In this document: piece after piece, positions 1 through 64,000 of the stretch | How the letters are laid out: the number at the start of each line of letters is the position of its first letter | Numbering within the stretch: position 1 is the first letter of the stretch | DNA from: Cenococcum geophilum 1.58 | Lineage: Eukaryota; Ascomycota; Dothideomycetes; Gloniales; Gloniaceae | Assembly: GCA_001692895.1 (NCBI GenBank) | Contig: KV748180.1 | Location: forward strand, 310,001-374,000 | Length of the DNA stretch: 64,000 nt | Reading direction: 5' to 3' | Position numbers and translations under genes: made by a program | Notes under the pieces: generated by a model | Told to the model about the DNA's origin: nothing | Database searches by the model: none | The model's input: the letters and a program-made list of their open reading frames with translations, nothing else

Positions 1-2318
1 AGGTTCCTAACTAAGCTATAGAGTGGTTCTATTGCAACGGCCGTTAGTTAGGTTGTTGCTATCTAATAATATAGGTCTAGTATAGCTGCGTATAGGTATA
101 TAGGAGAGCTCTTCTAGCGCTTCCAATGAGGGTAACTTATTATTATTATCGCTACTATTATTTCCGTAATCTTTAGCTTTTAGGTCTAAGTTAGCTACGC
201 TATCTTTAATAACTATTAGATCCGCTACTACTTATTAAATATATATAGATACTAGAAAATGATAGGAAAGTGCTAGGATAAATCACTTTAACTGCTTCCC
301 CTACTGCTACTTACATCACAGATATCTTTATTCTCGCTATCCCCGTTATCCTTATTATTATTCTTCTTATAATTATATTCGGAATCTATAGACGCTTTAT
401 TAGGCGGAATATCTAAATTAAGGCCCTATATAGAGTAGAGTACCTAAGAGTAGTAAAGCTTAATACGCCTTAGGATTGTCTTTTGGGTAAAAATAAAGTC
501 TATTAGACTTTCTCTAAAGTATACCCACGCTTATTATTAGGGCTATAGGTTGTATAATACTAATAAGGGGCTTTTAGCTTTTCTTAAGTAGTAGTATAGA
601 AATTAATTAAATGAAATTTCTAAAGAGAAACAGTGTTCGTCGCTATTGCTTAAGGGGAATTATAGGATTTTAAAATACGCGCTAGTCCTGCCTTCGCCGC
701 TAGCTTTCGCCCGTAGCTTAGACTTCTTAACTAGCTAAGGCATCTAATGCATGCCGTTCGCGGGGTAAAGGTTTGTAATAGCCTAGACCTACCGCCTAAT
801 TAACACCTTTAGCAAATTACAGTTAGAATAGCGCCCCGCCTATATAGCTAGAATATTTAGCTCTAATAAGGCTGTTATATTAGTATTCCTTAATAAATGG
901 CAACGCTAATATGTCTACTTTAACCTAACAGAATTAATCTCCTGTGTTAATTGTTAGCTAGATATAAAGCCTAATATACATACGCGTCGCTAAATATCTA
1001 TAATAGAAGGAGATAGTGTCTTTATTAGTAGTAAGCGGAGCCCCCTAATACTAACTACTCTAATATACCTACCGCCTATATTAAGTAATTTAGACCTACT
1101 AGCAGCGAGCGGGGCTCTTACTCTAAGACGCCTACTATACGCATAATTATCAAATAATTTAAGTATGCTAGTGGCTCCCTACTAACCCCTCTGCTACTAA
1201 CACGCCTACCCTCCCGCATTATTAAGTGATTTAGACCTACTAGTAGCGAGTAGAGCTCTTAAATGCTGATTGCTCTGTTACTAGCACGCCTGCCGCCTAT
1301 GTGATTAAGTAACCTACTAGCGGCGAGCGGGACCCTCTAATATTAATTACTTTATTACTAGTATATCTACTAGCTATACTGAGTAATCTAAACCTACTAC
1401 GCAGTAAGTGAGGCTCTATTAAGTAACCTAAATATATTAGTAGTAGGCGGTATAGAATACTACGTAATGCTCACCCTCCTAATATAGACTAGCTGGCATT
1501 AATCCTTTATAGTTATATACTCCGACCTAAAAGACCAGACCTTTACCGCTTAAACGTCTCGCAAGTAGTGAGGTAGCTAGATAATCCTTTACGCCTAAGC
1601 CTGTAAACTATACGGCGTCCTTAAAATGCCCGTTTCAATACGACCGTATAGGTAGATAGGTATGCGTATATAGCTACCTAGAATGCTACTTATGAGGTCT
1701 GGTTTTAATAGCCTAATAGGGTATAGCTGCTTAGATATTTAGCTAGGTTTCTACTAAATAACCTAGTAGTATATCCTTATAATGTAGGCGGCTTTAACTA
1801 TTAGCGGATACTAAAGCTGTTAGCTCTATACAATGCATTTTAGGGGAAAAGAGCGTGTAATTGAATTGTATAATATATACTTAACCTAATAGAGAAGGCA
1901 GGGCAAGGCGGTACGCCTATCTATCCCTACCTGGGAAGGGTATATAAACGACTACAGAGTAGTCTTAATTGGGAATTAAAAGAAGAGAGGTAAGAGAAAA
2001 AGTAGAATTATAAGGATATATACGCGCTAAGAGGATAGAGGCAGCATTAAAAGAACTTAATAAGCGTTAGAAAGTTGCTAATACTAAAGGCTAGAGTTAG
2101 GAGAGGCTAAAGAAAAGGCTATAATTAACTGTATTAATTATTAGTTAAAGATATAAAATAGATACTTATATATATATTAGCGCTAAGGGGCGAATATATT
2201 TTAATACAACGGTGACGAGTAATAAGAAGAGGGGGAGGCGCGGTATAAGAAAAGATAAGGATAAGAAGAAAATAAGGCCCTTTAAGGTAAAGGTTAGGGG
2301 TTTTAGCGGAGCTAAGGT
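1..2318. repeat. Diverged direct repeat, copy A (RIP-mutated)
   Basis: This segment aligns by eye with 40,610-43,193 in the same orientation. Shared landmarks in order are a stretch around 'aataactattagat' (about 208 here, 40,966 there), 'ctctaaattaaggccct'-like sequence (about 412 and 41,200), 'acgcgctaagaggatagag' versus a near copy (about 2,022 and 42,817), and a purine-rich end 'gaggcgcggtataagaaaa' (about 2,235 and 43,090). Similarity stops just after an 'agct' near 2,318. The left end lies outside the window. Copy A has a tandem array at 1,018-1,460 that is a single unit in copy B. The minus strand of the matching part of copy B holds a decayed protein frame, so this is probably a gene-bearing repeat. 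Family unknown. Confidence 0.7.
1018..1460. repeat. Degenerate tandem array inside repeat copy A
   Basis: About five imperfect units are recognisable by the recurring string 'cctactagcagcgagcgg' and variants (near 1,093, 1,225, 1,308 and 1,392), followed each time by 'ggctct'-like sequence and 'acgcctaccgcc'-like sequence. Spacing is irregular, roughly 70-130 bp. Copy B has one such unit at about 41,985-42,060. Confidence 0.6.
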
Positions 2319-2930
2319 TTGCTAAGTTCTTACAGACTAACCACTCCTTATTAACGAATTCTCTACTTTATAGGGGATAGCTATATATATATACTTTCCC
2401 TACCCTATAACCAAATTCTACTATAGGGCGTCTAATTTATAAGATAATCCTTATATAAGATAAACTTCGCGAATATTATCTCCTCTATGTTACTATCTTT
2501 TAGCTAACTTTTACTTTTAGAGCTATTCTTCTTTCTTAAAGGAGGCAAGTAGAAAATAACGAAATTTGGCTTAAAAGATTGTTAATTAATTTCTATTTAA
2601 TAATGCTAGATTAGCTAGTATTATAGTTCCGCGTTAATATCTATTTCCTTTTTTATTACTTTAATCTTTACTAGCATTTAATTTCTTCTCTTCTTACCTA
2701 TTTTTATATCTCTTTCTATCTCTATATATAATTTATTAAGCCCTTTTTTTAGTATTTCTAATATACTGTCCTCTAGATATTTATACTCCCCTAAACTATT
2801 AAGGAACCCTTTTAATATTTCTTTAGCGTCTTATAATACAATTTTAGGATCTCTATGCCCTATTAATATTAGAACTACTTTAGTACTACTATACTAGAAC
2901 TTACTTAGATTTATTCTTTTCTTTTCCCTA
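2319..2930. other. RIP-mutated intergenic stretch
   Basis: TpA-rich, CpA-poor DNA between repeat copy A and the pyrimidine-rich tract. I see no frame, RNA gene or repeat in it. Confidence 0.5.
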
Positions 2931-3205
2931 TTTTTTTTTTTATTTTTATTTTATTTTTCTTCTTCTCCTCTTTGTTCTTTTTCTTCTTTACTTTCTCCTT
3001 TTTCTTCTTTTCCTTTTCCTTCCTCTCCTTTTCCTTCTCCTTTTCCTTCTTTTCCTTTTCCTTCTCCTTTTCCTTCCTCTTCTTTTCCTTCTTTTTCTTT
3101 TTCTTCTCCTTCTTCTTCTCCTTTTTTTTTTCTCCTTTTCCTTATCCTTTCCTTTCTTCTCTTTTTTTTTTTTTTTCTTTCCCTTTCTTTTTTTAGCTTT
3201 TTTTC
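2930..3205. repeat. Low-complexity polypyrimidine tract (CT-rich)
   Basis: The plus strand is almost pure C and T for about 275 bases; the minus strand reads as a Lys/Arg run. It forms the 3' end of the decayed minus-strand frame at 2,988-5,040. Such tracts have few CpA sites, so RIP leaves them open in several frames. A second tract of the same kind is at about 4,255-4,395. Confidence 0.85.
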
Positions 3206-5040
3206 CTTTTTCTAATTCTATTAGCTTCTTATACTTTATTACTAGGGAATTTTTCTTACCCTTTATTACTTCCCTGTTCTTATTATCTTCTTTATTATCC
3301 TTATTATCTTTTTTATTATCCTTATTATCCTTATTACCCAAGTTATCTAAGTTATCTGAGTTATTTAAGTTGCTGTCCTCTTCTTCCTCTAATAACTTAT
3401 TTAATAAGGAGTTGTCCTTATTATCCCTAGAGGAAAATAAGCCTAAGTTGTCCTTATTACCCTTATTATTTAAATCTAAGTCACTATTCTTTTCCTCCTC
3501 TAATAACTTATCTAATAAGGAGTTATCCCTAAAGGTAGAGTTATTAAAGTCATCCTTAGAGGAAGACAAGTCTAAGTTATTTAAGTTGTCCCTAAAGGAA
3601 GATAAGTCCGAGTTGTCTAAGTTGTTTAAGTTATCCCTCTTTCTAAATTTCCTCTTACTTATCCGCTCCCCCCCCCCTACTAGCATCTATTACTTTCTAG
3701 TATATTTTAGTATACTGTTAAGCTCTAGTTACTTTGCCTTTTTCTAATACCCCTCTAATTCCCTATTAATAAGTCCTGATCCGTATTTATTATATAATAT
3801 AGTCCTTAGGAACTACCTCTTTATACCCTTTACCTTAATATATATAGCTATAATTGGCATATTAGTATAATGGGGTGCGTTATTTTTAACTTTTGAGAAG
3901 ATATAACCTTTTAGGCTCAATTCTCTGTCCACTAATACTATACCTTTAATAGCGATGCTTATAAAGGGGACATCCTTAATATGCTTCTTTATGCCTTTTA
4001 TAATTAGCTTAGAGTATTTATCCTTATAGATTTGTAAAATCCCCTTATTAAATCTTCCGCTTATAATAAATATATACCTTTTATAACTATTAAATATCTT
4101 TAGATGCTAAATTAAGAGCTAATAGCCGCTATAACCCGCCTCCTACTAGCCCCTAAGCCACTACTATTAGCTATCTAATAAGACTCGACCTCGCTTCTTT
4201 GTCGCTGCTAAAGGTTTAAAAGTTTTATTAGTGTTATCTTTGGTAGCCTTTATATAATCCTTCTTTTTCCCTTTCTTCTTCTTTACTTTCTTTTTTCCCT
4301 TCTTCCCTTTCTTCTTTTCCTTTTTCTTTTCTTTCTTCTTTTCCTTCCCCTTTTTCTTCTTCCCCTTATCTTTCTTGGCTTTTTTCTTCTTTATAGATAG
4401 GTCTAATTATAAAAACGCCTACCGCTCTACCTGCCATCTTTTAAGAACATCATTATTAAGAGTAAGGGTAAAAGGAAGAAAGTTTAGAAGATCCTTTCTT
4501 TGTTCTCTATACTAGGCTGCTAGTAATTTAGTATTAATTATATCTAGGTAGTTTTTTGCTATCCCTATACCAAAATTATCTAGTTCTCCTTTTATTATAT
4601 ATATAAGTATATTTCTTAAATCCTTTAGTAATAGAAGAACCGTCCTATAACAAATAGTGCCTAAGAGTTTATGGTAGTTGTGTGCTTTATTATATTTAAT
4701 AGCTTTTTAATTTGCTTTTCTTAGGTTATTAAAAGCTGTAAAGTTGTTTCTAATAACGACTCGCCAAAAAATAGGAACTAACTTTTTATTTTAGTGGTTA
4801 GTATAAAATTCGCTAACTTAATTGGGATTAAAATCATTATCTTTTATTTCTTAATCTCCGTCCTTATCTGTTATTAAATCTTATAGCGCGGTTAAGGACT
4901 TACTATAGCTAAACCCGTTATCTAGCTCTGGCCTCTTTATGCCTTTTTTTTACTATTAAAAGGATAGTTAAAGTTAATCGGACCCTTCTTAGGGGTTTAA
5001 TTCTTTATTTCTTTAACATATTCGCTTAGAACATTAAGTT
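2988..5040 (-). pseudogene. Decayed protein gene with Lys-rich segments, family unknown
   Basis: One minus-strand frame runs from about 5,040 to 2,988, nearly 690 codons, with roughly 20 in-frame TAA/TAG codons and one apparent 1-base slip in an A-run near 4,945. Reading order: a mixed region that begins ELDNGFSYSKSLTAL, a segment with KAHNYHKLLGTICYRTVLLL, a poly-Lys run, the basic motif KKRGRVLLDS, then IYKDKYSKLIIKGIKKHI and IAIKGIVLVDRELSL. The end is Asn/Asp/Leu-rich repeats followed by Lys/Arg. The last 232 codons (from 3,686) are still open because Lys, Asn and Asp codons contain no CpA. I recognise no family. The stop pattern (CAG, CAA and TGG hits) is what RIP makes of a real gene. 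Surviving expression seems unlikely. Confidence 0.6.
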
Positions 5041-7790
5041 TTTTAATAACGTTTATAATAACTATATAAAAGTTAGTTGTATATTATATATATATTAAAC
5101 TCCATACTTTAAAGAGCCTTATTGCTATTATTTACGCCACCCTACTTTAGATGTACTTTCTATACTACTTTCTACTACGCTTATATTTTCTAAGTAGGAC
5201 TTAGGTTATCGCCCTTTTTAAGTTAAATAAATTTTAGTGGACCGGCGTTGTTATTACTCTACTTAAGAATTTTGTTAATCTTATTCTGGCGTATTTAGTT
5301 TTCTTATTTAGGTTTAGCTGGTTCTTTAGCCCTATCTCCCTTCCTCTATTACTTCTTCTAAAGATTATTATTAGGGAATAAAGTTGCTTATAGAGTAGGG
5401 GGCGCGCTATTAGCTATTTTTAATAAATTGGCGCTAGTGCCTAATGATAAATTTCTAAAGATTTAAATAAAAGGAAACTACCCTTTTATATTTACCTTAA
5501 TTATATATAGTGGTATATATTTAGACTCTAGTAATTATATATAAACACTACTATATATAATTTATGTCTATTTTAGTAAATTAGGAAGGGGTACGGCCTT
5601 AAAACTAAGGTAGCGTTTTATTAAATATAGGGTAGTATTAGCCCTTTTAATCACGTCTATATAGAGGGTCTTAAATGTACTTAATACGTAATTTAAATTA
5701 AATAATTTACTATCTATAGAGGTTGCCTTTATTACTCGCATTACTAGCAGATCACTATATTATTTAAAAACACTATATTACGGCTAGTTTTAAAGCATAA
5801 AGTAGGCAAATATAGATTTTTAAACTATTTAAAGAAATATCTTCTAAAGCCTCTCTAACTTAACTAGGATATTAAATCGAGTTAACTAGGATCCGAGTTA
5901 ATAGGAAATCTTATATAAAGGCGAGGTATAAAATACCTAAAAGAGTTTCTTAAGCCATCTTATTATCTAGATGTTACTAAATTTGCACCTACTATAATAA
6001 AACAACTACTTTAAGCTTAGCAATCCTTATTTGTTTCCTTTTATTCTTTAGAATAATATCCTATATTTTAAATAGCTTGTTGGATTAATTTTATTCCCTA
6101 ATATCTTAAAACATCTTTCTAAGTCATTTAGCCGTCGCGGTCGCGTGACTTAATTGCTTTCGGTAATTATTAAGCCTCCTTTTTAACTCTTCTCTAGCTT
6201 TATGGGCTTCTTATTACTCCTTATATCTCTAATTTTAAATCTAGGAAATTACTATCTAATTATAAGAAACTTAAGTTTCTAGACTATAAATATATTATAT
6301 TGTCTATTACTCTCTAATAAAGAAGTCCCTAAAGAAGTCCTAATCTGAGCGCCTATTATATATCTTACAGTACTAGCAATATCTAGGGTCCTGTAATTAT
6401 TAGTACTTAAGTAGTTTTTTTCTACTAGAGGTATACCGCTAAGCTATAGCACTAGCTTTTATCCTTATAGTTAGTATAATAGGTTGCGTTATTTATATTT
6501 TTAGAGTATAATGCAATTCTAGAATAAAGGCTTCCTATACCAGTATATAAATCAACATTTTAATTATAGACTACTGCTAATTATAGGTTATGTCCGTTTT
6601 ACTATAGTATATAGGAGAGGTATAAGTATATATTACCCTAGCACGACCGCTAAGCGCTAATTGCTTATTACTAAAAGAAAGATCTATATATACGCGTACG
6701 TTTCTACTAAAATTACTATTAAATACCGCCTACCTTGAAATTAAAGAGCTACCTATTCTAAAATTATGTGCAGCGCTAGATAAAACCGTTTTACGCTACC
6801 CTACTATTAACGTTGCTACTTTACTAACTTAAAAGGGAATGGAATAATAATATAGTTTACGCTAGATCTAGCTTATACCTTCTTGCTAAGTTAATAGCTA
6901 TAGGTATATAGAACTATAGGGGTTAGGGGAGGAAAGGTAATTCCTAGTCCTATATTCTGTGTTAAACTATATAATAAGCAAAAAGTTAGGAGTCCTCTCT
7001 GCAATTTACCTACTGTATTGGTAGCCCCTTTTTAGTTTACTTGCTTATATCTAACCTTATAGCTACTTTATAGGCGTGAGAGAAGATTTACTATTTAAAC
7101 TTTTTTAAGCTTTTAGTTCTTCCTAGGATTTTAGTTCTTCTTAGGATTTTAGTTTAGGCATTTCTACTATAACTTAATTACCGACTTTATTTAAGGTAAA
7201 CCGGTAGTCTTTCTGTTAAAGGCCGTTATAAGCTTAGACTAAAAGAGAGGGGGTAGTATAACCTAGAGTTTGCGAAGAAGGTTTTTATTATTTAGTGACT
7301 AACCCTCTAACTAAGTAATAGCCTCTATAGTAGATAACTTTATAGGTAATAAGTTAAGAAAATAAGGGGTTAAATTGCGAGTATCTTAGAGGACGGTCTT
7401 TTAAATCTACGTTCTAAATTAAATAAATATTAATTAGTAAGTTTTTAAGCTAATGCTAGAATACTAATAGAATGGTAGGTAGTAAAGAGCGGCGTAGGCG
7501 TAGTAGGCGATAATAGACTATATATATCTACTAATTAGCTAGCTACTTTATATAGCTCCTAGTGTAACCAGCTAAGCGCTTTATACGTATTAGCTTCTAA
7601 AGAATAATTGCTAGAACTAACTCTAGAACTTACGCCTGTAGCATTACTATCTAAAGTTAATTAGGCGTTTTACGCCTGTAGTATCGCCGGACTCTTTATA
7701 TATTACGAAACACTATAATTAATTAGGCGCTCCGCGAAGTTCGACCGTTAGCTAGATTGCCTTAGGCGCTCTATACTTACTAAGCGCCAG
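5041..7790. other. RIP-mutated DNA, nothing recognised
   Basis: TpA-saturated sequence with patches that look like coding relics, but I could not follow any frame for more than about 40 codons. A short tandem pair ('ttagttcttcctaggatt' and near copy) is at about 7,106-7,145. Confidence 0.4.
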
Positions 7791-7794
7791 GGTT

Positions 7795-8330
7795 TCTAAC
7801 TTAAGGCAGCATTAACGCTAGAAAGATACCTGGCTTTATAATTACTTAAAGATAAAGAGCACCTACGCAGCAAGACTAATATCCTTTTACTTAAACTTTA
7901 TTAATCCTTTTTTACGAGGCCGTATCCTATTATAACTAGCTATAACTCTCTAGCGGATAATAAATACTAGGAGAGAATTATAAATAAAATTCTAGAGATA
8001 GATTGGGGTTTTATTAAAATCGATTCTCTTAACCTTAATAATATTTAGTTTTTAAATAACCTAGATATAGCTACGCTGTAACACTCCGATATATTCTAGC
8101 AACCTTTTAGCTAGGGGGCTATACTAGAATAGCTATAGTTTAATTAGGGAGTTTAGAATAAGTAAGGATATTAGCCTAATCTAAATCTAGGCCTTATGTG
8201 CATATATATTAGCCTAGAATTATTAGCTGAGACCTATATATTAATAGGTTCTAAGCTACCTAACGTCTATATACTAGCATAAGAGCTTTAGAAAAAGTAA
8301 GTTTTGGATTATTAAGAAAAATTGCTTTAC
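7795..8330 (+). pseudogene. Decayed protein frame, unrecognised
   Basis: A plus-strand frame beginning AALTLERYLAL can be followed for about 175 codons. Readable islands include ERIINKILEIDWGFIKIDSL and GLMCIYISLELLAETYILI. The interruptions are TAA or TAG, mostly at positions where Gln or Trp would be natural. I cannot name a family. Start and end are only approximate. Confidence 0.45.
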
Positions 8331-8769
8331 TAATATTGCTTAGACAAGAGCTAATAGCTAAGTAGGTAAAATTAAATGGATTACGTCTTTATTTAAACTA
8401 ATTATTAATAATAGACGGCTTAATTATCTTAACAATTATATAGCTAAGATGCAAGTATAGGCATTCTCTATTAGTACAAGAATTAGGGAGTTAAAGGAGG
8501 TATTAAATAGTGGAAGTAATGGTGGTAAAGGTTAATAATTGGCTAGGTACCGAAATTTGGTACTAGATATTCTAATAGAGTTTTAATATATAGCTTTTAT
8601 AGTACTTTTAAAAACTTATTAATCCCTCGTTTATATCACAAAGCCTTTTCCTAATAATAAATAGCAACTTTCCTCATTAAACGGCATTCCCGCTACAGTT
8701 CTGTAATTTTAATATTTAAATTACCAAGCCCTTTATTAACTCCGTTGCTCTTCTACTACTCTCTTTTAG

Positions 8770-9195
8770 CTTCTATATTCCGTAGTTCTCTTATACCTAA
8801 CCCTTAACTTTTAATTTCGTGGGTTAGATATTTATAGGAATTAAATTCTTTTTAGAAACTATTAGCTTATATTAAATAGTATTAGTAGTTTTATACCTCT
8901 ATAGTTTTAGTTCTTACGGCTCTAATAGTGTTTCTAATACCTAAGTATAAATCCTAATACGCTATAATAGAATGTTTGCTTAGGTGTTTTTTAAAGAGGT
9001 ATTATTTCTTAGGGGTTAGCTGCTATTAGTAAGGGTCGTTATCTCTAATAATAAGCCTTACTTTATTTGGGGAAATAACTATATTAAGCTCGTCTTCTAC
9101 TTACGGCCTAAGTAGATTACTTAAAATAAAAAGATGGCTAATATATTTAAATATTGCGCTAATTGTAAACGGCACCACTATCTCCATCGTACTCT
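8770..9195 (-). pseudogene. Decayed protein frame, unrecognised
   Basis: On the minus strand from about 9,195 to 8,770 a frame of about 140 codons reads MEIVVPFTISAIFKYISHLF, then ELNIVISPNKVRLIIRDNDP, then KHSIIAY and LGIRNTIRAVRTKTIEV, with TAA/TAG interruptions only. The segment may continue beyond both ends. No family recognised. Confidence 0.45.
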
Positions 9196-10600
9196 TTATA
9201 TATTTTTTTATGCTTTATTTTCCTAGTAAAGTTTTAGAGAAAAGTTTGCAATTATATATAACTATACTAAAATTAAAATTTCTATTTTTAGCATCTTAAT
9301 TCTCTTATAACTTTTACTTTAAGTAAAAAAGTGCGCTAGAAACCTCTTTATATACCTTATATAGAACGCGATTAATACTCCCTTTAGGGTCATTTCTTCG
9401 TTAACTATAAACTTAGGTTTTTATGGTAAAATAACCGCTCTCTTTACTTTCCACCAAAATATAGCGTTTAACTTAAGTGTGGTATGCGCGATACTAAACA
9501 GATATGCTAGTTAACCAGTATTGGCTTTATGGAAAGTCTACTTTATTTAACTAGCTTGTCTAAAGTTTGCTAAAGTAGCGGCAAGCTATAGAACTCGCTT
9601 TTATTGGATATAACTTATTATATAGGGTACGGCATAGCCAGTTTAAAAAATAGCGCATTATAACGAAAAGTTATTAGGAAATAGACCCCGCTTTTCTGAT
9701 GCTAAACCTATAGGGTAAGCGGTAGTAATATAGGTGTAATAGTCCACACCCAATTTTCCAGCCTAGCATTGTCTTATTATTTATAGCAATAGCAATACTA
9801 TACGGGCTTTATTATGGCCTTATTAATCCCTTTTAGTATCTTAGTTTAGCTTAATCTTAAAATTTTTATGTTACGTCTTATAGGAATAAGTTTCTTAAGT
9901 CCGCCGAATTGTACTAGGGGTGGTCTTCGCTTTATAGGCATAGCGGGTTTATATACTATGATATAGAGCTAGGCTACTAAAGACTACTAGTAACTGTAGT
10001 GAGGTTAAACTTTGTCGTTTTATGTATAGAGGTCGGGGTATTTATATTATCCAATTATTCTATATACTACCCCTATCTCTTTAGAAGTTAACTATTATAT
10101 AAGATTTGCCTAGAGCCGCTAGGGCTAGTATGTATTAGCATTGTAAAAGCTTAGTAACCTTAAAGCTAAGGAAGTAAACGCTATCCTATCCATTTAATCT
10201 AGAATTGATCTTTCCTAAAAATAGAAAAAGTCCCAGCCACTTTATACGGCAACTCTTTTATATAATCCTAACGCTAAGCAATTTAGATCCTATATCTTAG
10301 CCCTTTCGCAGGCTAGCTATTGCTAGGACAATCTAGGAAATTTTATGTAACTATACCTCGATGCAGCTTCTAAGATTGAGGTGTAGGGCCTATACGCACT
10401 CGCTTCTCTCCTACGCCTAAGAATAATATTATAATAGTTGTGGTTATAGCAAACTCTTCTAAACTTACTTAAAGCTTTTAAACGCTTAACTTAAGTACGT
10501 ATAGTCCCCTTTATTATACCCCTATTAGCACTAATTTAAGCATAGTCTACTTAGCCTAAAGGGCTTTAACTTAGGTTAATTATTACAAAGCTATAGAAAA
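9196..10600. other. RIP-mutated DNA, nothing recognised
   Basis: TpA-rich, CpA-poor sequence with no frame that I could follow and no obvious repeat. Confidence 0.4.
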
Positions 10601-10608
10601 TCATCTCT

Positions 10609-11935
10609 TGCCTTAAGCATGCCAGCCTTAAATATGCCAGCCTTAAGCAGAAACGTAAGAGAAGTGCTAAACTTTTAGTATCTATAAAGGCTAGAAGAGA
10701 TAAAGCTAGAGAAGAGCCTAATAATAGACTGAAGGAGTCTTGTAAATATTAGGAGTATATAGGTTCTAGCTGATTTAATACCATTAATATAAGCTATCTT
10801 ATATAAATAATTTAAACAATTATAAAAAGAGATCTAGCCTTATGGAAAATTAGCTATTTTAAAGTCTTAGTTCCGCTAGACGCGCTCTCTACTTACTTAA
10901 AATCTATAAAAGGCCAAATTATAGGGAAGTATAGTGCTCCCTTAAACTTCAATTATGCGGCTTATATAATACGGCCTTTGCGTACTAAGGAGGTTATAAA
11001 CTATACTATATGCAACCTTATATACCAGGCATCTTTCGATTAATAAGAAGACAAGTTTAGGATCCCGAGGATTCTTTCTTATTAACCGTCTACCGCTACG
11101 AACCTATTTTGCGCTACTAAAATCCAGAATAAAACCCTCTCGTACTTAATTTATTTTACCTTTATTAGTAAAGAACGGGAAACAATTAGTTTAGGTAATA
11201 AGTCACTTTTTAACTATAGGACTTAACTTAATAAGATAAAGGCAAAGATCCCTAGGATATATTTACTATATGTATATATTAGTGGTTCTTGGAATACGCT
11301 AGCAACTATATATATAGAAGATGCTGGACTTAGCTCTATAAATCTTGTTTACGCTAAAGCCCCTAAGTCTTAGTTAATAGTCTCCCCTAACAATACGTGC
11401 CAGTTAGAAGATAGAATTAAGGAGGTTTTTAGCTTTTAAAAGCGAAAATCGAACTCTAAGGTATAGGAGTTAGCCTACTCCTAATTTATCCGGTATATAG
11501 ATCTTATGCTATATAAGGAGTTGCTTAATCTCTGGCATATTCGCTACGAAATTACCTATTACTAGCCTAGGGAAATGGTTATCACGTTACCGTATATATA
11601 TTATTAAATTTTAAATAATGGAGTTAATATTACTAAAGCTATTAACTTCGCACTTAAGGAGGATTAGGAACCTCCTCCTAACTATTAGTTCTATAGCAGA
11701 AAATATAGCTAGGCTTCTATTACGGAGAATGACCTTAGTATTATTAGAGGCGGGCCGCCTAAAAGGTAGGTTAATTTATACATGAATCTACCTTTACTAA
11801 TTCCTTTAGCAGCAATAACTACCCAAAAATTAGCGCCGTTTGAGGGAATTTAACTGTCTTTGCCCTTATAGAAGGAAGCGCTAACGTAGAGTATATCGCC
11901 CTATTATTATCTAAAAAGCAACGCATCTCTTTAAA
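10609..11935 (+). pseudogene. RIP-decayed JmjC-domain protein
   Basis: One plus-strand frame of about 440 codons holds without a shift. It opens with a 15-bp in-frame repeat (KHASL, KYASL), a basic stretch KARRDKAREE, then DLALWKISYFKVLVPLDAL and NFNYAAYIIRPLRTKEV. The JmjC signature follows: SGSWNTLATIYIEDAGLSSI (about 11,280-11,335), where the tyrosine codon at 11,311 sits at the first iron-ligand histidine of an H-x-E motif. Then come APKSxLIVSP and a closing segment EMVITLPYIYY (about 11,568-11,604) ahead of NNGVNITKAINFA. That end matches the family pattern of a P-Y-x-Y-H second iron ligand followed by a [HN]G-N-x-A-E-[AS]-x-N-F-A-like stretch. CAC/CAT-to-TAT and CAA-to-TAA changes explain the lost residues. 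JmjC proteins are 2-oxoglutarate/Fe(II) oxygenases, often histone demethylases. The subfamily is not clear. Confidence 0.75.
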
Positions 11936-12199
11936 CCCTACTATTAACACGAATATTTTAGACGCGTTGCGTTATAATTTTTAATAATTAACGCCCCCTA
12001 TTCCAATTCTGTTCTCCTAATTTAATAATATAGTTATTACTTCCGGCCTTTCTCTTTTATTTATTATACGGACAATATAGCTAATATTTAACTATATAAC
12101 TGCGCGTATTATTATTAATTTATTATAGGAATCTCAGAGCAAGAGTAAATTAGTTAATTCTGCCGATAATAAGGTTAAGAATATTTATCGCATCCGCGC

Positions 12200-12655
12200 C
12201 TATATTTGAGATATAAGGTAGGCTGAAAGTAGGATGTATAAAGGCGTCATATAAAGGCGAATTAGTTAAGTTAAATTGCGGGAAAGCTTTAACTCCTATA
12301 TCTAAGCTAAATCAGCTATCTTTTTGGAAAGGCGTAAAAAGAGCTAGCCGTAAAATGATGTTGTTCCTAGTAGGAAAGCCTAGGACTATATTTAAAATAA
12401 CCTAATACTTAAGTTATTTAATAGAGATTGGAAAATTCTAAGAGGCACTAGAGATTCTGCCGTTAGGATGTTTAAGTATAACCTTAAGGTTGGCGCAATT
12501 CTTAAATTATTCTGCTCCGTCTATAGTATTTAAATTTTATCTTTCCTCTCGTCTATAGACGCAGAGCCCTAGCTTCAGTTTTTAAAAGCAAGCAATTACC
12601 TATAGTTAAAAGATCTTACTAAAGCAATTGTGCTATTAGAGTAAGTCCTTAACTA
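12200..12655 (+). pseudogene. Decayed protein frame downstream of the JmjC relic
   Basis: A plus-strand frame of about 150 codons. Its best island is NRDWKILRGTRDSAVRMFKY (about 12,421-12,480), followed by NLKVGAILKLFCSVYSI and LQFLKASNYL, ending in KDLTKAIVLLE. Stops are TAA/TAG. It may be the 3' part of the JmjC gene or a separate gene; the 265 bases between are too decayed to decide. Function unknown. Confidence 0.45.
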
Positions 12656-15640
12656 ATATCTATCTTAAGAAGCTAACTAGCTTAAGATATAATATAATGA
12701 TAAAACGATAAGCATAATTCTTTATTAAGTGGCTTCTACTTCTCCGACTTAACCTTAAACGATTAGCTGAAATTAATGGCGATTTACTTAGTAGTAATAT
12801 ATTTTTAAATAAAAGTATATATCCTTTTATGGCGTAAGACGAGATTAGTAAATAAATTGCCACCTTAGCTATAGAGCAAGAACCACTTAATACTTTTTTT
12901 AGCTTTTTCCGTAGTAATTAAGGTAGTATTACTATTTTATATAATTTAGGAGAAGCGTCTCTTCCGATTTATTCTACCCTCTTATGACGTCGCTACTATA
13001 GTTAGATGCTACTTAGCGCTCTAGACTTTAGTATATCTAACGCGCCTTTAGTAAAACCTAAGAGCCTCCCTTATATTTAGTAGCCTACTTTTATAAAGCT
13101 AGGTATCCTTCTAAACTACCTTATATTTGCGTCCTATTTTAGTTATTCTTTCCTCTATAATATCGTTAATCTCCTATTTGTTATTTAAGATTATTTTATT
13201 AATTTAGTTATATATCGCCTGGGAACCCTATAGGTGGGAATTTAGGTAGCATCGCTTTATCTAATTAGTGGCGGAGCTGTTATACTCGCTATTATCTTTA
13301 TTATACGGATCGTAGGGGTTTAAATATAGACTAGTTAGTTTATTTGTCTTACTCGGCCGGTATATACTCTTATTGTCTAAGTCTTCTAGAGTGATTTTGC
13401 CGCTTTAAATATCTAAAATAGCCTTATTGTCGTTAACCTAAGAAATACGCATTCTAGATGTTTTAGGGTAGGAGCTTTTTAAAAGATAATCCTAGACAAT
13501 ATTTCTTAATAAAGTGTTTAATAAAAAGTAGATAAAAAGAGGGTTAGAGGATATTTAGCGCTTATAGAGTTCTTATCTAGCTTTTTAATTCTAGAGCTAA
13601 GCTAGCTAATATATATAAATGCTAAGAAAAAATATATAAGTAGGGCGTCTAAAGATTAAAAGCCTAATCCTTAAGATAATTTTAGTATTCCTATATATAT
13701 ATCTCTAGCCATTATTTTTAGAACTTAAGACTATATTTAATGAAAATTTTCTCCCTAAATTATAAAAATTAAAATAGCCCTTATACCCTAAACTTAATAC
13801 TAAATATATATACACTTCTCTTTTTTGTTTTACGCGCGGTTATAGTAGTATACTATTAATCTCTAGAAGTAATTACTAAGTAGGTAGATTATAGTTACTG
13901 TAGAAATCTAGTCCTAATAAATTATAGTGTTAATTAGTCTCTTTTAATTAAAGTTAGGGCGGATATACTAGTAACTATGCCTAAAGGAGGCGAGCTTAAA
14001 GTAGACGTTAAGCTTAGCGTTAAGATTATTGCGACTATATCTCCTATTATAACTTCCTTATCGCCAATCTATACTGTCTAAGTCGGTACTTAGGGAGATC
14101 TAATATTTTCCCTAAATTAAATATCTGTGCCTATTAGAGATATTATCCACTTTTAGTTTCTTAAACTAAACTATACCGTATTATAATTCTTGCTTAAGAA
14201 TCCGTGCACACCTAATAGGATTTTTAATACTAACTTTCTCTATTTTAACCCTAAGAACTATATAGATAATATTATTTCCTTTTTTATCTAATATATAAGT
14301 CTATAATGGTTTTTCTACAAATAAACGCTATTAGTTTTATATTGCCACGCTAGTATAGTCTTTGCTATTAACCCTAGGCCAAATATAGAAGAATTCCTTT
14401 GTAATGCTTATTTGCTATAATTTACCTTATAGATAAGTAGTGTTATTGGACAGTTAACCACAAAACCGAATGCTAGGAGTAGCTATTAGTAAAAAGGAAT
14501 TACTGGTATTAGCCCGGTTAAGATAGCTAAAAGTTATTAGATATTAATATTATTTCCTATAAACCTAACTAACCTTAGAGGGAGTTATTAGATAGGAATA
14601 GGTAACGCTAGTATCCCTAATAGTACTGTCTTTTAACCTACCCTTTAGCCCTAGCCCTTAACTTAACTAGTAAATAGCGGGGGAATTTCTCTTCTACCTT
14701 TTACTAGTCTTTTTATATTATTAACTCTTGCTTTTATTTAGTAGTTTAGTAGGAATTTTATATTCTTATTTATATAGTCTAGTAAACAGAAGTCTTATCT
14801 ATTTTCTTAGCCTATTATATTATACTTTTCTAGTAGCCTTGCAAATCTTATCTAAAGCGTTAATAATTTATAAGTTCGCTAATTTAATCTCCTAAACTCT
14901 CTTATAACCTCTTTTTAAGTTAACTTCCTTTTTACTCTTAAATTAAAAAGAAGAGAGTCCTGCCGATCTATTATATAATTCTAGAGTATTATATATTTAC
15001 AAGGGGATAGCATAGTCTAAGGCTAATGAGTTAGGTTCTCTAAATGGGGCTAATAAGCGTTTAATAGTTAATGAGACTTAAATAGTAGTTTAGAATAAAG
15101 ATAAGTTTGGAAAGAGTTTAAGATATAACTAAGGTATAGAAGAGGATTATAGTATCTCTTTTTCTAAGTAGATTAAGAAGGTAGAGCTTAAAGAGATAGT
15201 GGGATAAGTAATAGAGGTAAGATTATTATAATTTTAGTAAAGTATAGATAGGAATTATATAACTTTTACTACTTTTAATTATAGTTTAAGACGTCTAACG
15301 TCTCGGAATAAAAATAAACTTAGTTAACTCTATATATATATAATAATAAAAATAAAATATAGGGCATATATATACGTCCTTAAAAGACTTTAACTTAAAG
15401 AATTAATTAACTACTTTACCTTAAAGATATGTATTATTATAATATTTTTATCTAATCCAAATTGTACCATCTAGAGGACTTTTAGGAAGATGCGTAATTA
15501 GATTTAGAAAATTAAAGGAGTAGATAACGCTATAGAATATTCTAAGCCACTACCTACCTATAGGTACTATTTTCTCCCCCTTTAACTTATATTATAGACT
15601 AATATATAATAGTAGCTATATAACCCTTAATAGGCTTAAT
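12656..15640. other. RIP-mutated DNA with one dispersed repeat
   Basis: No gene followed. It contains a short repeat at about 13,020-13,215, listed separately. Confidence 0.4.
13020..13215. repeat. Dispersed repeat, copy C
   Basis: About 195 bp aligns in the same orientation with 39,470-39,665. Shared strings include 'aaactaccttatattt', 'ttagttatt' and 'aatctcctatttgttat' versus a near copy. Both copies lie a few hundred bases downstream of a decayed plus-strand frame. Confidence 0.6.
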
Positions 15641-15649
15641 AGTGGCGCA

Positions 15650-15845
15650 TTAAGGCGTATATTTAGAACTACCACTATTAATAGGGAAGGTAAAGAGGAT
15701 ACGCTAGATAGAGCTATACTAGAGGGAACTGCGCTAGAGGTGTTTTAGAGGGAGCTATGGTATAGGCTACGCTAAGCCGCGTTAGATAAGGTTATATTAG
15801 AGGAGGCTAAGATTAGAACTTTAGTATAGAGCTAGGCTTTATATA
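15650..15845 (+). pseudogene. Short decayed protein frame
   Basis: About 65 codons read NREGKEDTLDRAILEGTAL, then RELWYRLR and LDKVILEEAKIRTLV, with TAA/TAG only. Charged and probably helical. Unrecognised. Confidence 0.35.
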
Positions 15846-16710
15846 TTAATTTCTATAGGTTCTACCTTATCTTTCTAGTAATATTAACGGTTAGGTTAGG
15901 TTTAAAAAATAAAGCTAAAACTAATCTAAAATATAATTTTAAGGCTTAAACTAGTTATAAAATTAGGTTAAACCAGATTAACTATAGTGTTTATTTACAT
16001 ATTTTAGTGTACTTTTTGGCCTTAGTAAAGGCTAGCCCTATTTAGATTGCAGCGCCCGTCCTTATAAGGTAGGTATTAGGAATATAGGCAAGTTGCCGTT
16101 ATATATCGCCGCGGCACTAGCGTAGTAAGGAGCCTTAAGCTTTTTACCCTTTCTTAAGTAAGAGAAATATAGAATAATAATTATTATACTACCTATAACT
16201 TGTAGATACGTAATATCACCTTATATTACTAACAGTAGGGCTTAGTAGGGGCTTATAATAAATATAATTCTAAAAAAAACCTATAAAAAAGTCTTTAGTA
16301 TTTTATTTTTAAATATAGATTTTATTTTTATATATAGGGATTTATTTTTAGATTAAAGAAAAAGTATATATACTTTCTTTATTCTTTTACTAAAACACAA
16401 CACTATAGAGATTGCTAAGATATATACTCTTGCCGCGGGCGGTATTCTTATAATATTCTATATTTTTAGGCTTCTATCTTTTCTCTCTTGTTTTAAATAT
16501 CGATTAGTCTATATATTTATCCTTAACTATCTTATTTACCTGCGAATCTACTAAGGGTTATATTTTACTATACCACTCTCTAGGTATTAGGCCTTAATCT
16601 AAGTAATATACTAGTTGGGAACTATTATATGCAATATTCTTGGCGTATAATCTCTTTCTAATGCTGGCTTAAGAGCTAGAACGCTTGCAATTATTAATTT
16701 TATGCCTCTT
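15846..16710. other. RIP-mutated DNA, nothing recognised
   Basis: No frame or repeat that I can support. Confidence 0.4.
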
Positions 16711-16714
16711 CTTT

Positions 16715-17290
16715 TGGCAAGTCCCTTAGGCCTAGTAGCTAATATTATTAGTATATTATTATGGAGCTATACGCAGCTTTATGGCTTAATTGCTATTATA
16801 ACTATAGTGCAAAGCATTTTCTACTTTTTAGTTATTTTAGCATAGCGGAATTTTTCTTTTAAAAATTCCAGCCATTTAACCGGATTTTTGGTTTATTATA
16901 ATCTAAATATTTTAGAAAGTAACTAAAATATATTTAGGCTTTTGTCTTATTAACCTAGCTTGTACTTTTCCCTTACGTTTAAAGGTTCTACTACGAAATT
17001 TTTCTAAAATCTTACTATACTCTTGCAGTCTTTATAGGGCTTATAATATTATAATATATAAATCCTAGTACTAGCCTTAATTAAATCTATCTTATTACGG
17101 CACTTAGTCTCCTTAGAATAATAACAGTGCTTCGCACCTTATAGATACTTTACTGTAATATCTAGTTTAGGAAATTAGGAGTAAATACGGTATTATAGCA
17201 CCTCTTGGATGCCTTATACCTTTTAATTACACTTACCTAGCTATTAGACTTCCGCGCCGGCTAATATATTTAACTTTGGACCCCTAGTAT
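16715..17290 (-). pseudogene. Decayed protein frame, unrecognised
   Basis: A minus-strand frame from about 17,270 down to 16,720, about 190 codons. It opens KLNILAGAEV; its islands include KETKCRNKIDLIKASTRIYI, YYKPYKDCKSIVRF, NFVVEPLNVREKYKLG and NPVKWLEFLKEKFRYAKITK. Cysteines occur in a spaced set (GKCN, KHCYY, TKCRN, KDCKS), which could have been a zinc-binding region. Only TAA/TAG interrupt it. No family assigned. Confidence 0.45.
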
Positions 17291-18449
17291 AAGCTTCTAG
17301 TCGTTTACGCAGATATACCCGTTTATAATTACGTGGTAGAACGAAGATAGGATAGAGATTAATCTTTTCCTAAAAGAATATAGCCGATGAGGATTTATCT
17401 ATAAATTAGTTTATTAAAAAGAAAATAAGTTTTTAAGCTAAGTTAACGGACCTTACGGATTACCTCCTAGGCTAGGTAACTTTAAAACGGTAATTTTAAT
17501 AGCTAAAGGTATTAGAATCGCGGCACAGCTACTGTATATTAGGGAGGTTCTTATAGGCTACTAAGATCGCATAATCCTTATAAGAAAAATAGTCTTAATA
17601 TAGTAATATTATAATCTAAGTAAGTATATACTAAATTCTACTAGAGATTATAAGCTATAATTTTTATTTTAGGCTATAAAGACTAGGTAGTACAAAGAAT
17701 AAATAAACTAATTAAGTTGGATAGCACTTTTATAAGTAGACTTACTCTAGTTAGGCTATTAGTAGTCTAATTAACTAAGTTCTTAAAATTCTTTATTTTA
17801 ACTTAATAAAGAAGGATAGCCCGGAGATTATTAAAAGAAAGTCATCTATTAAAATTAAAAGAGGCTTTGCGAATATTCCTAAATTGCTAGCTAAGCAATT
17901 TAAGTATAAAAAGGTGGTTAAGAGATTTAAGAGTGGGGAGGGAAGAAAGTAAGTTAAAAATAAAAAGGTGGTTAAGAGATTTAAGAGTAGGAAGGGGAGA
18001 AAGTAAGTTAAAAATAAAACTATGTAATTAAAGGGTCGGAAGGGAAGAATAATAATAATAAGTATAAAAGTAACTCTTCTACTTATATCTTATTCTAATA
18101 AATATAGTCTTTAGAAATACCGGCATTTAAAATAAGATATAAGACTTTATCCTAGCCTATAGGGCGTATAGTATTAAGCTAGTAAACCTTAAGTTTTAAC
18201 TAGTAGAGATATATAAGCTAACGCCATTATAAGCTAATTTAGAGAAATCACGATTGCAAGCTTAGAAGGGAAATTTTAGGTATTAAAATTGTAAGCTAAA
18301 ATATATAGAATAAATGGAGGAATTGGAACTATAGTAGAAGCTTTAGAGGATTAAGAGGAAATAAAATTGTGTTGGATTTACCCTTACCGCCTACCCCGCT
18401 TCCTAATAGCTTTAGTATATAATAACAATTTAGTTGGCTTCTAATATCC
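17291..18449. other. RIP-mutated DNA with one tandem duplication
   Basis: No gene followed; see the 54-bp tandem at 17,908-18,016. Confidence 0.4.
17908..18016. repeat. 54-bp tandem duplication
   Basis: Two nearly identical units beginning 'aaaaaggtggttaagagat' start at 17,908 and 17,962. They differ at only a few bases, so this duplication is much younger than the mutation of the surrounding DNA, or RIP has not touched it since. Confidence 0.85.
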
Positions 18450-18990
18450 CTTAACTTTAGCACGCTTTTAAGCTCGCCTTTTAGAGATCTGTGTGCTCCT
18501 TTAAGGAGGGGGTTATTCTAGAACTATAGCAGTTATAAAAGTACTTTATTAAATTATTGCGGTAAGCGTAACGTGGTTCTTAAGAGCGGCATTCTTTTTT
18601 CGTCCACCCTTAGGCTTTTTATAAGTTTTGGCAACCCTTAAGCAGTCCGCTATTGTATAAGCTTCGCTAGTATGCGTATTAGGACTTTGTTAACGCATTT
18701 AAGTGACCCTTTACTTAAGGCGATTACATATTTGTCGTTAAGGGATTACTATAGGTAGAGGGCTTACTTCTAGATTTTTTTATCGGTCGATAGCTGTCGG
18801 TTTTAAGCCCCAGCTATTATCCCAAATGCCCTCTACTTTCTACCACTTTGCTACTCTCTTTATTGCTAATTTCTTAATATCTAAACTAGTTTTGCTAAGT
18901 CTCCCTTTAATATAGTCATTGCAAAGCCGTTCTTCCTTATTAAATTAGTCTTAATTAAATCGTTAATTAGGGCGTACTTAATAGGTGTTA
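18450..18990 (-). pseudogene. Decayed protein frame, unrecognised
   Basis: A minus-strand frame of about 180 codons from about 18,990 to 18,450. Islands are NKEERLCNDYIKGRLSKTSL, DIKKLAIKRVAKW, EGIWDNSWGLKPTAIDR, AYTIADCLRVAKTYKKPKGG and NHVTLTAII. The C-terminal side is basic and Gln/Pro-rich as far as it can be read. Stops are TAA/TAG. No family recognised. Confidence 0.45.
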
Positions 18991-20139
18991 ACGGCGTATA
19001 TAGGCTTAGGGCTAGGGCTATAAGTTAGCTCTTCTAAGTAATATAGGGGTGGTAGATTATTAAGAAGATACCGTCTATACTTTAGATCTTATAGATTAAT
19101 CGCTTTAAGAGTACGTTAAATTTAGGTAAGAGAATGTAACATTCTAGTACTTCTTAGAGGTAAATAAAATATAGGTAAAGGGATAAAATAAAGGGATAAA
19201 AGCGGATAAGATGCGGGATTTAGGTGAGATGGCGTGACCCTAAGTGGTAAATATAGGGCAGGGACCTAAAGCGCTAGGATATAGCTATAGCAGTATACTA
19301 CTACGCCCGCTGTGCTAGAACTAAGAATAATAACATTATAGCTTTTTCCAGAATAAATAACCTTACGCCTTATATAACCCACTCTTTATTTAGCTTTCTT
19401 ACTACCTTAGATATACTTGGTGTGTAAGATTATATAAGCTTTATTAGTGTAGAGATAATAGTGCTGTGCCGCTTCTTAGGTAGTACGGCGGCCATTATTA
19501 TAGTAAAATTAACGGCACTGCACTTAAATCTAGAAAGCTGTTTATTATTAGTCCTATAATAAGCTTTTCTAAAAATAATAAATTTGTAATATCTATGCCC
19601 TCGGCTATTATTACTGTTTATATTAAAGCTAATAAATATAAAAGCGGAATAAGTAGTTTAAGATCTACTTAATCGTTATCTAGTGTCCCAATTACTAGAT
19701 AATGCCCTAGGACTAGATATTAGCCCGCTTCTTAACTTACGCTCTTTAGAATATCTTACTATTATTAGACGTTTAGATTATAATATAACGGTTTAGGAAC
19801 CCTAAATCTTTAGGCTTTAATACGAGTTCTATATTCTTTAAAGTGGAGCTATTTTTCTTTAAGACTATAGCAGCTAATACACTACCTAGATCTTAGGGGC
19901 GCGTTTTACCCCCTTTAAGGCCGGTCGCAAGCGTAAGGTTATTCTACTCCCTACTAGAAATACTAAGATTAGAATAGGTAGCATAGCTTTAATACTAGTT
20001 CGGTTTAAGTTTCTCTAGCATAGAAATAATATCCTAAAAAAGTTAGAGACTTAGCTTAGTAACTTATCTAAAAGGGTAGAGGACCCTAGGCTTACGCGGA
20101 TAGTTAAAGAAGTGCCGACCGTTCTACTATCTCGATAGA
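18991..20139. other. RIP-mutated DNA, nothing recognised
   Basis: Stretch upstream of the first kinase relic. No supported feature. Confidence 0.4.
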
Positions 20140-21687
20140 TAATAAGAATCTATACTCTTATAAAGGCACTAGGGATGCGATATAAAACCCTATAGGGTAT
20201 TGGCAAAGGCTAGTTTAGGGCGGTTTTCCAAGCTCTTAATATAGATTTTGGTGCGTATATTATAAAAAAGTCAATTCTATTAGATAAAGCCGATTTAATT
20301 CATATTAAATAAGAGGTTAAGACTATTGCATATCTTACTTATATACGTTTAATCTCTTACAATATATAGTTGTAATAATTTTTATCTATACTAACTTTTT
20401 CTATAAATATATATTGTTAAATATATATAGTATAAGACAACTACTAGTGCGATTAACATATTTACTAAACTTATAGATAGTTTATTAAATAATCTCCGCG
20501 GCTTAAGCAATACCTACTATTATCCTATCGCCTTTAACTACATCCTCCACGCTCTTAACTATTTAGATTAGAATTTATTTATTTATTAGGATATTAAACC
20601 TACTAATATTCTCTATAAGGCCACTACTAGTAGCCATTACTTCTAGCTAGGGGATTTTGGCATCTATAATAAGGTAGTATTTATAAAAACATATTATGGT
20701 ATAAGCCTTTATATAGCACCGGAGGTTTATACTAGGGGAAGGTAGTTAGTAAAGGCTAACGTCTAGTTATTAGTAGTCACTATATTTAATATAAGAGATA
20801 AGTATAGGTTCTATTTAAGATTAGAGGCTCTTTATACAAGATTAAATCTTAGGGATCTATCTTAGTAGGCATCTTAACAAAATATATTTAATATTGTTAG
20901 AGTTATAGCAAACGAGACACTATTTAAAGACTTAAAAGCGATGGTCGCTTTTAGTCCCCTATAACGCCCCTTAGCAGCTTAGTTACTTTTATAAGCCTAA
21001 AAGCAACTTTAGAAGGCTGCTAAAGTTTAGGAGCCACCTTAAAAGAAACTAATTAATACTAGTGTTGAAGTAAAAACTAAAATACCTACTAAACTAGATA
21101 TAGCACAAGTTATATAATAAGGGAGAGTCGGCCTATCTTTATAGGGTATATTAAAAGGCAAAGTTCAAAAGGAAGACATTTCACTATATCTTAGTTAAGA
21201 GCCATTTACCTATTTTATTTAAATAGTTTGCTTCTATATACACTTATCCCTTATATAGTAACTAAGAACTATTTTATACCTTTTCAATCTCCAAACTATT
21301 AAGGAATATAGTTTGCTCGTAAATAGCATCTTAATCCCCTCTTAATAGGTATATTTTCTAAAGGCTAGCCTTTTAAAGTGTTAAGCGATAATTTTTAAGG
21401 AATTTTAGAAGAGTTTCCTTAGTAATAGTCGCTCGCTAAAGAGTAAAAGACTTAAGGTATAGAAAGCGGACCCTCTTAATGCTTTTAAGAATTAGAGGAC
21501 TAGCATTACTAAGAAATTTAAAGAAGAAGCCTAAGTTAAGGACTTAGATATTTTCCGCAGCTAATAGGAAGTTTATAGCTAATTATATGTCCCTTAGCTT
21601 TACGCCTTTCGGCAATAGTTAAGGATAAATATCGTTAGTACGGATTGTGATTTAAAGAGTAATAAGGGTTTAAAAAGCCAGTTTTAA
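20140..21687 (+). pseudogene. RIP-decayed Ser/Thr protein kinase with C-terminal extension
   Basis: A single plus-strand frame of about 515 codons with no frameshift. Kinase landmarks are in order: glycine loop GIGKGxFRAVFQALN (about 20,196-20,237); an I-I-K-K site for the ATP-binding lysine; the catalytic loop reading DIKPTNIL (20,589 on), with the HxD histidine codon now TAT; GDFG at 20,650-20,661; APEV near 20,716; and a late P-x-R-P-L-A-A motif near 20,970 typical of subdomain XI. After the kinase domain the frame continues for about 230 codons (KGKVQKEDISLYL, SLLVNSILIPS, KKFKEEA, LRINIVSTDCDLKSNKG), which I do not recognise. All interruptions are TAA/TAG. The true start and stop codons are uncertain. 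Confidence 0.8.
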
Positions 21688-24179
21688 ACGCTTAAATTAC
21701 TAACCTAAAATTGTATAAAAAGCTGCAAGGTTGACTCTATTGTCTAAAGTATTAATATTAAATTTAAATAGATCTAGCTTAAACTTTAAGATTGGGATAG
21801 GGTAAGTAGTTAGTGTAGTTAAAACGGTTTTAAAGGTTTTAATAACATCTATATTCTATTTAGCGGTAGTCTGCTAATAAATAGTTATAATACCTTAACT
21901 AGGAGTTTGATCTAATGACTTAGGCCTATAGATTTTAACTTGACGCAGGTTTAAGAGGTTGCGTAATATAACTAAGAGAATTGCACTTTTAAATCCTAAC
22001 CTCTTAGCATATTCTTGGTCGTTATATAGGATAGTAAACTAACACTAATCTTATATTATTAGAGGGTTATTATATAATTCTTTGCTTAATAGCCAGACCT
22101 AAAGGTCCTAGTTTTGCTTTAGCTGTTTAGTTCTAAATCTAAAAGTCTATAGGCGTTTAGTAAAGGGTCCTTATAAAATTTCTAGTAAGGTTTTAAAAGC
22201 TAGTCGGGAAAGCATAAAGCGTTTAGTTATAAAGAGACTACTAAAATAATTAAAGCAGTAATATTTAACTTGTTAGTATATAAGTTAGAGAGCTGCTACC
22301 GCTTCTATAGGCAGGAAACTAAGTATTTTTTTAAAAAGTTTAATAGGTAGATTAACAATTATAATAAAATAGTTATTATTTCTTACATTATTATGCTAGA
22401 AGTCCCTACTATTAATATTATATTATAAAAACGTCTTTAAAAAAATAATAAGTTAAAAATAGATAAGTTAAAAATAATAGTATAGTGGAATACTAAAGCG
22501 GCTTAATAGACGCCGACTATAATCGCCTAAAGCGCCGTCTGGTATATACCTTAGGAAAAACCCTAAACTGTGCTAAGTACCCTCCTACCCACTTATTTTA
22601 GTATAAACTTTATTAAAGGCGGATATATTTAATCCTATAAAGGTTAGAACGCTTTAAAGAAGATATCTTATAACCTTTACAATTTATTCTTTTGTTAGTG
22701 GCTATAAAGGCCGCTTAGCAGATATATATATAAATAGTTTCCCTTTATAGCCGATAAGAATATAAATATCTGCATTACTAAGGCATTGTAGCTCCTCCGC
22801 TTTTTTAAATACCGTTTCCCTTCTTTTATAAATTAGTTTATAGAGTTATTTAGCCTTTACCTTTTAAATCTTCGTATCTAGATTTAGGCGTAGTATTAAG
22901 TCAATACTAGTCTATAATTTGCACTACTTATAACACCTAGTGCTCTTCTTGCTCTCTATGTTAGAATCTAGGTATTTTATAAGGCGTATAGTGGTAGGAT
23001 AGCAGTATAGTAAATAACGAGACGTAAGAACTAGGGTAGGTAGAAAGCGGTATATAAAGCTTACTTTAATAAGGAAGGGGGACTTAATAGATAAGGGTAA
23101 TTTTATAAAAGATAGATATAAAGTATAGAGGCTAAGGTATTAAGGTATATAATTTATAGGAATAAAGATAATAAAAATAGAAGTTTAAAAAATATATATA
23201 TAATAAAAGCTTAGCCGCGAAGTTTAATATAATAAACCTTAAAGACGTAATACTTAAAATATAAAACAACCCTAGTAGCACTATATATAGGATTGGGGCA
23301 TAAAATTTCAGAATTAGGGGGTAATTAATTAAAGTGCCGCTTAATATAATCTATTATCTTTGTAGGTTAACACTATGCAAAATAGTAATTAGGGTTTGGT
23401 AAAGATTTATCTTAGAGCTACCGTATATAAGGGACGGCGGTAATACTTTAAGATATCCTCGTTTTTAGATTATAGTACTCTTTTTAGCTTAAAGGTCTAT
23501 TTCTAGTTTAGCATTCTTATCCTTAGTGTATTTAGTAGGAGTATCTTATAATTACTAGTCTAATAGATTTAAATTCTTTATATGCTCCATATAATATATA
23601 GTAGTAAAACTCTAATTACTGCCTTGCGTAAGCTATATTCTCACTTAGCCTAGTTATATTGCACTATGTTTCTATATTTAAAGACTAAGGTAATTATATA
23701 ACCGTGTCTGGGTTCTAGAAATAATTAGATAAGTGATTAGACGGTGCCGTCTTCTTCTAGTAATATAATTCCGTCCAATTTTTAGATTCCACCGTTTATT
23801 AGCTAAAAGCTTAGGATTAGTTATCGCTTTTATTATAGTATATTATTAGGCCCTTACTAAGTTGCACGTAAGAGGCTTAGTAGGGGCTATTACGTATAGG
23901 CCGAATTCTCGCTTAACTTCCCTCTATTCTCCCTACCTTAATTATATATTTTAGAGTCTTAGCAAATACCTTATCCAACTAAGGATAATTCTAAGTTTAG
24001 ACCTTTATCTCTTATACAAGCGCCCAAATTATAAAGTAAGGAGAATTAGAATCCCTCTCTATTTGTTTCTAACACATATATATATATAGGTATTACGACC
24101 ATTGTAGATGCCTCCGACAGACTATACTATTCGTTACCTATATAGTTTAAACGGCTAAGATATAGTAGGCGTTAGAATT
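21688..24179. other. RIP-mutated DNA, nothing recognised
   Basis: Some 20-40 codon islands occur (for instance LERFKEDIL near 22,650), but there is no frame that I can defend. Confidence 0.4.
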
Positions 24180-24850
24180 ATAGCACTAGTTGCTTATCTT
24201 AATGCTATTATAAAGTTCGCCCGGCCTACTAAGCTGCCGTTTATTAAGAGGGAAAAGTATATCTACTAACGCCTTAGACAATATTATAATAGTATCCTTT
24301 AATTTTATAGGAGCCTAGAGGATGCCCTTATCCTATAGTATACCTGCAATGGTTCTATAAGATAGTACTTTGCGAAACAAGCTAAGCCGGTTCCGCTACC
24401 ACTATAACTTCGCTAAATTTAACAGATTATAGTTTTAATCGCTTTTATCTACTCTAAATAGGTGCTATATAGGGATATTTCTTGTAATAATGTTTTCCTT
24501 AATAAAGAGCTTAATGCGAAGCTTGGCGACTTTGCTAGGTTATTAATTAATAGTTAAGCCCCTCTTATCTATTATAAGACCAGTTATAAGCACCCTAAGA
24601 TTAAAGGAATCTCTATAAGAAGTAAGGTATTTACTCTTAGCTCTACCTTTTATAAAATAATAATAGGATTAAAGCTATATAAGGAGCTTTTAGACTAAGA
24701 AATATATAATATATATATTAAGGGAAAGTTTCTAAACCTAGCCGCTCTAGCTACGTTTAACGATATTATTATTAAGTGCTAGGCCTAAGATTATATAAGT
24801 ATAAATAAATTGCTAGAGGATGTATAGGCTAAAGGTATAATTTTTAGTTG
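24180..24850 (+). pseudogene. RIP-decayed protein kinase, fungal HGDIS/GDFA type
   Basis: A plus-strand frame of about 220 codons matches a kinase family common in filamentous fungi. Landmarks are KFARPTKLPFIKREK (N-lobe), RSLEDALIL, CNGSIRxYFAKQAKPVPLPL, a catalytic loop now reading YRDISCNNVFLNKELNAKLG (about 24,468-24,527; the family usually has HGDIS), then GDFAR where the family has GDFAG. Next come ISIRSKVFTLSSTFYKII (APE-equivalent to helix F) and a C-lobe end with IIIKC and LLEDV. Interruptions are TAA/TAG only. The start of the gene upstream of 24,180 is too decayed to place. Confidence 0.75.
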
Positions 24851-26149
24851 GTGAGGTATTTAGTACTAATAACTTCTAGTTACTGTTTAGTTAAGACTTA
24901 TTACGTAAATTAACATCTTTACTATTCTTTATTCTACTATACTCCTAATAGCCCTTACTCTTATTTCTCTACTCCCTGTTATATTCTAGGTAAGAAATCG
25001 TAAATAATAAGGCTAGGTAGTAGTATTCTTATATTATTAGCAGAGATCTAAGTTTTTTTTTTAATTTACACTTACCTTTAATTAAGGCGGATACTAGGGA
25101 TATTCGCCCACTTTCCTTAATAATCCCATTACAATTACTTTACTATTTTAACCTTTGGCTGGTGACGTATTAGGGCAGAAGTGCCTATTAGCTTTAGCTC
25201 TCTAGCATTTATCCTAGCTGCGTACTAATTAAATATACTAAGCCAGTGCCCTGCATTCACTATAGTAAAAGGAGTGGTCGTAGTAGTAATATATTATATA
25301 GTTAACGATAAGTGCAGCTGGATTTAGTAAGAAGCTCTTATTTAGGAGGGAGAGTAGATTATATAAGAAGACTAGGTAATAGGGAGACTTATCCTTTTAT
25401 ATAGTCTTTATAGCATTTTACTATTACTCTAAGTAATAACAGGTCTACTAGGTAAAGATACTATTCCTTATTAAAAGATATAAGGATTATCCCAAAACGG
25501 CCGTATATAGATATTCGTTGCCTATAAATCTATACGCGCGATCTTCTAGAAGTGGATATTACTAAATCCATCTAATATATAAACTTAAGTATTACTAATA
25601 AAGCGATCCACTACAGTAATTTAACTCTATTAATTTTCTTCTGCTCTCTAAGGGGATAGCCCCAAACTAGACGTATATAGTTGTTTATCCTTAAGGATTA
25701 AAAGGAGCTAAGAATATAGTATATCTAAGCCTTTCCTAAAGCGCAGAGAATTGCCTTATGATATTAAAGTCTGCAGCGTCTTGGCGCTGGTTTAGTAAAG
25801 TTAATAGTATAAATTACTTATTATAGTAGAGGATGGCATTAATTAGCTTCTTCTAGTGAGGTACTTCTGCCACGTCATGGCTCTCCTCTATAGCCGCTAT
25901 TATTATTTATATTTTGCACTCACAGTCTTGCAAATTAATATAGCGCGTAGTTGTTTATATTACTCTCTACGAACTAATATACTACACTTTATTAGAAGCC
26001 CCCTTTTAGCTAGCTAGTTGCCCTACTTACTTTAGTAAAGTTTTAATAAATTTCTAACAAAGTTTTAATAAACAGGAACTAATTAGGGCGATATATAGGT
26101 ATCTATAATACCAAGCCGCTGTTGTTTTTAGTAAGGGTTAATGCTATAG
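24851..26149. other. RIP-mutated DNA, nothing recognised
   Basis: No frame or repeat that I can support. Confidence 0.4.
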
Positions 26150-26269
26150 CCGCTATAGGGCTGCTTAGTATAAATACTATTAAACTTTTAACCAATTTCC
26201 AACTAACTTCTAACACTCTCTATAATACTACTGTTTATATTATAGCCCTTTAGCCACGAGTAATTATAA

Positions 26270-26760
26270 AATCTAGCCCTATATAGCCAAAAATATCTCG
26301 CTATATACTATTAACTATCGCCGCGGCAATAAAGAAGCTTTTTAAGGCCTCTAAATTAATTATATATTAAGAAGGTGTAAAGCTAAATAAAGGGAAGCGT
26401 ATCTAATACGCCTTTATATTATTGGCGAAGCTACTAAAGGGCGCTTTAAAGACCGCGGAAAGATAGAATTATTATTAATAGTTTTTAAGGCAGGCCGAAA
26501 GGGTTAGTAGCCGCGAAATGGTTATACTTTGCGCCGTCGGCCTAGGGCAATCTTTAGTCGCTAGTATAAGGGATTGTAATAGGCTTTTACTTCCTTTAGA
26601 ATTTAAAGGGTATAAGAGCGCTTATTAGTGCGATGTCCTTAGGGATATAGTTAAGAAATACTCTATAAAAGGTGTGGAAGATTATAATACTTTTAAAGTT
26701 CTATCGCTTAATCACTCTAAAAACCCCTATGGATTTCCTACTAGTATAGCCGGCGTCACT
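26270..26760 (+). pseudogene. Decayed protein frame, unrecognised
   Basis: A plus-strand frame of about 160 codons, one of the better preserved. Islands are AAAIKKLFKASKLIIY, YAFILLAKLLKGALKTAER, VSSREMVILCAVGLGQSLVA, SIRDCNRLLLPLEFKGYKSA, CDVLRDIVKKYSIKGVEDYN and VLSLNHSKNPYG. The stretch from VSSREM to KSAY is open. The protein looks helical and soluble; I recognise no domain. Confidence 0.5.
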
Positions 26761-28024
26761 TATAGGGGATGTCTACGAGCTTACGGTTGCTAACGCTTAA
26801 GGCGTAGTTATATCCAATTATCTTAAAGGCTAGATATACTTAATAAATATATATAGAGTAGAGTCTGCGCCATTTATTACGATTCCTATTTTAAAGGAGC
26901 TTAGTAACTATTTTGCTATATAGTATTAGTAAATAATGTAATAAGTCTAAAATATATCCTACTTCTTCTTAATATACGCTAGCCTAGTAGATCCTATACT
27001 GTAATAATACTAATTATTACTTTAAGGAACCATTACTATGTATCCTTAATCCTCTATCCTAACGCCGCCTTTGTATTTGCTATCCCGCCTTTTATAGATT
27101 AGTACTACTCTAATATTATTTCGTATATTAACAACGATGGCAACAGTGCTATTTGGGGGGTTAGTTTATGTACCGTCTGGCTTTATCTAGTTAGGCGCCT
27201 TGTAGTCGCCGCAATTGGTTTAAAGCTATAGTTAGATCCCACTATTATAGGCCTAGGGAGTTTTCTATCTCTTCCTTATACTCCCTTATAAGCGCGTCTT
27301 CCGAATTATCTTTAACTCTAGTTTTCCTAATTATGCTGGCCATAGTATAGTAATCCACGACAATTAAAGTGAGTTATAATTGGTGTCTCCGTCGCGTAAT
27401 ATATATGCCGTTAGGAAGCCGAGCCTAAGGGTAGATCGCGGTAATAACTAATAGAGCTATTATACTAGCAATATATAAGGTTAAGAGGAGGGTAGTCGTG
27501 TTATAGGCTTATAAAGATAAAGAGAAACTAAGAAACTAAGTAAGAATTCCGGTAAGCTTCCTATAAATATTAAAGACGTTCTATAGATTTCTTTAAGGGA
27601 AATATAATAAATATACAAAGTTTAGTAAAAGGGGCTTTAATAAAAAGGTAATAAGGCGACGATATTGTTGTTAAGAGTAACCGCATTAGCTAAAACATTT
27701 TTAGGTAATAGGCGTTTAACGCCTAACCGAAAAACTACGCTACCCTAAGTGGTTAGAGGGGCAAGAGCGATATATAACCCCGCCTAAGCCTATTCATTAC
27801 TATAAACTAACGTCTAGATATCTGTACTGCGCTCTACTTAACGTATATAATAGAGAGGGAAGTAAAGCGGAAAGTATTTACGTGGATTTTGTTATAAGAT
27901 TATCTACTTAAATCTATAAGCTAGGGAAACGCCTAATACTAAGCATATTGCTAGCTAGGAGCGGCTTTATTAAGGATTATACTTCTATTTACTCTCTTAT
28001 ATACCTCCTATAGGTGTAAAAAGC

Positions 28025-28110
28025 TAGAGTTTAGTTAGAGTTTGGTTAAAGTCTAATTAGAATCTGGTTAGAACCCAGTTAAAACCTAGTTAGAGTCCTA
28101 TTAGAAAATA
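28025..28110. repeat. 12-bp tandem repeat array
   Basis: About seven degenerate copies of a 12-bp unit like 'agagtttggtta' run head to tail. Confidence 0.65.
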
Positions 28111-30860
28111 GCCGCGAATTAGTAAATAACTAAAGTCTAAACCTTATTCTGCACTTCCTTTAAAGCGTCTCTATTTCGCCATAATATATTATAATATACT
28201 AGGCGTATAGAGGCCGAGCTAGATAAAAGAAATACTTTAATCTTATTTGTTAAAACGCCTAAACTAGCTCCCTAGCTTCCGTTATCGATTTAAATAGTAA
28301 CCTACCCCTTTAGGATCAGAGCCGCGGTCCCTAGTGCGTAGCGATCTCTTTATATATATAGTAGTAATATGCCTATATATATGCTCTAGCGTCTCCTAAG
28401 GGGGCACTAATGAAAAACGATACTATTAGCTTCCTCCGTATACTTAGCTTATTACTAGTTTTATATATATAAGTAACCTCCTATACCAAATATAAGGTTC
28501 CTATAATCTACCACGATTTTATTAATTAAAGTAGTATATATATACTATGGATTCCGGAATAGCTCTAATATTAAAATCCATATATTACCCATACTTTACC
28601 TAGACGGAAAATTATTGTCATTACCTTATAAAATGTGCGACTATATTTAAATAAAGCTTAAATGCGGCCATTTTATTAATAGAGTAAAAACGTAGTGCCT
28701 AAAATACTATAAGACCTATAAACTATGTCCTTCTAATGTTATAGAAATGTAAATATAGAGACCTTCTAATCCACTCTAAGGTTATTGCTTACGGCGTGAT
28801 TTAGAAAGGGCTACCCGGATAAAAACTGCGGTAAGCTTCGAAGCAGCTAAAAAGATTGGGTGGTTAGCTTATTAAAACGTATAGCGGACTGTTAATTAAA
28901 ATTATAGATAAAGTAGAGGATATAATTTGCCTTTAAAACGAGGTTATTAAAGCTCTAAATAACGCGAATTCTTAACGCTTTATTGAACTCCCCTATAGGA
29001 ACCAATGTTCTATAGCTTCCGTTCTCCTATTCCTAGCTAAGTAAAACTTAAAGATAATATCTACCTGGCTAAGTCTTCGTCCTTATAACGCTATAGCTTA
29101 CGCTTTACCTATTTTATGGCTTCCTCTCCGTTTTCTATCTTTTTAACTATATCTAATAGCACTTTGCCTAGCTTCTGCGACCTATTTAAAAGAAAAATCC
29201 TAAGTAGGGTAAACCGTCTCCTATATAGGGGGGAAGCGCTTAAAGTAGGACGGAAACCAAATATGTCTAAGACCTATAAAACTGTTAACATATAAAAAGC
29301 CATATTATTTATAATATTTACCTTAACCTGCTTAAGTTGGTCATTAAAGGAGATCTATTTAAAGAATTTTTAAGAAGATAGAGCATTTTTTATCTAAAGC
29401 CAATTATTCCTATCCTCTACCTTATATTCTACCTGTTTAATTATTTCTAGCCCGCCTTTTATAAGTATAAGATCACCTAAGAATACCGTACGTTTAACTA
29501 CTAAACTATTAGAATTAAATATCCCTAAAAAGATATATTCGCTATAATATAGGTGCGGGCCTTATTGTTAACACTACCGTATATAGCAGAGGGCAAAAAT
29601 ATCTATAACCTATAGAACTATTAGACTAATATAACTAAAGGGTATATAGTATCTTTTACCTTAATACTATTATAATCTATACTAGGTTTATTAAAGCCCT
29701 ATAGGAAATCCTAAGGAGAAACTAGAAGATAATCTAGTCTAATAATTAAATTGTCCTTTATAATTTCCGGCAGCTTTATTATAATGTTATTCTTAAGGTA
29801 AAAGTGCTAGGTGAGAATAATAACAAGAGTAGAGGTCTAGTGGCCTCTTTATATAGGACTAGAGGATATATATTTATATACGCTCTAGGGCATATTCTCT
29901 TTACCTATAAATATTAAGACAATTTCTATAAGTCGCCCGCACCTCTTCTATAAGGCGCGTTAGTATAATAACGGTTTTTAGGAACAGGCGGTATTATATA
30001 GGCCCTACCCTACTAAAAATCAGCCCCGCTAAAGAAAAATCAGCCCCTTTAAAGGGTCTTAATATCTATTCACTAATGCATCCATTACTTATATCTTTCT
30101 TAGACTTATTATATCCGCACTATAGATAGCTTCTAGCATGGATAGCAGATATTTAAATTACTTACGCGTCTTTCTATTAGCACGGAGCCAATCCTTATCC
30201 TCCTAAAAGAAGGACATTCCCTTTTATAAAATACCTAATAGTAAAGCAACGTTACCTTATATTTCACTATATATTAAGGTATTACCAACGCTAGGTAGAT
30301 TAGCAGTATGCTAATAAAAAATATTTAGAAAATCGCTAGGTAGCACGCTGCTAAAATCCTCCGCACTACTAAAGACGCGGTCTCCGTCAAAAACCAATAT
30401 CTAGTATATTACAATAATATAAATAAGGAAATTTAGGCGAACCCCGGGGATAGCGCGGTAAAGGCTATAGTAATATTAGCACTTAGCTAGCTAAGTTCGG
30501 ATAACGGTTTACTAGGGTTTAAGATTTCTACAAAATATAAATACCTTAAACTTCAGAGCGGCAATATAATAGGCGCACTTAATAATACGCCTTAACACTT
30601 TATAGGGAAGGGGGGTGGATATACTTATATATCTATATAGGTCTATACGGCCACAGCCTTATAGGAGCCGTCTAAGGCCGCGGGTTCCTCGGAAGCAGAG
30701 TAGGAATGATATTAAAATATATAGGGAGTGCTATATTGCGAATTCTAGTTTAGGTTAAGGCTTACTATATATGGAAATATAGGGTACAAATTAAGCTAGT
30801 TATTTATCACTGTAGTAACTAGCGGAGTAATTGGCTGGAGATTAGAATTTAAATCGAGAG

Positions 30861-31105
30861 GAATTAATAGAGGATCTGAATAGATTTTAGGAATTAAGAG
30901 GTTTAAAAGGGAAAGGTACTTTGGAATTTAAGTAATAGTCTAGGTGTATATTAGAAGGAATTAACAGTAGATCTAAGTAGATTTAAGGAATTAAAATAGG
31001 TTTAAAAGAGAAGGACATCCTAGGGGTTAAGTAATAGCTTGGGTTAAAAGGGATTTCTAAAGGGTATAAGTAGATCTTAGGGATTAAGGTAGATCCGGAA
31101 GGCAA
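30861..31105. repeat. About 97-bp tandem repeat
   Basis: Units starting 'gaattaatagaggatct' (30,861) and 'gaattaacagtagatct' (30,958) repeat through 'gaattaag' and 'ggtttaaaag'. A partial third unit follows near 31,067. Divergence between units is moderate. Confidence 0.65.
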
Positions 31106-31409
31106 TAGTATCTTAAGAGGGTCTAAATAAAGATTGGCTAGTATAACTATGCTATATTAGTTCCTTAAAGACGTTAGAAATATTTAATTAGAACTTCTAT
31201 TAGGGACGGCTTGCGAACTACTTATTTTAGATAACTCACGCCTAGTATATTTGGTATTAGACTACTTAGTAATAATTGATCTTTTTATACCCCTAGGGTT
31301 TTAAATAGCGCTGCTAGCTTTAGGCTAACTTATAGAGTTAGTATTAGCACGATAGAGATATGCATCCTTTAGGTTCCTTGCTAAGGGGGACAATTCCGTC
31401 TATTTTTAG

Positions 31410-32400
31410 CATTGTGGTTATGTTTTTATCCAAGCAATCAATATATTAAATTCTTTAAGTGCTATATGCCTTTTAATACTATTATAGGTTAGTCGTTAAT
31501 TTAATAGAGATAATTAAAAACTAATATTATACTAGAATCTAGGTTATAGAGACTAATAAGTACTTTAGGTTTAAGACGACTCCATTTCTAGCTAGCAATA
31601 TTATTTAGTTTAAGGCGCTCTCCTCCTAATAGATAGGCTATCTCCTATGCCAAAGCTCTAAATCGTTAGCCCTTTTTAGGCCTATAACCTTCTTTCTTTA
31701 ATCGCTCTACCTTATTATTTAGCGTCTTAGATAGAATAGACTTTATTAACCTATAACTAACTGCATTTTTGCCTGCGTTAAGGATATTAGCTAGGTTACG
31801 AATTATTACCTAGTTATTAGCTCTTGCTAGTTTAATATATAGTTCCTAGAGGGCTTTAAGTAATCTACCCTTAGCCAGATTATAAAGCTTAAGGAACTAT
31901 TCTAATTCGCGATTATTTAGAGACTAAATTTTCGTGCAAACTATAACTAGTCGCTCTATAGCTGCCGGCGATAAATTCTAGCGTTTTATAAGCGTGGTTT
32001 CTGCTCCCTTAAAGGTAGGGCTTCCTCCGTAAAGTGGGTCTAGGCTTTTATTAGGAGGTAGGGTTCCTTATCTTTTAAAAATCCGGAATAATAAAATAAA
32101 TTTAACTATGGCTTTTCTAGTCTCTAGATCTATAGGGGTTGTTAAGGCCTCTAGGGCTTTTATAGCTTTTAGGGCTTTTATAGCTTTTGGGATTACTAGG
32201 GCGTTCTAGGGGCCTAAGACCGTTAGGGTTTTATTTAAGCTAAGCGCCTCTCTATAGTTAGTGGGTAAGGCCTTTAGAATTTTATCTACTACTCTTTTAT
32301 AGGCTTTTACTGCTTCGCCTTTATTAGTAGAGCGTAGGAATTACGTAAAAAGCTTAATCTTATTTAACAATGACTATTATCTATAAGTACCCCTTATAAG
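31410..32400 (-). pseudogene. Long decayed minus-strand protein gene, unrecognised
   Basis: From about 32,400 down to 31,410 one frame holds for about 320 codons with roughly 15 TAA/TAG and no shift. Islands in order are STNKGEAVKAYKRVVDKILK, ALPTNYREALSLNKTLTVLG, VIPKAIKALKAIKALEALTT, TRKAIVKFILLFRIFKR, SPAAIERLVIVCTKI, FLKLYNLAKGRLLKAL, ELYIKLARANN, VIIRNLANILNAGKNAVSYR and EIAYLLGGERLKLNNIA. It is leucine- and lysine-rich and largely helical, with a central KAIKAL repeat. It is clearly a former coding gene; no family comes to mind. Confidence 0.55.
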
Positions 32401-34589
32401 AGGAGTAATAGAAGGTAAACCTATGGTATAATAAGGACGGACGGTGCGAGCGAGCTATAATAGTGCACTAGGAAGGACTGCTTCTCCGTTCTATAATAAA
32501 TAATAATTAGCTTTAGAAAGGGAAAGGCCATAGAATAGAATTACCGTGGCACTAAAATCTATTTCACTACACTTCTAAAGCAAAGAGGCATTCGTAATCC
32601 TATAGGCTGGCTAAACTAAAAAAAGAAGGCAATGGGGTATAAGAGTAAGGGAAGTAGGAAATGTTGTAGGGGATTATCGTTGCGATCGCAATAATAATAT
32701 CCCTATAATTTTAACTTAGTATATAAGGGTAAGGGAAGTAGGAAACGTTATAGGGGATTATCGTTACAATCGCAACGATAATACCCCTATAATTTTAACT
32801 TAGTGTGTATTAGCCCCTCGCCTTATTATCCCTAAGACGCTATACTTTACTAAACTCTACTACTATAACTTATGCTCCTCTAAAGATCTATAATGGAAAA
32901 CTAAATAGCTAATTAAAGTAAGGATTTATAGCTATCTCCTTGGTTAATTAGACGTAGCTTACCTACTGCTATAAAGTCTAGAAGCTCTTATTAATTTCTT
33001 TTTAACAATGTAATAATACGTCCTATAAGAATTAAAAGCTAAAACGCCTTAATAAACCTAAGAATGCTTTAAATCTTAAGGGTATAGAATAGAGATGAGT
33101 AATATATAAAGCTAATTTTGCCCCGTTACTAGGGATATATAGTTGCCTTTACTATCCACTTTACTAGTTACCTTATCGCCTTCTTCTACAGCTTTTATTT
33201 ATCACTTCCTTAACTTTATTATTTTTACCGCTCCTTTTAAACTATTCCCTAGTCTATCCTATTTCTGCTAGCTATTTACAGCCACTTTATTCTTTAATAT
33301 AGATGCTACTTCTTTAATAATTAGCTCGCTCTTTTAAGCCGTAATTTACTAGACCCTACTAGTCTTAAACTAGTATATTTAGCAGCCTCTTATGACCATT
33401 ACTAGCAGCTAGGATTGAGATTTGGGCTATAGTATATTAACTATTAACCTTAGCCTAGGAGTAAGTGCCTTATTATATACTAATATTAATCTAGAGAGGG
33501 CGTCTTTAATTATATTAAAAAGCTATCCTAGATTAACCACTAAGCTTAAAACTTCTTCGCGTTTTAGCACTTACTAACTTAAGGGTATATAAGGCTAGTA
33601 AACGGAATCTTTAAAGTCGTGTCCTAGTACCGGCCTATTGGGGCATTAAATTACTATAGGCCTAAAAGATTAATAAACGGTAGGTGTGGGTCTGGGAAAT
33701 CCCAACCGCCTAAAATATTAATAAGTCGCTTAAACACCTGATGATTTAATATTGAGTGAAATTCTCTGTATCTACCTAGATAAGAGGACTATAGATAAAC
33801 TCTCTTACTTCTTAATTTATTCCTTCTCTAAGTCTTAATAGGAGTTCCTTGGTGCTCTTTATAGAAAAACTAGAGAGTAATAAGTATGGGATATTATCTA
33901 TTTACCTACTTTCCTTAAAATAATATATAACTACTTTAACGTATATACGTTTTAAGTATGTTTAATATCTCTTATATAGTATCTATTCTAATTAAATTAT
34001 AGACTATAATTTAGGGGAATCTCTAAAGTTTAGAGAACTATATTAAAGAAAAAGGTATAGAGAATGTTTTAAAGTGAAGGCTACGTCTATCTATTATAGA
34101 CCCTTAATAGTAGTCATTTATATCTAGCTTAGGAAACTAAATCTTCTACCTTAGTACCTTATCTTTGCATCTAATAGTATTTGGCAGCGTTAGGCTTATA
34201 TATATACATTCCTAAAGATTAAGTATTAAGTAACACTAAGTAAATATAAAATGTATAATAATAAATTAGCATAATGTATATAGCGATAATTCTTAGCTAT
34301 ACCTACTGTACGGAATCCTTTACCAGATTCTATCTAAAGGAAGGGTAAAATGGTAATACTAAAGAACCTAATTCCGTTAGTTGGAGTAGGGGCTATAGCT
34401 ATTATATCTATAATGGTCCCAATAGCTCTTATCTAATTAATATTATAACTTCTTCGTATATCTTTTAAGGGTGCTCCTCCTTCTGCTACCAATTTTGCTT
34501 TCCTTTACTCTCTCCTGCGATGGCTACTTGTTAAATTTAACCGCTTACGCATATAGATATATTTTAAGCAACCTATGTTATTATTTTAG
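32401..34589. other. RIP-mutated DNA with one palindromic tandem
   Basis: No frame that I can defend; contains the 84-bp tandem at 32,645-32,812. Confidence 0.4.
32645..32812. repeat. 84-bp tandem duplication carrying a palindrome
   Basis: Two units beginning 'gtaagggaagtaggaaa' start at 32,645 and 32,729. Each holds an inverted repeat of about 17-bp arms: 'aggggattatcgtt' at one side and 'aacgataatacccct' at the other, around a 'gcgatcgc'-like centre. Both units end in 'cctataattttaacttagt'. Confidence 0.8.
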
Positions 34590-35165
34590 CTTTTAAAACC
34601 TCCTTATCTTTTAAGATTTAGAGACTATATTTTAAAGAATTCCCAATAGATATATACGACTTTTACGCAGTTAATTTTATTAATACGCTTCTTAGTTCTA
34701 CCTTAAGGGTTTATAGTATAGAAAGCCTATATAATAAAAACAAAGCCAAGGTAGTTAAGTCACTATAGGCTAGGCAAGATTTAACGGTACTAATTAGCGA
34801 AACTGTAATTTCTAGCGTCCTTGTTATAAGTGGCCTAGAACCCTAGCTACTGCCTAAAAAGGGCATTTATACGGTACTACTATTTATTTAGTATAAGTTT
34901 GCAAGCTAATAAAACGAAGGTATTTTCAATAGCCTCCTAGAGGGTATCGAAAATCTACATTAAGATAAAAACCTAAATAATATTGAGTTTTATAAGGAAA
35001 AAACTCAAGCTAAGGGGCATTAGTATAGGTCTTAGGTTGTAGGCTTAGGGGCGTAGCTAATTTTGCACTAGGTACTCTTAAAATTACTAGATAAAAATCT
35101 CTACTCTTACTATATACGGGTCTTATTAGAAGTCTAGTCTAGGTAGAATACTTATTAAAATGGCA
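34590..35165 (+). pseudogene. Decayed protein frame, unrecognised
   Basis: A plus-strand frame of about 180 codons. It opens EFPIDIYDFYAVNFINTLLS, then STLRVYSIESLYNKNKAKVV, DLTVLISETVISSVLVISGL, NEGIFNSLLEGIENL and LLKLLDKNLYSYYIRVLLEV. Only TAA/TAG interrupt it. No family recognised. Confidence 0.5.
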
Positions 35166-36699
35166 GTAAAAAAGTAGAACGAAGAGGGAAAGAAGATATA
35201 GGTGTTAGCTATGCTAGTAAGCCAACTTATTCTAAGGCACTTTGGGTTTAATATTAAAACTAAGTTAATAAAAGGTCCGGTGGAGTATCTATACGGTTTT
35301 AGTACTTATAAACTATAGCGCCATATTATAAGTATATAGCTAGGAGACAAAGATTAATGCGGAGCATAATAATGTAGAAAACTTGCAAGTTACTAGCTAA
35401 AATAAAAGATTTATACTCTTCTCTTTTTCTATTTAGTATCACCTAAAATTATAAATGGTATTAAATACTCGATCTAGTAATAGAATGGAGAAGGTAACTG
35501 ACCCCTATACGCCCTAAGTGCCTTCTTTAGTTATTTGTCGCCTAAGGTTTAGGTAATAACTTATTAAGAAGCCGCTTGGTTAAGTCATTTAATAGTAATA
35601 ATATAGCATTTATATAGCCCGCCTTATTTCTTAGGAATAATATTGTTATAAGCTAGCCTACTTCTACTTTTATCTTTATTCTTTTCTATTTTCTTAGATA
35701 TTTAAGATTATGGCTTCCTTTAGTAGATTCACCTACCCTACCCTTGCCCTTGTCGCAACTACTTAGTTTTTACGGCATTTAAACCCTTTTATTATTAAAA
35801 TAGCGTTATATAGTGCCTTTCTCTACTTACTTATTATTTTCTTCTGGGTAATATACCTCTTTAAAAAGTTAGCCGAAGATTCCGAGGTCTAGCACGTCTA
35901 GCTTTATTGCGTTAGTATCGCTCTTAGTTAGTATTTATGATTATAGCTTTAATAGGATTACCCTAAATACGCATTTTCTATTTGGCTATTAGGTTTCTAG
36001 TATGTGGGTATAATTGGGATAATAGCGTAAACCATTAAGACGGAAATTAAGGCTGTAAGGTCAACTTTAACGTACGAAGCCCCCCCCCTGATTTTAGCTA
36101 TTTTTATAATTATACAACATTAAGAGTTCTATTTTTGGCATTAGAAAATAGTATAAAGGTGATCTTTTACTTTATAAGAAAATTATTTTTCTGGCTTATA
36201 TAGAGTGTTAGGGAGGTTTTGCAATCTATGAAATAAATTGCCCTTTTAATAACCGGGGAAAATGTAACTGTTATTATTAACTTAGCTATTGTACCTAGGA
36301 GCCCCGGCTTCTCTCGCTTTTATAATATAGTAAGTAACTTCTGGCGCTTTAACTCCTCGCAGTAACCCTAGGACTATTAGTATAAGAAAGATCTAATGTA
36401 TTAGCTAGGGGCTGCCTAAATCGTGACCTTATATAGTTCTTCTGCATATTCCGTGACGTAGTAGAAGTATTAGGTAGGCTGCGTTTAGCGCGGCTGCTAG
36501 AACTAGTGGCGTTTAGCTAAATAGTTAGTACGACCCTAGGGAAGGCGGGAGGACTAGTCTTATAAAACCAAACTAGTAGGGGTAATGCTGGTGGCGTTAG
36601 CTAAGACACTTAAATAACTTAAAATTCTCTATTCGCGAAACCCTGCTTTGCTATAATATATTAGGACCTAGTAATTTCACTAATACCTATTTCTAAACG
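35166..36699. other. RIP-mutated DNA, nothing recognised
   Basis: No frame or repeat that I can support; a C-run ('ccccccc') lies at about 36,081. Confidence 0.4.
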
Positions 36700-36734
36700 C
36701 CACCACGCATAATAGATATTAGGGCTAATACTAC

Positions 36735-37095
36735 TGTAAAGTAGGTACGGGATGCAGTTTAGTATAACCTAGAGTAGTGGTAGCGTTTCCTAGTAAGTAT
36801 ATAGGCCTAGGCTAAGGCGCCTTTTTTTAATAAGGATTAGCAGAAATTTACGAATAAGGAAGCTAGAAATATTATTATATTACGGCGCGGCTAGAATAAT
36901 ATAAATTTACCTAAAAGGGAAAAAATTCTAGAACGCGTAAACGAAAAGCTAAGAAATAATAGGTTAAATAAAGTAAACTAGAAGGCTATAAGCTGGCGTA
37001 TACCGAAAGCTATTAAAAGTGCTACTGGTTAGTTTTAATGTAAATATTATAACTAGTATGTTTTTACTAAGTTATATTTTAGTTTTAGGGGACAA
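36735..37095 (+). pseudogene. Decayed protein frame, unrecognised
   Basis: A plus-strand frame of about 115 codons: VRDAV, RFLVSI, AKAPFFNKD, KFTNKEARNIIILRRG, NNINLPKREKILERVNEKLR and KAISWRIPKAIKSATG. Strongly basic. Interruptions are TAA/TAG. No family recognised. Confidence 0.45.
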
Positions 37096-37789
37096 GAAAT
37101 CCTAAGGGGAATTAACTAATAAACCTATTTAGAAGCTTCCGTAGGATCCTATATAAGATAATATATAAAAATAAGTAGCGGGTAGTGCGTGTAGGCGTGT
37201 GGCTATACGGATTATTAAAGATAGGCGTTTAAATTAAAGCCTAATGCAAGCAGTGCCTATCTCGCCTTATAAAATTAGTAGCGTATCGTGCCCTAATTAA
37301 CGTAGCTATGCCTTATGCAAATTTATGCCGTATAATGCTGCTACCTATATAAGTAGTACCTAAAAATATAGAACTTTTACTCTTCTAGTCACTAAGTCTC
37401 TACTATAAAATTAAAAATAGAATATCCTATATAGGCCGGCCGTTTTAGCGCAATCCTTTAAGCTCTAAGAACTATAGGAGTAGGCCTTACTATTTGCTTC
37501 TTGTATTTAAACGTTAAGCCGTTCCATTAGGGTATAATAAGGTATTTAGGTATAAGTATAACTAATAATAAACCTTATATATAAACTTCTGCAGTATTTC
37601 TAAGTTATTACTGTGTTTTAATTTAACTGTAGGCGTGTACGCTACGCGCTTTAGTTTATAGAGGATTTAAGCAGCCCTATATATAGGAAGCCGCTTAGTG
37701 CTAGCAGCTTTGCCGTGCTTCCCTTATATAAATACTTACTTAGTATACTCCATTTCTATTTTCTATAAATACTTTCCTTTTATAACCGG

Positions 37790-39090
37790 TAACGAAAATC
37801 TATTAATAACTTCCTATAATAACTCTGAACTACTAGGCTACTAGCTCTATAAGTAACTAAAGGCGAATTATACGCACTAAAGACTTATTATTAGATAAGG
37901 CTGGTAAAAGCACTACTAACTTTTACGTTAGCAATATAACGAGCGATATTTAGCTCTATCTTTCTCCTTCCCCTTTAGTGGATATTAACGAGGAACTAAT
38001 ACCTACTAAGCTTAATAGCGTTAGGGAGATAGTAATTACTATTAACTCTAGTGTTAACGATATAACGACGAGCATTTAGCCCTATCTTTCTTACCCTCCG
38101 GTGGATATTAATAAGAAATTAATACCTCCTAAGCTTAACTCTCCTAGCGGTGTTAGAGCGACGGTGACTCCTTCTAGTGTTAGCGCGCTAAGCTAACCCT
38201 TTCCCTCTTCTGCGAATGCTACTGAGGACCTAACCTACCCTAATAATAATAATACCCCCTCTATATACTCTAGAGTGGAGGATAGACTTGCTTAAAACTA
38301 CTTTAAAGGGAAACTAAGCACATCCTTAACCCCTATATAATCATCGCCAGTAACACTAGTTAGGGGTTATACCCTTTAGCCGACCGTTTTCGGTTTAGCT
38401 ATAGGAGCAACAGTTGGGGATAATATTATTAAGCATTTAAAAGTTTATATAAGTAACTAGTTTATATTCTTATAGAAGAAAACTAACCACTATAAGAAAT
38501 TTATTACTACGTTTCGTAAAACGGCAAAACTTTATTTTAATAATTGTTAAACATTTGGGCTTAAAGCGGTATTGGGATATAGACGTCGCGGTATAAAGAT
38601 TATCTATTAGTTATTAAATGATCCTAAACTCCTAAAGTATATTAAGATAATCTGTATAACCTATAGCCTTGCTAGCGAGTGGATACTAACGGGAATTTCT
38701 AAGGATAAAGATATACCGGTATTTACGCTTAATAAAGTAGTAGATAGATCTTATAATAATTCTCTAAGGCGCTGGCGTTCTTCTATATATATAGTGCAGA
38801 CTAAAATAAATAAGGGTAAAGAGGAGATAAGGATAGTCTAGTATCTATTGCTAGGGGCGGTTATTACGCATGCGTTAAATAAGGCCGAAAGAAATAGGTG
38901 GTTATTAAGATGTAGTTTTGCGTTTATTAGTTATATAAAGGATAAGCGGTATAAAGAAGTCCTTAAAGCCATTGAGAATTATGTACTAATAGATGGGATA
39001 TTTATACTAATCTAGCTATATAATATATATTCGTTTCCCTGTAGTGGACTTTCTTTAATAACTAGGTGCTTAAAAGTTGGAATGGGATAA
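37790..39090 (+). pseudogene. Long decayed protein gene with 42-residue repeat, unrecognised
   Basis: One plus-strand frame for about 430 codons with roughly a dozen TAA/TAG and no shift. The first third has two in-frame copies of a 126-bp unit (anchors at 37,927 and 38,053) coding a Ser/Pro/Ile-rich repeat with VDINEELIPTKLNS versus VDINKKLIPPKLNS. A low-complexity Ser/Asn/Pro linker follows. The rest is more globular: YKKFITTFRKTAKLYFNN, LNDPKLLKYIKIICITYSLA, SEWILTGISKDKDIPVFTLN, RSYNNSLRRWRSSIYIV, GAVITHALNKAERNRWLLRC and KEVLKAIENYVLIDGIFILI. Function unknown. It lies just upstream of dispersed repeat D and the second large direct repeat. Confidence 0.55.
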
Positions 39091-40609
39091 GTAAAAGGTA
39101 GGATGCAAAGCTATCTATATAAGCCGCTATAGGAGATAAGCTGAGATACTAAAGTATTCTTAATTAGAGCGGTATTAAGACTTAGTATAATATAACTGGG
39201 CTAAGTAAGAATGTGACTTACGCGAGGCGGTAATTAGAGTTTCACGGCTATATATTATATGGAGTATATAAAGAATTCAAATCTATTAGACTAGTAATTA
39301 TAAGATATTCCTACTAAATACGCCAAGAATAAGAATACTAAACTAGAAATAGACCTTTAAGCTAAAAAGAGCACCACTATTTAAGAACGAGGATATCCTA
39401 AAGCATTACCGCTGTCCCTTGCGCATGGTAGCTCTGCCCTTTACTTTTATAGAGTGTACCTATAGTGATCTAACCTTAGTATGCCGGACGCGTCTTTAGT
39501 AAGACTTAAGGGCATCTTTAGAATTTAAAAGCCCGCTTTTATAAACCTAGGTAGGCTTTTAAACTACCTTATATTTACGCCTTAACTTAGTTATTTTTTC
39601 CCCTAGAATATTATTAATCTTCTATTTATTATCTAAGTTTATTTTATTAAATTTGTCTTTTTTAGCCTGGGTACGGCGCTTTATAGTAGGCTCTAGGTCT
39701 AAAACGTCGCTCTAGTTATTAGCGACGCTATTAGGGAATTATTAAGGAATAATATCTAGTATATATAACCCGTTTTCCTAGCGCCTAAGAGCTATTTAGA
39801 TTAACTATTCTTCTAAATTAGTATTTAAGGCGGCTCTAAGTATCGCTTTACTGTAGTTAGAGTTAGAGGCTAAGTTTAATAGCGGCTTTTAGGTATAAAG
39901 GCGATTATATATAGGGGATCTAGCCTAATTATAATAATCGCTGTTAAGCGTAGTGCTCCGGTTGGACGTGTACATAGATGGAATTAAAGGGGAAAGGTAA
40001 GACCGCTAAAGATAATGCTTTACAGCATGCTTTGGTTTTAATCTACTACTAATAGGCGCTAGTAATCCTTGTCGCCCTACACACCCGTGGGCCTTATTAC
40101 TCTTGTTGCTATCGCTATCGCTACTATCGCCGTCCCTAGCGTCGTTATTATCTGTATTGCCGCTGTCGCCGCTTCTATTATTGCAGTTCTCGGCCTTACC
40201 TTTATCTACAACATTCTTACCGCCCTTATTATTATTATTATTATAATTATATTCTTTAGCTAAGCCGTTAATAAGATTATTAAGATTATCTTATAGTGGT
40301 CTAATATTACGGGAAGATAAAGATTGCTAAAGTAAAGGGCTAGTAGGCCACGTAGCAGAGGCCGCTCGCTCCTTAATATGGTTATTGCTACCGCTAAGGT
40401 TAGGGGTGGGAGGGCTAGGAGGCAAGGTTCTCTAAAAAGCTAGTAATCTTTATTGCTTTCTAGGCCGTAGGCTTTTGCTACTCTTGCTAACGGAAGTATT
40501 AGAGATATAATTAATATTGTCTAGTTGCTTAAGTTAATTAAACCTCCGCTTTTTTAACTTCTTAGCTTCTAAAGACTCTTAACTGGCACTTATTAATGTT
40601 TTAAGCTTC
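39091..40609. other. RIP-mutated DNA containing repeat copy D
   Basis: Contains the dispersed repeat at 39,470-39,665. On the minus strand near 40,260-40,070 there is an Asn/Asp/Ser-rich low-complexity frame (NNNNNKGG, DSGNTDNNDARDGDSSDSDS) that resembles the Asn/Asp-rich part of the frame in repeat B and may belong with it. Confidence 0.4.
39470..39665. repeat. Dispersed repeat, copy D
   Basis: Same-orientation partner of 13,020-13,215; about 195 bp with matching order of motifs and frequent transition differences. Confidence 0.6.
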
Positions 40610-43193
40610 TACCTAAACCGTAGAGCGGTTCTGATATAATGCCCCTTAACTAAATTATCTATTTAACTGCTATCTAGCGTTAAAGGTGTGGTATAATTAT
40701 GCGTAGGTACGTATACCTCCTCTTATAGTACTTCTAATAAAGGCAGCTCTTTATCTTCTTTATTATCCTTATTACTGCTGTTATTCCTATTATCTACTAA
40801 TTATTAGACAAGGCTATTGTAAATTAAAGGAGATGCACGTACTAAATTCATAGGGTATTAGTTGGTTATCGGCTTTACTAGCCTTATTAACTTCGTTAGC
40901 TTTATTATTAGCGTTACTAAATTTATCGCCCTTGGTTTCCGGGTCCAGATCGGCTGTATTATCTTTAATAACTATTAGATTTGCTGCTAGTTATTAAAAC
41001 TATATATTTAAAACTACTAGGGAAAGAGGGAGAGTAGTGGGGTAATTATTAGGATAATTACCTTAACTACTTCCCCTAGAGACTTGACTGTTATTTCCAT
41101 CCCCATCTTCCTTATTGTCCTTATTATCTTTATAATACTTATTATAAGCTTTCTTGTAATTATATATATAGTCTATAGGCACTTTATTAGACGGAATCTC
41201 TAAATTAAGGCCCTAGGTAGAATAATATGCTATTAAGTGCCTAAGCTTTTAATGCTTCTTAACTTTTTAGGGGGAAAAGTGGTATTTTATACTTTATCTA
41301 AGGTATACTGCTTACGCCTTTTTTAAAAGCTGTAGTTATATAATACTAAGACGAAGCTATTAATTTTCTAGGGGGACTAGTGTAGAAATTGTTATTATTA
41401 AGCGAAATTTTAGGAGGGATGCGAAATAAAGATTAAGGTGGTGCTAGTATTGTTGCCGTTAGAGTTATTATTACTTTGTAGCTTTTAAAAGCCTTAAGGG
41501 GGGAATTATAGGTCTTTTTAAGTATACGCTAGTTCTCTATTTACCGCTAGCTCTTATTTATTACCCCTTACCCCTTACCCCCCGCTTAGGCTTCTTACCG
41601 AATTAAAGTACTTAATGTGTGCGCCTTTAGTATAAGCTGGAGTAGATTGCCGTTTATAGGGTATAAAGGTTTGTAAGGGCTTAAATATCTAGCGCCTAAT
41701 TAACACCCTTAGTAAATTGCGATTAAACTATATCCGCCCGTCTAAGCTGGCATGTTTAGCTTTAATACAGCTATTATATCTAGCCCCTTATTAGGAGGCT
41801 GGTGGCGTAAATTCCCCACCTTTATCCCTTAGTAAAGGGTAGCGCTAATATGTCTATTTACTTTTTGGCAATACTAGTCTAGCTAATCCTCTATACCGCT
41901 TATATTGGTAGGAGGTAAAGCCCTATTTATGCGTCTGCGTTATAAGCTATCTATAATGGAAGGAGGTAGTGTCCTTATTAGTGGTGGGCGGGGCTCTTTA
42001 ATACTAACCGCCTAGTAATAAATATGCCTGCCGTTTGTACGGTAATTGTATATATATCTATAAATGTACTAGGTAAAAGACTGTATAGAGATACTTACCC
42101 TCCTAATATAGCTGGCTGGTATTGGAGATTCCTATATAGTTATGCCACTATACCATTAATCTATTATGCGCTTAAAAGCTATAACCTTTTAATTTTAATC
42201 TAAGTGGTTTCTACTATAGCCCCATAGCTTAGAAGGCTAGATTGTTGATCCTCTGCTTTACTACTAAGTGAGGTAGCTAAAGCTAATAGCCCCTTAGCCC
42301 TAAACTAGTAGATTAAACGACGTTACTAAAACATCTATAGTAATATAACTATATTACTAGGAAGGTATGCATAGCAACCTAAGCGATACTCTATACAATA
42401 TTTGTTTAAATGATGCCTAATATAGCCCTATATAGCATAGTCGCTTAAATTAGTAATCCCTAGCTGCTTTTCTGCTAAGTAGCCTAGTAGGTATATAAGT
42501 TATAATATAGGTAGCTTTAGCTATTGGTAAACGCTAAAGCGGGCCATCTAATTAATAGCGTATCCTAGGAGAGAAACGTAGGTTACTAAAATAAGTGCGA
42601 TATAAGCTCTCTTAAGCCCTTTAGGGGGCGATGTGTATCCCTGTCCCTTCTAGCTTGGAAGGAGATATAGGGCTAAGTTAAATAAGACGATGGTGCTGAC
42701 GCGGCTAGTAACTACGGAATTCCCTTAACCCCCTTCCTATGAGACGGTTGCGGGCCAGCGTTATTTAGGAGGCTAAAGAAGAAAGAGTAAGAGAGAAGAG
42801 GATTATAAAGGTATATACGCGCTCGCTAGATAAGGCCGCGCTAAAAGAGCTTAATAATAATTAAAGCCATTAGTAACAGAGGCGTAATTAGAAGACTATA
42901 GTCGTCTATATATTAATATAGAAGAGAAAGTTGCCTATTAGAAAGGCCGTAATTAACTGCATTAATTATTAGTTTAACGCGGGGGAATAAAGAAATAAGT
43001 GGGCTAGACGTGCATACATATAAGCGCTAAGGGGACGGTAGAAATGCCTTAATGCGACCGTGTCAGGGACTAGCAGCAAGAAGAGAAGGAGGCGCAGCGT
43101 TAGGAGAAAGGAAAGATGGAAGATAAGAGGAAAAGCAGTGAGAGAAATGGCCTTTTATAGTTGAGGTCAAGGGGTAGTCTTAGCTTAGCTGGG
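40610..43193. repeat. Diverged direct repeat, copy B
   Basis: Partner of copy A at 1-2,318, same orientation, about 41 kb away. It ends after 'agcttagct' near 43,193, where the match to A also ends. Copy B lacks most of the tandem array of A. Its lower divergence from a coding state makes the minus-strand gene relic at 40,860-41,300 readable. It is followed within about 130 bp by the fossil LTR element. Confidence 0.7.
40860..41300 (-). pseudogene. Decayed protein gene inside repeat B, 3' part
   Basis: On the minus strand from about 41,300: KLRHLIAYYST, then LNLEIPSNKVPIDYIYNYKK, AYNKYYKDNKDNKEDGDGNN and SQVSRGSS. The frame reaches TAA near 41,062, followed at once by 'gtaatt' and, about 45 bases on, 'ccctag', which could be a small intron. 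A further frame downstream reads AANLIVIKDNTADLDPETKG and KFSNANNKANEVNKASKAD. Copy A shows the same region more mutated. No family recognised; the Asn/Lys/Asp-rich tail is low complexity. Confidence 0.45.
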
Positions 43194-43813
43194 GTTAATA
43201 AGCGAGGGCGCCTTGCTTATAAAGGAAGCCTCTATTTCCTAATACGTAGTCTTTATTTTATTTTTTACTAAATAAATAAAGGGCCTATAATAAGCCTTTA
43301 TAGATACCCTTATTTAATAAAAGGCTTAACACTAAGAGACAATTAGATCCCTAAGAAAAGAAATTAAAGAGATCTACTGTAACCCACTATCTGCTATACT
43401 ATTACCCCCATCCGCTCCTACTAGTGTTAACCTATAAGTACTAGATAGAGGAGACGTGTTTAAAACTGGCTCCTTAACCCCAAATTTACTAATTAGTGCC
43501 CCTATAAAGAAGCTAACTAAATATCTTCTTAATCCTCCCGCCTATTTAGGTAAAAGGAGTAAACTACGCTCCTTCTTTAACCAACTTAAGAATAAGCTAA
43601 ATGGTAATATTAATCGCTACCCTACCCCTAATAGTTAACTATATTATACTATAAGCTATCTAATGGGAGACGCCGCGGAAACTATATACCCGTTTTAGCT
43701 AAGCACTATAAAAGAACTAGTTACTATACTAGAAGCATTTTATAGCGACCCTAACTAAATTATAATAGTATAAAGGAAACTAAATAAGATAATATATAGC
43801 TCTAAGAGCTTCC

Positions 43814-43870
43814 NATTATACTTTNCNNAGTTCTACNNCTATNCTAAANAGACTAGATNNAATAAACCCN
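43814..43870. other. Cluster of ambiguous bases (N)
   Basis: About a dozen single or double N calls are scattered over 57 bases inside the gag region. They are mixed with called bases rather than a solid gap, which suggests a mosaic consensus of near-identical repeat copies. Confidence 0.95.
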
Positions 43871-46800
43871 CCTTAATTAATCGCCTAGTGGAATCCTTAA
43901 ACTCTAAACTAAAGGCTTCCCTTATAGGAGTTAAGCTGCCGGATACCCTTACTACCTACGCTAATGTTATTAACGGCCTGTATAACGATATACTACGCCT
44001 TACCCCAAAATATACACTTTAATACTTTACCCCTTAACTATCTAAGACCCGCAAGGACTTAAACGCTATAGATATTAACGCTAGAACCCTTTCTTACGCC
44101 CTAAAAGGATCTGCTAAATATAAATAACGTATTAAATATAGCCTTTGTTTTAAATGCGGAAGCGATACTTATATCTTAAGTTACTGCTTTATCCCCTTAC
44201 CTAAAATAAATATTCAAACAACTAGTATAGGTAGTGTACCGCTATCCTAATTATATAAAAGGACAACTAGTATAAGTAACTAATTGCTTCCGTTAAGCCC
44301 TACCTACTAACCCTAATTGTTATTTAATTCCGGTTTAGTATTTAGTAAATACCACTTATAAGGACGAAGCTATAATTAATACGCTATAAGAACTCCGCCC
44401 TAATTACCTCTAAAAGGAAAGTCCTGGAGCTAAGTCGCTTTCTAAAACGGCTTTGCCTTAGGATCTTATTAAATGCTTTAGATATTATAAACTCTAACTT
44501 CTAGGACCGTAGTATAACTATTAACTGCTATCTTTAGTAGAATGGTTAATAAGCTAGTACTTAAGTCCTAATTAATATAGGAGCTAGTAGCATAGAATTT
44601 ATCAATAAGATCTTCGCGTAAGATAATAGTTTTACCCTAACCCCCCTTAACCGGCATATTAACGTATTTAGATTTAATAGTAAACGCACGGTCTTAGGCT
44701 AAATTACCTATATAGTATACCTAAGACTCTAATACCTAAACCATAAAGAACTAATTAGGCTTTTTATTACCACCTTAGGTTACCTAGTAATCCTTAGACA
44801 ACCCTAGATAAAGCTTTATAAGGTAACTATTAATTAAAACAACCTTAAGCTTCTATTTACCGCCTCCCGCTATAAGTAGAAGTGCCTTATAACTTACTAC
44901 TTAGACCTAAAACTAAAATTTAAAAAATCTACTAAAATCTACCCTATACCTAAGAAGTCTACCCGATTCCACTAGCCTAGGAATTCCACTAAATTCTACT
45001 AATATAAGACTTCCACCGATATCTATTAAAGATCTAAAAATTCTACCGAACCCTATAAACCGATTCTAACTACTATACCGCCCTAAGCTAAGTAGAAGCT
45101 TAAGCTTAATATACGAAAATACTAGAAGGACTAGCATTTTACTATAAAAAGGATTCTTAAAGAACCCGAACCTAAATCTAATACTAACTCTATACCTAAT
45201 ACCGAACCTAAACCTAAATAAGAAACTAGGGACAATCTAAGCGAGCTTAGCACCCTAGATATCCGCATAATTAGAGCTGCCCCGCTAGCGCAACTTGCTA
45301 AGAAACCCAAGTATACGATCTTCGCTGTTATAATAGCCGACATTAAGAAGGCCTTAGTATTAAAGAAGTATACTAACCCTACCACGAAGGTACTAGTAGA
45401 GTATTATTACCGCCTAGATATATTCTTATAAAAGGAAGCTAATAAGCTACTAGAACACCAACTATACGACTATAAGATTATACTTAAAGAAGGAAAGTAG
45501 CCTAGATTTGGACCCTTATATAGGATGTCCTAAAACAAACTCTAAGTGCTATAAAAGTATTTAGATAAGAACCTAAGTAAAGGATTTATTAGAGCAAGCT
45601 TATCGCCTATAGCCGTACTAGTAATCTTTATTAAGAAACCCGGCAGCAGTCTGCGCTTCTATATAGACTACTAAGCTCTTAATGCCGTTACCATTAAGAA
45701 CTAATATCTAATCCCGTTAATATAAGAGACGCTAAACTAATTAAGTAAGGCGCGTTACTACACGAAGCTTAATATTATCTCTGCATTTAACCGTCTTTAT
45801 ATTATAAAAGGAGATAAATAGCTTACTGTATTTTATACCCGATATGGACTATTTAAGTACTTAGTAATACCCTTTGGCCTCGTAAACGCTCCAAGCTTGT
45901 TTTAATATTACGTAAATAACACCCTACGTCCCTACCTAGACATCTTCTATACTGCTTATATTAATGATATCCTAATATATAGTAATAACCTAACCGAATA
46001 TTGGAAACACGTTAACCTTGTCCTATAAGCCCTATATAGAGCTAGTCTATAATTAGATATAGATAAGTGCGAGTTTTATAAAACGGAAGTCCTATACCTT
46101 AGACTCCTTATTTCTATAAACGGTATATAAATAGACCTAAAGAAAGTCGAAGTAATTATAAACTGGTAAGAACCCAAGAACGTTAAAGATATAAAAGCCT
46201 TTATAGAATTTGCCAATTTCTACTAATAGTTTATTAATAACTTCTCCGCCCTAGTTTTACCCCTTATAGCTTTAACCTAAAAGGATAAAATCTTTGTCTT
46301 TAATAAGGAATATAAGAAGGCCTTTGCCTATCTAAAGGTTATATTTACTACTACGCCTATACTTTAATACTTTAACCTAAACTAAATAAGTGTTATAAAA
46401 GCCGATTTATCTAACTACGTTACTAAAGGTATCCTGTCTTAATATAATAAGGATGGAGTATTGCACCCCGTAGTATACTTCTTAAAATAACTAAGCCTAG
46501 CTAAATATAACTACGAGATCTATAATAAGGAATTATTAGCTATTATTAGATGTTTTAAACAATAGCAACCTAAACTAAAAGGCGCTAGATTTCCAATTAA
46601 GGTCCTTAGCAACTATAAAAACCTACAGTACTTTACAACCACGAAATAGCTAAGCCATTATTAAGCCCGCTAGTTAGAATACCTATCCCGTTTCTAATTC
46701 TTAATTATATACTATCTAGGCGTTTAAGGCTAAAAGCCTAATGCCCTAACCCAACGCTCGTAAGACGCGCTAGTACTAAAAGAAGCGCGCTCTTACTAAA

Positions 46801-48393
46801 ATTAGACCCTGCTTTATCCCGAACTATTTAACCCTCCTACTAAAGATATTATGGTATACGCCCTTAAAATAACTAATTAATTAATTAAATAGATTATAAC
46901 TAACAAATACCTAAATAACGAGTTTATTTAAGAGACGCTTAAGCTAATATAAGATAGCATTTAACGTTCTAAAAGGATTTCCCTAAGTAAATATAAAGCC
47001 TATAGGAACCGCTTATACTACTAGAACCGCCTAGTTATACCTAACTATAATGAACTTAAGCTTAAGCTCCTTAAATATATATATAACCTACCTATTGCCG
47101 GCCACCTGGGCTAAGGAAAAACCCTAGAGCTACTTTAATAGGAGTATTACTAGCTAAATATATATAATATAATACGAAGGTATGTCTCTAGCTACTATAT
47201 CTATTAATAAGCTAAAGCTTCGCATAAGATGTATAACGGCCTCCTAAAGCCACTGCCTGTTCCGGACCGAAGATGGAAGGATATCTTAATTAACTTTATT
47301 GTTAACCTCCCCGTAAGTAAAGGCTGTATAAATATTATAGTAGTGGTAGACCAACTATCTAAGATAAGGTACTTAATCGCCTACCCTAATATATTAACGC
47401 CTGCTATTACCTAACTGTTTCTAAATTATGTATAAAAACTCTATAGACTTTCTAAAATAATTATCTCCGATAGGGGCAGCTAGTTTATCTTTATATTTTA
47501 GAAAAAACTAACTACCTAACTCTATATTAAAGCACTATTGTCTACGGCATACTACCTAGAAATGGATGGTTAAATAGAACATATAAATGCTATAATAGAA
47601 TAGTATATTCGGATATACACGTCGTACCTATAAGATAACTGGATTAACTGGCTTGTATTTACTAAGTTTACCGTAAATAATTCCGTCTTGGAAACTATAA
47701 AGGTCTCCCCGTTCCTGGCCAACTACGGCTAGTATTTATAAATGGGTTTTAAACCCTTTAGTAATGTTCCTTACCCCGCTTACTACGCCTTATAAATTAT
47801 AGAAGTAAATAAATTCGTAAAAAAGATAGAGGAACTATAACAGTTTTTTACTAATAAAATAATATAGGCTTAATCTGTCTATAAAGCCGCAGTAAATAAG
47901 AAATAAACCCTAGCACCAGCCTACTAAATTAGTAACTTTGTCTAGCTAAATATAAAAAATCTAAATATAAAACGCCCTACTAAGAAGCTTAATTAGAAGA
48001 ACGCTGGCCTTATAAGATTAAGAAGGTCGTTTCCTCTTATGCCTATTAGTTAAAGCTCCCTAATACGGTTAAAATCCACCCTATATTCTATACGTTAGTC
48101 CTCTACCCTACTGCCCCCGTATTAAACGCCCTGCCTAAATAGATATAAGACCCTCCCCTACTAGTTAAAATGGATGGTGAGAACAAGTACTTTATTAAAA
48201 GAATTAATAATATTAAGTATAATAAACGGAAACGCTAGTATATGTACCTTATAAAATGGAGAGGCTTTACTAAGCCCTTATAGGAACCTGTTAACTCTAT
48301 AGGACTTATATAAGCCGCAGAAGACTTTTATAAACTCTACCTAGAACTACCACAGCCTAATCTCGCAGAAGCTTAAGTTTAAAGGGGGGGTAC

Positions 48394-48764
48394 TGTTACG
48401 GGATACCCCCGTAACACCTTACACACGTCTACCTATTTCTACCAACTTAGCAATTAAAGATTAACCGCAAAATGGTAATCTAACGGTAATCTAATAGCAA
48501 TCTAACGGCAATCTATGGTATTCTGCTATATTCTACCAAGTTCTACTAAATTCTGCTAAGTTCTGCCAGGACTACGACCTAAACCCTATTCTGCCCTATA
48601 TACGTGTTAATTAAGCAACTAAGTCAACAATATATGCCCATTCTTCCCGTTTTCCTACCTTCTTTCCTTACGCAACGTCTTGATCTTATTACACAGTTCA
48701 TATACATAGCTTAATAATATCTACTTTGCTATATATTATCGTCGCTTATACTTACTCTATAACA
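48394..48764 (+). repeat. 3' LTR of the chromovirus fossil
   Basis: Starts TGTTACGGG immediately after a polypurine tract and ends TATAACA, giving TGTTA...TAACA termini. The first 24 bases can fold on themselves (GTTACGGG pairs with CCCCGTAAC). It contains reiterated 'ggtaatctaa' and 'ttctgctaa' motifs. CpA and TpG are clearly more frequent here than in the flanking DNA. Confidence 0.85.
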
Positions 48765-48784
48765 TTAAGCCTTTAAAGTAGTCG

Positions 48785-51700
48785 TTATTATATATAGGGT
48801 AGATTTAATAAAGGCGGCGATTAATCTAGGCTAGATATACTTGCCTAATTATAGATTTCTCGTTAAGGATAAGATAGTAAATATCCTTAAAAGCCTGTTA
48901 TAGAGGTGCAAGACTAGTAGTAGGTAAGTCCTTAAATAGGCGATTTATTGGTAACCTTAATAGATTATATATAGTTCTGCCGTTAATATTAAAGGCAGCT
49001 ACCCTAGTAGGGGCCGCTTAAGCTAATAGTATTGGCTTGCTATTAGCCCTTGCTATATTATAGAGCGTAGTAAAGAGAATAGTAATAAAATGTAATTTAC
49101 TAGTTTCTGCCTCTCTATTAATATTAATCCGTAGTAAAGAGGGGCCAACACCCACTTAAATCTGCTTGTAGTAATTAATTATAATATTATAAATATAACG
49201 CTAGCCTAGTTGTAAGGAGAATAGAGTTGCTATTTAGGATAGGCGGCTCTATGGTAGAGGCTGTAGCCGTACTTCTTGCTAATAAGTCCTCTTATTAAGC
49301 TGCGGGTATGTACCCTAATATATACTCTAGTCGTAGTTATAATTAAGCTCCCTATTACTAAGCCTGTTAGGATTCTTAATTTTAACTCCATTAATATTTT
49401 AAACGCGGGTATGCAGGGCCTTAAAGAACTAGTATAGCTCTAAGTCGTCTACAAAATCGCCTTTAAACTTATTAATATTATTAGTAGTTTTGCGACCTTT
49501 TTCTAGTTTTTAATTATAGAAGTAGTTAGGTAGGTGCTAATAAGAGTTAATATAAGCCTAATAGGAAGCTATATAATTAGGGGCCCCGAATCTATTAGTA
49601 TAAGTAGCTACTTCCTTATACTCCCTTTATAGATAATAAAGAATAAGCTTTATATAGTAGAACTTAGGATACTATAAATAGGAAGGATTGTATTTATATT
49701 ACGGAAAGTATAATATAACTTAAGGCCTTACTCTTAGTTAACGCTTATAAGTAGAGTAATTAAAATAGAGTAGAAAGTTAAGGAAAGTAATATCTTCTAC
49801 CCTATTTAGGCGGCGCTTATATTTCTTATAGTTAGATAGTCCGTACCCTCTTAGTTATCTATCCTTAAGCTTATATATAGCGCTTTAATTATCCTTCTAG
49901 TAGCAGTCTAAAGTTATTATATTTCTTAAGCCTTCGGAAAGGGGAATGTTAAGAAGTAGATAGTATACCTCCTATACTAACCAATCGCGTTTAGTAATAA
50001 GCTTATTTATAAACTTAGCTACTATTAAACTAAAGGTATAGAGACTATTAGTATACGGCTATACTAATTAGAGTAACTCCTAGTAGGAAGTTAACTTCTT
50101 CTCTTTCTTACTGCAATATTTGCCTATATAGTTAACTATTACTAATATACTTATAGCGGGCAACGTATTAATATTTGCTATCTACGCCAGTAGTATAGCT
50201 AAATTAGAGCTATTAAGAAGCTTATTATTACGCTATAGATAGAACGTCTAGTAATATAGATTTTAATCCTTTAATACAGCGGCCTTATTGTAGAGAGAGC
50301 GTAGAAAGTAAAAGCGGCACTTCTTTATTCTAGCGGAGCCTTTCTTTAATCTTAAGTAGTAAGATTTAGTATAATTACGGTGCTGTTAAAATCAATTAAG
50401 GTAGGCAGTAAGAAGCTTACTAGTGTTAAGGTATTCTTTATAGCTAAGAGTAGAAGGATATTAAAGATTAGGAGGCCTAGATTAATTAGGATTTATTATA
50501 GATATAAAAGCAGCCTAGTGCTTAGTAAAAGCCGCCCTTAATTTACTAGTTAACGGATCTAGCCTTAGGGCTGTTAAACTCTATAAAAAGCTATATATAT
50601 AGCCGCTACCTTATACCTACTACTTATATCGGGACTAAAAGTTAGTGCTATTAAATAGACCTATAAGCACGTGCTTCCTAAATAGATTAAAGCGGCGATA
50701 TAGCTAGTAAGCAGTAATATATAGGTTATTGTTAAGATTTTAAGAAGTAATCTAGTAGCGCTAAGCCTTATTAGCAGCCTTATATTTATTAAATTAAGGT
50801 ATATAAGAGTGTAGATTATACTAATATAGATTAGTAGTGCTAAGTGTAAAGAATAGAGACCCGCTTTTAATATTTTTAGTATAAACTATAAGCTTATTTC
50901 TTTTTTGCTTCTAGTAAAGCCTAGTGCCCTTAAGCTTCCGTATATATTATATAATCTTATTTAGAATCTAATTACCCTTACTACTATTTATAAGATTACT
51001 AAGCTTATCTAAAGATAGACTATTTTTATTTAATTAGCCGTAAAGAAAGCGGGTGGCGTTAAGGGCTTACTCTCTTATAATCTGATTAAACATATAGTAG
51101 CGAAATAAGGGATAGCGGCTAAACTAACCGTCCTAATACTTAAGTATATGCTTGGCGTATGTAGCTAGGGTAACTATACAGCTTCGTAGCATATTAAAGT
51201 TGGCTTTACTATAAGGAAATAGAGTAGGAAAGGCGCTACGTATAATAAAACTAGCTAATCGCTTAGAGAGAGGTGTTTACCGTATAGTAGGAACCTCTAG
51301 CCCTGCTTATAGGTCTTATTAGTATTAAACCTTGCGACCTAAAAGCTCTAATTTATTAAGGTTAGGTATTAGATTAGGAACTAGAGTATCTAGTATATTG
51401 TTATTAAATTCGCCGTCCGGTATATTACTATTAAGCTTAGTAGGTAGAGCAGAAGGACATTGTATAGGAGTAGTAAGGTAAGCCGTTAAGCCACTAGAAT
51501 TAGACTTTAACTTTAACTTATTAATATAAGGTAGCTACTCTAATATAAAGCCGTTTTTAGGTAAGCTAGTAAGCTAGGTGCTATATATTTTAATATTATA
51601 ATAATTAGGATAATTAACCTTTAGAAAGTAAAGCTACTATGCTATAATAGAGCGCCTTATAGTATACCGCTTGGTAAACCGCTAACTTAGGTATTTACTA

Positions 51701-52540
51701 CCCTTTATCGCTATAGGCCTTACGACCAGTATATTAAGTTTAGTAGGTAGTTATAGTAGCTGCCTTTAAGTCTTTAGTATGTTCTAGCTAAAGTAGTAAA
51801 TATAGCTAATATAGCGATATTGCTAGCCGCGTATACGCACGACTTATAGATAAACGTATACGCGCTTAATTAGAAGCTCTTCTACCGCGGTAAGTATAGG
51901 TAGGAAGCTAGGAACAGGCCGCGGATTAAGCTCGTTGCTTTTACTAAATAGGGGAGAAAAGGTTAGATTATTAAGGTTATTAGCGTCCCTAATACAGGCT
52001 TTATATATATTTATATTATTACCCTCTATAGCTAGGCCTATTTAGAACTACCGCTCTTTATAACAACTGTATATCTCTATATATTTAGCCTATAGTATAC
52101 TCCTAAACTTCTTAATTCGCACCTAATTAATAGCTAAAATAGGGTGTAGTGTAGCTAAAGCCAGAGCTTGCTGTAAGGAAGGTGGTATTAGTGCTAAAGT
52201 AGGTATTGGCGCTGGAGTAGGTATTAGCGCTGGAGTAGGTATTGACGTTGGAGTAGGTATTAGTACTGGAGTAGGTATTGGAGCTAGTCCCGGCAAGGAC
52301 GTATTTAGGCTCTTTTAGATGCCCCTTTTAGCTTTATCCGTGGTATATAGTGGAGGAGTAGGCGAGTGAGCTTTACCCTACCGAATGAGAATACGGTGCT
52401 CCCGTTGTATTACCCTAATTGTCCTCCGCCGTTGAGCTATTTTAGGGGTATCTTAGCTATTCTGGCCGCGAGGCAGGAAGGCGTTCTTAGGGTCATTTTT
52501 AGGTTAAGTAGTTTGCTGGCGCCTTACAGAATAATTCTTA
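48785..52540 (-). pseudogene. RIP-decayed Helitron (Rep/PIF1-helicase protein), truncated
   Basis: Minus strand, 5' end to the right. From about 52,440 the frame shows a Pro/Thr repeat region, then VRIKKFRSIL and a cysteine-bearing YIEIYSCYKER segment, as at the N-terminus of fungal Helitron proteins. A linker with LVPNLIPNLNKLELLGR follows at about 51,355. The Helitron-like N domain reads RLASFIIRSAFPTLFPYS and YPLFRYYMFNQIIRE (about 51,040-51,280). Near the other end is a PIF1-type helicase: AAPTRVAAFNINGRTIYNLL (about 48,985-49,045), then YLILNEKSIIRQVYLA (about 48,845-48,890), the Walker B region with D now N. The frame stops being recognisable at 48,785, next to the LTR. The rest of the helicase is absent. 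Stops are TAA/TAG. Confidence 0.8.
52192..52290. repeat. 18-bp tandem repeat in the Helitron N-terminal region
   Basis: Four to five copies of an 18-bp unit like 'ggagtaggtattagcgct'. On the minus strand they code a six-residue repeat of the form IPTPAL, so the array keeps the reading frame. Confidence 0.85.
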
Positions 52541-52888
52541 GTAGTAAAACCTAGCCCTATAAGAGCTTTCCGCTTTTTTAAAATAGATATAGAGTTCTAG
52601 AAAAGTAAGTATAAGTAAAAGTGATATATAGGTAAAACATGCCTTTAACTAATATAGCTGGTATAGCTTTAAAAGCTTCTTTAACGGGCCGTCTTTAATA
52701 AAGTTAATGCGGGGCTTATAGATATGGCACTTAATACACTTAATTGCAGTAGGCTCTACTACGTTTATAATGTATATAGTGCTGTTAATTAAGGTGTCAA
52801 CAAAAAAGGAATACTAAGATATTTTAACGTTCGCAATATTTTGATATTTATTACGTGGATTCTGCTATAACTTACCGCGCGCTATATA
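52541..52888. other. RIP-mutated stretch at the Helitron 5' side
   Basis: No feature identified. The Helitron 5' terminus should lie here, but I could not place it. Confidence 0.35.
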
Positions 52889-54513
52889 TTTTAAACTAAT
52901 TAAAAGCGAGCTTGGTAAAGTTTTTAAACCAATTAAAGACAGGCTTGGCGAAGTTTGAAAATTGGGATAGGAAAGTAATAGACCACTCGTACCTCGGGTT
53001 AATAATACACTTTAGGTGCAAATACAGCAAACAAACCCCGTTTATTTATTTTTCCGTGCCGAGCTTTTTTGCCGAGGTATATAGACACACGCCTCTCACG
53101 TGTGAAATCACGTGCCTCCCGCGCACGCCCCTAGATTCCTCGAAGCCTGCCTCCCTTAAAGCCTCCCTCGAAGCCTCCCTCGAAGCCTTCGTGATAACCA
53201 CCCCTGTGCAACTACATCGTACAATTACTACAAGTCGTGGCCACAGAGGAGCTTTTGGGTGATTTATAGCCTTAATTTTGTATACAACACCAAAATTCTA
53301 TGCAAAATCAATCAAGCGGCCAAGCAAGCAAGCAAGCCGAACGATTTCGGTCAAGCAAGCCAAGCCAGCAAGCTCAAGGTGTCTAAAATTGCAAGCCAGC
53401 AAGCTGAAGGCTCTCAGCTTGGCTTGCTTGCTTATTACCAACTCTGAGCATACGAGCTGGGGAGAGTCGGCGCAATCGCCTCTCAAGATAGCTGGGAGTG
53501 GGGAAAAAACTGGTCAAATATACCACTTCATTAGATGCAAGTCGCTTTCTTGCCTTCAAACACGCGAAGCCTCTTAAAAATTCGCTTTGAATACAGCCGT
53601 GTTCTCTTAATGTTCTCTCTGATGCACTACGACGCATTACTTGCTTCTTAGGAGCGACACTTTAGAATCTGCTTGTGTTTATTTAACTAGTGCACTTATT
53701 GTTCTCACATACAGTGGTCTCGGCTGCGATGTCCTTAACTTCTTAAAATTGATTGATTTGGCATGTTATTTCATAGCAATTTCTGTCTCAGCGCTCCCTT
53801 TAGCAGCCTATGAGATAGTTGCGCTTTGACAACTTGCAAGGATAACGATCACGTAGGCAGAGGCGCTGCGTATGAAGACGCCTGAGCGTTCCATGCCGTA
53901 GCCACCTGACAGCTTGTAGCGGTCGTAGCAACCCGGTTAAGGGGGGTATCCCTAATATAGGGAGGATTCCGCGCGGGACAGTGGACCTTGGGATGCGACC
54001 CATGCAGCGGGTACCCGTGCAGCGAGTATCCCACGCAGCGGGTTAGCGAGTATCCCATGCAGCGGTAATTCGTGTCCCTAGTTTAGCGTCTGACGGGTGG
54101 AGCTTGATTGTGTGTATTTCTATCTAGGTTGCCTTCACCACTCTCCACGGAAAGATTCCCCCACTACGCACTACCAACGCCTTCATTGGCAAAATAGGCT
54201 AGTGCGACACGAGCTACAGGCGGTTTTCGTTGCAATTGCGACGGAAACCCCCTTGCAACATATGCTTAGCGCAGCGACGCCTTGAGACGCCATGAATCGC
54301 CATATCATCAGAATAAGAAATATTCTTCCTCCAGCAGGTGATGCGCCATAGCTGTAATCTCCAAAAATCGCTCGCTCGCCAAGGTGCTGGAAACCTTCGC
54401 TCCCAGAGCTAGGTCATGAATCCACCTAATCAGATTCTCTTCTCGTCACATTTTTTCCACCACCGTAGCCCCTGCCTCCCATCCTTCCCTCTTCCTATCC
54501 GCTCATACCCCCC
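52889..54513. other. Border and intergenic region with short direct repeats
   Basis: Base composition changes from RIP-type to normal near 52,900. The border has two imperfect copies of a 33-bp unit ('ttaaaccaattaaagacagg' and relative, about 52,889-52,960). Short repeats follow: 'cctccctcgaag' units at about 53,125-53,190, 'aagcaagc' and 'aagccagcaagct' units at about 53,315-53,430, and 'catgcagcgggta' units at about 53,998-54,066. The open frames here are short, overlap on both strands and show no domain. I see no gene. Confidence 0.55.
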
Positions 54514-56363
54514 CTATCCCCAAGTCGGCAACTTCATGGTCCCCTTCTCATTCAGATGCTTATGCATATCGAACGAATTCCACAGCAAATGCGGCTCATG
54601 GCCCCACCCCTTCCTCAAGCACTCAAACTCCGCCTTGTCGAAGTAGTCCTGCAAGATGGGCCGATACTCGGGATGCGCACACTTAGCGATGATGACCCTG
54701 GCGCGCTCGCGCGGCGACAAGCCCCGCACGTCCGCAAGGCCCTGCTCGGTGACGATGACGTCGAGGTCGTGCTCGGTCTGGTCGACGTGCGTGCACATGG
54801 GCACGATGCACGAGATGCCCGTGGGGTCCGCCTTGGACGGCCGCGTCGACGGCGTGTGCATGATGCTGTATTTGGCCGAGCGGAGGAAGTCCGCCGAGCC
54901 GCCCAGCCCGTTCAGCATCCGGCTGCCCATGACGCAGGTCGAGTTGGCGTGCGCGTAGATGTCGACCTCGACCGGCGTGTTCATGCCGATGACGCCCAGC
55001 CGCCGGATAATTTCCGGCGAGTTCGAGACTTGCTGCGAGCGGAGGAGAAGCTTGGGCGCGTATTGGTCCCATTTCTTGCAGAAGCGGGCGAAGCCGTCAG
55101 GGGAGAAGCGGATTGAGGTTGCGGTGGCGAATTCGAGGTTACCGCTGTCGAAGAGGTCGAGGAAGGAGTCTTGGAGCACTTCGGTCCATACGCGGAGATT
55201 TTTGAAGTTGGCTTTACCGCCCTAACCGGATTGGTTAGTGGGTTATCTGCAAGAGGAGACGTTGTGGAATAGGGGCTGACATCTTGATATGATGGAGAAA
55301 AGGCGGGAAGTTTCCAGAAATAAACTTACGGCAAGTCCACCAATGACCGCATTGGCAATATTTCCAATACCAGACTGGAGTGGCAGGAGGTTGTCTGGCA
55401 ACCGGCCGTGCTTAACTTCATGCAGGAGGAACTCGATCAAATTGGTAGCAATAGCTCTAGAAGTGTCGTCCTCTGGAGCATTGGGCTGCGTCTGATCAGG
55501 ATAATCTGATTCGACAATGGCAACGATCTTCTCTGGGTCAACGGGGATGTGAGGCGTGCCAATGCGATCTTCAGGTGCCATGATAAGATAAGGTTTGCGG
55601 CGAGGAGGAAGATCTGTCATGGTGATGTCGTGAAGTCCTTCGAAAGAGGGTGCAGCGGTGTTGACTTCGATGATAATCTATTCTCTGTTAACGAAATGCT
55701 CCCCGAGACGTAATAATTAAATTCAGAGACTAGAGTGGTGAGACTCGCCTTGTCAGCCATTTGAATCAGCTCTGGACTTGCGCCGACACTTGGTCCGGGG
55801 ATGATTCCTCCATCCTCTGTAATGGCGCTGGCTTCAACAATCGTGACATCTAGTTTATTGTGCGGCTTGTTCAGCGTGTAGTAGCCATACATTAAGTCTA
55901 CAGGAAACATGCTCAAGTGCTTGTCGAAGAATTTGATGTTGCCGTTGTTGATACCCTTGGCAATATCCTTGCCGACCTGATGCGGAGAGCGGCGCTCGAT
56001 CATGTTCAAGCGGGCCCACCGATTCTCAGTCTCGGCACCGGAGGAGGCGCCAACGAAGAGATTGTATTTCAGTTTACCTTGGAGTCCATTTCTCTCGACA
56101 TGGTCGGCCAATGCGGTTGGAACTTTTCTAGTGGGGTAAAGTCAACAATGCTGGGAGAAACAGTAATGGGAATTAAGAAATATGGAATGATTAATTTTAT
56201 TTGGATGATAGTGTACTCACTTGGGATATCCAACACCGGTAAAGCCCGACCAGCCTATGTAGCTACCGTGCGGAAACAGATCAATCAAGTCTTCGGCCTT
56301 TGCTAGCTTCTTCAGATAGCTTGGCCTTCGCACGCGGCTTCTGAGCAGAGCGGACGCGGACAT
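54514..56363 (-). CDS. ACH1: Acetyl-CoA hydrolase / CoA-transferase
   Basis: Spliced CDS complement(54514..55221, 55330..55677, 55749..56127, 56221..56363), 525 aa, the usual length for this family. Ach1 is a mitochondrial CoA-transferase that moves CoA between acetyl-CoA, succinyl-CoA and acetate and is needed for acetate and propionate detoxification. The start [19 protein letters not shown] is basic and Ser/Leu-rich, as for a mitochondrial presequence. Then come [28 protein letters not shown], the SMFPVDL region, [31 protein letters not shown] with the catalytic-site glutamate region nearby, and [11 protein letters not shown]. The C-terminus has [62 protein letters not shown] and [11 protein letters not shown]. 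Introns are 108, 71 and 93 bp; frames join exactly. The 71-bp intron has a GC donor (GCGAGT). Confidence 0.95.
55678..55748 (-). other. GC-AG intron in ACH1
   Basis: The exon ends GACAAG, then GCGAGT, and the intron ends AATAG before ATTATCATC. Joining restores QMADK-IIIEVNT, as in other ACH1 proteins. No GT donor nearby keeps the frame and the conserved residues. Confidence 0.8.
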
Positions 56364-57188
56364 GGTTGATTGAACTCCAGTCAAGTGTTACAATCCTTGG
56401 GGAATGATTTGTGTGACCCGGGGGAGTCAATTGGATTTGGGGGGGGGGAGAGGAAAGAAAAGACGGGGTGGCATTATTATAAGTGAAAAGCCTAAGAACC
56501 CAATGCTTCATGGTATGCTTACAGCTTTCAGTTCAGCGCCTTTCCCTCCGGTCCGCCTCGGGCCAGACGTGGGTGGACCCTGACCCTGAAACTGGTGGGG
56601 CTGATGGCTGTCATCCGAGAGAAATCCATGTTTGCTCCGATTTTGACGCAGACCCACTCTGTCCTTTTTTGTCTTCATTTTCCAACTCACTCCAACCTAT
56701 TACAAGAGCCACGGACAACTTGTCGAGGAAACCATCCACCTTGCACCTGTACCAACGACAATCCTACATCACTCTCTAGACGTTAATAGCCACTGCTTGT
56801 CTCAGTTCATCGAACAAATCATCTGCATAATAGTCGTTAAGGCTACACTACACCAGCAGCACCCTTCCGAAGGCCCAAACGAGACCTCGGCCATCCATAG
56901 CACCAACTGGGGTGTCTCTTTCCCATCGTATCCTAAACCACGAACAGTTATGCACAGCCAAAGTACCTTTGTCCGTCATCATCTTCAGATTCCCGTTCGT
57001 TATGCAAGAAAAGAAAACGTCATTATGCAACGCACCTGCGAGAATATTAGACTAAAAGGGTATCACCGGAACGCCGATTTTGCGATTGATGTTGCTTCTG
57101 TTTCTCTCTCCTGACTTCTTCGCTTCATCTTCTTCCCACCTCTTTCTAATGCGTTTGCTCCCTTTAACCAAGGGTCCGTGGCGTCTTG
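56364..57188. promoter_or_regulatory. Intergenic: ACH1 promoter and Whi5-like 3' region
   Basis: Both flanking genes read to the left, so this holds the ACH1 promoter and the terminator side of the repressor gene. Near 56,417 there is CCGGGG, which fits the SYGGRG site of the carbon repressor CreA; a G-run and purine tract follow at about 56,438-56,470. These are only sequence matches. I see no further gene here. Confidence 0.4.
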
Positions 57189-58707
57189 TCACCGCTTCTG
57201 CGACTGGAAAGGGGTCTCGTCATCACTTTCGATGGCTGTGGCTCCTGTCGAATATGCCATCATCTTATACCGGCTGTTCTGGCCTTCACCCTGCCCAGCT
57301 GTTCTTCCTTCGTCAGGTTCACTACTGCTTCCATTGCGACTCTCAAAGACTACCCTTTTCGTCACTGGGAATTCTGACCTTAACGGGCTTGGCTGAGCGT
57401 CCGCACTGGTGTGTGCTAAACGACCAGAATTGTTTGGACTGCTCATGAAGAGCAGTGTATCCACTGCATCTTTCTCCGCCTGTTGACTGGGCATACGGAG
57501 AATGCCCGCTCTTGGGCCCGTAGTTGGTGTAGTTGGCATGCCACTAAGATCACTGTAATGTTTCCTGTGTGTTGTCGAAAGCATTGGCGGTGCGTGAGTA
57601 GAGTTGGAGCGGCGGTTGCGTCGAGACACAATGTCTGCTGCTGGTGCTAGCGCCGGTGCACTTGATGCTGCTGGAGAAGCAGTAAAAGCAAGATGAGTAT
57701 GAGCGGCAGGCTGAGAGTTTGAGCCGGGTCGCCAGAAAGCTGTAGTGAGAAATAAACTATTAGATATTGAAAACATCCCTAAGCTCAAATTGAGAAATTC
57801 AACGCACACGAAGGTGTTCCGCTAAGGGAACGCGAGATGCCTGTAGGGCTAGCGTGCCCGAGAGAAGCCATATGCTGGTCAGAGTTCTCCGAAACGCCAC
57901 TTGGTCTCCGTCCGCGGTCCGAAATGCGGGGAGAATCAAGAGATCGTCTAAATGCATCTACGTTCACAGATAATGCTACTGGGGAGCCTCGCTGGGATGG
58001 GAGCTCCTCAAGCTCTTCAATGGTGTGTCTTTCCCAGCCATTTTGAACCTTGACCATGGCATACGATAAGCGCGTCTTGAGTTGAGCGGATAACTGCAGA
58101 CGCAATCAGCCGTTGACGCAGAACGTGTATACAAACCTAGCATACCTCACCAATCCTACTCGCATTTGAATCTACGCTTGTATTTCTAGAATGTCTACCC
58201 GGTGGCGCTCGCATTGGACTCTCCATAACTCCTGACATGGCAGTCTTCACCGTCCCACTTGCTGTCCTCTTTGAACCTTGAGTTAATAATGGTGTATCTA
58301 CAGACATCGGACTCGTTGCGGTTCCGCCACTGCCACTTCTGCCACCATCTCTTAGATCGGTATCAACCATGGGCGCAGTTGGCCTCGAGTGTTGTGGACG
58401 AGTTTGATTCGGTGACGGCGGGATCGGTTGGCTCGAATCAAAGGTTTGAGACTGGCTTGACGGGCCATTCGAAGAAGTAGGCGACGTATATTCGGTATCT
58501 GCCCCGGTCGAGTTAGAAATGTTGCTGGAGGACGACAGCAATCGTGGTACAGCAAAAGTGCTGGAAGAAGCAGAGACGAAAGACTCTTGCGAGTCTGGCA
58601 CTATTTCGCATTAGATGGGCGTTGCAATGGTGGATGAAAGGCTGGAATTGATGGTGTGGGAGACGTGTTGGCAGTTTGTCTCGGCTTGCTGGACGCGACA
58701 TACTCAT
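57189..58707 (-). CDS. Whi5/Nrm1-type GTB-motif cell-cycle repressor
   Basis: Spliced CDS complement(57189..57739, 57808..58093, 58146..58600, 58704..58707), 431 aa. Whi5-family proteins bind SBF/MBF and hold back G1/S transcription until phosphorylated by cyclin-CDK. The GTB signature DAVDTLLFMSSPNNSG is near residues 340-355. Before it are a conserved block SAQLKTRLSYAMVKVQNGWE (about 155-174) and long Ser/Thr/Pro-rich disordered regions with many S/T-P sites, including SPMSVDTPLLTQGSKRT. Introns are 68, 52 and 103 bp. The first coding exon is only ATGA: GTATGT donor at 58,703, a CTAAT branch site, and acceptor TAG before TGCCAGAC, giving MMPDSQESF. That start is inferred from the splice signals and could differ if another upstream exon exists. 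Whether this is the Whi5 or Nrm1 orthologue is not decided. Confidence 0.8.
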
Positions 58708-58739
58708 AGTGGGGTAGGGATCTCGAGCGGGAGGCCCAT
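58704..58739 (-). promoter_or_regulatory. Possible uORF whose stop overlaps the repressor start codon
   Basis: A 12-codon frame (ATGGGCCTC to CTATGA) ends with TGA sharing the ATGA of the predicted main start. If the transcript begins upstream of 58,739, this could allow termination-reinitiation coupling. The transcript start is unknown. Confidence 0.35.
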
Positions 58740-59347
58740 TCGGTCTTTGAGCGCTGAAAGCTAGGTAACAGGATCGTGTGCCTTGGGCGAAAACACCTTC
58801 ATCAGATATTCAGCCAGCCTGGAGGTATTCGTGGCGCTTTCGGGGAAGTGCAGGGCGGTCGCGGTGGACGTTGAAGGTTGAATGAGGATCGGGATTGAAA
58901 AGTCGACGCGGTGCCCGGTAAAAAGACGCGAATGGCAGGGTTGTCTCTGCGGTAGGTGCGTGAATAAAGGCACTGGTGAAATACGCGCTCTGCACGATTA
59001 AGAATGGTCACTGTCGCGTAGTCGACGAAAGCATCCAAGAAGTCGTGGTCGCTCGATAAGGGACAGAGGGTGACGGGCTTGCGTAGGCCGGGGCGAAAAT
59101 GCGAAATCACGAGCGTGTATCGTGTCAAAACCCTGCCAAAGAGGCCAAACAAGAGCGCGGCGTAGAACAAACAAGATACATATTAATTTTCTCGCTCGGT
59201 ATATGCAGCAATTACAAGGTTACAAGGCTACAAGATTACAAGATTACAAGGTCCATGATCAAATACTTCAATTGTTGTTTACATGGCGCTGCGTAGGCAC
59301 TACGAAGGACCGTGCAAAAATCGATATCCCTTTCCTTTTTTGGACTA
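58740..59347. other. Upstream region of the repressor gene
   Basis: Overlapping minus-strand open frames (58,761-58,973 and 58,802-59,170) are present but carry no recognised domain and no convincing splice to the repressor. A short array of 'attacaag' units lies at about 59,212-59,252. I interpret the region as promoter and leader. Confidence 0.4.
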
Positions 59348-59488
59348 GTGGTTGCTCTCCATAAGGCCCCAGAGTTACGGGGGCTCTATCGCCTAAGCAA
59401 CGATATTTTAGGCGGTCTCTGCTCATAAGACCCGCCAAAGGCCCCTAAGCACAGAAACCTTATGGACGACCTTATTAGAGGAAACCAC
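59348..59488. mobile_element. 141-bp MITE with TA target duplication
   Basis: The left end is TA then GTGGTTGCTCTCCATAAGG. The right end, read on the other strand, is TA then GTGGTTTCCTCT and later CCATAAGG. TA duplications (59,346-59,347 and 59,489-59,490) flank terminal inverted repeats, as in non-autonomous Tc1/mariner (pogo/Fot1) elements. No coding capacity. Confidence 0.7.
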
Positions 59489-59742
59489 TAAGTTAATCTC
59501 AAAAGGAAGGGGAAATCTATTTTCGCACCCTCCGTATACGTCGGTACATCACCCTCCACCCACGCCACCTCGTGTACAGATGGATTATGATCCTTCATCC
59601 TTGGAACTCGCACATGCGAACAGCTGTAGCGCTAACATGCAGATCTAAAACGCTCGGAAATGTAGTGAGAGCGGAACGCCACCATGCGACCAACTATTTA
59701 GTGTCCAAACGACTTCCCTTCATAAAATAGTAGTTAGCAGAG
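59489..59742. other. BMS1 3' flank
   Basis: 254 bp between the MITE and the BMS1 stop; nothing recognised beyond the likely 3' UTR. Confidence 0.5.
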
Positions 59743-62700
59743 CTATTTCCTTCTCTTACTACCCCCTCCCGGAGCATTTTCATTCTTCCGCTTCTTCCCT
59801 TCCCGTTGCCAATACTCTTGTTTCTCGCGCTTCTCTCGCTCTGCCCTCTTCTCGTCATTTTCTGCGACCTTCTTGCGGTATGGTTCCCTTCGTCTCTCCT
59901 GTGCGGCTCGTCGCTTCTCGAGTTTTTCGTTTCTCAGTGTCATTACTTGATGCATAAGAGTTCGAGCTATTTTTTCTTCTTTGGAGGCAACTACTGCTCG
60001 TTTTTGTAGGTATGTCTCTTTCTTTTGTGGCTTCATCTGTGCCGGCTGGGACTTGAAAGGCAGGTCTGCCGCGAGTTTTCGAGGCACTCTGAGAGGATTA
60101 AAATGTCTTGTTTGTCGTTCAATGAGCCTGTATGCGGAGTTTTTGTCTTTTGGGGTAGGTATTCCCTGCTCTCGTCGTACCTCGCCCGTTAGCCGCATGC
60201 CTTTCCAGCCGGTACTTTCTCCCTCATCCTCAGGGCTTGGTGCTACAAGGAGATTTGTGACTGGGTTATAGAATCGATGCGGCTTTACAGGATACCAAGC
60301 TCGCAAGAATACAATGTCGCTCATAAGGACCTTGTCCTCGAAAGTTGCGCGAAAGTTGCCTTCAGGCTTGCTCAGAGCCCTCTTGATCTGACCCCGGATG
60401 CCCGAGACTGTTCGGATACTAGCCCCTTCAAACTTTGCAATTTCCAACGCTGTTTGGAACATATCCTTAACGAAAGCCGTATTCTTGAAAATCTTGTACG
60501 GATGTCCAGTGAGCTTGAGCTTCTTGACTATCTCGGTGCTTTCATCCACGTTTAATACAACACCAGTTGCTGCAATACGGAATCCAGGGGTTTTGTTAGA
60601 GAGTGACTGTACACAACAGAACCCGGTATTTGGAGCAATAAGAGGTCCATAAAAGGTGCCAAAGCAATGCATATGCTCTGGCGTATACTTGAGCATACGG
60701 TTGCGTGTTTGGGAGTCAGAAATACTGTAGACCGGCATGGTTTGGAACCTCCTCCAACCAAGCGAGAATATAAGAGGGTCATTTGTTTTTAGAATCTTCT
60801 TGTGCCACCGGTGTCGTTTGACGCGAATTTGTACGAAACCAAATCTCTCTTCAGTAGGTGTGAGTCCCCCAATGATGACAGGATACCGGGGGTTGAAGTT
60901 GGCCGAAAATTCATATGGCACTTGTTCTAGCACGATACGGGCGTATGTACCTGCTTTGTGTCCCTCTACTCGGATCCTAGAGACTTCGTCCAGTTGCTCA
61001 AATTCAGCGCGATTGATGGTGAGTTGCTTTTGGATCATAGCCTTTTGAGCATCGTACCAATCATCCTCTCCAAACTCTTGTTCATCGTTGGCTTTCTCTC
61101 TTCGCTCATTGGCCTTGTCATTTGCAAAACCTTCTCTGTCTTCTTCTTCAAAACGAAGCTTTAGCTCTTCCTTTCGTCGGGCATTTTTCTCCCGTTCAGC
61201 TTCCATCGCCTTTGCATCATTATCAGGGTCTGCTGTAGGCTGTGTGCCTCCAAATGACTCTCCTGTCTCCAGATCTTCAAATGCGCCATCACCCTCGCCA
61301 TCGTTGTCGAAGCCCTCAAAATCGCCCTCAGCTTCGTCATTCTCCTTTTCGCCTAAGAGATTAGACGAAGCAAAACGTCGCCTCAGTACCTCTAGATTGT
61401 CTCCATCAGTCCATTTTTGTTCTAGCTCTTCATAGTTGAAGCTTGGGATCGCGCGGTCCTCTAAATCTTCGGCATTGCCATCGCCCGGAGCTTTCTTGAA
61501 GAATTCATCTTCATCTTCGTCATCTCCGCTTTCAACTGGCCCTCCTTCGTCTCCCCTCCATCTCCGGAGAACTTCAGCGGGGGACAAAGAGTCATTGTAC
61601 ATCATGCGGACAAGTTCCGTGGTGCGATATGGCTTCTTGTGGCCATGAAGTTTCTTCGCGTTTTCAGCAAGATTTTCCTTCCATCGAAGGGTACCGTCTT
61701 CATCTGAAAACTCGGAATCGTCGTCTTCCGGATCTTCTAGCTCTTGATCTTCTACCGAAGAAATAGAACCTAGGTCTGAATCGCTGTCTGCAAACGCCAC
61801 GTCGTCATCGATGGCTCCATTTGAATTTTTCTTGTCCGCTATTTTTCGAAATGTTCTACCAAGACGGTCATCGGAGATTGCTTCAGCCTCAATATATCCG
61901 TTATCGTCTTCATCATCTTGTTCACTCCCGAGATCATCTTCATCCTCCTCTTCGCTCCCGCTTTCAAAGCCTTCATCTTCTACGAGGTCATCGTCGCCTT
62001 CTCTCTCTACAATTCTCGGGTTTCGTCGTGATGTCCTGCCCTTGTTATCATCTTCCACAACGGCATCTTTTTCAACAATTTCACCACCAGTAAAGAGTCT
62101 CATGCCCGCATCAGCTTCTCCAAGCAGGCGCCTCTCACCTTGCAAACCGACCACAAGCTGTTCGCCCAAACCACGCTCCTGTTGGTCTTCCTCACCCTGA
62201 GCAAAATTTGAGGTCTTGACGTCAATATAAACAGCGTCCTTATCCACAAGCACACCTCCAACGTCTGACATAGGCGCAAATAGAAGTTTTTGTTTCTCAC
62301 CCAAACGCCGTCGCGTTGCTTTCCCGGTAGCTTTTGCCATAGCTTGATCCATGTATGGAGTCGGACAAGGATCAGGTAATGCTTCTGTCGTTGAAACACT
62401 CAGATCACCGACGCCAGGTACATGGACTCTAGCCCTTTGAGCTGGGAAATTCGTTCCTCTTATGTATCCATACAATGCTATCGTTCGGTCACATTTCGGG
62501 TTCTCTTCAATAGCGGTGGGAGGAGTTATATCTAGGAAGCGGTCGGCTAAGCAGTAAGGATGCGAGTTCCGCCACACTAATGGTCGAGGGTTTTTCATTA
62601 CGGAGAGGAAGCGCGAGAGGTTGAGGACTTCTCTGTCTGGATAGCGCCCGTTAACTACTCCCGAGAGGTAGAACAACTTGGCACCTTGGTACAACTCGCT

Positions 62701-63432
62701 CCAGAATCTGTGTTTCAGCCTCTTTTTCTGCATCTTTAGTGCGTCTTGTTTCCTAAATAGATCGAGATGTGTAAGGACGCCGAAGACGTTTCCAGGCATG
62801 CCGCTCGCCGATAATATATTAAGAAATTCCATTGTTTCCATCTCGAATCCATAGTTGCCGTCGATCATGAGGAGTACAATATCCACAATCTTCGCGATAT
62901 CTATCATGCTCGCGAGAGAATCTGCTGGGCATTCAATGAACGTCAACCGTCGTCGTTTCGAGGTTACGACTGTTAGAGGTCCGGTGGGAACTGAGAGGGT
63001 TTGCTTTGTGTATCGTCGAATTAGAGATTTGATGAGTGTAGTCTTCCCAACCTAAAGAATTTATATATGTGAGCACGTTTGTAAAGAATTTGCAAGCAAT
63101 AAACGTACCCCAGGAGGTCCTACTACCGCTACGATAATAGGCGGTGCTTCCTCCGGCAAACGATCCACGAGCGGGACGTGTAGCCGCTTCTCTTTGACCT
63201 GCTATAGATCAACGCCTCATCCTTGAGAATTAGAATGTGTAGTATACATCATGGGAGCGAGCTGCTTGCTTCTGCAGTCTACCCGGGTTTGCGAAGGCGA
63301 AGGCTTTGGGATTTAGACCTGTGAACATGGTCAGTACACGGTTCTAGAAATATCTTCTGAGAACATCTCACCACTAGAATGCGCTTTCTTCTCCTTTGTC
63401 TTCCGGTGCGGTCGATTTGCCTGGTCTGCCAT
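59743..63432 (-). CDS. BMS1: Ribosome biogenesis GTPase Bms1
   Basis: Spliced CDS complement(59743..63051, 63109..63201, 63248..63318, 63372..63432), 1177 aa, close to the usual length of about 1180. Bms1 is the nucleolar GTPase of the small-subunit processome; it delivers Rcl1 for early pre-rRNA cleavage. The N-terminus MADQANRPHRKTKEKKAHSS is basic. The P-loop VGPPGVGKTT is at about residues 71-80, followed by FIECPAD (113-119), IDGNYGFEMETMEFLN and the G4-like THLDLF (169-174). AARP2CN-type sequence (HPYCLADRFLDITPP) follows, then long acidic Asp/Glu tracts around residues 430-760. The conserved C-terminal half has RFGFVQIRVKRHRWHKKILK, HCFGTFYGPL and FRATFEDKVLMSDIVFLRAW. A Lys/Arg-rich tail closes it. 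Introns are 57, 46 and 53 bp, all near the 5' end; the first interrupts the P-loop codons. Confidence 0.96.
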
Positions 63433-63982
63433 TGTTGTGTCGTTTGCGGCCTTGCTCTCTTCACTGAAGCTCCATCCACAGAAATTTTGGGTATGGAAAT
63501 TTGGAGTGACGCTAACCCGCGATTGAACTAGCGTTAATCTAATCTAAAGTTATCGATCATCTTCCCCGCCTGTGATCTCGTCAAGCCGCGGACGGCATTG
63601 GCAATTGCCTGGCTGCAGGGACTTTTCCAGCGGATTGAACGCCATGAAGGCAGAGTAATTTTTTCCGATATCGTCCTTATGTCTGCCGGTTTGATGAGGA
63701 ATTCGTGGACTCTCTGCATGGATGTCGTTCTTAACGGTGCGCCTGCCTTATCGGCTGACGCCGCAGCGCACGTCATCGGGCAGTCTGCGCCCGCTTGACG
63801 CTTGACGTTTGACGACGGCCTTGGTTGTTGGGTTCGGAGGGACATACAAAAACCTTGGTGCCCTGCTACCTTCCACTTAAATCCTTCTCCTCTTCAGCAC
63901 CAACCACTCGTCGAAGAATCATAGAACCATCATACACACTCGAGTCTTCTACCGTCGTATTACCTCCACTTTTAAAGCCAGA
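63433..63982. promoter_or_regulatory. Divergent promoter region between BMS1 and the next gene
   Basis: 550 bp shared by the two starts. The part at about 63,860-63,980 is CT-rich on the plus strand, as in many fungal leaders. A 103-codon minus-strand open frame (63,534-63,845) ends just before BMS1; it shows no domain or splice partner and I do not call it a gene. Confidence 0.55.
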
Positions 63983-64000
63983 ATGTCTACCTTCAATGTG
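63983..64000 (+). CDS. Probable start of a plus-strand gene, cut by the window end
   Basis: ATG at 63,983 follows a CT-rich leader and a purine at -3 (CCAGAATG). Only MSTFNV is in view, so the product cannot be named. Confidence 0.4.

Follow-up and report, generated by a model that had tools for sequence, protein, structure and literature searches.

Starships move gene blocks between fungi, and the locus described here raises the question of how a block bearing the marks of repeat-induced point mutation (RIP) came to contain the remains of what look like ordinary protein genes. The analysed window comprises 64 kb of contig KV748180.1 of Cenococcum geophilum 1.58 (C5:310001-374000; negative window positions lie upstream of the window start). 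The preliminary description placed the block at 2900-39100 and left open whether a segmental duplication, an accessory-chromosome arm or a giant cargo-bearing element of the Starship type had been multiplied. Based on searches of the 177.19-Mb genome (162 contigs, a single strain), the block very probably represents the interior of a single copy of a giant transposon of the Starship type, which would have been moved together with its cargo by a captain recombinase and whose copies would later have been ruined by RIP.

The RIP-mutated region and its decayed frames

The RIP signal is seen in all 2-kb bins across window 1-52,000, with TpA/ApT values of 1.52-1.97, (CpA+TpG)/(ApC+GpT) values of 0.30-0.57 and composite RIP indices of 1.00-1.68; the five bins covering 54,001 to the end of the window have a composite index of -0.23 to -0.78 and lack the signature. 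The mutated region begins before the window start and stops near 53,000, and it consists of two parts, i.e., a giant element up to 43,276 followed by other, unrelated repeats. The RIP signal claimed for 2900-39100 was therefore present, but its extent is wider than had been drawn, and those limits enclose only the inner part of an element running from window -26513 to 43276. The features of the window are as follows.

1..43276, plus strand: putative Starship-type element, part within the window (whole element from window -26513, C5:283487, to 43276, C5:353276)
2884..4850, no strand assigned: low-complexity C/T-rich tract with tandem repeats, holding the longest open frames of the block on both strands
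11284..11649, plus strand: JmjC domain remnant (PF02373, E 2e-7, above the Pfam cut-off; 6 stops in 122 codons)
20410..20739, plus strand: protein kinase domain remnant 1 (PF00069, E 5.8e-10, above cut-off; 4 stops in 110 codons)
22747..22845, minus strand: likely MADS-box (SRF-TF) remnant, placed by BLOSUM scan
24252..24536, plus strand: protein kinase domain remnant 2 (PF07714, PK_Tyr_Ser-Thr, E 6.4e-7, above cut-off; 8 stops in 95 codons)
43264..43268, plus strand: right-hand member of the TTTAC direct repeat (left partner C5:283487-283491, window -26513..-26509)
43264..48757, no strand assigned: right part of an older gypsy-like retroelement (3' LTR 48394-48757; 5' LTR copy at window -26955..-26612)

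The giant element was inserted about 98 bp inside the gypsy-like retroelement, the LTRs of which match each other at 84.6% over 364 bases. At least 32 other places in the genome are listed for the right part of this retroelement. Profile matches to RVT_1, RT_RNaseH and Integrase_H2C2 were obtained in 43277-53005, together with Helitron_like_N and DUF6570, which probably belong to a separate high-copy repeat at 50500-53005. The latter occurs in at least 40 places (40 of 529 candidates scored) and was rejected as a part of the element since the scored places are mostly unlinked to captains. Further families listed for 43277-64000, namely RIBIOP_C and AARP2CN (Bms1/Tsr1 type), acetyl-CoA hydrolase and a Whi5-like protein, are assigned by GC content and type to 53006-64000, where they would represent unmutated host genes.

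The block was said to hold at least a dozen decayed frames of 65-700 codons. When stretches of 80 codons with no more than one stop are counted, 2900-39100 contains 35 segments (3,937 codons) versus 7-18 segments (671-1,815 codons) in 20 order-2 Markov shuffles, and 4900-39100, which excludes the low-complexity tract, contains 25 segments (2,395 codons) versus 7-22 (620-2,012). Low-stop frames are genuinely in excess, less markedly so without the tract, but much of the claimed dozen lies at the chance level. The lack of TGA, considered as a mark of coding frames, was rejected because TGA-free segments are equally common in shuffled sequence (325 observed versus 319-346 in five shuffles) and do not separate real frames from shuffles.

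For profile searches against Pfam, the decayed frames were translated with X at the stops (X-masked). The JmjC protein and the two kinases named in the preliminary description were all matched; for kinase remnant 2, the Pkinase profile itself stayed below the cut-off (E 9.4e-6). Ten frames of 2943-20092 yielded one Pfam match, and ten frames of 23394-43494 yielded one above the cut-off and one below it (Inhibitor_I71, E 0.0094); given so few matches among these twenty, most decayed frames are without a name. The two minus-strand frames of the low-complexity tract that were scanned gave no Pfam match. Of the 18 frames scanned in 21601-43300, one matched SRF-TF (E 3.2e-5), and a BLOSUM scan using a MADS consensus gave its best score, 40, at 22747..22845 (next best 28); both likely reflect the same remnant.

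In a genome search for JmjC (16 rows; 19 of 19 candidates scored), the domain was present in eight Starship-type copies including the one in the window, each with 5-8 stops, and two more rows with stops lay outside the copies. Six open rows were located elsewhere, among which no open version of the cargo JmjC was recognised in this family search, which does not rank open genes by closeness. A further copy, on contig C45, had no JmjC row among the same 19 scored candidates.

Copies, captain and cargo

Copies were sought with DNA probes of 2-3.5 kb, which were adopted because long DNA queries were scored for one candidate each and most copies thus stayed hidden. All candidates were scored for three inner probes, i.e., window -19000..-16000 (15 of 15), 5000-8000 (9 of 9) and 24800-27800 (21 of 21). 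The counts are lower bounds for the left-end, or captain, probe (40 of 280 candidates scored, the window copy included), for the inner probe 34800-37800 (40 of 55) and for the right-end probes (40 of 897 and 40 of 226).

The captain, the four inner probes and the right end were all found in five copies, namely the window copy, C5:2098851-2035183 and those on C6, C31 and C52. The C6 copy is colinear with window -26530..43298 in four blocks of 88.9-91.2% identity. The copy on C45 contains the captain and the four inner probes without the last ~190 bases, whereas two truncated copies retain the left four of six probes (C9:1267985, plus strand) and the right four of six (C9:2158221, minus strand); parts of the element at 83-90% were also detected on C17, C15, C11 and C113. 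Copies free of insertions span 63.7 kb (C5:2098851-2035183 and C52:652812-716545), and the window copy reaches 69.8 kb with its 6.2-kb retrotransposon insertion, or about 63.6 kb without later insertions. The supposition that a gene-carrying unit had been present more than once, and the proposal to look for it in the rest of the genome, were thus borne out by a genome-wide DNA search that recovered colinear copies, five with both ends and three lacking parts.

A search of all frames for DUF3435 had also been suggested, and a captain with this domain (PF11917) is encoded on the plus strand at C5:284968-285996, 25 kb upstream of the window, and had been missed at first. The X-masked frame matched in two scans, at E 1.1e-68 and at E 2.5e-70 (the latter with 238 bits, cut-off 25.8), with 15 stops within its two matched stretches. 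The captain points inward, and 1,481 bp separate its first match from the left end of the element. Further X-masked frames upstream of the window matched Pkinase_fungal (FunK1-type kinase, E 1.2e-72), placed roughly near -21160 by a motif, and DUF3723 (E 1.1e-45), in addition to a weak match to rve (E 0.0017). The DUF3723 profile runs on the minus strand; its positions 1-155 fall at window -6478..-5963, and the part from 179 on extends leftwards from -12819. Between these lies an LTR retrotransposon of 6,214 bp (-12694..-6481, C5:297306-303519; 218-bp LTRs 96.3% identical, GC 0.43), in which an rve match stayed below its cut-off. As the two parts of the profile stand on either side of it, the retrotransposon interrupts the DUF3723 gene of the window copy; the C6 copy lacks this insertion.

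Across the genome, at least 165 matches to DUF3435 were obtained (100 of 346 candidates scored), many with the same exon-like layout and with stops. This is an unusually large captain content for one genome. The DUF3435 genes at C49:752543-753905, C14:1294170-1294712 and C33:1229663-1230259 contain few stops or none, and these possibly belong to other Starships that are still open. The surrounding DNA of the C49 and C14 genes has a GC content of 0.48-0.49; the C49 captain (near-open, unmutated) and that of C14 came into question as a living source, but neither has a DNA match to the captain of the window copy, and both were rejected.

The left end is shared with at least 39 other places, all of which start at query positions 50-90 and 29 of which start at 84-90 (for five of the 39, the start is that of the second piece of the match). 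At most of these places, the inner probes -19000..-16000, 5000-8000 and 24800-27800 have no match. The module of probe 34800-37800 lies 9.9-10.0 kb beyond the captain probe at C29, C11 and C9:702524, and 23.2 kb beyond it in C50 versus 52.3 kb in C52. For the small elements on C29, C11 and C9, guessed right termini were matched in none of the three. The pattern suggests different cargo between shared left ends, and we infer an exchange of cargo within a family that looks modular.

A sister group of right ends, e.g., C12:1942140, C3:783559, C52:600510, C7:2057308 and C41:917643, shares the right-hand module. At least 24 places of this group (of 40 scored) stop at query 1944-1951, ~30 bp short of the element end, and a different terminus, AAAATAACT, was found in all five examined.

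It might be argued that these copies represent a conventional large DNA transposon or a Crypton-like element, with fixed genes instead of cargo and a relationship to Starships through DUF3435 only. The number of captain-end places would suit such an element, and the cargo list is unusual in comparison with common Starship genes; none of 54 X-masked frames matched ferric reductase (FRE), patatin (PLP) or NLR at E <= 0.01. However, cargo that varies between the same ends and a size of 64 kb speak against it, and DUF3723, the inward captain and a TTAC-type site fit Starships, which makes this explanation very unlikely.

Divergence between copies

Across the 63,519 bases over which the window copy aligns with the C6 copy, there are 5,747 differences, of which 5,731 are transitions and 16 are transversions. 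The alignment contains 18 gap runs, 14 of which have lengths that three does not divide, in agreement with the remark that the frames had decayed almost without frameshifts. Among the 3,103 C/T differences, 1,606 stand before A, 479 before T and 277 before G, and a further 519 lie beside a second change and are ambiguous. The copies of the element thus display near-pure transitions, a preference for CpA and the dinucleotide indices of RIP. Against the truncated copy C9:2158221, 1,539 transitions and 21 transversions were counted over 19,375 bases, a higher share of transversions than in the C6 comparison, so the copies may differ in age. The flanking gypsy-like retroelement, with 564 transitions and 38 transversions over 4,361 bases, is older than the element inside it, as its transversions indicate. 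When three copies were compared, all six two-state patterns were present at C/T sites (80-428 each) and at G/A sites (137-221 each), as expected if every copy mutated separately.

Ordinary methylation-driven decay, i.e., deamination of 5mC in old heterochromatic repeats, could be invoked for the transitions in place of RIP, and the C/T differences before G and T, outside CpA, are what it has in its favor. About half of the C/T differences nevertheless stand before A, the older flanking retroelement has 38 transversions in its 4,361 bases, and the few transversions beside thousands of transitions within the element leave no time for ordinary decay; we therefore consider this explanation highly improbable. 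Judged from these alignments, the pattern looks like RIP after a recent spread.

On this footing, we tentatively suggest, as a possibility somewhat short of an even chance, that a Starship lineage turned high-copy, its captain and left end reaching at least 40 places with swapped cargo loads in a recent burst, to which the 16 transversions between two 63.5-kb copies would testify, before RIP followed and wrecked both captain and cargo in all the copies studied.

Ends, insertion site and relation to known Starships

The termini were compared at 14 left and 8 right ends. All 14 left ends have TTAAAAAAGAAAAT in common, which is preceded by TTAC in 12 of them, the exceptions being C8 (ATAC) and C5:2098851 (TTCC); TTTTTTACTAA is common to seven of the eight right ends, the eighth being that of C45, which is without the terminus. 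Outside both ends, the flanking sequences differ among copies. The empty site, TTTACCAAATAAA (TTTACC), was read in both related repeats examined (C27 and C18), each of which runs uninterrupted; TTTAC occurs once in this site, and the window copy has TTTACT at both of its ends. The terminal inverted repeat is weak and imperfect, with 18 of 23 bases paired; among 2000 mononucleotide shuffles, 2 did as well.

A segmental duplication or an accessory-chromosome arm, i.e., a host region copied several times and then subjected to RIP, would explain host-like genes, many copies and large colinear blocks, but it has hardly any probability left in the face of ends identical to the base with unlike flanks, an empty site whose junction reads TTTAC, a captain recombinase close to one terminus and both-ended copies on C5, C6, C31 and C52, and was rejected on the ends and the empty site. 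It is the Starship among the three original options that agrees with the copies, the DUF3435 captain directed inward near the 5' end, the precise ends with their TTTAC repeat and differing flanks, the empty site and the 63.7-kb length with varying cargo.

Taken as a Starship, the element suggests the following course. The DUF3435 captain would have excised the whole unit of about 63.6 kb and inserted it at TTTAC sites, with the JmjC, kinase, DUF3723, FunK1-type and MADS-box genes carried along as cargo. Transposition combined with sexual reassortment (or with copying) may then have built up the number of copies, and RIP would have struck each of them separately because they had become repeats, ruining captain and cargo alike in all copies examined. 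The decayed frames would resemble ordinary protein genes because they are former transposon cargo. Captain-driven spread, build-up through crosses and later RIP are in this way inferred from the anatomy of the copies.

Many near-identical, separately mutated copies offer a direct measure of insertion order, of RIP intensity per copy and of the accompanying cargo, and if the high-copy reading is true, the genome would preserve a fossil record documenting cargo loads as well as the limits that host defence sets on giant gene-carrying elements. They also call for caution, since decayed genes of host-like appearance within AT-rich sequence can stem from the cargo of a transposon instead of being genes that the host has lost.

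Gluck-Thaler in 2022 and Urquhart in 2023 are said to have described Starships as a superfamily of giant transposons in Pezizomycotina. Analogous to these, the element has a DUF3435 captain near one end that points inward, a TTAC-type site, tens of kilobases of cargo and DUF3723. PMC12153272 cites TTAC(N7)A as the target site of the Hephaestus family, with which the TTAC core is shared; the C5 empty site TTACCAAATAAA fits this motif, weakly as its surroundings are A-rich, and the final A fits four of the seven right ends of the element.

A literature search that lay outside the founding papers returned no comparable number of Starship copies per genome, and we do not claim its absence from print. 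According to PMC12153272, A. fumigatus has at most one copy of a Starship, with few exceptions, other species accumulate several, and Starships present in multiple copies can be degraded by RIP, which has been proposed as a limit on their copy number. Unlike the A. fumigatus Starships in that paper, the element described here has many copies per genome, all of those examined being RIP-mutated. As described in PMC11905480 and PMC12134995, Gaeumannomyces tritici type A has element-wide RIP in one gene-poor Starship per strain, with an average composite index of 0.2-0.3; RIP across the whole element is common to both systems, whereas the present one reaches 1.0-1.68 per 2-kb bin and has several copies per genome. 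For the 3' end of Limos in Fusarium falciforme, PMC12257634 gives 813 transitions and 26 transversions, along with RIP in Limos and in the Frontier captain. Divergence is mostly by transitions in both cases; however, the Limos comparison is between species and covers partial sequence, in contrast to whole-element copies within one genome at a ratio of 5,731 to 16. Weak RIP of TEs is described for Verticillium Starship regions in PMC12289983. RIP-mutated and multi-copy Starships have thus already been published, and what is new here is one of degree, i.e., the copy number and the near-pure record of transitions.
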